Position numbers and translations under genes: made by a program. The notes below the pieces were generated by a model. The model worked only from the letters and a program-made list of their open reading frames with translations, ran no database searches and was not told where the DNA came from. A DNA stretch of 64,000 nt from Pomphorhynchus laevis (Eukaryota > Acanthocephala > Palaeacanthocephala > Echinorhynchida > Pomphorhynchidae). Shown piece after piece: positions 1 through 64,000 of this stretch (positions are counted from its first letter, which is position 1; the number at the start of each line of letters is the position of its first letter). The stretch lies in NCBI GenBank assembly GCA_012934845.2, contig WNNJ02003214.1, positions 62,001 to 126,000 of the forward strand, written 5' to 3'.

Positions 1-403
1 GAATTTAAATCTAATATAAAGAGCTGAATTCGTAATGAGAACGAGTGATTAATGCAGTACTCACGGCCCTGATATATAATATAATGAATTATTTTTTCTT
101 GTATTGATTTATTTTTTGAGCGGTCAAAACAGCCTTTATGGCTATAACCTGTAATAATAGTTTAAATATTTAATTATTGTAAATTATTTAATTGAGAAGA
201 GTAGCAAAATCGTCATAGTTTCGGAATTTATTATGCAGCAGATAGCGTAGTATTATTGCTATTTTGATCGCTCCTATGCGAGCAATCAGGATTTACTAAA
301 ATTTATAGCATTTTACACCATGAGCATATAGAATGTTTGAATTAGTACATGCTATCAAATCTTATGTTAGTACTTCACAGTATTTCCTTTTCGCCAATTC
401 TTT
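1..403. other. AT-rich flank, no gene seen
   Basis: No coding stretch or RNA gene is recognisable here. A short GC-containing patch near 120-150 could be the tail of an old retroelement, but nothing supports a call. Confidence 0.4.
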
Positions 404-866
404 AAAATCCATCATCCTACCCCTACAACGCATCATAAACTCCGCCGTTCGAGTGCTCCTACGTCTTCGTCGCTTTGACCACACATCCACACATCTTACC
501 AAACTCTCCTGGCCCATCAGCCACATCGGCATATTCTCGTAACTTTTCGTCTCATCGCTGCCGGCTCCCCTTCGTTCATCAACCTTCCTTTCTTAGACGA
601 CACTCGCCCCACCTCGCTATCGCTGCGTTCCCGTAATTCCCTCTTACTCTACGTTCCCAATTACTCCAACAACTACAGTCTCCGATCCTTCCTCGTCGCC
701 GCCTCACTCGCCTGGAATCAACTCCCTTTCGACATCCTCCGCGCTCCCTCATTTATTACATTCAAATACCGCCTCCGTACCCATCTTCTCGACACGATTT
801 ACATTTTTGTTTTGTTGTGGTCATGTAAGCGTGCGCTGGCACGCATTTGCCACATTAAAAAATATA
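404..866 (+). mobile_element. 3' end fragment of the CR1/L2-like LINE
   Basis: This C/T-rich block matches, with scattered substitutions, the 3' end of the long LINE at 21.1-21.9 kb. Shared runs include CTTTCTTAGACGACACTCGC, the GCCTGGAATCAACTCCCT segment and the terminal GCGTGCGCTGGCACGCATTT hairpin. Only the extreme C-terminal coding part and 3' UTR are present, as expected for a 5'-truncated insertion. The two copies differ enough to be separate, old insertions. It lies upstream of the Brr2 gene. Confidence 0.8.
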
Positions 867-1526
867 TTTTTATTTGTGAGTTTTTAACAGGTCTTAATTG
901 GGCATTTGAATGAAATTATTATGTTAGTACTGCCTATTGAACTTATTGATCAGGGTCACAGTCTTGTGTTTTTAAAATAATTTGCTAATCATAATCTGCT
1001 TGAACCTTCATACATGCAATTTGTGTGTACGTTATTAATATCCGTATTGACGACTGCAATATTTGTCTTTTCGGATTGTAAGCTTAATACATGCAATTTA
1101 TGTAATTTGGTTTTTCGATCCAAGAATAAAGTAGAATATCGCTCTGTGCATGCTAGACACACTTACTGTAAAAACGATTGATGCTGATTACATCCGATCA
1201 ATTCGATTTACTTTAAAAATATTTTAAATCGTGAAAATACGTATTCAATTTTGCTCCAAACTCTAGTTGCATATGGGATTGCTATATATGTTATATGCAA
1301 AACAAATATACGTTTTAAATTCTTAAGTAAAATGACTTTACAAATTATGCAAATGGGACAACGAAATACTAAGTATCGACTTATTTTTTTATAAAAAATA
1401 CATGAGCTTTTTTATTCACACGCATTTCACTTCGTACCGAATGAATCTATTTTTTAAATGAGCTTTCGAGTTGTATTATCACCGTTACTTAACCTGCTCT
1501 TTGTTTTTTAGATTTGACGTTCTGCA
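867..1526 (+). other. Upstream region and probable 5' UTR of the Brr2 gene
   Basis: No coding sequence is seen. A pyrimidine tract ending in TTTTTTAG at about 1501-1510 is a good splice acceptor 16 bases before the Brr2 ATG, so the 5' UTR may be spliced (cis or spliced leader). No TATA box or initiator can be assigned in this AT-rich background. Confidence 0.35.
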
Positions 1527-4500
1527 ATGGCTGATGCAACCGCGCGTCAATTGCAATATGAGTACAAAGCGGTAGGCAAATATCTTATTAAATATATACA
1601 ATTCTTATTTAAATGCAAAAATTATTATTCTTTATTATTATTTAATTTATTATTCTTTACAGACTATTATTTTTTAAATGCAATTGTATTATTGTATTAA
1701 TTAAATATCAAAACATGATCGTATTCTGTTTTTCTTTAGTTATATATTATGGCTATATAGCAAGTAATATGTCTCATGTTGAAAATAATAAATCAAAATT
1801 CTCTTTGCATCTGGTATTATCTTCTCTGCTAGACGTCATGTAAATATGCAATTTTCGACACTATAACTGCCATCCAAATTTACAATAATTTAAATATTTG
1901 CGATTTGTTAAACCAAATATATATTATGTCAATGTTATAACTTATCTGAAACCTAGTCTACATCAATTAATACATGATTTTATATTCTAATCTCGTAATT
2001 AAAAAAGTTTGAGATATAATAACATACAATAAAATTCACAATAAAATACACACGCAATAAAGAGCGATACAAACAACACCCGTTGATATTGATCCAATGG
2101 CAAAATTTCGTGGTCGACCTAAAAGCAGTGATGTTGCTACTATTCCAAATTCAACTTTAAATTAATCAATGTATGACGCTTATCAGATACGTTTACCTTG
2201 CGACCAAGCAAATACTTTTGATTATATTACGCGACATGTGGGGTGTGATGGAATAGGCTGCGATGTTTGAACAGCTGTTTGCTACCCATCGACTGTTAAA
2301 CCCGACTTTTCGGCTCGAAAATTTTCATGTGGTTTTTGCTGTGTCTCACTTTACAAAAATGTTGACAGCGCATCCTCGGTTCCTACACGAAATATTGATA
2401 AATCAGCGATGCACGGATCTGTACACATCAGAAAATTGCCTTGTATGATCAGCAAAGAAGACCCTATGAGTGCTTCAATAAACATAGATTTGACTGATGA
2501 TGGTTTGATTTAATCTGAGTCAACCTACATGAAGTTTGATAATTCTGCCATTATTCCTTCGACGAATACTGTGGACATATGTTCCGTCATCAGACAATAT
2601 AAAGATAATGTAATTAAAACTTGGAAATTGCCGAATATTAAACAATCCATTTAGAGCAACGATGATAATATGAATAATCGAGTTACTAATGGTGGAACCA
2701 AGATTTATAATCGTCAACCAATACAAACTACTGAAGCAAGTACTTTATCGGGTAGTGCATCTCCCTACCAAAATAAAAGTGATAGACAACAGAACCTTAA
2801 TAGAAGTTATAATATTATTCTCAGCGGAATCCCAGAATCAACCGTAGAAAATTTCTAAGAACGCTCAACTCGCGATGCTGATAGATTACGCTACATTTTT
2901 TCTCAGCTTTTGCAAAAAGCTGATGAGGAGATTGCAAGTTGTGTAAATGTACGCAAGGTGTTTAGATTGGGAAAGAAATACACTGATAACCCTCAACTAT
3001 TGAAGGTCATAATGAGTTTTCTTGATCATGTCAATATCTTATTAAAGCGTGGATATCGATTGAAGGGACCCAATACACGTATTCGCAATCTCGCATTAGA
3101 GGATCGTATTAAGCTTACGAAAGCAAATGAAGAATTGAAAAGTCGTTTAGCTAGTGGTAAAGTTAACATTTGTGTTTTCCTTTGTGAAATGGCAACCGAT
3201 ACTTTGATGGGTTCCGATGAAGCATCTATGAGCAAAACTAACAACGAATTTTTAGAATGCGGTCGGATTGTGTATCTTCCGATAGTGTCTTCTACAAACA
3301 TTAGCAGTCGACGAATTTGTCCTCCGTTGGATGTCTGATTTAATTCGAAGGTATTATTGTCCGAATTCCAAAAAAATCGATACCGTCATCTTGCTCAGAC
3401 TATAGACCTATAAGCCTCACAAGTTCCATATGTAAAGTTCTTGAAAGATTGATTGCCCGTAGAATTTTGCATCATTTAGACGATCACAGGATTATTACAA
3501 ATTCACAGCACGTTTTTCGTTCTAAGCGGTCTTACTAACCTGTTATCAACCTGTGAATTGTGGACTGAGGCGACTAGCTCAGGTAAATGCGTCGACGTTA
3601 TCTTTTTAGATTTTTCAAAGGCATTTGATCGAGTTCCGCACTAATGTCTAATTAATTTGTTATCTCACAATGGTGTTCCTTTTACAATCTGCAATTGGGT
3701 TCGGAAATTCTTTAGTCGACGTTACTACAGAGTTAGAGTAGGGATCCACATTTCCACTACACGATATATGAATTGTAGAGTCCCTCAGTGTACTGTATTT
3801 GGCCAATTATTTTGATCACATTTCTAAGTGACATATTATTACGTATCCAAAACCCATGCTTAGCCTTTGCCGATGATGTAAAACTATGGTGCACTATAGA
3901 TAGTAAACTGAATACTAAACTGTTGGTAACTATACCGCATTTATGAATGGAGTGCAGCAACTCAGATGAAGTTAAAAATAAGTAAATCCGTATGTATGTG
4001 ATCAGGTAGCGTTGGGATCGATCATAGTTACAACATTGGAGGGAAGATACTTACTATTGTGCAGGAACAAAAAGATTTGGCTGTAATAATAAGCAAGACA
4101 CTAAACACACGATTGAATACTGACTTTGCTCGCAGTAAGGGCAGTTCGAGCCTTGTGTTGCATCAAAAATTCCTTCTCGTGAATGAACCCTTATGTCTTC
4201 AAACTCTTTTATTGTTGTTTGGCTCGTCCACATCTTGAGTATTGTATTCAAGCTGTTTTTCCATGTACTAAAAAAGAAATTACCGATCTTGAATCAGTGC
4301 TTCGTCGTGGGTGTCGAATTTGTTTTCATTATTAGTATTCATATGAGAACATGTTATCCTTGTTAGGTTTATCTCCAATTAGACAAAAACTACTGTATCT
4401 TGATCTCTTGGCAATGTGGACAGTTGTCAAATCATTTGAAGGATATTCCACAAATGTTATAAAGTTTAGATAATTGTCGTGAACATCGCCTAATCCTCTA

Positions 4501-7500
4501 TAAATTGCCCTCTGGTAAAAATCGTCCAATAATTAGGCACTCCCATCGGGTAATCAACATTGGGAATGCACTACCTGAGGAAATTGTTTGTGCCTCTAGA
4601 TATTTACATTTCAAACTTCGAGTGAGCAAGTGGATTCATAACAGCTCGAACCATCAATCAGTGTACATTTTATTTTTTATCAATCTACATTTCATTTTTT
4701 TATTTTAATTTTTTTCTGGTAGTCTTGGCTTAAAAGACTTAGACTCGGTTTACATTTCTTGATAATTGGAGTGCGCTTTTATTAAGTTTGTTATTAAGAT
4801 AAATATACTATTTATTTCTATAAATAAATATTAAAAAAATTTATATTAAAAATATTATATAAATTTCTTCATCAATACATTTTAAATTGTCTGTTTTAAT
4901 AACAATTCGAACATTTAATGATCGATACTAATGTTGCTACAATTGAATTTTTTGATGGCACCGCACGTTGCTTTAATCCTATCTATAAGCCGACAGCAGT
5001 AGCTACATTCTAGTATTATTAGACTTCATCAGCTACTCATCCAATAACTACATTTATGTTTCGGTCCTTTCAATGTTGGCTAATGAACCTCATCATCTAT
5101 TGATCCAATACCTACGTTTGACGCTACTGATTTAATAACGTAAAAAGGATCAAAGCAACGTGCAGAGTCATCAAATGTAACATTTATGCACAATTATAGC
5201 GACTTAAAATAATATCATTGTTATCTTAGTACTGTAATCGAAATCATCATTTCTTAACAGCTTTTATGTAATTAAGTACCCACCTTATTTTTTAAATCCA
5301 AGTTACCATTAAATTAAAACCAAATTACCATAATTTATTTATGATTTTATTTTATATTAATAAATACGCCCACTTAAATAAGTGAAGTTACATTCAATTT
5401 TAAACAATTGTAATTCTATTTAGAATTCTAACCTTGTTCTTCAAGCTGATAAATCATTAATTGACAGAAGACCTAAGGATGAAGCTACCGGAGAAGTCAT
5501 ATCGTTAGTCGGCCATTTATCTGGCACAAGAATGGGAGATAAAGCTGTGAGAACGCGACCGAAACTTCTCGACGAAACCAAATCAAAGTATTGCATGCTT
5601 TAATACATTATTCTCGTTAAATATGCGCTCGTAAAATTACTATAAACAATTTATATATGATTGTATATTAGCGATTTTGTTTGACCGTCAATTTTTTCAC
5701 GTATATATAATACAAATTTATTTAAGTTTAATAAATGCCTTTTACTTAAATACCTAAAATTCATAAAAACGACTTAAATAGTTTAACTTCGTTATTTCAA
5801 AATATTATAGAGTTAATAAGCATATTAACTCCATATTTGAAGTTAATTAACACCGTAATCGGATGTAATATGATAAAGTTGATTGCCTTATTAACTCGCC
5901 AAGCCAATCAACTACATCAATCGATTTAATGAAAAACTCAGCATTGATTTGGACTGTTTACTATACGCAAAAATGACATTTTTTAAACAATATAAACGCT
6001 TGCAAGTCTTTTAAAAACTATAACAATTTAATAAAACTGAATAACGTATTTTTTATATATTTATTAGTTTTAATTATTATGCTTTGTATATTTTTTATAT
6101 TTAATTCTCTTTTTTGTTTATTTTAAATCTATTATTTATTGGAGTATCAAATTGTGTTGTCATAAAATGTGATAGTTATGTTTACAGTCGTCGTTTTGTA
6201 TGTATACATTACTGCATTTTTTATATTTATAGGTTCAAATCATTAAAACAAATTGATTTTTTATTTTTTGGTTGATTTTTTTAAATTTAAAACACTGATG
6301 TATAATATTGGACATTAACATGTATACATGCACTTGACCAGGCTATTAGCTAACGATTGGATAAAATATGTATAATCAAATACGATATTTGTTTATAAAT
6401 ATTTAATCAAATTAAATATTTATATAATCAAATACGTTTACTTGTCGTATTGTATACAACTGCTTTACTTTTTAATTTTAATTTCTTTTTAATTTTTAAT
6501 TCTTTTCTGTGTAGAGAAGGTTTTAATTTTAATTATGAATTTTTGAATATTTTTACAATCTACCGAATTTACAGCGTGTTCGATTTCTTTCGTATCTTAA
6601 TAATTGATAATATTTTTTTTATTAAAAGTGCATTTTTCTCTAATCTCATTAAACATTTATATATAAAATAGCTAAGTTTAAACCACCTTAATGCTGAGTA
6701 GTTTAAATCACTTACCATAAATTTAAAATTATATTTAAAACTATTTTTATACTATTTTGTAAAACAACAAAACTACATGCAAAACATATATAAACGTATA
6801 TACAAATAAGCCATGAAAAACACAAGTTATAATATTTATACAGAACATACTTTAAATTTCGAAGATACTTTAAAGGAAAGGTATTGCTGATAAACTTGCA
6901 TATTTTATACGTATAAAAATTCTAACTTATATAAACTTATAATTATATAAACATTTATATTTTATTTTTCGATTAAATAATCATAAAAATGTTTTTATAT
7001 TTTCCGTTAAATACAAGTTGTAATATTTATACAGATTAAATTTTAAATTTCTAATATATTTTAAAGGGCAGGTATGGCTGATAAATCTCATTTAACATTT
7101 ATATATGAATAAATGTTCGTTAATTGCTTTTTATTCCGTTTATAACCTAGCTATTTATAAATGATAGCTCAAGCTATCTCGAAGGAATATTTTAGTATCC
7201 ACGATTTTCATGTTTTATACATTATGGAAAAATTTCTAATGTGTGATATTTACTTTCAGTTACTTAAAACTTCAATAATGAAATTGTTTAATTAAAAGAT
7301 AGTTAAATTTTTGCGGTAACGAATATATAGAATGTGACGTGGGCAATGATAGACTGTAAATAATGTTCACATTATATTTTAAATCGCATTTGCAAAGTGT
7401 TATATAAGTTTTTTAACTTGAATAATTTATTTTTTGTTCAATTGAATTAAACGAATGAAAGGAATATATAAACAAGAATGCTAACAGTTTAAATAATAAA

Positions 7501-10500
7501 GATCTATACAAAATATGTGGATTGATTTCCTTAATCAATAATCAATTCAAAAATGATTTCTTTTCCGAAAATAATGATCATTTAAAAAATTAAATTTTAG
7601 GAAATCAAAAAATGATGACAACGGAGATTATGACATATCAAAGTATAAATCTCAAAGTCTGTTGTCGGATGCTCTTGAGGATTTATCTGGAATTGTCTAT
7701 CAGCCTAAATCTCAAGAAACACGACAGGCATATGAAGCGATTTTGACATTTTTACAATCATCTCTTGGTGAACAGGTTTGCTGATTATTTTTAACTTAAT
7801 ATTTTAATTAAGGATTTCCATCTAATCATTATTACTTTTATTTTAAAAACATACGATTAACAATTACCTGAATTTCTTAAAATTTAATTTTCAGTAAAAT
7901 TTGTATATAATGTTACAATCAAAGTATCTCTATTGAAACGATCGACAATGAATTTCGTCGTAATACTTTATGTGGTCTAATCAATTTCAACCCAAAGCTG
8001 GAATATCTTAACAATGGTGATATTGATTCCTCTTTAAAACATTTATAGCTAAGTGTGCTAATTATTGAATGCTTGAAAGACTAAGCGAACAATTTTATTT
8101 CAAAGGTTTGCGCTAAAAATAAATAGTTTTGTTTTTATGATTAAAAATTTTAAAAATCACAAATAATACTTACTTTATAGAGTAAGTATTTAATATATTA
8201 AATTAAGCATTAAAAATATAACTAAGCATTAATTATTAATCATTTAATATTTTTTTATTAATACAATATTTTTTTATTTTTATTAATAATTAGTAATAGT
8301 TTTATTAATAATTATTAATTAGTAAATAGTTATATTAATATTATCAATAATTATGAATTATTAATATCGACTATATGCAATAGTCGAAAATTTGTGATTT
8401 ATTTTCTTTTTCTATTCCTCTCGATGTTTAAACGCCATTAAGAATTGAATAGCACATCGAACGTATCATTGAACAAAATTATTATTTATTAAATAGTTAT
8501 TATATTATATTAATTATTAATATATTATATGAAACTTATAAAAATTAGTTTAATAAAGGTTATTTTATTTAATAAAACAATTAAATTGTAAAATATAATG
8601 TTTAACTGCCTTGAACAATTCAATAACACATCGATCTATTAAATTAATTATTAATAGATTATATGAAATTTATATTAATTAGTTTAATAAAGTTTATTTT
8701 TTTTAATAAAATAATTAAATTGTTAAATATAATATTTAATATATTGTAAAATATATCGTATTATTTATTATTTAATATATTATAATAATATAATGATAAT
8801 TATATTATCATGACAAATTTAAATTCCATTATTAATTCCATAATTAATTATTATTTTTTCATAATAATTGCACTGAATGAGGTTTATTTGGTCATAGTTG
8901 ATTCTCATTGACTTAGTCCGCATCTGATGGTCGCATAGGTGATCATCAAATTTTCTTCTAGAGTTTGTTCAGATATCAACAGCACGACGTCTTAGACGAC
9001 CTATATTAATTTACAATTTAACGGCTTTACAAAAGGCTAACAACTAGGTCGGTCATCAGGTTTTAGAAATTTCTCTAGAATAGTACAAAAATAAATAGCA
9101 ATTTGATCGATACTTTTTTCGGAATAGGTCTAATTAAAACGTAGGTATTAGCTTCTCAAAAGTCTAATGCACAATTTTACTCAGATTTTATTTATTTTAT
9201 ATATTCTAACCAAAATCACGTGTTCTTTTCGCATTTACAGTATCATACATGTAATTCTTTGTATGTCGAAATGTAGCATGGATAACATAATTTAAATGAA
9301 GTCTAATTATCGAATTGTACCATATAGAATACATCGAAAATAAAGTTTTGGACAGACACATTGTTTCATAAGCTAATGCGAGCTAGATGAATTTATGTTT
9401 CGTCGGAGTTCTTATTCAAATCACTCTATTAGCAAACATAGATCCCGCGTTAGCCATCTTTATCAAATTTTAAAAAACAAGTGACAAGATCATAACGTTA
9501 GGAATAATTGTTTGAATCATAGAGAATTTGTTTCTGTAACTAAATGCTATACATTTAAACTTTCTTGACAATATTATTTTTATATTTAAACTTTAAGCGT
9601 ATATTGTTTGTATTCTGTTAAGCCACGTGATGTGCTTTGTGGTGCAGCTGACGAAATTCTTGTTGTTTTAAAAAACGATAAACTAAAGGATAAGGAGAGA
9701 CAAATCGAGATCGAGCAACTTGTTGGAAAATTAGCTGATGATCAGTTTGCTGTGTTGGTAAATCTAGGAAAGCGAATTACCGATTGGTCCGATATTCATT
9801 GTGTCAAACTAGGTAATTTAAAGTTTACAAAACTTTTATGTTAAAGCAAAACTTAAACTTTACTTAAAGTAAAAGTGAGTCAAGTTAAAGCACATTTATA
9901 ATTAAATTTTTATGACATTTTCTAATATTTCACTATCAAATGAATTTAAATATTTCAGTGAGTTTAGGTTTTCATGATTTATAAGGTTTTCAGATCGGAA
10001 TTGATTGATTCATTTCAATCAATTCTTGACAATTCTAAAGAATGTTTTTACTTTATTTTATCAATTGCGAATAATCCAAGAAAAAACTGCCACCAAATCT
10101 TGTTAGATAATTTTTTTTAAAATAATTTTTAAAAACATTTTAAAAATTTTTAAAATTTTTTCAATATTTTTAAAAATATTTTTGCAAAACATTTTCTTTT
10201 CAATAAATTATTTGTTCTTTTTTGAACCTTATAGAATAATAATTTACTAATTGTAATTTTTTGAACAAACTTAGACATTTATAGTATTTAAATAATCAGT
10301 TTGACCACGAAGCTTATGATGAACTATTTTTTTAATTTTTGACACATATCGTTTGAATCAAATAGTTGCCTGTAGATTACTAGGGCATTCTAATTTGCTA
10401 ATTTATAGGTCATTTTTCTTATAAATATTAAAATTATAGCAAATATTAATTTTATAATAAAATATAATATTAAAACTATAGATGACAATATTGATGAAAC

Positions 10501-10840
10501 CTACGGTGTAAATGTACAGTTTGAAGAATCGGATGACGAAGAAAACGACCAGGATGACGAATACGAAATTAAGGATACGGTTAAGGATATGGAAATAGAT
10601 GGAGACGAGACAAACGCGGACTACACTATCACACATGATGTTCTGGTATAAACTTATTATATATCTTTTAACCTTTCATATATTATACAGATTAGACAAG
10701 AAGACTCTGATAACGCTTGCAACGAGCGAATCGCCCCAGAAGACGTGGATGCGTTTTGGCTTCAGCGAAGACTTGCGAAATTTTATGACGATCCAACATC
10801 TGCACAAACGAAGGCTGCTGAGGTTTTGTCTATATTAAAG
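1527..10840 (+). CDS. SNRNP200: Brr2 exons 1-6: N-terminal region (residues 1-296)
   Basis: Exons: 1527-1571, 5424-5587, 7601-7775, 9623-9812, 10482-10645, 10691-10840. Recognisable family blocks are [88 protein letters not shown] followed by an acidic run, and [20 protein letters not shown]. In other Brr2 proteins this N-terminal region wraps over the helicase cassettes and inhibits the enzyme; that role is inferred here. Introns 1-3 are 1.8-3.9 kb. Intron 5 is only 45 bp. Confidence 0.93.
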
Positions 10841-13800
10841 GTAATGTCGTTTAAGAATGGAAGACTCAAATTGATTAGTTAAGTGAGTCTATTTTATAAT
10901 TTTAAGATTTTCTGTAATATAAGATAATAATTTTTAAAACTTTTTTTATTAAAAACATTTTAAATTAGAACGTTTTATCATCTAGAGGGTGACTTTCAAA
11001 AAATGATAACCTCAAAAACCGTTAATTTAGTGAATTAAATTAATATATTAAATTATTTATTTAATAAATCATTTAATAAATTTATTCAGTAAATTAAATT
11101 TAATTAATTAATTAAATTTATTTATTTAATTAATTTAAACTATCAATTTAGTACATTTTAGTTTATGTATTCTCTATTGCTGTATTTGGATACGTATATT
11201 TTGCATTTGAATGCTAAAATGATATGTCGCTTATCAAAATTTTTCGACTTTTTTAAAATCGAAATTTTTTAAACATTTTATTGTAATCCTAATGATGACA
11301 TAAGCTATCGAAATATTGTATTTTAAATAAAGGGAAATATTTTAATTTTCATTTCAGTAAAATACTATCTAATCAAAAGTGGAACGAGATTATGGGTTTA
11401 GTGTGTACTATTAAAAATAAGTATTTCAATCTTAAGATTTCCTATTATTCAGAATTTTATAAGATAAGAATTTTTTAAAAAATTCAATTATTATGAATTG
11501 ATTTATAAATAACCAATCATGTGCCAGAAGGATATATGATGTTTTCTATAAAATATAACTTGAATAACTTAAAAAATAAGATTTTTTAACACTTAATTTT
11601 AGATACTGTTTGACATAAAAAATAGCTTGGATGTATTTTTAGAACAAGATTTTTTAAAACTTTATATTAAATAATGTTTCACATAAAAAAAGCCTAAATG
11701 TATTTTTAAAACTTAATTTTAAATTGACATAAAAAATAGCTTGGATGTATTTTTAAACATAAAATTTTTTAATGTATTGCTATATTTCTGTATTTTGATA
11801 CATACATTTTGCATTTGAATGCTAAAAGAGATATGTCGCTTATCAATAAACTAGTATTTTTATACTAATTTAAAGAGTTACTATTATACAAAGATTTTTT
11901 CTTAATTTCCTACTTATAATTTTTGTTTAATTTTCTCATTTCAATTAGTAAAGTAATCGAACGTCTTGGGGCATGTGATGAACAGTGTGTAAACTGATAA
12001 TCTAAAATAGATCATTTATAAATAATAATAAAGATCTAGATAACAGCTTCTTTAACTGGTTGTTGACCTCTTGGTTGACGGGCCGGGAAGCTTTCTGATC
12101 GACATGAAAATAAAATATTAAAATATTGTATAACACTTTTAATGGCTGAGAATTGCATTCGTGTTGAACTTAGCATGTTTCATTTATGCTGAAAATAAAA
12201 GTATAGACACGAGTATCTGTAAGTTTAATTTCTTTTTTGAAGCGGGCAAACAATCGAAAGCCAGCATATGAAGAGCTTTAAAAATGATATAATTTAAAAT
12301 GTTGTTACGACAATTACTGATGTAGCTGTCGTAACTCTCTCTTCAGGAAAATATAATACGTGGCTAGTATGCTGTTCATATCTCCAGGGAATTATTTCTA
12401 CGCAGGATGTTTCAATATAAGTATCTGGTATTAGTAATATCTGTTCCCTAATAATACAGATTTCTAATTATCGGTATTTCATAATACTGAACGATATCAG
12501 TATTATAAAATTATTAATAATGATGATGTAAATGTTATCATTCTCTCCTTGTCTAAAGGTAGTGTTTTTGTGCTTTAGAATGGGGTTACAGCTGAAAGAA
12601 CTAATTAGATTAGACATTATTAAACAAAAATAATTTATAAAATAGTTTATATTTTTATGAACAAAAATATTGATTTAATATTAAAATATATTGATTTTAT
12701 AATAAAATAAATAAAGCAAAACGAGGATTCATGTTTTATTTTGATACAAATAGAACACTAATTTTCCATTTTTACCTTTTGCTAATTTCTTTTTTGCCTT
12801 TGTCAAGTGTGCAGCCGATGAACGTGAACTGGAAAATCAGCTTGTCTTACTGCTAGGTTTTGATCAGTTTGATTTTATTCGCATGCTACGTACTCATCGC
12901 AATATTGGTATGCTACTAATATTATGATCTACTAATAATTTTAAAATTGTTTTCAGTTCTGTACTGCACAATGTTAGCGTCTGCACAAAAGCATTCGGAG
13001 AAAATTGCTATCGAAGATAAAATGAGGAGTGATGCAGAGCTTACAAAAATTTTGGATGAACTTAATCGGACTCAGGAGGTTCGACCGCATATAATGTTTT
13101 ATTTCACTCTTTTAAGTTATTGTTGAAATTTAGAAGAACGATGAACATAATCAGAATGAACCCTCAACAAAATCATCCAAATCAGCCAATGACATCGGTT
13201 CTTATGACGATAAAAATGAAGTCAGTTTATGGAATATTTTATTATTCGAGTAATAACATTTATCTTCTAGTGGAATCCAAAACACGTTGTTGATTTTGAA
13301 GATCTAATGTTTGTGCCTGGTGGGCATTTCATGGCTAATAGGAGATGTCAGCTGCCGGAGGGTTCATTTAGAAAACAAAAGAAAGGTTCGCTTCCTTATG
13401 TAACATGGTTATGCAACATGTTTTGCTTTTAGGACACGAGGAAGTTCACGTTCCAGCTCTCAAGCCAAAGCCTTTTGACGCTTTTGAGGTAACATATCAA
13501 ACCTATTTAAAATACCCCTCCTTCTTAGTAACGGGTGCTTGAATTGATCTAAAATCCAATGAATTTTAAAATTATCTTCACTTTGTAAAATGTCACCCTT
13601 AAATGTTTGCCTATTAATTTTCATGTCTGTTTTTATTTTTAGAAACTTGTGAATATTGAGAAACTTCCAAAATATGCACAACCAGCATTCGAAGGCTATA
13701 CAACTCTTAATCGCATTCAATCACGTCTTTGCAATTGCGCTCTCGAGTCAGATGAAAACATTCTATTATGTGCACCAACGGTTGAAATTATATATAGAGT

Positions 13801-16800
13801 TATTTGTTAAATCTTACACACCAACATTTAGGGTGCCGGTAAGACCAACGTGGCATTGCTTTGTATGCTACGAGAAATAGGAAAATATGTTAACAGTGAA
13901 GGGGTCATCAGCACTTCTGAGTTTAAAATAATATACGTCGCTCCCATGAGATCTCTTGTACAAGAAATGGTTGGCAATTTTAGCAAGGTGGGTAACGATA
14001 ATAAAGTATTAGCTTTTTTTATTAAATTAATTCTTTTAAAAAATTAATTCTTATTGATGCATTCTTATTAATCGATTGTATTATTATTTTATTATATTAA
14101 TGTGAGATTTATTCAGAACAGTAAAGACAATTACAAGTCAAAAATCGTTCATGAATCATTACGCGTTTCACACAAATTTATGCGTGATATCCATGTAATG
14201 ATGCACGCCAAATAAAAGGTCTCTTACTATAAAATGCATTTCTCTAATTCAATTGAGTAAAAACATGAGTTAACTTATACTCAGGGTCTAAAAGTGCGGT
14301 CTTACTTTCAAGATTTTGAATATTTGTAAGAAATTCATGGGTAAGAGGTAGGTTAAAAAGATCTCTTATATAGATCAAGCATGGTTTCACCTTTGCTAGG
14401 AATCCTACGATAGTGCTAGAGCACTTCGTTGAAACCCCGACTATTCTTTTATTGCATCGAGTCTGGCAGTTATCGATCTGTTTATAGTTGGATGATTTCA
14501 GGTCTGGCCAGAAGGGTGATAATCCGTAAAGTAAGCAAGGGAGTAACATTATTTGAAAATAATGTAGAGCACCTTCGAAAGATAAAGCTCCTAAATTTGC
14601 GAATCTTGAGGTAGCACCTACTATCTTTGCGCATTTGTTTTAAATATGAGAAGCGAATGACCATCTTGACGTCATTAAGATTCCTAGATATGTGTAATTA
14701 GAACAAAATTCTAGTTGTACATTATCGATAAAAAGTTGATCAGACCGACATAGATAACCGCCTCTACCAAATTTTATCACTTTTGTTTTACTTATATTAA
14801 TCAACAATTTATTATCTTTACAATACGCAGATAGGAAGTCTAACGCGGTTTGTCCGGAACTAATATCAGAGCACAATATTGCTAAGTCATCAGCATACAG
14901 TATTGAAGTTGTATCGCCGTTAATTTCTCTCAGCTTAGTAGGGAGATTCATTAGAAATAATGAAAATAGAAGAGGACTTAAAGGGTCGCCTTGTAACACA
15001 CCTTAATTTGCGATAATCGGTGGCGAATAGTAAAGGCTGTCATACAATCTCAATGTATTTTCCTGTAGAATACCGTGCAATAGCGAAAGCAACCTACCAT
15101 GAATACCAACCTTACAGGTTAACTTAGATAACAGCAGCGACCCATTATAATAAGAATAATAAATTAATTTATATTACAACTTAATTTAAGTATGATATTA
15201 ATTTATATTGATCCAATTTAAAATATTTAAAAAATATTTTCGAATATTTTTATATATTATATACAAAGATTTGAATATGGAAACTCGAAAGCATCAAAAA
15301 CTCTTATTTAAAAAATACATTTTGTGTGAAAAATACAGACTTAATTTTAATTACAAAATATGACTATTGCTCTTTACTATGATATCTTTTGCATATTCTC
15401 AATTTTTATCTAAATCTAAGGTAATTAAAGTAGTTTTATTTCAAAATTTGTTATTAAAATTTGTTACAAATTTTTATTTATAATCAATGGAAATTTTATA
15501 AGTTGATTTGATAACCCAATAGGTAAATGCACTTTTTAAGTAATAAAAGCAGGTAGTTGAATAAGTAATTAAGTGATTCCTTATTCGATTTAAGTTAAAA
15601 TTTACTTATTCGATTAAGTTTAAATTTTTGTAATAGTTAGTTACACATAACTTATTAGAAATATATCCATCCTGAACATTTTAAAATTTTCAGATATAGT
15701 TGAACGACTACAAAAATTTTTTTGTAGTCGTCTTTAGAATATTAGACGACTACAAAATATATTAATATATCATCTTTAGAAAATTAGACCTTTATTTCTG
15801 AAGATGCTAGTAGTTACTAGCGAAATATCAAAATATTTTTTTTGTCGTTAAACTATACCTGATAGTTACTTATTTAAAAAATTTAAATACAGATCATGAT
15901 GGATATATTTCTACTTTTAATTGTAACGAAAAAAATTTACAGAATTTCTTTTATATATATTTTTAAAGATCCAGGAACAATCAGGTATAGTTGAACAACA
16001 ACAATTACAATTTTGATATGTTGATAGTAACTGTTTGCGTCTTCAGAAAATTCTCAGATAATTATTTTCAGATAATTGGAGAAAAACGAAGTCAATTTTC
16101 TGAAGATGCTAGTAGTTACTAGCGAAATATCAAAATGATTTTTCTTGTCGTTTAACTATTCCTGATAGTTCCTGGAAATTTAAAAACATATGTTATTATA
16201 AAAAACTGTTTGAAAGGCGTGGGAAATGTGCAATCTTCTAAAGTATTTTTCATATATTATTTTTTATCAACGAGCCATTGAATAAATTAAAATTGAATCA
16301 AAATCGTCACATTAATAAAAGTATGTATGGTCAGGATTAGGATTTTGTAAGCGAAATTTAATCCTTTTATTTGCAAGTATTATTTAGTTAATATTATTTT
16401 AGTAACAAATCAAAAATAATTATGTTATATTTTTTTAAAATTACTCTAATTGATAATCGACTTTAAATAATTCATAATTATTTTAGTTATGATAATCATA
16501 TAATTGCTCTAAAATTATTTTTTCTTAATCAAATATTAAAATTCTTAGCGTTTAAAAATATTATGAAACAAATTATTTATTAATTTTTATAAACTAATTA
16601 ACTTATCAAAAAATGCTCATTGTCCAAAATTGTATGAAAAACTTAGTTATTAATTAAATTGACTTTAAAATCATATAATTGCGCAATAATCTTTAGTCGA
16701 AACACTTTTTGTTTAACATTTTGCTTTAAATTGTTTTCTTTTAGCGGTTAGCATGCTATAATATTAGAGTCGCTGAATTAACAGGAGACCATCAACTAAG

Positions 16801-19800
16801 TCGCGAGCAAATCGACGATACTCAGGTTATTGTTTGTACACCTGAAAAATGGGATATTGTTACACGTAAAAGTGGCGATCGGGTATACACACAGTTGGTT
16901 CGATTAATTATATTTGACGAAATTCACATACTGCACGATGAAAGAGGCCCTGTATTAGAAAGTATCATAGCTCGTACCATTCGACATATTGAGTGCTCGC
17001 AAAGTGACGTAAGATTTGTTGGGCTGAGTGCCACACTTCCGAACTATGAAGATATTGCTAACTTCTTGCGCGTTGAGAAGGGTTTGTATTATTTTGATAA
17101 CAGTTTTCGTCCCGTGCCTCTAGAACAACAGTATATCGGTATTACTGAGAAGAAGGCGGTTAAGCGTTTTCAATTGATGAACGACCTAGTCTATGAAAAA
17201 ATCATGGATTTCGCTGGTAAAAGCCAGGTTTATTAAGGAAGTTATTAATTTAAATGTTCTTTACAACGATCGTTTTTAGGTACTAGTATTTGTTCATTCT
17301 AGAAAGGATACTGCAAAAACCGCTAAGATGATTCGTGACGCATGTCTATCTCGTGATACTATAGGAGCGTTTCTTCGCGAAGGATCAGCATCAATGGAAA
17401 TTCTTCGAAGTGAAGCAGAACAAACAAAGGTTGAAAATAAGTTATTTTTAAATATATTAATGTTATACAACATATATTATTTTCATATTAAATTTTTTTT
17501 TATTTTTTAAATAAAAAAATAATATATTTTTTAATATATTAAAAATGTTTTTTTTAATATATATTATTTAATATATTAATCTATTTAATAGGGAAAACTC
17601 TACAATAAGATTATATACTTCCAAAAATCATGTAAGATATAAAATTACGGTTAATACAGTTATTAATACAGTTAATTACTTTTAAAAATCAATTTTGATA
17701 TATTCAGTTAATAAATTATTAAAAATAAATTAAGTAATAAGAATTGAAAGTTTTTATTAACCGCAAAGTATAAATAAATCAATTTACAACAAATAAATCG
17801 TTAATGTGCCAAATTTTATATTACATGGATATTATTTTTTATTGTATTTATATCACTATATGACTATTACATACTAATGTATGTTTATAATTTAATATAA
17901 TTGATTATATATTATAATTTAACGCTTTTTTGGAAACAGCTTATACGAACATCAAATTTTAAATATATTTTCTTTGTGATCAAAATTATTGTTAGATTTC
18001 TTGTAATTTTAGTCAACCGCTGTTCAGTGGAGATATGCATCTATCGTGTATTCAATTTGTTATATTCTTAGTATATTTGTATTTTTTGGGAGCAGTGAAT
18101 TTCAGCGGTGGGCAATTTTACCTGAATCAAAATTAGAAGAAGATCGAAATACACAAAACAGTGATACGAATTGAAGAATTTTAGGAAATTTATAAGCTAT
18201 AAAAATTGAAGGATCAGCTTTGCTATAAATTATTGCCCAGAAATAATGATTTTTGCTTTGAAAACATAATTGTTTTGAAAAGCGTTATTTTAGTCAATAT
18301 GATGTATATTATATATTATTAAGTCAAGTATCAAAAGTAAATAGTATGTCATTTATTTATAATCTTTATTTCTTTTTTATATATTTTACTATATATTTTC
18401 TTTTTTGATTAAAAATAAATCTTTAATAAATTGATAAAAGGCGAAATCTTTTGATGCATAGTTTTGTTGGTAAGCGTCAGATAAGATTTTTTGATAAAAG
18501 AATTTGCATATTTTATTTAATTTTTTTTGTAATTAAATTTAATTTTTCATATATTTTAATTTTTCACTTTCATGTGATTTTATATAATAATAGATTCTAA
18601 AACCATTACAATTTGTTTTTTACATTTGCTACCAAGCAAATGTGAAAAGTAGCTTAAAAAACTTGACAAAACATGTATATTTATCAACTAAAAAGGTTAA
18701 CCTTTTTAATCGACTGTTTATTGCTTCTATTTGTTTCGCTGGTCTATAAATACGCTTTAAATACTGGAGCGTTCACAAACTTGAAACATCTGAAAGTCTA
18801 CAAAAATATATTATTTCGAGGTGTAATTTTATATTTATTGGAATTGAATATAAAAATGGGCAAAATCTAAAGTGATGCTTTGAATTGCTTGAGAATCAGT
18901 GATTAGATTAAAGTAAATTCGCATCAAAATGATATTACTTGTTTACTTGTTACATCTTATACTACATCTTCAACTTGTCCACTGACAAGTTGAAGATGAT
19001 GACTGACAAGTTGGAGCTGATGACTTGTCTACTGCCAAGTCATCAGCTCCTACTTCCTTATCTTTTACCGAACTCGCTGACATCCTTTCTCATTGTTCTT
19101 TGTCCTCAATCCCTTCACTCGTTCTAGGCGACTTCAATATCCGCCTAGACCGCCCCTCTTCCACGGATTCCATCCGGTTCATCAACATTCTATCCAACTA
19201 CAATTACAAACTAATCTCCACTGCCCCCACACATATACTTGGTGGGGCACTCGACATCAACGCTATCCCCGATCATTTGCTGCCTACACCTCACTGTCCA
19301 TCTATGATCCTGGTCTATCCGATCACTTTCTTATCACCCTTGATCTCACTCGCAACAACCCCGTCCTCACACACCTACAATCCTACGTCGCCCTTGGAGA
19401 AATCTTGACCTCTCCCTTCTCCGCTCTGCCTTACTCAAATCGTCTCTATCATTACCCACAATAACATATTCATCTCCTCACGATCTCGCCTTTCTTTTCG
19501 GCTCTGAACTCACATCCACTCTCGATATTCTCTTGCCCTTCAAGTCTAACCCACACCGTCGCTTGCACCGTGCCCCATGGTTTGACATCCAATGCCTACT
19601 CTCAAAGCGTCGACTCCGCCATGCTTTTAGAGTCTGTCACCGCTCTCTCAGACGTGATTTCCGCTCGATCACTCCGTCTTTCCGTGATTCCTATCTTGCT
19701 CTTCGCCGATCTCATCTCAACCTACTACGTTCCAAATGCAACTCATTCTGGCAGCATAAAATCATCACTTCATTCAACTCTAAGACTCTCTGGCATATTT

Positions 19801-22800
19801 TTAACTCAATCCTTGCTCGCTCCTCTTCGCCGTGCAACATCAATGCCAATGATTATTCGTCATTTCCCCAGACTAAAGTATCCACGGTGCTCTCTCACAC
19901 CCCGGTCTCCATCCTATCCCACTCTGCCCAGTCTAGCCTCATTCTTCCGGAACTCTTTCATATTCTCCCTGTCTCACTTACAGCAGTATCATCTGTCTTC
20001 ATGTCCTTGCCCAACAAAACATCACCTGCCGATCCTCAGCCTACTCACATATTTAAATCTATATGCTCATCGATATCCCCATTTCTCACAACCTTGTTTA
20101 ACTCGTCCATCCGCAGTCGTATCTTCCCTTCACACCCGAAATCCGCAATCGTTCGTTCTCCTTAAGAAACAATCGCTCGACCCCTCCCTTCCTTCTAGCT
20201 ATCGCCCCATTTCACTGCTCCCTAGTCTTTCAAAGCTCTTAGAACGCCTCATCTTAATACAAATCAACGCTTATCTCTCCTCATCCAATCTGTACCCTCC
20301 TTTCCAATCCGCTTTCCGCTCTTATCACTCCACAGAAATAGCATGCATGAAAGTGTACAACGACTTACTCATTTCTCGAGACAAGGCTCTATATAGTGTT
20401 ATCATCTCCCTCGACCTCTCCTCCGCATTCGACATTGTCGACCACTCCGTCCTCCTGTCTCGCCTTCGTTATAATTACGGATTTTCGTCCCCCTCCGTAG
20501 CATGGTTTGCCTCATATCTATCCAACCGTTCCTTTCGCGTCTGTTCTAATTCATCATCCTCCCCTCCCATCCCTATTTTTTGCGGGGTCCCACAAGGTTC
20601 AGTCCTAGGTCCCCTGCTTTTCTCTCTTCTGCTTGGCGATCTATCTCCGTTTATCAAACCTTACTCCTTTAAGGTCATGCAATACGTCGATGACATTCTA
20701 ATCTATGCTCATGCACCCGCACATCGCATACACGATATCGGCATTTCTGCCTCCAACTGTCTTTCTTCTATCTACAAACGTCTCTCTAATCTCCATCTCG
20801 TTCTATACCCCGAAAAGTCCAAAATAATGTGGATCCTCCCCCGTAAACCAAACATATCTCCTCCCACTTTATATTTTTCCTCATCGATCATCCTCATAGT
20901 CCACAATCTCACTTTCTTAGGCTTCCATTTTGATGATCACCTTTCCCTTAAACCCTTCGTCTTTGGCAAGGTCCGCTCATCTAACTTAATTCTCCGTGAC
21001 ATCCGCCGTATCCGCCCCCTTATCGACTTCCGTTCTTGTATGTCTCTTCTTTCATCGTTTTTTTCCCTAAAATCGATTACTGCCTTAGCCTTTTCTCCAA
21101 TTCTCCAAATCCATAATCCTACCACTACAACGAACTTCGCTTCGACCACACATCCACATATTTTGCTTAACTCTCCTGGCCCACCATCCACATCCGCATC
21201 AAATACTTTTCGTCTCATCGCTGTCGGATCCTTATCGTTCATCAACCTTCCTTTCTTAGACGACACTCGCCCCACTTCGCTTTTGCTGCGTTCTTGTCAT
21301 ACCCTTTTACTCCACGTTCCTTATTACTCCAGCAACTACGGTCTCCAATCCTTCCTCGTCGCCGCCCCACTCGCCTTGCCTCACGTCCGCCGCGTTTTTT
21401 TCCCTAAAATCGATTACTGCCTTAGCCTTTTCTCCAATTCTCCAAATCCATAATCCTACCACTACAACGAACTTCGCTTCGACCACACATCCACATATTT
21501 TGCTTAACTCTCCTGGCCCACCATCCACATCCGCATCAAACTCCGCCTTCTTCTCGTTACTTTTCGTCTCATCGCTGTCGGATCCTTATCGTTCATCAAC
21601 CTTCCTTTCTTAGACGACACTCGCCCCACTTCGCTTTTGCTGCGTTCTTGTCATACCCTTTTACTCCACGTTCCTTATTACTCCAGCAACTACGGTCTCC
21701 AATCCTTCCTCGTCGCCGCCCCACTCGCCTGGAATCAACTCCCTCTTGACGTCCGCCGCGCCCCCTCCTTTATCACATTCAAACACCTCCTCCGTTCACA
21801 CCTTATCGACACCTGATTCACAGTTTTGTTTTGCTGTGGTCATGTAAGCGTGCGCTGGCACGCATTTGCGACGTTAAAATAAATCCTCTTTTTTTGACAA
21901 GTTATTATTGATTTGTGGACTTCAGAAATTCTGAATTTTTATTTATTGATAATAAAGATTACAAATTTAAAGAGTATAAAGCTAGAATATTTTTTGCAAG
22001 AAAATTGTTGTATTATTAAGAACATTATTGTATTATATTTTTTTGTATTATTGATTCGACATTATTATTTTTTGCTTATTTTCAACTAAGTTTGGTGAAT
22101 TTCTATTTTTGATGGATATGCACATAATAAATATCAAATTAACAATAGACTCAGTTTGAGTCTGTTGTTAATGGACCTAATGATGATTAATTAATGGACT
22201 CAAACACTTATATTGATTCGTCAGAATCAAAATAAGTTACAAAACAATTTACAGCTATAAATTAAAGATTAGATAAATTTATATAAAAATATAAATAATT
22301 GACATATATCGGAATAATTGACAATGATTGCCCGGATACGCTAAGATTTAATGATCAGTGTAAACCTTGTATTTTCTGCTGTTACTAAAAACACACACCT
22401 TTTAAAGGGAGACTAATTGTATCGAATAATTAAAACTATGAATAAATACTAAAACTATCTATTCTTGATACGGTATTGTTATTGTTCTGCTTATTTTCAA
22501 GCAAGTTTTGTTAATTTTATTTCTAAAATAAAATATTTTTTATAATTGGCCACAAGTTTAACTTTGTAGTATGTAATTAAACAAGAAATTATCCATTTTT
22601 TTGAAATACTAAAATACTTTCAGTATTTCAGAAATACTGCAACTATGAATTCTTGATACGAAATTATTTTTCTGCTAATTTTCAAGCAAATCAAATCAGC
22701 TAACTGAGTCTACGTATTTAATTTAATTATAAAATAAACAAAACATAATAATGCTAAATCAAAATTTAAGTCTAAGTTATTTTTAATTTTAGTTTAATCT

Positions 22801-25800
22801 AAGTTTTAAGTTTGATAATTTTTTTCTATCTGGATTTTTTCTTGTTTTTATCTTGATGACAATTATCATTCTTAAAAAATGTATGACAAAATTTGCTTGA
22901 AATGCGACATTCCAAGCAAGTTTTGTTAATTTTTTTCTATTTCTTATAATGGATTTGCATAAATCAACAAAATATTACAAAAATATTAAAATAAAAATAT
23001 TAAATATAAATTACATATACTCAGTTATCTGATAGCATAATCTGTTATAAATTCTAAAACTATGTATTAAAGAGTACAATTTTTTTTAAAAGAAAATTGT
23101 CATTCTTTCTGCCCTCCTTAATAGAGGGCAGAAACAATAATAGAGTACAAAAGAATGCTAGAACTTTTAAAAATGCCATTCTTGATGACATTTGTCATAA
23201 TAATTATTATTATTAGTCATTATTGTTTTTTGGTTATTTTCAAGCAAGTCTGATGAATTTATTTCTATTTTTATATAATAGGAGGTTTAATAATCAACAC
23301 ATACTCAGTAAATAAATAATAAATAACTTTATAAATAATAAAATTATAATATACTTTATAAGTTTATAGCAAAATAATATCCTAATAATTTTAAATATTT
23401 TGCATTTTAAGTGCCAATTATTGTTGTGCTCGTATTTGTGATCATCAACTACGCGAAAGAAGATATTAAAGATTTTATTAAAAGATTAAAAGATAATCTT
23501 TTAATTCAAAATTTTATTTTTATTTTTATCTTTATGATTAGAATCTGGATTTACGAGATTTGTTGCCTTATGGCTTTGCAATTCACCACGCTGGTCTTAC
23601 ACGTGTCGATCGAACTCTTGTTGAAGACCTCTTTGCTGATCGTCACATTCAAGTTCTAGTTTCGACTTCTACACTTGCATGGGGTGTTAACTTACCCGCA
23701 CATGCAGTTATTATTAAAGGTACTCAAGTGTATAATCCTGATAAGGGCAGATGGGTGGAACTTGGAGCCTTGGATGTCATGCAAGTAAGATTACTGTTTA
23801 ATCCATTTTCTGTATCTTTAAGCGTTTTTCATTTGTTTTTACAGCAAAGCTTATGTTTGCTTAATTATAGTTGATAACTTTGTTATAATTTTACACGAAA
23901 TAAGTTTTGATATCTATTTATAATTTTAATTTATAATTACCACGATGTAAACTTAAAATTCAAATAAATTTTTAATAATTAAGTAAAATTATTCAAAATT
24001 CCTAAAATTACACTCACACTTTAATGTTTTATTTAATTTTTTATATATTTTTTGAAGTAACCAAATCAATCAAATTAAAAATTAAAAATATAAAGTTAAA
24101 ATTAAAAAGCTATTATACAATATATTTAAAATATAAAACAATTCGTTATTGAATTAATTCTTAAGCTACTTTTTCCTAAATACGTTTATATTTTAATATA
24201 TAATATTTATAAATATAATCATCGACTGCATTTTCTTTAAAGTAATTATTATCAAAAATAATTATTTTCTTTAAATAATAATTATTAATATATAAGACTT
24301 GAAAATAAGGTAATCGAATTTAATAGTTGTTTAGATAAGAGCTATTACGTTAATGATGATTATTAGATATAATAATTAATTAATTACTTTTTATTAAATT
24401 TTATAAAATAATATTCAATTTTTATTAATAATTAACTAAATATAAATAATTATTTGGCGTAATTAATATCGAATTTTTTTACTACTAAAAGAATTCAACG
24501 GCTTTTCACAAAATGTGACTAATTTTTATTTATTGAACTAAATAGTTTATTTATATTAGAAATTTTAGTTGTCATATTACACAGTAATTTTACTAGTCAG
24601 AATAAAATCTAGAAGAGACTTTTTTCTATATTTTAAAATGTACAATTTTATATTATCTTCAAATGTTTTCTTCTGGTTTTATTAAAAACGGTTTTGGACC
24701 CAGTTTTTCTGAACACTTTATGTTTTTTCTATTATTGGATGACCTGTTTGTTAAAGCATGCTATTTGAATTTGAGTGATTATCGTTATTAATTACTAAAA
24801 GTTTTGTGTTTTATATATTATAAGATGCATTATTTTAAAAGCTGTTTTCATCTTATGATATTAGATGCTTGGTCGAGCAGGTCGACCACAATATGATTCG
24901 AAGGGTGTTGGAATTTTAATTACCAGTCATAACGAATTACAATACTATCTTTCATTAATGAACCAACAGGTACGCTTTTCTGTACTGTTTTAGTTTGCAT
25001 TTTTTATTTCGTTAGCTACCAATCGAGAGTCAGTTTATATCTAAAATTGTTGACAACTTAAATGCGGAAATCGTGCTGGGCACTATTCACAACGCTAAAG
25101 ATGCAGTTAATTGGTTAAGTTAGTATTTGTTTTATGTCTTCTATGTAATAAGTCTTGATTATTATGAAAACTTTAAACATGGGCTTTTGTTTCATTTTTG
25201 AATGGTGTAGGCCACTTATTTCGAATACGTTTTTATGATAATTGATATTTCACAAATTAAAAGTAATTTCGGAGATCATAGAATACTAAAATATAAAAAT
25301 ATTCTACAAGTAATCAATGACGCCTCTTATTCACAAGGAGGCGTTAAACTCTTGTCCCATTAAAATATAAAATTACGATATCCCAAGTTCAATTGCAAAG
25401 CAAATTGTATATTTTTAAAATACGGTACATTTCTTAATAAATTGTTTCATAATAAATATATAATAAATAGATAAAAGAAGAATAATAAATAATAATCAAT
25501 ATAATATATACATATATAATAAATATATAATCGATTAGCCAGGAACGATATTTTATAATTACTGTAAAGAAATTCAACCAGGTTAAATAATAAAGTAAAA
25601 ATCGAATAACTTTATCTAACGTTTTTACAAAAATTGAGAAATAAATCTTATATTTACTAAATAACAGATAAAAGATAAGAATGGATTTCTTTTTAGTAAT
25701 TTCGGAGTTAATTGAATATTAAATTAATCAAATATTCATAATAATTTAATTTTAATTGGATAGTAAATAATCGAATTTGTTACAATGAAATTTCGATGTT

Positions 25801-28800
25801 TATAGAATATTAAGTTAATCAAATTAAGAATTAATCTTAATTTAATATTTAAATATCGAATTTTTCCACAATTTCAGAGTTTCACAGTTTAAATTATAAC
25901 AAATGAATATTATAGTTTCAAATACTACTTCACATTAGCTGGTTTTTGCTTGAGTTTGTCAGATTTCTACGTGAATGCATGAAAATGCCAACATTATTTT
26001 ATGAGTTTGCTCTTTCGCCATGTGATTGTTCCAAAAATTCGACATGTTGGTTGAAAGATTGATGAATTTTTCCATGTACATAGCTGTGTTTAAATATATT
26101 AAGTGGCCAAAAGTAATGATTAAACATATTTTTATGATTTTAAAGAAATTTGAGAGAATAATAAAAATAAAGAAATTTAAAAATAAATATTCGAAAAAAC
26201 TTGTCTGTTTGATAAATTATAAATTCATATGATATTCATATGTATATTATATTTTTATAAATAAAAATATAATATTTACTAAATGTATTTGCAGAATCTA
26301 TAAATAACAACCTTAATTACGTATATTCACGATTAAAAGGTTGTGCAATTTTTACTTTATCTATCATTTATTTTAGCCTACACATATATGTATATTCGCA
26401 TGATACGAAACCCAACACTTTACGGGATTACCTTGGAGCAGGCTGATTCCGATCTTACTTTGGAAGAACGTCGAGTGGATCTTATACACACAGCAGCATT
26501 ACAGCTGGATAAATGCGGATTAGCAAAGTACGATCGTAAATCTGGTCATTTACAGGTCAGAAATATATCCTTTTGTTAGCTTACTAAGGTTAAAAAGTCC
26601 TATAAATAGATTAAATAGCCAACGTGTAGATTTCACTAAACTGTTTATTGACCAAATAAATATCTCATTCCTAATGATATCATTCAATAAAAACCAATTT
26701 TATGTGCCACTTTAAAATTCTGATTTTTAAACCCCAAAATAACTTACATTTAATAAAATGTAAGTTATTAATAAAATGGTTAAAATAAAATTGCATTTTA
26801 ATAAAATGTAAGATAAAATTACATTTTACATTACAATTACAATTTACATTTTAATAAAATATAAATTGTATATTTTATTGCAATTAATAAAATTGCATTT
26901 TATTAAATTCTCTAATTTAATAAAATGCAATTATAATATATTATTATAACAAAATAAAAATATTTAAATTTAATATTTAAATTATTTAAATATTTTTTAT
27001 TAAATACAAGAATATAACTGAAGAATTAATTGTTTTATTTTCATATAAAAATATTAAAGATAAAAAATTTTCGTCAGAATAATCACAAAAATTTCTTTTA
27101 TAATTTCTTTTATGTTTTCGTATATATTCGTTATATCGATAAATAAAGCCATGTATTTTGTCATTTAAGCCTCAACAAAAATTTGTCCCGACGCATTATT
27201 TTTGTATGTATTTTGTTAGTCAAGTAAATTAAATGAAGAACATTATCTTATATTTTGATAAGATAAATTACAAAACAATTTTGTATGTGATATTTTATAA
27301 AATGCGATTTAAATTAAATTCTTGTTAAAATGGTATCGCTTGATAAAATTGTGTGCGTACTTGAAATAAACAAATTGAATTATAATTAACAATACCTTTC
27401 TCTAAAAATACACATTTAGGTCACTTCGATTGGTCGAATTGCAAGCCATTATTATATTACCAATCAAACAGTTCAAGCGTTTAATCAACTGTTGAAGCCG
27501 ACAGTATCTGAAATTGATCTACTTCGCATTTTTTCAATGGCTTCTGAATTTCGAAATATTACAGTGCGCGAGGTCAGTTATGATTCCTCTTTAAGATATA
27601 CTATTTATTTATGCATGTTAGTTTTTTAAATAATAAAATTTATTTATTGTGCATATTTATATATTTACTAATTTTAATTAATTACTAATTTAATTAATAA
27701 ATACTGATATTTAAGCTTTTAATAAACTATTTAATAAATATATAACTTCTTTAATAAATACAACTTTTATAAATTTAACAATTGGTTTTATTAGTAAAGA
27801 GTTTAAAACATTTATATGTAATAAATATCCTAAATGTGCTTAAGATGTATTTATATGTGTTTCGAATCGTTTTTCAACGATCCTAAATTTAGACAACAAC
27901 AAGAACTGACAGAATAAATTATATCTTTTCAATATATTATTATATTTTATAACTATTTTAATAAATGCTTCATTCAATAACCATTTTATGTTGAAGTTCA
28001 TAATTGTTCATCTATATTGCATAATGTTTTATTAAATAATAAAAAGGATTAATAATAAATTATTAAATAAATTAATGTTTTATTAAATAATAAGTAAATT
28101 TTTATTAAAAAGGATATGAAAAATAAATAAATTATTTATTTTAATATTTCTAATTATTTTAATTTATACAAAAAGGATTTGCATTAAATGATTAATATCA
28201 AATATTTTTTATTTAATCATTTCTTATTTAAATTATTAAATATGCTATTTTGACTTGAAGTTTTTGACTTGAAATTCGCTTCATTATATGTCATTTCCTT
28301 AAATGCCGGTTTTTAGTGTATTAAAAACATTTACAGCAAATAAATTTTGAAATATTTTCTTTTTATATTTCTTTGATATTCAAGCTGGAATATCTTAATA
28401 AGGATATCTTAGAATATCTTTCTAAGCTTTGATATCTTTTACTCTCTGGAAAGGGTCCTCGAGGTATACCTCGAAACCGGTAGGAATATCACATATCGAA
28501 ACTAGCCGAAGAACGCATTGGGCTATCTGAAAGAGAACTATGGTATTTTGCTCAGAATCGCGATGCCTGGAGTAGTTTGGTTCGTACACTGCCTCCAGGA
28601 CCCGACATCCGGACCAGTGGTTGACTATAATAAAACTTGTGTACTTTTTTCTTGTTAATGGCTGTTGTAAATTATAGCTTAAAGAAATTTGCAGTAGCAA
28701 AAACAAACCACCAGCACTTAAGTGTATTTTATTCTGTTCTTTATATAATTAAGGAAGAAAAGTTAGAGTTGGGCAAACTTATTGAAAGAGTTCCTGTTCC

Positions 28801-31800
28801 AGTGAAAGAAGGGATTGAAGAACCTTCGGCTAAAGTTAATGTTTTGTTGCAAGCGTATATATCGCAGCTGAAGTTGGATGGATTTTCGCTCGCATCTGAC
28901 ATGGTGTTCATTACCCAGTCAGCGTGTCGACTTACGCGGGCTATATTTGAAATTGTATTGACAAGAGGATGGGCGGACTTAGCGGATAAGGCCTTGTTGT
29001 TAGCTAAAATGATTGATCGACGAATGTAAGTTAATCGTTTACATGTTTGTAAATGAATGTTTTCTTATTGTATCATTCTTACAATTCTTATTCTCTTGTA
29101 CTCTTTGAGCACAATATTATGGTTTTGTTTTTAAATATACAAAATTATAGAATTTTTGTCGAATTTTCGATTTTAAGTTTTATCTCCTACCGTTTTATAC
29201 CGTTAAAATAAATAAAAATATAAATATAAATACAAAAAATATAAATACAAATAAAGATTACAGCTTATTAAAATATTTTAAGGGTTCAAATGAACCCTCT
29301 TTATTGTTTTTATTATGTTTTTGACGAATAATGCCTCGATATATGTAAACTCCTTCGGGTGCTATCGCGCATTAACCACTTTGTATGATAAATTAAGTAT
29401 TGATAACATGTGTGAATTCGTCGTTTTCGATTAGTATCTTATATTTTGGCTATACTATTCTTGAAAATCGCATATGAAAGAATATCAGTTTTATTTTGAA
29501 TATTTTTTAGTAAATTTTTGCTTAATTTTTAAATACTGTTATTTTTATTTAATTTGTTGTTTACTGTGCAAATTCCAAAATAAAATTCTTTTTGTAAAAC
29601 AAGATCAAATTTAATTTTTAATTTACTTTCCAAACTAATTCTTTTATTATTATGTTACCTTGTTATTTGAGTTTAATTAAGATAGTATTTACTATTTATT
29701 ATTTTATAGATTATATCGAGATTATTATAGAGATATTTTATTATATTTTCAACTTATTTAGTTAAATATAATTATCCTTTTAACTATAACGATTAGTGTC
29801 GAAAAACTACTAGTTGTACAGTTAGCATACCGTGGTAGCTGAAAAATGACTAGTTCGTCTCCTTAGATTAAATTAAAGACACTTTTTCGATGTTATTTTA
29901 GGGTAAAATATTATCTTACAATATGTTATCTTTTCGATTTTTTATAATTCATGTAACTTGTGTTAAAAATTAAAAATAAAATAATTTAACGGTTTTTTAG
30001 TTTATCAATTTTTAAGAAAAAGCTAAAAGACTATTAAAAAAATAGTTGTCTTTTCTTATAGTCAGCAAGAAACTTCGTCATTCGTTAAAATTTGAGTTCA
30101 TTATATTTTATTATGAAGACAATCTCGACTTTCGGAACGTTTATAGATATTTTACTTTATATTCTAAAGGCTTATTGACATAAGGTTTTCTAAGTGCATT
30201 GCATACAGTAATGTATATCGACCAGGGATCGATAGAATACTCAATATTCTGTCGATCAGATATAAATCGTTTTATAATTAAACAAAGATATGGCGAACAA
30301 TATAACTTATTTTTGCTTTTATAGGTGGCAATCTATGTGTCCATTAAGACAATTCAAGAAAATGCCAGAGGAAATTGTAAAAAAGATTGAAAAGAAATCG
30401 ATTCCATGGGATCGATTTTATGACTTGGGTCCTCATGAACTAGGCGAATTAATTCGAATGCCAAAGTTGGGCAAGGTCATTTACAAATATATACATCAAA
30501 TACCTCGTGTTGATCTTTCGGTTCATGTACTACCGATTACTCGCAGCACGTTGCGTGTTGAGCTTACAATATCCGCAGATTTTCAATGGGACGACAAAAT
30601 TCATGGTGCTGCAGAGGCCTTCTGGATTCTAGTGGAAGACGTTGATTCTTCGCAATTATTACATCATGAATATTTTCTGCTAAAATCGAAATACGCCAAT
30701 GATGAGCACTTTGTTAAATTCTTTGTACCAATGTTTGAGCCTATGTCTCCGCATTACTTTATCCGTGTAGTATCTGACAAATGGATTGCATCGGAAACGC
30801 AAATGCCTGTATCATTTCGACATATGATACTTCCTGAAAAATTTTCGCCCGCCACTGAATTACTGGACTTACAACCGCTACCTGTCACTGCTTTGAGGTG
30901 CCCCGAAATTGAAAAATCATTTTCATTTCGGTATTTTAATCCGATACAAACTCAAGTGTTTAATGCGCTCTTTAATACAGATGAAAATGTATTTATTGGC
31001 TGTCCTGTAGGAGGTGGAAAAACGGTTTGTGCTGAATTTGCATTACTCAGACTCTTTGTCAATACGGATCGAATGCATACAGACGAAGAAGATTCTAAAT
31101 GTGTTTACATCAGTCCAAAACAAGAACTGGCAGAATCGGTAAAATTGCTTGATATCACTGTTATGTAATACTTTTGATAATTAATAAAATTATATTTAAT
31201 TAAATCACAAATATTTTTGGCCTGAGTGAATGTAAACATTGACGATAAACAATTATTAATTAATTACAAAATCAGAAACTTTATTTAATAAATGCCCAGT
31301 TAAGGACTAATTCCTACTATATCATAGTATGATTATGATAAATTGTATAGTTATTTCTTTCAAGTAGTTTTCTAAAAGTTTAACTTTCATTAAAATAAAA
31401 ATGTGAGTTCGCTTCTATAAAGGTGGAGTGTATAATGTGAGGACATTTGTATTAATACTGGCTATCGCAGACTTTCCGTTTTTTTTAAGAAACGAATATA
31501 AATGGAAGCATAGATTAGCATTGCCAAAAATTTAAAATTTTTAGAGAATTTAAATATATTTAAATTTAATTTTAATTGATTTTATATAAGGGAATGACAC
31601 TAATCAATGATATTCGGAAATTTATCATCAATATTTTAATGTATATGTTCTTATATATCTGTAATAACTTTTACTCTAAAATGATGTATGTTTAGATCAA
31701 GGCAAAATGGGAACAAAAATTTGAAAGCATAGAGAAAACTGTCGTTTTGCTTACTGGAGAAACGGCTACTGATCTAAAGCTAATAGCAAAGGTAAGAAAA

Positions 31801-34800
31801 CTAGTATCAAATTAATTTACTTGAAGAAAGAGTATAAATCATTTAATTTATTGTTAATGCTCTAAGTTAAATTAAGGTTATGTCTAAATTTAATCTTCAG
31901 CGATATCTGACTACTTATTAAATATTCATCTTATAATAATATTATTGGTATGACATTCTTCATATTTGATATTTAATATTAATAAGTTATTTAGATTAAT
32001 CTGCTTGATATTTAGATTAATATTTAAAAATATTATAATATTATAACATTATAATAAAACCTTATATTATAATATTATAACATTATAATAAAACCTTATA
32101 TTATAATATTAGGTTTTCTTAAAAGTAAGATGTTAGTAAATATTATATATTTGCACCGTAGATAACTTGACGAATTAAATATTTTTTATTTTTAAAATTG
32201 CAATATTTCAGTAACTGCTGCTATTTTTAAAATGATTATACAAGTTTAATATTAAATTTAAATTTAAATATAAAATTGAAGATTTGATTATAGTTTAAAT
32301 CAAATTATGAACATTTTCGAGCATTTTTTTGAAAAAGTGTTGGCTATAAAACTTGGTTATCTGTAACTTCTTAATAACTTGGTTATTTGTAAGTTTTTTC
32401 AGATGTATCTGCAGTTGTCAGCAAAATAGTGCAATTTTAATTTTCTGTTATTTTCTGTTCGCTATATTTTAAATCATTTTACATTGTATTTATTGCAACA
32501 CTAATTCCTCATTAATCTAGTCTTCATTACGAACTGATCCTGTTGACCAAATTACGATTTTAAGATAAAATGTTAGGGATTTATTAAATTCGACAAGCTG
32601 GATATAAAAAATATTTTATCATAGATAGAATGTTGTTCATAATTTTCTTTTCTTTAATTTATTGGAGCAGCATCAAAAAGAAAGATTATTGAATTTTACA
32701 AAATTAATTAAAAATAATTAATATCATTTAATTTGGTGTTTAATGCAAATTATTTTGTAATATAAAAATACATTATCATTTTATCAATTGTTCATGAATT
32801 AGTTTTAATTTGGTAACTAATGAATAATTGGAAATTATGAATTAGGGTGATATTATTGTGTCTACTCCGGAAAAATGGGATATACTTTCGAGACGATGGA
32901 AACAGCGACGTAACGTCCAAAAAGTATCATTGTTTATCGCTGACGATTTACATTTGATTGGTTCTGAAAACGGGGTATACACTAGCATTAATTACACATT
33001 GATTTTCTTTATTTTTTATTTCTTTTAAGGCTGCCATCGAGGTCATATGTTCTCGAATGCGTTACATTTCCAATCAAATTGACAAAAACATACGAATAGT
33101 TGGATTAAGTGCCTCAATTGCGAATGTAAAAGACATGGGATCTTGGTTGGGATGTTCTGCCAGCACTGCGTTTAATTTTCACCCAAACGTTCGCCCTATC
33201 CCACTTGAACTTAAACTTATCGTAAGTATTTCATTGACAAAATATTTTCGGTGCTGCCATTTTTCTTTAAAGTTAGCCAAAATTATGTCGCTTTAGGGAT
33301 ACAACCAGTCACACAATGCTTCTCGTTTATTAATGATGGCTAAGCAAGTATATTCATCGATTGTGAATGGAGCAGGTAGGAAACCTACAATAGTGTTTGT
33401 TCCCACTCGTCGCCAAACTAAGATTACAGCTGTTGATTTGCTTACATTTTGTGAGGGAGATCAGAAACCAGAACGCTTTCTGCATTCTCACTTGAAAGAT
33501 TTAAAGCCATTTGTCGATAGAATTCAAGATAAGGTATTTTTTCTAAGCATTTTTATTCTTGAAAAGATTAAAATGAATTTAATTAATAAATTTAATTCTT
33601 GAATAGATTAATTCTTTAATCTATTTTCTAGTTTGATAACTAAATAAAATTCACATTGAAAATATATCAAACGGAAAATAGTAAATTATATAAATCAACA
33701 CAATAATATAAAGAATAAATTTAAACTCTTAAGCGGCAAATTTTTATGGATGAATAATAAATAATATACTTTGCATTAGAATAATATACTTGATCATCAT
33801 ATTTCATCAGAAGAAACACGTAATTAGCATGTATTTGGGCCCGCTGCTATGTTAGGTCGAGGAATTAGGGGCCGAAACTTGATAACATAACAGTTCCTCC
33901 TGATAAACTCTAAACTTTATTCTAATACATCGTCTGTTATTTTTTAGTCAATTCATAAAAATTGACTTTTAGTTTAAATTTCAATTCTTTATTTTAACTT
34001 GATTTAAATTATATAAAATCTTACATAACTATTATTTATTATTTTTTCTTTATTATTGAAAAAATATCAATTTACTGAATTTAATGGCCTTAATTATAAT
34101 TAATTCGAGACTTGTCAGAATTAAGCTAATTTATAAAGATTGCGAAACAAAATAAGAAAATAGAAAATTAATTATGCTCTTTTTAACAAAATTGCCTGAA
34201 AAAAAGGTTTTTTATTAAAAGCCTTATTCTTTATTTTAAAATTATTGGACATTCACTAAAATCATTATTCTTGCCACATTTTTAAAACTTATTCTTATGT
34301 TAGTTAAGCTCCAGATTATACCAAATATTTAATTTATTCATTAATTAAATATTAATTAATTCTCTTTAATTAATTCCAAATATTACAAACCTTACTTTGC
34401 GTTTGTTTTTCATAAAAAATAGCTTGGTTCACTATTCTTTAGTGGACCAAAGAATGATATTATCATTCACTAATACTTAATGCGTTTTGTTTAGCGCTAG
34501 TCTGACAAAATATTTTCTCTATTTCTAATTTCAGTATCTCCCCGAAACCATAAAGCATGGGGTGGCATATCTTCACGAAGGCATTTCATCGCTTGATCGT
34601 CGCATAGTCAGTGACCTTTTCAAATGTGGGGCTATACAAGTGCTGGTGGTTAGTCGTAACTTATGTTGGAGTTTGGATCTTTACTCATATATGGTAATTG
34701 TAATGGACACTCAATACTACAATGGTCAAAATCATGCATATGAAGACTACCAGATATCAGATCTTCTTCAAATGTATGGATATGCAAATCGTCCCCTTGA

Positions 34801-37800
34801 GGACCAAGATGCCAAGGCGGTCATATTGTGCCAAACGTCAAAATTAGACTACTTTCAAAGATTTCTTTACGATCCGCTGCCGGTTGAATCACATCTAGAT
34901 CAAGTTTTACATGATCACTTTAATGCCGAAATTGTTACCAACACTATTGAAAATAAACAAGATGCTGTTGACTATCTCACATGGACATATTTGTATCGAA
35001 GAATGACTCAAAATCCAAATTATTATAATTTGCAGGGTAAGTTTAAATTTCTCGTCTACATTATAATCGTTACTGTGAATATTTTAAATTACACAATTTA
35101 CAGGACTGAAATGTATTTTTGGTTTCACGCTTGTAGAATTATACAATCCGTGAGATTATTTTCCTACTCAACATTTCGGCCTTCTATACTTTAACCATAA
35201 GATAAAAGAATTAAATTTTATTAATTGTATTGAGCTCTAGATATAATGTCTTTTTTAGTAATTAGTTAATAATATCTTGCTTATAATAGAATTGCACATT
35301 TGAATGTTTTTAATTTGCGGTTAACCTGATCATGTTAATATATTAAATATATTAAATCTTATAGTTATATTAAATATATTTATTATATTTAATATTTATT
35401 ATATTAAATATTTAATTATTAGTCGCATTTACTTTTTATATAAAAAGTTTATATTTACATTTAGTTTGCATTTATTTACATTTGGTTGACTATTTACGGC
35501 ATCATGACAATAAAATATGCAAATTATCTTGTTGATTTTTATGGTCATTTAAAATATTTTTTAGCATCAAGATTTAGATCAACAAATTTTTAAAATTATT
35601 AGAATGAAATATTTGTTTATTTAATATTTGTATTATTTATTTTGATAATAAGTTTTATTATTGTCTGTTCATTTTATGATAATTTATAAAATCGATACTT
35701 TATAGTTATTATAACCTTAAACGACGCTTGAATATGAAGTTTTATTTATAAAAATTAATCTAAAATTAAAGAATTATTGGATCAAAAAATGTGAATTTTT
35801 TTGATATTTCGCTAACCTCTGTTATCGGTTTAAACAAATTACAGAAATTTTCAATCATCTTTAGTAAGCTTCTTTATGGCTAAATGTGATTATGATGAAA
35901 TTTGTAAATTTATAAATGATTATTAACTAAATTAACTAAAAAGAGCTTTGCCATATATAAAACATTTTATAATAAATATAATAAAAATGTTATAATTATA
36001 TTTTGCTATTTAATGATATTTTTGTAATTTTCAGAAAATTTTATCATTTTATGAATTTTGCAAATATATTAGTTTTCTTAGTCAAAGCAAACGAATCTTG
36101 ATAGTTCGCTCTGGCAAATAATAGTGATCGCATTTATTTTGCTTGATTTTTTACTTTTAAGGAGTTACACACAGGCATTTGTCCGATCATCTGTCCGAAC
36201 TTGTTGAAAATACTCTGGCTGATTTGGAACAAAGTAAAGTATGTACTGATGTTTAATTCTAGCAGTTGATGTAAAACATCATTTTAAATTACATATTCGT
36301 ACTTTGTGATTTTTAAAATCGGAGGTGCGCTAGTTAAACTGTACCTCAAATGTATCAAATTACTGTTTTGATGTTAGAATGCTTTATTATTTTTTTCCAA
36401 GATTTATGTTTCTCTCGTGTCTGATGATTGTTCTTACCGATTATATATTGCTAGTCTGTAATGCCTATTTTTTTAACTCAGACATATTCTAACGCTAATT
36501 TTTTAATCATTCTAATGCTGATATTTAAATTAAGCAAACATTATATAAATATTATAAGCAAACATTATAGGTTTGTCTAAACGTTAGATAATAGGTATTT
36601 TGGATAAGAACATTTTATCATTTAAATATTATCGTATTCTTAATTTTAAAGAACTTAATACACTTCCTGTCTATTTTGTAAACTTATAATTTGATTCTTT
36701 AAATATTTTAAAATTGGAATATTTGTTTAAGAAATCCTCCTGTAAATTAAATTCATAGTTTCTTATTTTTCGTGTTTGCGTAGATTAATAGTAATGGATT
36801 GGGAATTAATCTTAATTAATACAGTATTATAGTTATGGATTAACCATTGATTTCTTAAATCAAATTCTAATGATTGTTTTTTATCTAGTGCATATTCGTT
36901 GAAGAGGAGGTTGATACTTCTGCATTAAACTTGGGTATGATCGCTGCATATTACTATATCAATTACAGAACAATAGGTAAGTATGTGTGGATAAATTTTT
37001 TGTACATTGGAAGCTATGATTTGGTATAGATAAGAGGTATCTGATCAAATCTATTTTTTATATTGATTTTATCTTTCATTTATAATTAAATATTGATATT
37101 TTATATAAACAAAACAACTCTTTGTTTTCTTATATTCATTTCATGTGAGTAAGATTGAATTTAATAAGTTATTTAGAATTGTTCAGTAAATCGTTGACCG
37201 CTAAAACAAAAATAAAAAGTCTCATCGACATTATATCTAATGCTGCTGAGTATGAGACACTTGTGATACGTCAGCGTGAAGAAATTCTCCTCCGACAGGT
37301 AATCGAGAAATTATGCTTTATCTTTTGACTTTATTGTATTCTTTCTAAGCTTATACAAAAGCTTCCGTCAGGTTATAAGACTGCGGGTTCTTCTATTCGA
37401 TTCAGTGATCCTCATGCAAAAACTAATCTTCTTATTCAAGCGTATCTGAGTCGCATAGTTTTACCCCCTGAATTGCAAAAAGACATGGAATACATTTTAA
37501 TCATTGTAAGTTCCATTAATTCGATTGTTCATTTAAAAGATTTTAGAAAATGACTAAATACATGATTTTTTCACAATTTTTGCATCAGCCTAAGAAAAAT
37601 GCCGATTACTTCATTTATTTCAATTTGAAATTTATTCATAAGCAAATACACTATAAAACACAAATGCTTAAAGTGAAGTATTAAATTGTTATTTTTCGTG
37701 CTTTTGTAAATTAATATTGGTAAATTTATAAGTTATTTGCAGTTAACGGTGAATATTTATCAATAAATTATATTAATTAATATAATAAAAATAATATCTT

Positions 37801-40800
37801 TATTAAATCTATTTCTTCCGTATTATATTGTAAATAGGTCAATTGTTATTAAATTGTAAATTGCGAAGAGACAATTATTTCACAATAATATTTTTCACGA
37901 TATTTTTCGGTGGCATTTGGATATAATATTAAACATTAGGATTTTTAATATCGAATTTAGATCCAATATTTCCGTAGCGCGTGGGCACACCATCATTAAG
38001 GATTGTTCAATTGTAATTATTTAGATTAATATGGTTAATATTAATCTAAATAATTAATGAATAAATAATTTATTTAGATTATTTAGATTAATTATTATTA
38101 TGATCAAATCAGCTAACTGAGTCCACGTATTTAATATAATTATAAAATAAACAAAACATAATAATGCTAAATCAAAATTTGATAATTAAATAATAAAATA
38201 AATAATTGTTTTTAGTTTTTCTATAATTTATATGTAATAAAATAAATAGATAAATTTTAATTTATCTAAATAAAATTAAATAAAATCTTATATCACTTAA
38301 AAAAGTTTGAGAGATTAAACAATTCAAATCAGCTAACTGAGTCTACGTATTTAATATAATTATAAAATAAACAAAACATAATAATGCTTAATCAAAATTG
38401 AATAATTAAATAATAAAATTAATAATTGTTGTAAGACTTTTTATAATTTAGGTCCATTTTAAATATAAGAAATTGAAATTTAAAATAAACTTTATTTTTA
38501 TGAATTGACTAATAAATAACAGACGTTGTATGATAATAAGAATTAGAGGTCATCAGGAGGAACTGCTATGCTATCAGGTTTCGGACCTAACTCCTCTACC
38601 CAAAATAGCAGCGAAGCCAAATACATGCTAATGATGTATTTCCTCTGATAAAACTATCTAGTATCTTATTCTAATACAAAGTATATTATTTATTATCCAT
38701 GAAAATTTTCAGCTGTAGAACAATCAGCGTGCGGACTCCGATGGTAATGAAACCACTGGTTTCTCGAACTCCTACAGAGGTTGATGATAAAACATCAAAA
38801 AGTATCTTTATCACAAATTTCAAAATCGTTGGGCTATAGAAATTTTTTCAATTATCCATCCATAGTTTATCATTGCACGGTTTACATCATATCAGCTAAC
38901 TGAGTCTACATATTTAATATAATTATAAAATAAACAAAACATACATATAAAAAGTATATAGTGTTAAATACACAAAAATATGTTTTTTATTTATTTAAAT
39001 ATATATTAACTATATATATTAATATATATTAATATATATTTAATTTATTATTTATAATAATAAATTAAATAATTGTTATAAGATTTTATATAATATAAAT
39101 CAAGTTTAAAATAAAAAATTGAAATTTAAAATAAAATTCAATTTTTTGTAAACTAATTAATAACAGACTCAGAATTATGATTAGATGATTACGTAATTGT
39201 GATTACGTATCAGAATTAGGATTAGATGTCATTAGAAGAAACTGCTGTGCTATCAGGTTTCGGTTCCTATTCCTCGACCCTTTATAGAAGCGGGCCAAAT
39301 ACACGCAAAAAATTGGGGTATATATACCACAAAAGTAATAATGTTAAAATAAACGTCATTTTTGTGAATTGACTTATATATAACAGACGTATTATTTGTT
39401 GTTCGGCAACAACAAATGAGTAAAAATTGTTGCTGTCTTAATTTAACTTAATTTAACTATTTATTGTATATTTCATACAATAATAAATATAAAATAATAA
39501 ATATTCTATTTAATAATAGTCTTTTTTAATTATATTCTATTTAATATTCTATTTAATATTCTATTCTAATAAATATTCGATTTTTCTCGTTAGAAATTTG
39601 ATGTATTTATAAAATTTTAAGTTCCTGCAATTCCAATAGCCCTTTAGCAAATAAAACCTTACGAAGATTCGTATTTTTTAATAAATTTTGTAAAGCCATA
39701 AATTTCCATGATTTGTGACTTAATATTTACAATATCGAACTTGTTATAAAGGCGATACGCTTGGTTCAAGCATGTGTGGATGTTCTCAGTAGCAATGGTT
39801 GGCTTTGGCCTGCAGTCGCAGCTATGGAGCTTGCTCAGATGCTTACACAAGCAATGTGGAACAAGGCTTCGTATTTGAAGCAAGTGCCGCATTTTACCGC
39901 TGAGATTATTCAACGTTGCAAGGATAAAGTAAGATATATTTTACATATTTAATATTTTCTGGTATCAACATTTTATCATTATTACTAGCTTCTTTAGTTT
40001 CAAAATCAATTTTTTCATGAAATATTTTATAGTTTTATTCATTTTACGTAGAGCGTTAAGGGCATTAGGTAAGTTTTTATTTTGCTATATGTTCTAGCCA
40101 ATCATATAATTTTATGATTTTATGTAAAACGCTTGCAGTCAAACATTAGAGGCAATTCATAGTATTTGAATGTAGCAGTAATTTATTTTTTTACGAAATA
40201 TTTATTTTCAAGTACATATGACCACATTGAAGTTAGAATGTATAACATTTTTAGAAATTTGTTATTTCAATGCAAAACATGATTTACATTCTCAAAGATT
40301 AAAAAGGCAACAACGTCATTTTCAAATTCTGGGTTTATTTAAATAATTTAGTAAATAAATGAAGAACAAAATACTCTTTTAAGTTTTAATTGCAGGTTAT
40401 TCATTGAAAAGTTTTTAATTAAAATTGATTTCGAAGTAAGAAAATTAAATGATAGATTAATGATATTTTACATTTTTTTAAATACTTGAATTAAATCATG
40501 AAATGCCAAGTAGCCAGATTATGTCAGTAATTCTTTTATTCCATTAAAGGAATTAATTTTATTTTATAATATATTTAAAATATATTTTTCATAATATTAT
40601 AATAATTATTATCATTATATTATTACATTATTATTACTAACATCATTATTATCGACAGTTTCTTCGCATATCATGAGAAGCGAAAAACAGCGAAAGATGC
40701 CGAAAGAATCGAGCTTATCGAGTGCGGGTTTTTTATTTCGTTCATTTTAGCCGCCTCTGGTGGCCTTGGAAATCGCGCGCATAGAGTTCTGCAACATATT

Positions 40801-42147
40801 GCCTCACATCAGTCCGCACACAATGAGTTACAGTGGTATAGCCAATGCATGAATCGTTTTAGAGTTATCCTGAGCATTGCTAAGTGCCGCACCGCTTTAA
40901 TGTGTATAAGGGGATTAGGTCTGCACGTGGTCGCCTAGTGTACAATAGCAACACGGGGATCATATCACCTTGAGTCGAACGATCACGACCCTTTTGGTGT
41001 AAAAAAATATATATGACAAATAAATATTTTCAATAAATTTAAAGGCCCATTCGAGGGTAACGTATGAACTGTAAATTTATTTTTAAATAATCTTGTCTTT
41101 AAAGGATATTAGTAACATCATTATTATTTTTTAAATAATCACTTTTTGAATGCTTTCAATATATTCAGATCAGGGTAATTCGATGGAAGGAGAATACAAT
41201 TTTATTGCTAGATTTTTGAATTTATTTTATCCATAAAACGCTATATTATATAAATACAATATTATAATATAATATATTATATTAATATAAATTAATAAAA
41301 ATATTAATTTTTATCACTTCTATACAGAAGTGATAAAAAAACATTTTCGTCAAAACATTTATTATCTTGTGATAATTTTTTTTAGTTCAATGCAATGCAA
41401 ATATTGAATAAACATTCAATTGTGGATTTTAGCTATGGAATAGCCTTTATATAAAGCTGATCATAACTTTAAGTATTCTTAATAATTTCTAATCCAACAA
41501 ATGAACTTTTTGATAGTTCATTTGAATATTTTTGAGAATTCATTCATTTTGATGTTTTTGAAAAATGTCAAATTGTGTTTTTCTATTAAAACTAGAACAT
41601 CGAATCAATTTTTGACTTAATTGAAATGGACGACGACGAACGTATCGAACTCTTACAAATCACATCACAGTCTAAATTAGCAGACATTGCACAATTCTGT
41701 AACAAATATCCTAACATTGAATTATCGTACGACTTAATAAAAAATGGAGAAACCATCAACGTGGCAATAGACAGCGATGAAGACGATAAAATGGAAATTA
41801 GTGAGAAACGTCGACGTCCTAATCTACCCATGTTTAAACCGGATGATACCTGTATTCTACAAGTATGTTTACAGCGCGAGGATGATGATACGTTAACGGA
41901 TCAATCGGTCATAACACCATATTTCCCCAGACCAAGAGAGGAAGGATGGTGGTTGGTTGTAGGAGATGCAAAAGCTAATAGCCTTTTATCAATTAAGCGA
42001 CTTACTCTACATCGGAAAAGCAAAGTCCAATTAGAGTTCAACGCCCCTAGCACGCCGGGTCAATACACCTATCAGATATATTTCATGTCTGATTGTTATA
42101 TGGGATGCGATCAGGAATACAAAATTGAGTTCGAAGTTGCCGACTGA
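1527..42147 (+). CDS. SNRNP200: Pre-mRNA-splicing helicase Brr2 / SNRNP200 (complete, 33 exons)
   Basis: This is the Ski2-like DExD/H-box ATPase of the U5 snRNP, which unwinds U4/U6 during spliceosome activation in the nucleus. The start is chosen at [15 protein letters not shown], the conserved family N-terminus. Joining 33 exons gives 2163 residues (human about 2136), with GT donors, AG acceptors and matching phases throughout. Order: N-terminal region, PWI-like region, N-cassette (Walker A APTGAGKT 500-507, DEIH 612-615, SATLPN 649-654, [11 protein letters not shown] 847-857), Sec63 unit, C-cassette (GCPVGGGKT 1342-1350, DDLH 1453-1456, SASIAN 1490-1495, QMYGYANRP 1685-1693) and a second Sec63 unit ending in an Ig-like fold. 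Introns range from about 45 bp to 6.1 kb, the large ones carrying retroelements. The exon model is by eye and needs transcript support at a few boundaries. Identity is certain. Confidence 0.97.
2090..4780 (+). mobile_element. Degenerate CR1/jockey-like LINE in Brr2 intron 1
   Basis: An ORF1-like part begins near 2097 and includes Cys-rich remnants, then at 2814-3150 [11 protein letters not shown] and [10 protein letters not shown]...[16 protein letters not shown], typical of LINE ORF1 proteins. Reverse transcriptase follows without an intact endonuclease: [20 protein letters not shown] near 3400, [14 protein letters not shown] near 3605 (motif A), RVPQC near 3780 (motif B, altered) and [10 protein letters not shown] near 3860 (motif C). 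The end near 4580 reads [18 protein letters not shown]. Many stops and frameshifts make it a dead copy. It sits in sense orientation and, if retained, is spliced out. Confidence 0.8.
4930..5190. repeat. Fold-back element with hammerhead-like block
   Basis: The left arm at 4954-4979 (GATGGCACCGCACGTTGCTT) pairs with the right arm at about 5147-5172 (AAGCAACGTGCAGAGTCATC). Between them, on the - strand, lies a block at about 5098-5020 with GATGATGAGGTTC, then AAAGGACCGAAAC and then a further CTGATGA. GGTTC/GGACC can pair as a hammerhead stem II before GAAAC. The first C of the core is mutated, so activity is doubtful. No protein is encoded; it looks like a short non-autonomous element. Confidence 0.45.
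5588..7600. other. Brr2 intron 2; AT-rich with a diverged direct repeat
   Basis: No gene is seen. About 80 bases at 6818-6903 recur, diverged, at 7010-7088 (shared ACAAGTT-TAATATTTATACAG and GGTATxGCTGATAAA), which points to an old local duplication. Confidence 0.45.
7776..9622. other. Brr2 intron 3; low-complexity AT with duplicated block
   Basis: No gene is seen. A roughly 85-base block at 8515-8600 is duplicated with changes at 8650-8735 (TTAGTTTAATAAAG-TTATTTT). A short open stretch of about 40 codons at 7930-8048 has no recognised relative. Confidence 0.4.
8363..8470 (-). repeat. Dispersed short repeat family
   Basis: The segment GACTAT-GCAATAGTCGAAAA through CCTCTCGATGTTTAAAC and CACATCGAACGTATCATT occurs inverted at about 46385-46490 and, more diverged, at 51440-51545. 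It has no coding potential and is probably a non-autonomous mobile element. Confidence 0.45.
10841..12807. other. Brr2 intron 6; no gene
   Basis: AT-rich sequence. A phrase containing ATAGCTTGGATGTATTTTTA recurs at about 11600-11760, and TGCATTTGAATGCTAAAA recurs at about 11200 and 11810, so the intron grew partly by local duplication. A hairpin GTTACGACA/TGTCGTAAC lies at about 12304-12333. Confidence 0.4.
12808..13488 (+). CDS. SNRNP200: Brr2 exons 7-11: PWI-like region and linker (residues 297-456)
   Basis: Exons: 12808-12907, 12957-13078, 13134-13220, 13271-13385, 13433-13488, separated by introns of only about 47-55 bp. [19 protein letters not shown] is the conserved start of the PWI-like helical domain, followed by [10 protein letters not shown]. 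Exon 9 ([17 protein letters not shown]...) is a poorly conserved hydrophilic linker. [20 protein letters not shown] and [14 protein letters not shown] lead into the first helicase cassette. The acceptor of exon 7 is the less usual TTGTCAAG, chosen because the nearby CAG would break the frame. Confidence 0.93.
13643..24969 (+). CDS. SNRNP200: Brr2 exons 12-17: N-terminal, catalytically active helicase cassette (residues 457-881)
   Basis: Exons: 13643-13780, 13832-13987, 16745-17227, 17280-17429, 23542-23784, 24865-24969. RecA1 carries LNRIQS (Q-motif area), Walker A APT|GAGKT interrupted by intron 12, [10 protein letters not shown] (Ia), TPEKWDI, DEIH (II) and SATLPN (III). RecA2 carries [11 protein letters not shown] (IV), [28 protein letters not shown] (V) and [11 protein letters not shown] (VI). 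All residues needed for ATP hydrolysis and RNA unwinding appear intact. Intron 13 (2.8 kb) and intron 15 (6.1 kb) are expanded by retroelements. Confidence 0.96.
14100..15140 (-). mobile_element. Antisense LINE fragment in Brr2 intron 13
   Basis: Read on the - strand, the sequence gives [15 protein letters not shown] (RT motif B), [14 protein letters not shown] (motif C, YADD), [14 protein letters not shown] and [10 protein letters not shown], then after frame breaks [20 protein letters not shown] and [16 protein letters not shown] near 14420. This is the C-terminal half of a non-LTR reverse transcriptase; clade not assigned. Stop and frame changes mark it as dead. The 3' UTR may extend to an AATAAA-like end near 14110. 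It differs from the + strand LINEs in this window. Confidence 0.78.
15658..15911. repeat. Nested inverted-repeat element with hammerhead-like core
   Basis: Outer ends GAAATATATCCATC (15658) and GATGGATATATTTC (ending 15911) are perfect inverted repeats. Inner ends CAGATATAGTTGAACGAC and GTCGTTAAACTATACCTG also pair. It contains a small GACTACAAAAA hairpin and one CTGAAGA...GAAAT core. No coding capacity. A sister element begins 60 bases downstream. Confidence 0.6.
15798..15826 (+). ncRNA. Hammerhead-ribozyme-like core
   Basis: CTGAAGA is followed by a 7-bp hairpin (GCTAGTA/TACTAGC) and GAAAT, matching the CUGANGA, stem II and GAAA arrangement of the hammerhead core. Stems I and III could not be verified by eye, so self-cleavage is not established. 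Confidence 0.45.
15971..16175. repeat. Short inverted-repeat element (sister of the preceding one)
   Basis: The ends CCAGGAACAATCAGGTATAG (15971) and CTATTCCTGATAGTTCCTGG (ending 16175) are imperfect inverted repeats of about 30 bases. The interior carries one clear CTGAAGA/GAAAT core on the + strand and a degraded counterpart on the - strand. It resembles the non-autonomous terminal pieces of Penelope-like elements. Confidence 0.6.
16100..16128 (+). ncRNA. Hammerhead-ribozyme-like core
   Basis: Nearly identical to the core at 15798: CTGAAGA, GCTAGTA/TACTAGC hairpin, GAAAT. Conservation of this patch between two otherwise diverged elements is the main argument that it matters. Confidence 0.45.
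17430..18964. other. 5' part of Brr2 intron 15; no gene
   Basis: Very AT-rich. No coding stretch, RNA gene or clear repeat is recognised. Confidence 0.4.
18965..19050. repeat. Two adjacent perfect hairpins at the LINE insertion edge
   Basis: CATCTTCAACTTGTC (18965-18979) pairs perfectly with GACAAGTTGAAGATG (18984-18998). GGAGCTGATGACTTG (19013-19027) pairs perfectly with CAAGTCATCAGCTCC (19036-19050). TGACAAGTT occurs twice here (18983 and 19004) and again just after the LINE 3' end. Confidence 0.65.
19013..21894 (+). mobile_element. 5'-truncated CR1/L2-like LINE with endonuclease and reverse transcriptase
   Basis: The C-terminal part of an APE endonuclease reads [13 protein letters not shown] at about 19117 and, after a frame change, [10 protein letters not shown] at about 19318. 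A linker ([17 protein letters not shown]) follows in a third frame. The RT lies in the long open frame ending 21453: [33 protein letters not shown] (A), [16 protein letters not shown] (B), [12 protein letters not shown] (C). C-terminal blocks and a 3' hairpin GCGTGCGCTGGCACGC complete it. The motifs fit the CR1/L2 group. Frameshifts upstream of the RT make it inactive, though the RT frame itself is long and clean. TGACAAGTT on both sides (19004-19012, 21895-21903) is a candidate target-site duplication. Its C-rich composition stands out from the AT-rich host. Confidence 0.88.
21057..21730 (+). repeat. 337-bp tandem duplication inside the LINE
   Basis: The segment starting GTTTTTTTCCCTAAAATCG at 21057 starts again at 21394 and is nearly identical for over 300 bases. 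The first copy lacks about 20 bases around CTCCGCCTTCTTCTCG that the second copy has. The duplication is within the C-terminal coding region and disrupts it. Confidence 0.85.
22060..23300. repeat. Irregular array of a degenerate repeat in Brr2 intron 15
   Basis: A phrase like TGCTTATTTTCAAGCAAGTT, often preceded by TTGATAC and a short ATTATT run, recurs near 22075, 22490, 22675, 22910 and 23235. The copy near 22690 runs into the Penelope-type terminal sequence CAGCTAACTGAGTCTACG. No coding capacity. Confidence 0.5.
23785..28439. other. Brr2 introns 16-20; AT-rich, no separate gene
   Basis: Between the Brr2 exons in this span the introns are low-complexity A/T. ATAAAATGTAAGTTATT-type short repeats cluster at 26740-26900. 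Nothing else is supported. Confidence 0.4.
25016..29025 (+). CDS. SNRNP200: Brr2 exons 18-21: winged helix and first Sec63 unit (residues 882-1116)
   Basis: Exons: 25016-25118, 26377-26555, 27420-27572, 28754-29025. Conserved blocks are [98 protein letters not shown] and [20 protein letters not shown]. Exon 18 is ended at GGTTA|GTTAGT-type context (last coding base 25118), because joining to CC at 26377 restores W-L-T-Y-T-Y as in relatives. Confidence 0.93.
28440..28627 (+). mobile_element. C-terminal tail of a LINE (RTE-like)
   Basis: One frame reads PRGIPRNR, a stop, then [20 protein letters not shown] and [19 protein letters not shown] to a TGA at 28625. An arginine-rich GxPxxR segment followed by helices and a W...LV end is how RTE/craniofacial-type LINE reverse transcriptases finish. 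Only this tail remains, inside Brr2 intron 20, and it is richer in G+C than its surroundings. Confidence 0.6.
29026..30324. other. Brr2 intron 21; no gene
   Basis: AT-rich. A short palindrome AGGGTTCAAATGAACCCT lies at about 29280-29298. A GC-richer patch at 29330-29390 has no recognised identity. Confidence 0.4.
30325..31138 (+). CDS. SNRNP200: Brr2 exon 22: Sec63 Ig-like end and start of the C-terminal cassette (residues 1117-1388)
   Basis: The largest exon (814 bases). It encodes [99 protein letters not shown] and then [13 protein letters not shown] with the second Walker [10 protein letters not shown]. In most relatives that loop is GAPTGSGKT, so A>C, T>V and S>G changes are present; the lysine and final threonine needed for nucleotide contact remain. 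Confidence 0.96.
31696..35036 (+). CDS. SNRNP200: Brr2 exons 23-27: C-terminal, pseudo-helicase cassette (residues 1389-1773)
   Basis: Exons: 31696-31791, 32846-32974, 33030-33221, 33297-33533, 34535-35036. Blocks: [50 protein letters not shown] (motif II is DDLH instead of DEVH), [98 protein letters not shown] (motif VI lacks the usual RxGR arginines) and [20 protein letters not shown]. The family's C-cassette binds nucleotide but does not unwind and serves as a protein platform; the changes fit that and go somewhat further. Confidence 0.95.
33640..34050 (+). mobile_element. Penelope-type terminal-repeat fragment (family B)
   Basis: This stretch matches, in reverse complement, the 3' region of the Penelope fragment at 54.1-54.6 kb: TTTAAACTCTTAAG near 33720, AATACATGCTAAT-like text near 33825, GGAATTAGGGGCCGAAACTT at about 33858 and CAGTTCCTCCTGATAAAC. 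It is sense to that family on the + strand. No protein is encoded here. It lies in Brr2 intron 26. Confidence 0.6.
35037..36161. other. Brr2 intron 27; no gene
   Basis: AT-rich. GATATTTCGCTAACCTCTGT at about 35798 is a worn copy of the hammerhead-like phrase found at 60.2 kb, with the CTGAAGA side lost. Confidence 0.4.
36162..42147 (+). CDS. SNRNP200: Brr2 exons 28-33: second Sec63 unit and C-terminus (residues 1774-2163)
   Basis: Exons: 36162-36238, 36889-36976, 37177-37298, 37350-37505, 39752-39928, 41596-42147 (TGA at 42145). Blocks: [137 protein letters not shown]-like text in exon 33, [20 protein letters not shown] and [20 protein letters not shown]. This end in relatives contacts Prp8 and other partners. 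The protein stops shortly after the Ig-like fold, without the acidic tail of the human protein. Confidence 0.96.
38103..39330 (-). mobile_element. Three adjoining Penelope-type terminal repeats in Brr2 intron 31
   Basis: The phrase CAGCTAACTGAGTC-ACGTATTTAATATAATTA starts three times (about 38108, 38330, 38892). Two of the units continue to GGAGGAACTGCTATGCTATC then AGGTTTCGG (about 38560) or AAACTGCTGTGCTATC (about 39240) and AATAGCAGCGAAGCC-like text. Orientation is opposite to the + strand family B element at 51.8-53.4 kb. Head-to-tail terminal repeats are usual for Penelope-like insertions. No protein is encoded. Confidence 0.65.
39929..40650. other. Brr2 intron 32, 5' part; no gene
   Basis: AT-rich sequence with nothing recognised apart from a diffuse ATTATTATTA-type run near 40600. 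Confidence 0.35.
40651..40938 (+). mobile_element. Retroelement C-terminal coding fragment
   Basis: An open frame without a start codon reads [58 protein letters not shown] and [19 protein letters not shown] to a TAG at 40936. The pattern Y-x-E-K/R...R...E...G...GG(L/M)G, then a helix and LS...R/K...A(L/I)MCIRG, is familiar from the end of non-LTR retroelement polyproteins in many invertebrates. Clade is not assigned. The 96 codons have no stop and a higher G+C than the neighbours, so this is a fairly young fragment inside Brr2 intron 32. Confidence 0.55.
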
Positions 42148-42426
42148 AATGTTGTTGTTACCGTATATTATAGAACTACGTGTACAATAATATGTTAGAA
42201 TAATGTTTGAATTTATTCTCGACATTCATTTTAAATATAACATTTTACCAAATGCTAGATTATCTAATCGCGTATACATGGTTTTAAGCTAATTGTTTAG
42301 CCACTCGGATTTTTAAGATACAATCCTAATAGGGTAGAAATAATTATTTTCTTAAGTATTTATATATTAATAGACAATTAGTGTATCAATTGATAAATTA
42401 AATTTCCAAAAATGCAATTTAAGATG
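42148..42426. other. Intergenic gap between two convergent genes
   Basis: Only 279 bp separate the Brr2 TGA from the RFX TGA on the other strand, so the 3' UTRs must be short or overlap. No AATAAA is seen for Brr2; AATAAT occurs near 42170 and 42193. Confidence 0.5.
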
Positions 42427-45400
42427 TCAGGTTTCGACTTCGCTCTTTACTGGTACAACCAAAAGATCTTCAATTTCACACTTTGTTCTGCAATCCTACA
42501 AATAATAGTAAAATATTTATGAAAATTATATCTTGTTAAAAAATAATTATCATATTTAAAAATAAATACTTGTTAAAATAGTGTACTTTACATATTTTAA
42601 TCAATATGATGTAAGCAGATTATTCACTGCTGAAAGTCAAAAAAAAATTTCGCCTTAGCCATCAATAATGCTTTATTTTAATATCATACCATGACGTTAA
42701 TTAATCCTCCTTAATATACCATAAGTGAATTTTCATTCTTTGATCAAATACTTTTTCTTCCAATGAACTGTTAATGTAACTCGGTTTGTAAACTAACTAT
42801 ATTTATGATCCAGTGCTAATAATTATTTATCAATAATGGATTATTTATACAAATATATATAAGAATTTAAAAAATTCATCGAATACAAATATAATATTAT
42901 TTTTGTATTCAACGAATTTTTTAGAATTCTTATATTTACCGCACACGTATATCAATTTAAAATTAGGAAACAAACTATAGATAACCAGTTTGAAAATTGC
43001 AATTTCAAAAATAGGTAGATTTTCATATTGAATGTAGAACTTTCCGCTACCAACGCTGATTTAATTTGAAACCAGAAAAGCTAGTGATCGTCAGCTTTCA
43101 TTTCTTCCGTGGATAATTAACACAACGTTTACGTTGTTGATATTACAATCACCATATTGAACGTGATATTTATAATATCATCATAAGGCAATATAAAGCG
43201 TTCTTTAATTGAAGTCTGTCGATTCTTAAAAGACTTGTGAGTTGGGTAAAACGCTCATTATTCGACAGGCTTTTTCTGTAATAAATATTGAATAATAAAT
43301 ATTATTTATTATTTATTTAATTTAATAAATAGTAATTGTAGATACTGGTAATAATTAGTATTTATAGTTTTTTAGTTCTCACAAACGTTAAATGATAAGT
43401 TTAATCTTTAAAAAGTTTTTTCTGTTTAATTAATTATATATAAATATAATTATAAATACATTAATTATATATTATGATGGGAGCGTATTTGGAATAAACT
43501 ACTTTTAACTTTATTTTATAAATTTATAGAAATCAATGCTTAATGATGTAATCAATGTCAAAGTTTGCATCTAAATAACAATGGCATTTAAATTGACAAG
43601 GTAGAATTAATTTCGGTAATTTATTTTTTATAATTTGATTAAACACTAACCTGTAATAAAGTTTCTATTGGGTACTGTTGAAATTGTTCTGATATCTTGT
43701 GTAATACAAGATATGTCATATACTCGCTAGTAAATGAGAATATGTACATCACATCTATTATACATTTACAATTTCGCAATGTGAGTTCCTTGGTTATAGC
43801 ATTGCTGAAAACAAAAATCTAAATGCATTATTTATTTAAGTTTAAGCCAATTACTTAATTACTAATTCAATTTGTTGAATTACTTAATCAATTATTGACT
43901 CATTGACTCAATTATCGACTCATTTACTCAATTATTGACACAATTATTGACCTATGTAGCCTAGGTTAAAGCATTTATTATTTATTCTTTAATAAACTAA
44001 TGACCATATGTATTTTTAATAATTAAAATACAATGAATATATTAACATGCAGTATACTCTGCATTTGAGAATAAAGATGAGAATTATGCAATGAAAATCC
44101 GTTTTCTTAGATTTCCGCCCATATTCCTTGATACAAACAAAGTATAAAACTTTGTATACATTCATGTACGAATGTATTTCTCATATTATAAATGGCTCCT
44201 TATATTTTCTTATTGAGAAAGCATGCGCAACATTTAACTGTAAACTCGGATAAATTTGTCAAACTGACATATCCAATTTGTATCAAAAAACTAGTTAAAG
44301 TTTCATTGATTGTATAATTACAAATTGTCACTGAAGTGACCATTGAACAAATAAAGCTTTATCAATAGTGCTGTTTAATTTTTTAGATTTTTAATAGTTT
44401 TAATTGAAAAATTATGTTTCAATATAAAAATTTTAAATTCAAATTAATTTGAAAATAAAATTTTTAAATTATTTTTTTGATACTGAATTTACATTCTAAT
44501 TTTTTATTTAAAACTCAATGTCGTTACTTAACTTTATAATAGATAAGTAACCAAATAATATGTTTTGCACCAAAACATCAAGAAAATTGGATTGTACATT
44601 AATAGCAATAATTTAATCAAAGAAATACTATTTCCAAAAGTGTTTGTCGTTGTATAATCTACTCAAAATGGAGAAATAAATCGGTAATATTTCTTAGATT
44701 TAGAGTGATATATGATGTCATCGGGAATAATTAATCTTTCCTAATACATCAAAATAAATGATATTTTAATCTAAAATACTATGATACATGTTTTATTTCA
44801 TGGAAATCATATTAATGAGTAAATTTTGCCGATCGGGAAATCTTTGTCGATCCTTCAATTTTTAATCCTTAAATTAGATTTATTGATACATTGCTAAAGG
44901 TAATTATAATATTTAACAATAGCATTAATATCGAGTAATATGATCAAGTAATTTATTAATTTATTTAGTAGTTTAAATATATTCAATAATAACGTTTAAG
45001 TAATATTTAGTATAAAGTAATTTATTAATAACTTTTTATTAAATTTAGTATAATTTGGCTTAATTTAATTTTGTAATTTACTTAAAAATTACTTGAATTA
45101 CTTTTAAATAATTATTTTTTTTAAAGTAATTTATTAATAACTTTGTAAGTTTTGTTACAAAGCTTTGTAAGCTTTGTAACTTCTGTTAAGTTTTGCTTTA
45201 TTTTTTAATTTAATATTAAAAATTAAAAATGATAAATTAAATATTAATAAAAATTTTATTATTAAAAGTGTAATTTTCAACTATCGGAGAAGTTATCAGG
45301 TAACTGTTCATAATTATTTTTAGACTATGTATTTACCAAAATGCATTTATCTTCGATACGAATATCTTGCCCGCTTTACGAAACGAATTCTTATTTTCGT

Positions 45401-48400
45401 TAAACGGAAGCAGAAATCGATTGACAGTTTTGTTGATCCATATTGCCCAACATTCCACTTCATTATATTGAGACAACATACGCAACATTTCACTGTAGAT
45501 TCGGATAACTATGTCTTTGTCACAACGACATATCCAATTTAAATCGAAAAATACTAGTTCAACATCCACCGATTGTAGTGATGTGTACACTGACGATAGA
45601 CGGTCATCAACACAAAATATTTTGTCTACATACTGTTTCAATTTGTTAATATTCCGCATCTGATCAATATGAAGGCATACGACATCTAGACATTCACACT
45701 AAAAGGAAGTAATTCATATGTAAATGAATGATTATTAATTAAATAATTATTAATAATTAATTAAATAATTATTTAATTATTTCTAAATAATTAAATATAT
45801 ACAAATTTTATTCATAGTTCGATATAGTCACATAAGCTGTGATGAAGGAAACCTAAACACTCTTGAAATTCAGATCTTGCGATAAAGCTTAATAAGCAGA
45901 AACCGGTATAGGGAGTTGATTGCTGATGAACTAAAATAGGATTCAAACTCCGTTATGTTAATTCCCCCTGTTAATCGATCAATGTTAACTATGATGATAT
46001 TCGCTCCTAGCTCAAACCTTAACAACATTTTCCCATAAGTTTACAAAATCATGATGTTGTCACCCTTAACAAAGATCAGCCAGCAAAAATCAACTTATTC
46101 CAATCCTAGTTAGGTTGGTGTACGTACAATCACACTACATATATTTATCATTTAATATTAGTAGCTTTAAAATATTCTGGATATACTAGCCCAACTTATT
46201 ATACATGTCTATTATGCATGAACTTTACATATGCGTACATATGTAACGGTTTGCTCATAATCCACTGATCATTTGTCGACATTGTAAGTTCAAATGTGTG
46301 CCGCTGGTAGCTTTTAAGTTAGGTATAGTCCGATTGCAAAGAGCTGATAAAATAATCCAATAATAATCATCCAATAGTCCAATTATACATTCAATGTGCT
46401 CTTAAATTGTTCAGGGAGTTTAAACATCGAGAGGAATAATAAAATAAGAAATTATTGTTCACAAATTTTTGACTATTGCAATAGTCCATTTCGAGTGTTA
46501 TGTTTTTTATCATCAAATAGTGTGTTTTAGTGGAACATCGCTAACTATAATAATATTTAATATAATAATAAATTAATTAAAATGCAAAAGTTAGTCAGAT
46601 CAAAGGCTGAATTAGTTATTATATATATTGCCAAAGCTTTCGCCACGTTACGGATTCGTCAGTGGCTCATTGTAAGAATTTATAATAACCAAGACAATTT
46701 AAAGAATTGCAAGAATTTTTGACACATTTAAAGAATTTTTAATAACCAAGACAATTTAAAAAATTGTCTTGGTTATTATAAATTCTTACAATGAGCCACT
46801 GACGAAGCCATAACGCGGCGAAAGCTTTGGCAATATATATAATAACTAACCCCGCATTTGATCTGATTAACTTTTGCATTTTAACAACATGAAGCTGAGA
46901 GATAAACGGATATTTAATTTTATTAAATTAATTAGTTTTTTGATAGGTTTTTGAATGCTCTAAATCTAACTTTTTGAACGCTTTCAAATTTCGAACACGT
47001 TACAAATCAATGTCTATTTTTGTTGAGACGCAGTGTGGTCTTGGTACATAACCAAACTTAGAAAAGCGGCTTTAAATTTTAATTAAAATATCCTGTAGTG
47101 AAGGGATTAGTTTAATGAGCATTTGCTGCCTTTGTAGAGAGTAACATCTGCATTTCGGTCTATTTTGGTTATAGATTATTGAATAAAGTGAAGCACTTAT
47201 AGAACATCCTTTTTAACATCCAGCTGCTCATGTGATTTAGGCTAATGACGGCAGACTTTGATAATTACATATCTAAATTGTATGATTTCAGTAAGTGTTT
47301 ATTTGATAGCTTATAAATGCGCTGACATATTAATTTTATTATATGCTATGGGAAAACTTGATTTATCAAGTATCGTCGTGACTAGGTATCACCTTTACGT
47401 TAGACATGATAATATGTTATTATTCAAAAATAATTATTAATTATTAATTAAATCCAGAAATTCGTATGACAAAATTATTCTTTTTTCGAAGAGAATAATA
47501 TTTTTTAAATATTTTAGGATCATTTTGCTTCCGAAAAAAGATATTAATTTATGCTAATCATTGTAGATCGTTATTTGTATAGTTTGATCTCAATGTATTC
47601 TCGAAATATTAAAGCTACGTTTATGCATTCTCACTTAAAAAATTAAAGCATTACTTGAAATTTACGATGTTTTTAAATTTTATGTTTTTAATATTTTTTA
47701 AATTTACAAAAACGACAATTTTAAATAAATGAAGTAATAAAATCGATAGATAATGATATCAATATAAGATTTATCTATAAAAGAATATAAAAATGTTTAT
47801 AATTCCTTAGAGTAAGGAATTATATTATTTATAATATATTACATTATTATATTAATTTTTATATTATTTATAATATAAATATCTTTATATAATATCTTTA
47901 TAATATCTTTATATTATTTATAATATAAATATCTTTATATAATATCTTTATAATATCTTTATATTATTTATAATATAAATATCTTTATATAATATCTTTA
48001 TAATATCTTTATATTATTTATAACATAAATAAATTAGAATTTTATTTAAGTCTGATGGATTATTATGCATATTGCTGGAATTATTATAGACTCAAGGAAA
48101 GAAGTTTTATTTTGTTAACAAGCTTTTTTCAATCGTTTAGATCCTTTTCAAGTTCCATTTTAATTACAACTTGAAAAGGATCTAAACGATCGAAAAAAGC
48201 TTGTTAGTAAAATAAAATCATTTTTTCCTTTAATTCATAATAATTCCAGCAAATGCATTTAATAATATGCATACTCTATAATTTTAATATAGATGTGAAT
48301 ACTGATATGAATAAACGAACCTTGATGTGTGAAATTATTGTATATCGATCTGTTGTCGAAATGATATGTCTACTTTCATCAATAAATCTTTGAGTAAAAT

Positions 48401-48412
48401 CAAAACGCTCGT
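42427..48412 (-). CDS. RFX C-terminal exons (dimerisation domain and stop)
   Basis: Exon 48412-48321 ends STTDRYTIISHIK, matching the family's QTLRRYTSLNHLAQ. Exon 45698-45337 continues CECLDVVCLHIDQMRNINKL, LNWICRCDKDIVIRIYSEML, VECWAIWINKTVNRFLLPFN and FRKAGKIFVSKINAF. Exon 43804-43651 completes a split Cys codon and reads NAITKELTLRNCKCIIDVMY then FTSEYMTYLVLHKISEQFQQ, the family's VIRDLTLRSA...DEYMFYLVEHR block. The last exon, 42495-42427, encodes 22 residues ending VVPVKSEVET. Phases are consistent throughout. The loss of the usual SFGSFHLIRLL core is unusual and may weaken dimerisation. Confidence 0.82.
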
Positions 48413-51400
48413 CTAAAAACGTATTAAAAATAAATATTATTTTCAAGTGTATGACGCAAATACACATCGTGAATTTGAAATTAGTAAAGCTGAGAGTTAA
48501 TATAGTTTACACGCTAATACATTTTAGTATTTAATTACTGAATATCAGTATTGAAGGATTTCATTACTGAATTTTCGTTACAGAATTGAGATCAATTTTA
48601 CCAATTAATGATGAAACATTATTAAATATGTTCATTTCAAGAAACTCTAAGCACGGTTTTATTTATATTTTACCAAAAGGCCACAAACATATACACTCTT
48701 CCCGTCCAATCATAGCTACTTATAATACATATTCATATGTAGAAAGTAAGTGCATAGATAATGTGCTCCATAATAATTGAAATAATGAACATTTTTCTTA
48801 AGGGATGATATAAAGTTCGCAAAACGTATAGATGTTGTTGACATTTCAGATAAAATAATGTTTTCAATAGATGTTATCTCACTTTTCACTAATGTCTCTT
48901 TATTAGATGCTATAAAATTAGCATTGGGGTTATTGGTCGGTACTGAGTTTGGTAAACATTCAGATGTTGACGATTGTATCACCTCGCTAAAATTGTGTTA
49001 ATCAAATATTAATTTTAAATTTGAAGATTAAATGTAGGAGCAAGTTTATAGTTTATCTACGTGGAATCCTCTAGCACCAGTACTTGCAGAATTATTAATG
49101 AGGAATTGGGAATTAACACGCCATAAAATATTGATGTAATCCACATACAACTTAGGTACGTAGATGATACTTTTATTCATTTGAAGAAACCGTGTTATCC
49201 AGATCACTTCTTGAATATGCTAAATGTTGCGATGATAATATTTAGTGGACATTAACAAAGGAAGAAAATGATGTGTTATCGTTCCTAGATATTAACAAAA
49301 TTAGATCACTCACTAATATAGTTGAAACTGATGTTTCCCAAAAGATTAACGAATATCCTAGCATTGTTAGCATTAGACCTAGGAAGTGGAAGATTTCCGC
49401 TGTTTCGTCTCTTTTCTTTAGAACCAATGAAATGTGCTCTAGTATATATAAAATAAGAGGGATGATATCATTAATAAGAGTCTAGTAACTATTGGATATT
49501 CTACCTGGGCAATTAAAAGATCTTATTTCAAAGGAAATAATGTTATGACAAAAATGGTAGGGTCTCAACTAGAATCAAAATACATGGGTATACCGTACAT
49601 TAATTATAAATAGAATACCAAAATGATTAAACATATAAAAGGTTCGGAAATGTTTATAACAGAAAAATGCCCAAAATACAATTTTTTAAACGTAAACCTG
49701 ATTACAATCAAGATAGTGTTGTATATCAAATATTATGTGAAGGTTGGGATTCTATTTAAAGAGTCCAAACATGGCAAAGTTTGACTAGACGTATTTACCA
49801 TCAAATATTCTGTTAAAATGGAACAGGATCTGGCGCTGATATAGACAATTCCTCAAACATAGAATATCTTTTGATAATAGTGTAATGATTTCCGTGGAAA
49901 ACGATATTTTAGAACTCAGGAAGTACAGGAAGCATATTTTATGAATCAAAATAAAAATTTTTTAACGCGTAATAATAAACCGGATAATACCTGATAACTG
50001 TTATAACTATTATAACTGATATTTTATAATTAAATATTTTGTTTGTAAAATTTATTATTTTATGTATTGCAATTGATAGGTATTGTTTTAATGTTTTATT
50101 TTATATTTTATGTTGGTTTATTTTTATTGCGATCTAAAGTATTATTTGTTTCATTTTGTACATAAATAAACATTGAATTTTTCAATGTTTAATTTTTTGT
50201 TTTAACAAAAACGGAGCACATCTAAATGATGTATAGATGAAATATTTCTATGAATATTGTACATTAAAAGGAGTACATCTGGTTGTTTAATCTACTGCGC
50301 TGTATTAAACATGATTCTGTAAAGGATTTTGAACACTTTGATTTGCTACGTCGTGAACTAACTATATATTTTGATTTTGTACATTTTTCATAATTTTGTC
50401 CTGAGGATGATAGCAGTTAGCTATCGAAAATTTGACTTTCAATAAAAATAATAATAATTCCACTATCTCAATTAATTAAATATAATTTAAAATGAGTAAA
50501 CAAATAATTTACAAGATAAATGGTATATTGTTAAATACAATTTTAGTTTTATGGCAATTTTAAGTAGTTGAAATTTAATTTACGCTAATTTTAATGATAA
50601 TTTGATTTCAAAACTCGTGTATCTTATTATTAGAATATTCTAATACTAAGATATCGAGATTAGTTTATTTAACTGAATATATGAGATTTAATTAATTTTA
50701 AATTTTAGAAATAATATTAATAAAATAAGGTCCTAATTTGTAATAATTTTATATTATTAAATATATTTCTAATAAGACAAAGTCATTTTAGTAGTGACTA
50801 ATATGTTGCTTTCATACACGAGTTTTAAAATCAAACTATGATAAAATTTTGCGTAAATTAAATTTCAATTACTTAAAATCGTCCATAAAACTAGAATTGT
50901 ATTTACCGAAATACAATTTATAAATAAAACCTTTACAGAAGCGTTTTGGTAAATAAAGATGTATTACCAAGATTATCTGCTAGCACGTCTGCTACAGCAA
51001 ATTCTATGAATCTCCAATATAAGTATATATCACACCTTTCTATATAGTACTGAACTTTTGATGATAAACAGACCTTGCTCATTGGTACTTCATGCCAGTA
51101 ATCCCTAAATGACATATGCAATTAATAATTGCGTGCTAATCAATTTTGTAATACTAGATTATGTTACATTTAATTTACATTTTTAGTAATGCATCATTAA
51201 CAACATATCTAAGAGAATTCTAAGATTTAAATAAACATACATATTTAGATCAACTTTTAATTAAAAACCTTTGTATTATTGTATATAAATGCTATTTAAA
51301 TAACTAATCTAACAAAATACTTTTAACCAAAATTCAACTTTAATCTTTCAAATAAATAAGTCAACAACTGCACTCTTATGTCATGTTTGAAGCTAAAATT

Positions 51401-54400
51401 AAAACTAAAATTTTATCGGATAAAGTTTTTTGAAAGTTATATTAATAAAATAAGCAATAGTCAAAAATTTCAATAATAGCAAATTAGTGAAAAATAATTT
51501 CTTATTTTATTATTTCATATCACATCGAATGTATCATTAAACAATAAATGACATTATTTATATAATAATTGGCATTAGAATCATCTATAAATTATATGGT
51601 CATACGCAGCATATCTGCAGAAATATACCGTCCCTTCATGCTCACCACAATTGTATATTATAGGTAATATAAACTTTATAAGTTGTAATTATAATAATGA
51701 TTTTTTTAAATCATCATACGAATAGATGACAGTTATATCTCCAGAATGATATTTAATAGAATATCAGTAGTGAGACTGATAGAAGAGGATCAATCAATGA
51801 TTTATTGAAATTATAATTTTAAATTTTCGTCTGCAAATGCTGACATTTAACAATTATTACAAGTCACTGTTCTATAATGGATAAAAAGGGTACAAAGGTT
51901 GAATCAGATAATAAAACTATAACTATATTATATTGGAATCCTATTGGAATCAAAATTACATAAAAATGCATTATAAAAGATAAAGTAAAGTAAAATGTAA
52001 TGTAAAGTTGTATAATAGACAGTTATTGTAATATAAAATACTATAATCGGACAATAAATGCTAATAATAACAAGAACAATATACATTTACCATAGACTTC
52101 ATAAATAATTGTATAAATAATATAAATATAGGGGGACATTTATACTAAAAGTAAATAAATAATAGGGTCAGATTTAAGTAAATATATTCATAAAATAAGG
52201 TATAAGTTGTTACCGCCATTAGAACGAAAATTTTGTAATATGTAACTTCATATTCTAAATGCTTTATTATGATATACTAATGAAAGATGTTAATTCTGAT
52301 GATTTAAATGTAAATCCAACATATGAACGTAGTGGGTTAAAATTAGAAACAATTATTACGAGTCACTGTTCTATAATGGATAAAAAGGGTATAAAGGTTG
52401 AATAAGATAATAAAACTATACATATATTATATTGGAATCCAAAATTACATAAAAATCCAATAAAACCTAGGTTCATATGTAGTGCGCTTAAATGTACATT
52501 AAAACCACTTTCTGTCTATATGAATAAAATATTTAAAGTAATTAAAGCACATTTTAAAAAATATTGCAAGGTAATCGAAATTAATACTGGTATTAAACAC
52601 TATTTCAGTATTAATTCTACAAAAGAATTTTTAGAACAGACAAAAGGAATAAACTTTCAAAATATAAATACATACGATTTTAGTACGCTTTATACTAATC
52701 TAGATTTAGTAGATATTAAAGAAGCGTTAGTAAAATTAATTAATCTTATATTCGGAAAAATATATACATATATATGTTATAATAATTATAACGCCTATCT
52801 AACAAAAATTAAACCATCAAATAAATATAAATATATGGATAAAATTGAATTAATAGAATCCTTAAATATTTTGATAAATCAAAATTATTTAAAAGTAGGG
52901 ACATCTATATTTAGACAAGTAAAAGGTGTTCCAATGGGTGGTAATAGTAGCCCAATTATAGCTGATTTATTTTTAAGCTTTATAGAATATAACTTTGTTC
53001 ATAACTGTTTAAAAAATAAATCTAAACTATATAAATATATGAAATAAATGCTTCGATATATTGATGATATATGTGTATTTAATTCTAATAATTTTTATTC
53101 AATTAGTGAGCACATTTATCCAGAAAGCCTTATTCTTAACAAAACCAATATTAATGATAAAGAAGTTGTATATCTAGATATGAACATTAAATTAACATTA
53201 ACTAAAACTACTATTAATTTATATCGTAAAGATGACATATTTAAATTTACAAGAAACATATTTTTGCATGAGCATCCATGCATACCATATAATATAAAAT
53301 ATAATACATTAAATAATGAAATTTTAAGAATTGCAACAATATGTAATGATATTGGCTTTCTTCAAAATCATTTAAATAATTTAATAGATACATATTTTAA
53401 ACTAGGTTACTATAAAATGTCATCATAACTGATATATAATATCTTTAAATGAATATTTTAAGATATTAAACTATTACACTATATTTAAATGAATACATTG
53501 CAATGCATTTATTTACAGAAATGCATTTGATATGATTAAATTTCTTTAATTCAATTATTTAAATAAATTTAAATTAGCATATATTGATGTGTTAACATCT
53601 ATATCTAAATTAATGCATTTATTTTTAATTTAATAAAACCGCAGGAAATATTATTTGTTTTGATTTTAATATTTTCATTGTTTACCTAAATTTAACTGAC
53701 CGTTTATTAATGTGTTCGCACCTATATCTAAATTAATGCATTTCTTTTGCATTCAATAATGCAATTATATAAATTTAAATGGATTTAAATAGCAATTAAA
53801 ACCGCAGGAAATATTATTAGTTTTGATTGGCAATGAAGTCATCATAACTGATATACAATTAAGTAATTGGTATCGAAAATTCGTGGACAGCGAGAAAATC
53901 AAAATATGCGGTGATGATAATTACATTTAAAACATGACGAACTGTCCTTTATGCTATTCAGAAATGTAAATTAGCCAGATTATTGTCAGCGTCTAATATT
54001 AACAAAAATATAGACGAAATATGATTATCGTGTCATTATTTGAGTAACGAGTATTTATTTACAAAACGAAATCGTTATTTTAAACAAATCAAATCAGCTA
54101 ACTGAGACTACGTATTTAATATAATTATAAAATAAAAATAAGAATACTATATCAAAATTTATTAATTCAATAATAAATAATTATGAATAATATTTTGTAT
54201 AATTTATACCAAGTTAAAATTTAAAATTGAAATTTAAAATAAAAGTCAATTTTTATGAATTGACTAATAAATAACAGACGTTGTATCAGAATAATAATTA
54301 GGGGTCATCAGGAGGAACTGCTATTCTATCAGGTTTCGGTCCCTAACTCCTCTACCCAACATAGCAGCGGGGCCAAATACATGCTAATGATGTATTTCCT

Positions 54401-57400
54401 ATGATAACACTATCTAGTATCTTATTCTAATACAAAGTATATTATTTATTATTCATCCATAAAAATTTGCCACTTAAGAGTTTAAATTTATTTTCAATAT
54501 TATTGTGCTGATTTATATATTTTACTATTTTCTGCTTGATGTTATTTTTATAGTAACCTAGTTTAAAATATGTATCTAATATCATTACATATTGTTGCAA
54601 TTCTTAAAATTTCAGTATTTAATGTATTATAGTTTACATTATATGGTATGCATGAATGCTCATGCAAAAATTTGTTTCTTGTAAATTTAAATATGTCATC
54701 TTTACAATATAAATTAAAAGTAGTTTTAATTGATGTTAATTTAATGTTCAAATCTAGACATATCTAGACATAAATATAAAATATAACATATAACATATTT
54801 ATATCTAAAATATTTTATCCAGTTATCCTTATTTAAAAATAAGGATACCCGGATAAATTTGTACAATAAATAAAATTTCAACAATAAATAATTGTTTCAA
54901 AAGGTTATTGTTTTTCAATAATTTTCAATAAAAGACTTGGTAGTATTTCATTTGTGAAAACAAAAGAAATTTTTTAATGTGTAATTAAATTTTGATTCTA
55001 GTCATAGCCTAATGACTAGAATCAAATGTGTGATTCGAATTAGCACTTTTGGCATTAGCAAAATTTGTGAAAAATACTCATTACCGTAACGATGTGCGCA
55101 ATCATTTTTACTATTAAAACTAACCAATACATTGGAAATTCTTTCAGACCGCTAAGTGCTTGCTCGATATTTTCATCAACAATCTCTTCGAACATTTTCT
55201 AAAATCAAAACATAAAATTTTATAATTTGCTAATTTTTAAAAATAAAATTAGTTTAATAAAATAGGTTAAAGCAACAAATCTATTGTACCGGTTTCAATA
55301 AAATCGTAAACTACTTGAATTTGAGAACTAATTAATACTAACCAAAAAGTTCTGACTACAAATGTAAACAATTATAATAATATAATTAAAGTAATATTAT
55401 AATTATTTTATATAATAAAATATTATATTTATTACATTATATTAAATATAATTATCTAATTATCTAATATTAAATATTATTATAATATTATAATATTATT
55501 AAATTATAATTAAGTCATAATGTAATTTAAGTAAATAAATTACATAATAAATAATAAATAAATAAATTGAAGTAATTAAAATAAATTTAAGTAATTTCAT
55601 TTTAATATCTTATTAATTAGCAATTAAACAACTCGCTCCTTTTACAAAGTGTATGTTCCTTATGACAATATAATCATCAGTTATTGAAAATGTGGTCAAC
55701 CGAATTTAGAGTTTCAAAGAATGAACTTTCATGGTTTTGTAAATGTTTCATGTTTATAAATTATATAAAAGGTTATCGACACTGCTTTAAATAAAAATGA
55801 GTTGTAACTAATCATAACTTTTCTCAAAATAGAGTAAGTAATGAAATAAATATATTATCTGTTAATTATTGAATTTAAAGTGTGCATTTATGCGTTTGTT
55901 TCATTTAATCAAGCATGATATGCAAGTAAGTAAATTACTTATCGGCCATGTTTGATCAGACTACACATCGTGGATTTATCAAAAACGTTTAAAATGCTAA
56001 GGATTTGTGAAAGTATAAGCGGTCTTGATCTTGATTTTTATATTTAATAATAAGGTATAAATTGTTTAAATTCTCCAATTCCTTAAAAGTTAAAATTATA
56101 ATTAAATATATTAAAATTCGAATTTTAAATCTTAAATTCTTTAAAAAATATTTTTATATTGAATTATTGTCTATTATATGTAACATTAACATTTGTATTA
56201 GCAATTTTACAAAATAGAAATTAGATATTTATACTGTAAACAAAATAAAAAAATAATTTAATAATTTATTTAAATTAAATAAATTACATATATGTAAATA
56301 TTTATATAAATATTTACAACAAATAAATATTTTTTGTATGTAAATATTACATATTTATATGGTACATATTTTATATGTAGTTTGAAAGTAACTAATGTAG
56401 ATCTATCTTATCTATCCCTTCTAAATTTGGAATTTTTAATCATATAAGTATTTGCTTAAATGTAAATTTTTAGTAACCCGTTTTGTGGAATAACTATTTA
56501 AAGTAATTTTAAGTTTACCAAATGAAATGTGCTAATAAAAACTTGTATTTCTTTGATCATTCGTAATGAAATAATTACTCTTATCGACGTGCCTCGTTGT
56601 TTTCTTTGTAGCATCTCGTGAATTTGAGCAAATCTTGTCTAGATACTCCATCAGCGTCAGATACATTCATGATAGCATCTAAAGAAATTAAACCGATTAA
56701 ATTAGTAGTTTCGTACAAATTTGAGGGCCGCTAGGTGCCATTCGATTAAGCATTATCTGGCAGTTATTGCCAATTAGCATCTTCGAGGAGCGGCCCAGGC
56801 AACGTATGTGCAACATTAGTCTATCAACGGCTTAATAATTGGCAGGCTTGCATAATCCGTAGGGTTAGTTCGTTTATATAATATCTCAGATCCCTCCGAT
56901 GACTCCAGCGGCGGATTGGACAATGCACGTAAAGGCGGAAGAGAGTCACGGAGGCCTGCTTAATTACAGTAGCGATGATGAATCATCAAAGGATATCAGG
57001 AACGTGAATTAACCGAACAAACAACATCACTCTGATGATTCCAACAGCGGATTGAACAATGGACCGAATGGCGGAAGATATTCATTAGGAGCGCTGAACA
57101 ATGGTCAACTCTCCACCGAAGGAAAGAGTTTTCATTGACGGGCGCCGTGTGACCAGGCAGTTGTACGAAGACAGCGAAATAGGCATCAACATCTAAAGCG
57201 GATTAGCTTTAATGTAGGAACGTGTAATGTCAATTTTGCTGGTTGGGAAAAACAAGAATTAGTTAGAGAGATTTTTCGCTTCAGTCTAGAAATAGTCGGA
57301 GTGACTTCTCTTCACTATTCTGGAAATGGAACTAAACTTTTGGATCAAGGTTAGACATTTAACAATTTTTGGAGAGCTATCAACGGAAAGCGACGGCAGG

Positions 57401-60400
57401 CGGGTGTAGGGTCACTTCAGCACCGAAACGACCAGTGGGTACTTCATTTCACTAATGAGTATTGCCGAGTACTCCATCATTTCGGTGCTGAAGTGGTTGT
57501 CTAGAAGTGACATGGTGTCAACCACGGTCTGGGGTCTCTTGCAGACTCATTGTTATGTAATTAGTATAATGTTAGTAATAATGTTATTTACCATTAGTAT
57601 AATGGCAAATATTCTATTATTCGTATCGATGGAAGTAAACAAAGACTCGACGTCGACTGTCGCTAGAATGTTAGATGTAACATAATATTTGTTCGTGTTG
57701 AAAAATCAGAGCAAGTCGTCAGTACTTGATATGAATGAAGGTGTTCTCTCTAGCAGTGAATACAGCTACTCATAAAGCCATCGGGATTATTTTTTGTCCT
57801 TCATGGCGGCGATGTATATCTTTATGTACCTCCGGCAACGTATAAAACCTCCCCGGTTTTTCGGATTAGTTTGTAACATGCGATTTCTTAGTTCGTCATC
57901 GTGGAAGTAAGTTTCTGTCATTGCTTAGACTTGTTGGGCATTGTCGAGGTGTTTTTGTACTGAGATTGGCTCGTACGCTGAGGAGCTTAATTGACGTGTT
58001 GCCTCGTTTAAATATTCTTCCTGTGACCATAAAAGAATATTGTTTCCTTTGCCTGCTTTGAACACCACAATTTCAGGATCGTTACTGAGATTACGTAACG
58101 CACGTAATTTATCGATTCACAGATTTCTTAACTTTAAGGAATCAGGTCGAATGTTCATGTAGCTAGCGATAACTTTCTCATTAAAAGCATATTTAATTGC
58201 GGAGAGAACCCGAGACTGGCTGATCCCTTGTATGCACGACGCTGCTATTGCTTTTATAGATTTGACCACGAGATAACGCTGATGTTCTCTTTCAAACATT
58301 ACAAAATTTAAGCCTAGCGACAACGATTCTTCTTTTACTTCCGAGAGTTTTTAGATTGTAAGATTAAGCACATTGCTTGTATCGTGATTATACGCGTTGT
58401 TGTATCGTTGCTTTCGGTGGTAACAAGGGAGACGTCTTAGTGTTTGCGCTCTAAGTGTACAAGCATCGACTGATAGATCAATTTGGCGTCGAAGTTTATT
58501 TACCTTAGAATGTATAGTGTTCATATTCAAATACGTTAAAATTTACTTCGTCAGAGCGTTCAACATATTCATAGAAGTCACGTAATATGTGGGTAAGATT
58601 TATTGATGTAGCTTTAATTGTTTGGTGTCATCGATATTTAAGACGATTTTCAGTGTTTGCAGGAACGAGTGTCCAGTTTACTTGCATAGATTTTCTTATT
58701 CTTAATTCAGAGGTAATAATATTGTTAGTGCATCAGAACTGTAAGTATTGTCGGTGTGCTTTAACTCGTGCTCGTTTAAACGTTGGGTCAATCAAAGACG
58801 CTCTGTAGTTATAACCACCGTTTGGGATCTCTTGCATACTCGTTGTTATGTAATTAGTATAATGTAGAACCAGACAAACGAGTACGTTTATTTAAATAAA
58901 TAGACAGATTTGGCAAAAACGTTTCGGCACAACGCCTTCTTCAGTTATCACAGTTATTTTGGCTGTGCACTGTAGATAGTACATTCCTGGAAAAATCTAA
59001 TCAACAAGCGAAAAACACAAAATTCTTGAATATTGTGGTTGGCATTCAGAAAATTTTAATCATTGTTGAAGAAGTTCAAAAGGATAGTCATACTTGTTTA
59101 ATGATTTATTACACATTAACTGCCCAATCCAATATACTTCTCTTAACTTGAGAATGCGATTATTCTAAATCGGACCTTAAATGATTGTTACTTTCATGTG
59201 GTGTTCCGGATGATCGATTATGTGAGCTACTACACCGTCTGAAGTTAGGCGTTTAGTGAATATGTCTCTGCGTCGATTGCCCGCTCTTATATTATACTGA
59301 GTGCTTGTTAAGCTAACGTATTGCTCATCACAGTCTAAGCATTCATCCAGGTAAATCACGTTTTTATATTTACATGTGTATGTGCCAGAAACATCGTATC
59401 GGTCCTGTTATGCAGCTGGAGAATTGAGTCACGTCGGACATTTCGGGACAATGTTTACACCGCTTGTCGTTGCAGGGTCCGCTCTTTCTATAAAATTGTT
59501 GCACTTTGATCCCTATAAATTGTTTCTGAAACATTAGTTGCAGAAAAGACTAATTGCTGAATCTAATCAAGGGTTTAATAACAGCTTTATTGTATGTCTT
59601 GAGCACGTCATCGATATCTGATTATAGTTTTCTTACTAGAAGGGAGTATGGTATGACTACATTGAATTTTTTTCACGTGATCCCTTTGTTTATTTCAAGT
59701 AGCTTCACCCTTTCCAGATTACGTACTCTTTCAATCGGTGTTTTTATCTGGCGCTGGGAATATCCTCGTTTCAAGAACTGGCCTTCTAGCTTTTGCACAG
59801 ACTTCGAACTCATTTCACGTGAACATATCTTGCGTATTCGCATTGCCTCATTTCGTATGACAACGCAACGACATATAATATGTAATATAATTATGACAAA
59901 TAATTATATTTTTTAAATAGTTTATCTGATCCATTATCGATAAATAATTATTGGAGCTGGATCAAAATAAAGAAGAAAAATTTTATTTGATATATCGCTA
60001 AATAAATAATTAATAATCAATAAAATTAATAATTAATAATCAATATAAATAATCAATAACTTTCGACTAAATGAAATAATTTAATTTTTAAACTGAATGA
60101 AATAACACATTTGTTTTTAAATAGTTGATAATGATCCATTATTGATAAATAATTATTGGAGCTGGATCAAAGAAAAGAAGACATTATTTTTGATATTTCG
60201 CTAACTTTTGTTAGCATCTTCAGAAAATTATAATTTCCTGAAGATGCTAACAAAGGTTAGCGAAATGTTATTTTACAAAATAAAAATGTCGTATATGATG
60301 GACGCCGAGATATTTATAAGAGTTGATGAATTCGATAGGTCGCTAGTCTAGCGAAAGTTTATCGGAATAAGCGAGGCGTCCACTTTGGTGCAATGTGATG

Positions 60401-63178
60401 GCTTGGAAACAATCAATGAAAACGGTTACGTTAAAACTTTTATAACTTCCATATTCAAAAAATTATAAATTAATGTATAAAGATAATTAATATTATTTTA
60501 TTAATAAAAATTATTAAATTTATTTTTTTATTATTCTAAATTTCAATTTAAAATTTTAACATAAATTATATAATATCTAATATAATATTTATTATTAAAT
60601 TATTTATCATTTAATTATTTATTTTTTAGTTTGCATTATTTTTTATTTAGCATTATTATTTTTAAATTTATTCTATTATTTATTATTCAAGATTATTACA
60701 AAAAGCCAAAAATTGTTAATTTTTAGGAATTGGGGCCGAAACCTGATAACATACAGCTCCTTATGATTACCCTGAATTCTTATTCTGATAGATTGTATAT
60801 TATATATAAGTAAATTCATAAAAATTGATATTTTGTTTTTTTTTAAATTTAACTTGATATAATTAAATTTATAAACTTTATATAAATTATTTAATTGTAT
60901 AAATCTTATATAATTTTTTTATTATTTATCTGATATTAATTATAAATTATTTAATTATCTTATAATTATTAATTATTTACTTTAGATTTCATTTTTTAAA
61001 TTATAATTTTGAAAATATAAATTATATAAAATCTTGTATAACAATTATTTATTATTTATAATTATTTATTATTTAAATATTTATTTTATCTATCTTTACT
61101 TGATATTAATTATATAAATTATTTAATTATCTTATAATTATTAATTATTTACTTTAGATTTCATGTTTAAATTATAATTTTGAAAATATAAATTATATAA
61201 AATCTTGTATAACAATTATTTATTATTTATAATTATTTATTATTTAAATATTTATTTTATCTATCTTTACTTGATATTAATTATATAAATTATTTAATTA
61301 TCTTATAATTATTAATTATTTACTTTAGATTTCATGTTTAAATTATAATTTTGAAAATATAAATTATATAAAATCTTGTATAACAATTATTTATTATTTA
61401 TAATTATTTATTATTTAAATATTTATTTTATCTATCTTTACTTGATATTAATTATATAAATTATTTAATTATCTTATAATTATAAATTATTTACTTTAGA
61501 TTTCATTTTTTAAATTATAATTTTGAAAATATAAATTATATAAAATCTTGTATAACAATTATTTATTATTTATAATTATTTATTATTTAAATATTTATTT
61601 TATCTATCTTTACTTGATATTAATTATATAAATTATTTAATTATCTTATAATTATTAATTATTTACTTTAGATTTCATTTTTTAAATTATAATTTTGAAA
61701 ATATAAATTATATAAAATCTTGTATAACAATTATTTATTATTTATAATTATTTATTATTTAAATATTTAAATTTTATTTAGCATTATTTAAGATTTATAA
61801 ATAATATAAAATACGTAGACTCAGTTAGTTGATCTAATCCACATGACCTACGCGATTCTGATAATAATAACTAAAATTACAACGTAAAGATAAAAAATAT
61901 TTTTGACTTACTATAGAATTCAAAATCAAAATCATCAAAGTCTGCACTCAATCCGTTATCTTTGTGCTTCAATTTTATCTTTTCTTTACATGACTTTTCC
62001 AAAATTTCTTTAAAATCTTCGTTTTTGATACGTTTATGATAGAAAGACGATGAGGAAAGACGAATGCCGTAATAATGATATTTTGAGTTACCCCTAAAAT
62101 ATAACGTATAATTATCAATTTCAACTTACCTTAAATTCTAACAGTTTAACATTTTAGCAATCATGATGGTAGCCTTGGTAATTAGACAACATTTGGTAAA
62201 GAAGATAAAGCAACCTTAGATATAAGATAGTGAGAGTAACAAAGCTATTATCCTTATTGCTCTATAGTAACATAATGTCAATATTCCATTTACAATTCCA
62301 CCATTTGAAAGAAAAATATATATATTGTGAATATTGCTTACACGAGCCGCTTTTCTTAATTGGTCGGTTTCATATTTTCCTCGTGTGGTTATTTTAATCC
62401 TATCAGCATCACTGTACGCTACAATTAGCGTGGATGGACCTCATCAGCAGTGAGCCCACGCCTACATTTCGTGTTTCGGTCCTGTTACTGCTTCTGCTGA
62501 ACTCCTTCTCGCCGAAATCAGTGTGTGGTAGATTCGAATTGTGAATAATACTTACCGATCACACCAACTACAGTACACATAAATCATTTAATTTGACATA
62601 TAAGTCAAATATAAACCAGCATTTTGGCGACAAGGAGTTCAGCAGAAGCAGTAACAGGACCGAAACACTAAATGTAGGCGTGGATGACAATAGGATGATT
62701 TAAACTAGTATAAACAAAATTTAAAGATTTCCCTTTATTAAAATAAAAGTTTTATTTTTATCAGCGACGCTCATTGTCCAAAAATTGAATGAAAAACAGC
62801 TGGACAATCGAAATTATATTTTTAGCAAAATCAAAAAAATGTATTCAAATACACTTTTCGAATACATTTTTTTGATTAAAGAACTAGAAGTAAAAAACGC
62901 TTTCGATTAAATAGATACTTCAACGCCTTCACTATACAGAGGATATAATACTTTTTATTTATATTGATGTTACCATCAACTACTAATCAAGCTTACCTTG
63001 TACCTAACCTTCGTGTTTTTATTCCCATGAAAACGCATCTTATTAATTTTCCAAAAGAAGCTTGATTTACTGGATTTTTTTCTCGTTGTGCACAGTAATC
63101 TAGATAAAATGTATAAATGGTACTACGCTGTAAGCTCGTTCCATGAGAAGGCTCAAAATTGTCCCTTAGCCAATCCGA
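42427..63178 (-). CDS. RFX-family transcription factor, RFX1/2/3-like, divergent (5' end missing)
   Basis: This is a winged-helix regulator of the RFX family; RFX1-3/DAF-19 types control ciliary genes through X-box promoters in animals. Nine exons are recognised on the - strand: 63178-62997, 62093-61912, 56678-~56589, 55198-55085, 51104-50968, 48412-48321, 45698-45337, 43804-43651, 42495-42427 (stop TGA 42429-42427). The DNA-binding domain is well conserved; the dimerisation region is recognisable but very divergent. Phases agree for the first three exons, and from 51104 to the stop. The joins 56678->55198 and 55198->51104 do not fit cleanly, so a micro-exon, a GC donor or a rearrangement is likely. 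No start codon or N-terminal activation region was identified. Introns are packed with Penelope-like elements. It could be a decaying paralogue rather than the main RFX gene. Confidence 0.8.
42496..43650. other. Last RFX intron; no gene
   Basis: AT-rich. A short inverted pair (AATTCTTATAT and relatives, near 42860 and 42925) gives a hairpin. Nothing coding is recognised. Confidence 0.4.
44213..44320 (-). pseudogene. Worn partial duplicate of an RFX exon
   Basis: About 105 bases match exon 45698-45337 (its 45470-45580 part) at roughly three bases in four. Shared runs are GCGCAACATTTAACTGTA versus ACGCAACATTTCACTGTAGA and GACATATCCAATTT. The copy lacks about 6-9 bases in the middle and has stops, so it cannot replace the exon. 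It lies in the intron between exon 45337 and exon 43804, as expected for an internal tandem exon duplication that decayed. Confidence 0.65.
44321..45336. other. RFX intron, AT-rich, no gene
   Basis: Low-complexity A/T; repeated TAATTTATTAATAACTTT phrases at 45020-45150. Nothing coding is seen. Confidence 0.4.
45699..46578. other. RFX intron; includes one dispersed-repeat copy
   Basis: A GC-richer patch at 45840-46140 has no recognised identity. At about 46385-46490 there is a copy of the dispersed repeat also found inverted at 8363-8470. Confidence 0.4.
46637..46662 (-). ncRNA. Hammerhead-like core, left arm of the palindrome
   Basis: On the - strand: CTGACGA, then ATCCGTAACGTGGC, then GAAAG. 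Stem II is weaker than in the right arm because of a G>T-type change. Confidence 0.35.
46799..46824 (+). ncRNA. Hammerhead-like core, right arm of the palindrome
   Basis: CTGACGA, then AGCC-ATAACGC-GGC, then GAAAG: the CUGANGA box, a short stem II (GCC/GGC) and the GAAA box in the canonical order. Confidence 0.42.
46883..47857. other. RFX intron; no gene
   Basis: AT-rich; no coding stretch or repeat recognised. Confidence 0.35.
47858..48040. repeat. 50-bp tandem repeat
   Basis: The phrase ATATCTTTATATAATATC recurs exactly every 50 bases (47880, 47930, 47980), giving a little over three near-perfect units of A/T sequence. Confidence 0.85.
48043..48270. repeat. Fold-back element with about 100-bp arms
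   Basis: AACAAGCTTTTTTCAATCGT (left) pairs with ACGATCGAAAAAAGCTTGTT (right), with GATCCTTTTCAAGTT/AACTTGAAAAGGATC nearest the centre. The outer part (TGCTGGAATTATTAT and its complement) extends the arms. The inner end TTGAAAAGGATC...GATCGAAAA resembles the hammerhead layout with two core changes. Confidence 0.7.
48560..50455 (+). mobile_element. Penelope-like element A (GIY-YIG type), degenerate
   Basis: Reading across frame breaks: FIYILPKGHKHIHSSRPIIA near 48660, IMFSIDVISLFTNVSLLDAI near 48855 (RT motif A), WNPLAPVLAELLMRNWEL near 49065 (motif B, altered), LRYVDDTFIHLKKPC near 49150 (motif C), DVLSFLDI near 49270, then a worn VVYQILCEGWDSI near 49720 in the position of the GIY-YIG endonuclease. 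This is the Penelope order LPK-HK, SFDVxSLFTN, YVDD, GIY-YIG. Multiple stops and frameshifts make it inactive. A hammerhead-like core closes the 3' end. It lies in an RFX intron, opposite to that gene. Confidence 0.82.
50401..50430 (+). ncRNA. Hammerhead-like core at the 3' end of Penelope element A
   Basis: Preceded by TTTTGTC, the sequence is CTGAGGA, hairpin GATAGC-AGTTA-GCTATC, GAAAA. All three core pieces and a 6-bp stem II are present. Hammerhead motifs are known in Penelope-like terminal repeats, which supports the call. Confidence 0.55.
50515..50905. repeat. Fold-back element, about 390 bp
   Basis: AATACAATTTTAGTTTTATG...TGAAATTTAATTTACGC (left, about 50530-50590) is the near reverse complement of GCGTAAATTAAATTTCA...CATAAAACTAGAATTGTATT (right, about 50850-50910). 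The arms are about 100 bases; the middle is AT-rich. No protein. Confidence 0.7.
50968..56678 (-). CDS. RFX middle exons (extended dimerisation region)
   Basis: Exon 56678-~56589 (joined in phase to 61912 through a split Asn codon) reads NVSDADGVSRQDLLKFTRCY then KENNEA, matching the family's DGIG...ALQVLYREHCEA block. Exon 55198-55085 reads KMFEEIVDENIEQALSGLKE then FPMYWLVLIVKMIAHIVT. It aligns best with the later family segment NLEGWL(TSAM)SEFP, though by position it should be the part before the FW motif. Exon 51104-50968 reads DYWHEVPMSKVCLSSKVQYY then IERCDIYLYWRFIEFAVADV, matching LxxCDHxLYQxLVEVLxPDV. The 3' limit of the first exon is uncertain: GC donor near 56593, or GT at 56588. 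Confidence 0.65.
51840..53430 (+). mobile_element. Penelope-like element B, nearly open reverse transcriptase
   Basis: From about 52412 one frame reads ILYWNPKLHKNPIKPRFICS, IKHYFSINSTKEFLEQTKGI, NTYDFSTLYTNLDLVDIKEA (motif A), RQVKGVPMGGNSSPIIADLF (motif B), a single in-frame TAA at 53045, then LRYIDDICVFNSNNFY (motif C), YPESLILNKTN, VVYLDMNIKL and DDIFKFTRNIFLHEHPCIPY to the stop at 53426. FSTLYTN and GGNSSPxIADL mark a Penelope lineage distinct from element A. No GIY-YIG domain is seen, so it is truncated or endonuclease-free. An earlier stop lies at about 52403. A copy of the 52341-52455 segment lies at 51843-51968. Confidence 0.85.
53429..54080. repeat. 3' flank of Penelope B with a duplicated unit
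   Basis: CTATATCTAAATTAATGCAT ... AAAACCGCAGGAAATATTAT occurs at about 53600-53660 and again at about 53730-53820, so the element's 3' flank holds a diverged tandem pair. No further coding sequence is seen. Confidence 0.5.
54085..54760 (-). mobile_element. Second, inverted Penelope B fragment (RT end plus terminal repeat)
   Basis: On the - strand 54751-54563 encodes MNIKLTSIKTTFNLYCKDDI then FKFTRNKFLHEHSCIPYNVN, almost the same as element B's C-terminal RT. It continues through ACCTAGTTTAAAATATGTA-matching text into the terminal-repeat sequence with GGGACCGAAACCTGATAG, TTCCTCCTGATGACC and the end phrase CAGTTAGCTGATTT. This ties the orphan terminal repeats at 33.7, 38.1-39.3 and 60.7-61.8 kb to family B. 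Confidence 0.8.
54991..55026. repeat. Perfect 15-bp hairpin
   Basis: TTTGATTCTAGTCAT and ATGACTAGAATCAAA flank a 6-base loop. It lies in an RFX intron close to exon 55198-55085. No function can be assigned. Confidence 0.7.
55199..56588. other. RFX intron; no gene
   Basis: AT-rich, with short TATTTATATAAATATTTAC-type runs at 56270-56350. Nothing coding is recognised. Confidence 0.4.
56880..57412 (+). mobile_element. RTE-like LINE: 5' region and start of the endonuclease
   Basis: At about 57208 the + strand reads NVGTCNVNFAGWEKQELVRE, then FRFSLEIVGVTSLHYSGNG, TKLLDQG and, after a stop, NNFWRAINGKRRQAGVG. WNVGT-N...EL...I(D)IVGxxExxxxGxG...F...GxxxxGVG is the start of an RTE/craniofacial-type APE endonuclease. 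Upstream is a twice-repeated hydrophilic phrase (DDSSGGLDNARKGGR, DDSNSGLNNGPNGGR). It breaks off at about 57412, where Penelope C sequence begins. The catalytic domain and RT are missing. Confidence 0.65.
57413..57495. repeat. Inverted repeat at the LINE/Penelope junction
   Basis: CACTTCAGCACCGAAA (57413-57428) and TTTCGGTGCTGAAGTG (57480-57495) are perfect inverted repeats, 51 bases apart. The middle contains ACTAATGAGTATTGCCGAGT. It may be the outer edge of a Penelope terminal repeat. Confidence 0.6.
57516..58873 (-). mobile_element. Penelope-like element C, N-terminal half
   Basis: On the - strand, near 58323, the sequence reads LGLNFVMFEREHQRYLVVKS, then IRPDSLKLRNL. After a frame change it reads DPEIVVFKAGKGNNILLWSQ, EEYLNEATRQLSSSAYEPIS, ETYFHDDELRNRMLQTNPKN and RFYTLPEVHKD near 57820. 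LxLGxxF, a DKG-like segment, Y...L and LPKxHK are the opening blocks of Penelope reverse transcriptases. Stops and frameshifts are frequent. A roughly 55-base phrase (GGTCTCTTGCAGACTCATTG / GATCTCTTGCATACTCGTTG) flanks this half at 57516 and 58818. Confidence 0.72.
58921..58944 (-). ncRNA. Hammerhead-like core at the end of Penelope element C
   Basis: On the - strand: CTGAAGA, AGGC-GTTGT-GCC, GAAAC followed by GTTTTTGCC. It resembles the CUGAAGAAGGC...GCCGAAACGUU motif that recurs in Penelope-like elements of many animals. Placement at the element's 3' end fits. Confidence 0.6.
59177..59916 (-). mobile_element. Penelope-like element C, C-terminal half with GIY-YIG endonuclease
   Basis: From about 59880 on the - strand: NEAMRIRKICSREMSSKSVQ, KLEGQFLKRGYSQRQIKTPI, ERVRNLERVKLLE, KFNVVIPYS, which is the thumb/linker of a Penelope RT. 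Then at 59359-59177: YLDECLDCDEQYVSLTSTQY and NIRAGNRRRDIFTKRL...VAHIIDHPEH. The (G)xYxxxCxxC...YVGxT...R...H...H pattern is the GIY-YIG nuclease; the glycine of YVG is Ser here, so this copy is probably dead. It lies 5' of the N-terminal half on the same strand. Confidence 0.78.
60195..60223 (-). ncRNA. Hammerhead-like core, left arm
   Basis: On the - strand: CTGAAGA, hairpin GCTAAC-AAAA-GTTAGC, GAAAT; followed by ATCAAAAA as in the 15.8 and 16.1 kb copies. Confidence 0.45.
60238..60266 (+). ncRNA. Hammerhead-like core, right arm
   Basis: CTGAAGA, hairpin GCTAAC-AAAG-GTTAGC, GAAAT. It is the mirror of the left-arm core, 15 bases away. Confidence 0.45.
60690..61840 (+). mobile_element. Penelope family B terminal repeat with internal satellite
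   Basis: It begins near the block AGGAATTGGGGCCGAAACCT with ACAGCTCCTTATGATTA, and ends with the inverted family signature ACGTAGACTCAGTTAGTTGA at about 61812-61835. The ends match family B copies at 33.7, 38-39 and 54 kb, but the interior is expanded by an A/T satellite. No protein. Confidence 0.65.
60890..61770. repeat. About 171-bp tandem repeat (satellite-like)
   Basis: The phrase ACTTTAGATTTCAT occurs at 60979, 61151, 61322, 61493 and 61665, a spacing of 171-172 bases. Units share TATAAAATCTTGTATAACAA and ATCTATCTTTACTTGATATT and are nearly identical, so amplification is recent. Confidence 0.9.
61912..63178 (-). CDS. RFX exons with the DNA-binding domain
   Basis: Exon 63178-62997 begins SDWLRDNFEPSHGTSLQRST and continues IYTFYLDYCAQREKNPVNQA, SFGKLIRCVFMGIKTRRLGT. 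Exon 62093-61912 completes it with R, GNSKYHYYGIRLSSSSFYHK and then a charged tail (RIKNEDFKEILEKSCKEK, ADFDDFDFEFYS). The split codon AG|G gives the Arg of RRLGTR-GNSKYHYYGIR, the RFX signature. VFMG(I/L) followed by TRRLGTRGNSKYHYYGIR is specific to the RFX1/2/3 group rather than RFX4/6. Upstream exons must lie beyond 63178; none could be named. Confidence 0.9.
62440..62690. repeat. Fold-back element with GGACCGAAAC/CTGATGA block
   Basis: CCACGCCTACATTTCGTGTT TCGGTCC...CTGAACTCCTT (left) is the near reverse complement of AAGGAGTTCAGCAGAAGCAG...GGACCGAAACACTAAATGTA (right). In the left arm, - strand, GGACC-GAAAC is followed by a CACG/CGTG-type hairpin and then CTGATGA-GGTCC, whose GGTCC can pair with GGACC. 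It resembles a hammerhead opened at stem II. It lies in the RFX intron between the two DNA-binding-domain exons. Confidence 0.55.
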
Positions 63179-64000
63179 CTAAATAAAAGGGTGAAATCAA
63201 AAATATTTTGATCCACAAGCTCAACATTAAATAAATTTTTGTTTATTTTAAAAATCGATTGACTTTCAATGAAAACATCAATTCAACAAATTGCAATCCG
63301 TATTTATTCTTGTAGCGTAAGGAGTTTAATTTTACTTGACAGTTGCTTGATTAAAATACGACGAGTAGATTATATTAAACTCTCGAACGCTGCCGATCAA
63401 GCAACAATGGGAATTAATAATGAAGTTATTGATGCGCATTTTTTGTTTATAGTAAAAGCTGATTAATGCTACTCGTTTACTCTTTTTAAGTTGATATAAT
63501 GCGTTTTTACTCGTTGTTCCATTTCCTTAATTAATTTTAGAATTTATGTAGGCTACAAACTTCAACTTCTTCGTAGTTTAGTATAAACCTTCTTTTCTAC
63601 CACAACTCGTAACTTGCCCATTTGATTTGGTAAGTTATGTTGCATTTGCATACAATGATTTATATTGTATAAATTCTACATTAAAATAAAAATTAAATGC
63701 CATATTGTGAATCTTGATAAATCGGTATTAGAGAGAGTGGCAATTATTTCGTTAAACAGATTGAAGTTATCAAACAATATACTCGTTTTCCTATCTCTCC
63801 ATATGATGCCTTTCCTATTTTCAGAAATTATTTATTTATAATTATTAATCTTTATTTTTGATTTATTTTTAATCAATAAATAATATCAAATACATAAACT
63901 AAAATAGCTGATCTGATTTGAATTCTATCAAACCTATAAAACTAAAACACATTTGAAAGACTGTCGGATGACAGTAGTATGGAATTCGGTTTCTTTGTGT
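63179..64000. other. Upstream part of the RFX gene; exons not recognised
   Basis: No confident coding exon is seen on either strand. On the - strand near 63650-63560 a short open stretch (MQMQHNLPNQMGKLRVVVEK) ends just before a possible GT donor, but the phase does not fit the next RFX exon, so it is not called. Confidence 0.35.

Follow-up and report, generated by a model that had tools for sequence, protein, structure and literature searches.

Predicted minimal type I hammerhead motifs in small inverted-repeat elements and beside a Penelope-like element remnant in Pomphorhynchus laevis

Introduction

Minimal type I hammerheads have been described in Penelope-like elements (PLEs) (PMC7229834; PMC7761336). 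The published motifs (Cervera and de la Pena 2014; Lunse et al. 2017; via PMC7761336 and PMC6155905) share with those studied here the CUGANGA/GAAA core, the type I order, a helix III that is nearly absent and a position by PLE open reading frames (ORFs); unlike them, six of the eight copies described here lie in inverted-repeat elements without an ORF. A second related system is that of the Penelopes of the bdelloid Adineta vaga, whose pseudo-LTRs (pLTRs) are, like the arms of the elements here, inverted head to head with palindromes at their junctions and with one arm shorter or decayed (PMC3846280). In contrast to our elements, the space between their pLTRs is taken up by an ORF or captured sequence, and 8-10 bp target duplications were found in several copies and none in others, whereas at our four elements no target-site duplication beyond chance was found. 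The word hammerhead does not appear in the main text of that paper on the A. vaga pLTRs. The group to which P. laevis belongs is considered to be possibly the closest to the bdelloids, and the PLE expansion shared by P. laevis is inferred to go back to the bdelloid-acanthocephalan ancestor (PMC7943196). Animal non-LTR retrozymes are likewise short, AT-rich, non-coding and strongly self-paired and carry type I hammerheads, but these are canonical and arranged in direct tandem repeats, unlike here (PMC7229834). Terminons are also PLE-related and have minimal hammerheads, but they are giant telomeric elements (PMC7229834; PMC7761336), and nothing similar was recognised in the stretch of 64,000 nucleotides of P. 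laevis DNA that was analysed in this study (the window). The host assignment agrees with Brr2, for which 11 of the 26 segments aligned have 98-100% identity with the P. laevis protein. We consider it probable that the small elements in this window are head-to-head pairs of PLE pLTRs that lack an ORF and bear minimal type I hammerheads.

Occurrence of the hammerhead motifs

All eight sites that the original prediction had listed as hammerhead-like carry CTGANGA followed by GAAA on the strand given (Table 1); its minus-strand positions lay near the low ends of the respective motifs. Stem II has at least three contiguous Watson-Crick pairs in seven of them, the exception being the motif in the left arm of element B. 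A strict scan for CTGANGA, a stem and GAAA returned 7 matches in the window compared with 24 in 200 dinucleotide shuffles, i.e., a chance expectation of 0.12 per shuffled window with a maximum of 1. When the stem was not required and NNTH was added to the pattern, there were 8 matches against a shuffle mean of 0.54, and none of 100 shuffles reached 8. The eight motifs are not due to chance. By a looser score (40 shuffles, best shuffled value 20.3), the motifs at 46662(-) and 60238 and the arm at 16046(-) fell inside the range of the best shuffled values; this score also picked a partial canonical motif at 62447(-) that lacks GAA.

The elements that carry the motifs had been regarded as unrelated, which is correct only in part: the copies at 15.8, 16.1 and 60.2 kb together form one family (family A). 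The two motifs of this family at 15798 and 16100, which lie 302 bp apart, are identical across 32 nt, and the 50.4 kb copy looks, as judged by eye, like a distant relative of the family.

Table 1. Positions of the motifs, inverted-repeat elements and PLE remnants in the window
Feature	Position	Strand	Remarks
Motif, family A	15798-15829	+	Predicted cut after C15829; stem I 3/5 pairs
Motif, family A	16100-16131	+	Stem I 5/5 pairs
Motif, left arm of element B	46634-46662	-	Stem II closing pair mismatched
Motif, right arm of element B	46799-46827	+	
Motif C	50401-50433	+	
Motif D	58918-58944	-	
Motif, family A, element A3	60192-60223	-	Stem I 4/5 pairs
Motif, family A, element A3	60238-60269	+	Stem I lost (1/5)
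Element A1	15658-15911		Inverted repeat, TA at both ends; motif in right arm
Element A2	15955-16191		Inverted repeat
Decayed hammerhead, left arm of A2	16015-16046	-	GAAA changed to AACA; stem II broken
Element B	46577-46884		Foldback, 308 bp
Element A3	60195-60266		72-bp near-perfect palindrome, two family A motifs
Second, incomplete copy of the sequence following the minus-strand motif of A3	59910-60001	-	
Decayed PLE reverse transcriptase	52244-53404	+	In-frame stops
Inverted PLE reverse transcriptase fragment	54584-54757	-	Related to 53169-53353
Decayed PLE linker (CNDKRCKHC) and GIY-YIG endonuclease region	59072-59486	-	

Predicted fold and covariation

The type of the motif is fixed by a feature that the original prediction did not use, namely a self-complementary step, ANN'U, and a UH of the cleavage type, which come after GAAA in all eight cases. 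NN'UH stands behind GAAA in 7 of the 7 strict matches and in 2 of the 24 chance matches, and it is also present in the eighth motif. Among the eight, the NN' pair is UA in three, GC in two, and AU, CG and UG in one each. By their sequence, they belong to the minimal type I hammerheads of the PLE kind, with helix III almost absent and a predicted cut site at UH.

The compensatory changes that had been proposed as a test of the fold were found, with changes on both sides in five of five pairs in stem I, two of three in stem II and one of two in stem III. For example, the motifs at 15798 and 60223(-) differ on both sides of two stem II pairs, and that at 15798 and motif C differ in this way at two stem II pairs and the stem III pair. 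Across the eight motifs, 82.5% of the 80 cells were paired compared with 60.7% after shuffling, and the covariation score was 0.686 compared with 0.230; neither value was reached in 500 shuffles. Slid versions of the alignment were 32.5-50% paired. For stem I, 67.5% of the cells were paired, and at least three of its first five pairs were present in six of the seven strict matches. Two of the five structure measures were weaker, as 20 of 500 shuffles reached the observed number of double-change pairs and 55 of 500 that of further pair types. A loop-trimmed alignment was used in place of two MAFFT alignments, which were dropped with motif B out of register.

Other structural analyses were less favourable. 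None of the eight flank-to-flank duplexes significantly surpassed shuffled flanks (p 0.07-0.996; 0.07 and 0.10 for the copies in B). In the lowest-energy folds with 35-nt flanks, the closing pair of stem II was present in three of the eight motifs, and stem I occurred together with stem II only at 46799, where the hammerhead stems were formed and stem I was extended as segments of 4 bp and 12 bp. Lack of a match to the Rfam hammerhead models had been named in advance as evidence against the prediction, and no match was obtained either in the whole window, within which the 60.2 kb element was searched, or in four short stretches (15650-16200, 46560-46900, 50350-50480 and 58850-59000); the output consisted mostly of miRNA families that were attracted by the palindromes. 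The missing Rfam match, the seven lowest-energy folds that are not hammerheads and the length of the palindromes (72-308 bp) would all suit DNA hairpins or recombination signals that merely resemble hammerheads. Such structures, however, require neither the fixed CTGANGA and GAAA boxes nor an NN'UH step with switches of pair type outside stem II, and we regard this explanation as most improbable.

Inverted-repeat elements

The four inverted-repeat elements that enclose six of the motifs (A1, A2, A3 and B) were absent from the original prediction. In those with two legible arms, the motifs face outward and one of the pair is damaged. Elements B and A3 have two motifs each and the second motif of A2 is decayed; A1, with no legible motif in its left arm, shows the inversion by its arms only. 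The arms of B agree at 116 of the 124 positions compared, and three of the eight differences are inside the hammerhead, all of them in stem II or the loop. The incomplete copy at 59910-60001 forms a partial tandem with 60114-60204 (87%). Transcripts of A2, A3 and B are predicted to form long hairpins that conceal the motif. Palindromic elements without the motif also exist nearby in the window.

The foldback shape, the motif-free palindromes and the boundaries of two elements, TA on both sides of A1 and TTAA on both sides of B, raise the question of whether DNA transposons with TA or TTAA targets gave rise to the small elements as MITEs, with motifs taken over from PLEs or inherited in the terminal repeats and with movement that needs DNA only. 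TA and TTAA are, however, frequent in DNA of 27% GC and, being palindromic, can be read as part of the inverted repeat, and a Pfam scan of 10 of the 38 ORFs of 90 aa or more gave no transposase. Moreover, DNA transposons account for about 1.3% of the TE content of P. laevis and PLEs for about 15% (PMC7943196), although unclassified repeats constitute 16% of the genome (PMC7310846). A MITE origin also leaves the NN'UH rule across four sequence families unexplained, and we find it rather unlikely.

The direct copies at 15798 and 16100 could also be seen as a retrozyme, from which a 302-nt RNA would be freed, closed into a circle by a host ligase and returned to the genome by PLE enzymes. Their spacing falls in the size range known for the RNAs of animal retrozymes (170-400 nt; PMC7229834), and the AT-rich 304-nt stretch that spans the unit is strongly self-paired (-75.8 kcal/mol). 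This pair of motifs is nonetheless split between two adjacent and differing inverted-repeat elements, no tandem array of these units is among the tandem repeats listed for the window, and the motifs are minimal rather than canonical as in the animal retrozymes. This makes a retrozyme quite improbable.

Remnants of Penelope-like elements

A link between the motifs and the Penelope elements of the window had been proposed, and it was borne out for motif D, which lies behind a PLE endonuclease remnant, at a distance of 128 nt when measured from the L001 match and of 236 nt from the L003 match. For an origin of the small elements from the PLEs of this window it was not borne out; a self-comparison of the window (pairs above 70 bits) gave no match between the PLE remnants and the arms of A or B. 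The endonuclease region matched L001, L003 and L004 with E values from 4e-4 to 3e-3 (whole window), and L003 itself carries the Pfam GIY-YIG domain (2.4e-6). Pfam returned no match for the PLE pieces of the window, the endonuclease piece had no match in the protein search, and the PDB gave no relevant match. The insert that carries motif D may end near 58866, and upstream of this locus reverse transcriptase matches were at chance level (E about 1).

The main match to a PLE reverse transcriptase lies about 1.8 kb downstream of motif C. The self-comparison showed no inverted partner of this motif, and no convincing intervening remnant was found that would make it the 5' end of the 52 kb PLE (best E 0.04, 1.9-kb target). 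A scan of genome contigs yielded four PLE contigs and a scan of viral contigs no PLE. The full motif was present in none of the four; two cores with GAAA occurred in them, neither of which has NN'UH, and they therefore could not be used as a positive control.

Origin of the elements and significance

With the small elements read as head-to-head pLTR pairs, the motifs would reside in the pLTRs of PLEs, and the PLE enzyme would self-prime or switch template at the pLTR end, which would yield the head-to-head pair; one arm would then retain the sounder motif and the other would decay. Helix III would be reduced to the self-complementary ANN'U step, with the UH behind it as the predicted cut site. 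Since helix III consists of ANN'U only, a firm helix III would need either a second copy, i.e., a dimer, or the help of a protein. Protein-assisted hammerhead cleavage was reported for an Anolis PLE (PMC11167929). We infer the pLTR origin of the small elements, the self-priming and the dimer formation.

A more far-reaching and very unlikely version is that the elements are ambisense ribozyme units, in which the inverted pair would supply a cutting motif no matter which strand is transcribed. The foldback DNA would then store a self-trimming RNA parasite, the palindromic ANN'U step would pair the motifs of two RNAs, and PLE enzymes would move the trimmed RNA.

The role of hammerheads in PLEs was described as still unknown (PMC7761336), and in one PLE insertion in vitro did not need cutting (PMC11167929). 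The kind of motif described here is already known, and it is its paired, outward-facing arrangement that makes a useful test case. Elements that consist of hardly more than a pair of inverted arms, of which one bears the sounder and the other a decaying motif, allow a comparison in nature: the ribozyme would matter if mobility tracks the sound motif.

Results

The original prediction, that CTGANGA, a hairpin and GAAA recur in this order, was confirmed on the strand it gave at all eight sites (15798-15829(+), 16100-16131(+), 46634-46662(-), 46799-46827(+), 50401-50433(+), 58918-58944(-), 60192-60223(-) and 60238-60269(+); minus-strand motifs are named below by their upper end). A strict scan, which demanded at least three Watson-Crick pairs, found seven motifs and missed 46634-46662(-), in which the closing pair of stem II is mismatched; 200 dinucleotide shuffles yielded 24 (0.12 per window), and 60 first-order simulations gave an expectation of 0.03 per window. 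In 7/7 strict matches vs. 2/24 chance matches, GAAA was followed by two bases able to pair with each other, then U, then a base other than G; the seven are non-independent, and counting by family gave 4/4 vs. 2/24 (~7e-4 by hand arithmetic). Helix III consists solely of a self-complementary step, AUAU (one AUGU), AGCU, AAUU or ACGU, and, judged from its sequence, the motif order is that of a type I hammerhead with helix III cut down to this step.

Selection on an RNA fold had also been proposed, and this claim agrees with the compensated stem changes that were seen both pairwise and in the alignment of the eight motifs. After the loops were trimmed, pairing was found in 82.5% of the 80 cells, compared with 60.7% in shuffles and 32.5-50% in slid registers, and the covariation score was 0.686 vs. 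0.230 in shuffles; none of the 500 shuffles matched either observed value, and relatedness of the copies can inflate such tests, as the tool itself warns. Pairs with double changes (8 vs. 5.5; 20/500 shuffles) and further pair types (15 vs. 11.8; 55/500) were weaker measures. Both-sided changes occurred in all five stem I pairs, and the cells were paired in just 67.5% of cases in stem I, 95.8% in stem II and 100% in stem III, where the NN' step was UA in three motifs, GC in two, and AU, CG and UG in one each. The pairwise comparisons are cleaner evidence than these eight-motif measures: between 15798 and 60223(-), two pairs of stem II have changed, and between 15798 and 50401, two of stem II plus that of stem III, with compensation in every case. 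Such changes fit an RNA fold.

The poor predicted folding of the motifs as single molecules counts against this reading. With 35-nt flanks, stems I and II formed together in the lowest-energy fold of one motif out of eight (46799, with stem I split into 4-bp and 12-bp segments), and the stem II closing pair formed in three. The best flank-to-flank duplex was significantly better than that of shuffled flanks in none of the eight (p = 0.28-0.996, except for the copies in element B at 0.07 and 0.10). Stem I is lost at 60238 (1/5 pairs) and thin at 58944(-). Shuffled windows reached best scores in the same range as those of 46662(-), 60238 and the decayed arm 16046(-) when a looser score was used. 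Rfam found no hammerhead in the window or in four stretches around the motifs, and its models may miss the hammerheads of Penelope-like elements (PLEs). It can be argued that, if a minimal motif works by dimerising, a short strand by itself would not have to adopt it as its optimal fold.

Inverted-repeat elements and PLE remnants of the window
Feature	Position	Strand	Basis
Inverted-repeat element A1	15658-15911		
Inverted-repeat element A2	15955-16191		
Inverted-repeat element B	46577-46884		
Inverted-repeat element A3	60195-60266		
Decayed reverse transcriptase (RT)	52244-53404	+	matches to L001-L004 PLE set
Inverted RT piece	54584-54757	-	matches to L001-L004 PLE set
Endonuclease region with cysteine linker	59072-59486	-	matches to L001, L003 and L004

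The four inverted-repeat elements hold all of the motifs other than 50401 (C) and 58944(-) (D). B and A3 each carry two motifs, which face outwards; A2 has the same arrangement with its second motif decayed, and in A1 it is visible from the arms alone. The copies are unequal in all four, one being sounder: the left arm of A1 has no legible motif, AACA replaces GAAA in that of A2, the stem II closing pair is mismatched in that of B, and the right arm of A3 lacks stem I. Comparison of the two arms of B at 124 positions gave 116 identities and eight differences; the hammerhead accounts for three of these, which affect stem II or its loop and leave the core intact. On the minus strand, the sequence after A3 recurs ~200 bp on (87%), truncated inside the motif, as a partial tandem. 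The predicted transcripts of A2, A3 and B form long hairpins (-45 to -187 kcal/mol), which should hide the motif, and that of A1 a less regular fold; the direct copies at 15798 and 16100, 302 bp apart, could work as a cis dimer.

Scans found no such motif in the palindromic elements 62456-62684, 48059-48266 and 50516-50921, the first of which matches Rfam MIR2630 below the cut-off, probably solely as a long hairpin. Adjoining a palindromic element, 62400-62447(-) is a partial canonical type I hammerhead with CTGATGA, a 6-bp stem I (TCACTG/CAGTGA), a 6-bp stem III capped by an ATTG loop, and GTA, but lacking GAA and stem II; 1/40 shuffled windows outscored it on the looser score.

The ORF at 52406-53044 had 173 protein matches (the 120 among the matches listed were all nameless), with RT motifs visible in the alignment. 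Four contigs encoding relatives (L001-L004) were found in prokaryote assemblies, in MAG bins of Nanoarchaeales, Gammaproteobacteria, Flavobacteriales and Flavobacteriaceae, and are probably eukaryotic contamination. A Pfam GIY-YIG domain (2.4e-6) precedes the RT in L003, the layout of the permuted PLE clade; by eye it also seems present in L001 and L004, where the Pfam match is absent. In L002, a single ORF encodes the RT and, after it, a ubiquitin hydrolase domain (Pfam UCH, 5.6e-27). Behind the longest endonuclease match (L001), and on its strand, motif D begins after 128 nt; counted from the L003 match, the distance is 236 nt. The insert may end near 58866, where a repeat that also occurs at 57520-57572 begins. 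The proposed Penelope link is supported by the PLE remnants and by D behind the endonuclease, and is putative for A and B, no arm of which was seen beside a PLE ORF. The RT ORFs at 19465-21450(+), within a strongly strand-skewed, GC-richer stretch, and 14640-14999(-) (Pfam RVT_1) are probably LINEs.

A host gene with long introns, encoding the spliceosomal helicase Brr2 (SNRNP200), covers 5424-42144(+). Eight joined window ORFs, intron readings included, best matched a Pomphorhynchus laevis protein (79% identity over 58% of the query), followed by score by 55% over 59%, with a few others at 64-68% over 30% among the best 120 of 7989. Identity to the P. laevis protein was 98-100% in 11 of 26 collinear segments (six paralogous matches excluded) and 54 to 96% in the others, which is taken to reflect introns and frame ends within the alignments. 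These matches mark the host as an acanthocephalan. A very AT-rich tandem array (~171 bp unit, 4.9 copies, 98% matches) is located at 60931-61769.

Discussion

The motifs belong to a kind of hammerhead that is already known, and hammerheads in the pseudo-LTRs (pLTRs) of PLEs have been published (PMC7761336, PMC11167929). In an Anolis PLE, hammerhead cutting required the PLE protein, and insertion in vitro was independent of cutting (PMC11167929). The top-ranked results of the open-licence literature included no report of hammerheads in acanthocephalans or of outward-facing hammerhead pairs in foldback elements, and Penelope, hammerhead and ribozyme do not occur in the main text of the P. laevis genome paper, which gives 2.94% DNA transposons and 16.20% unclassified repeats (PMC7310846). 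Elsewhere, ~66% repeats were described for this species, with PLEs making up ~15% and DNA transposons ~1.3% of the TE content (PMC7943196). A MITE origin of A1 and B is kept alive by the TA ends of A1 and the TTAA ends of B.

Much of the architecture of the elements was already published for bdelloid rotifer PLEs, which have inverted pLTRs, mostly head-to-head, with junction palindromes and a few captured sequences between solo pLTRs, for which self-priming was invoked (PMC3846280). Target duplication beyond chance was not found at our elements; bdelloid PLE copies without it are also on record (PMC3846280). Because of this result, and since no arm was seen beside a PLE ORF, we infer rather than assert that A and B derive from pLTRs. 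By analogy, they would best be read as a bdelloid-type inverted pLTR architecture joined with pLTR hammerheads.
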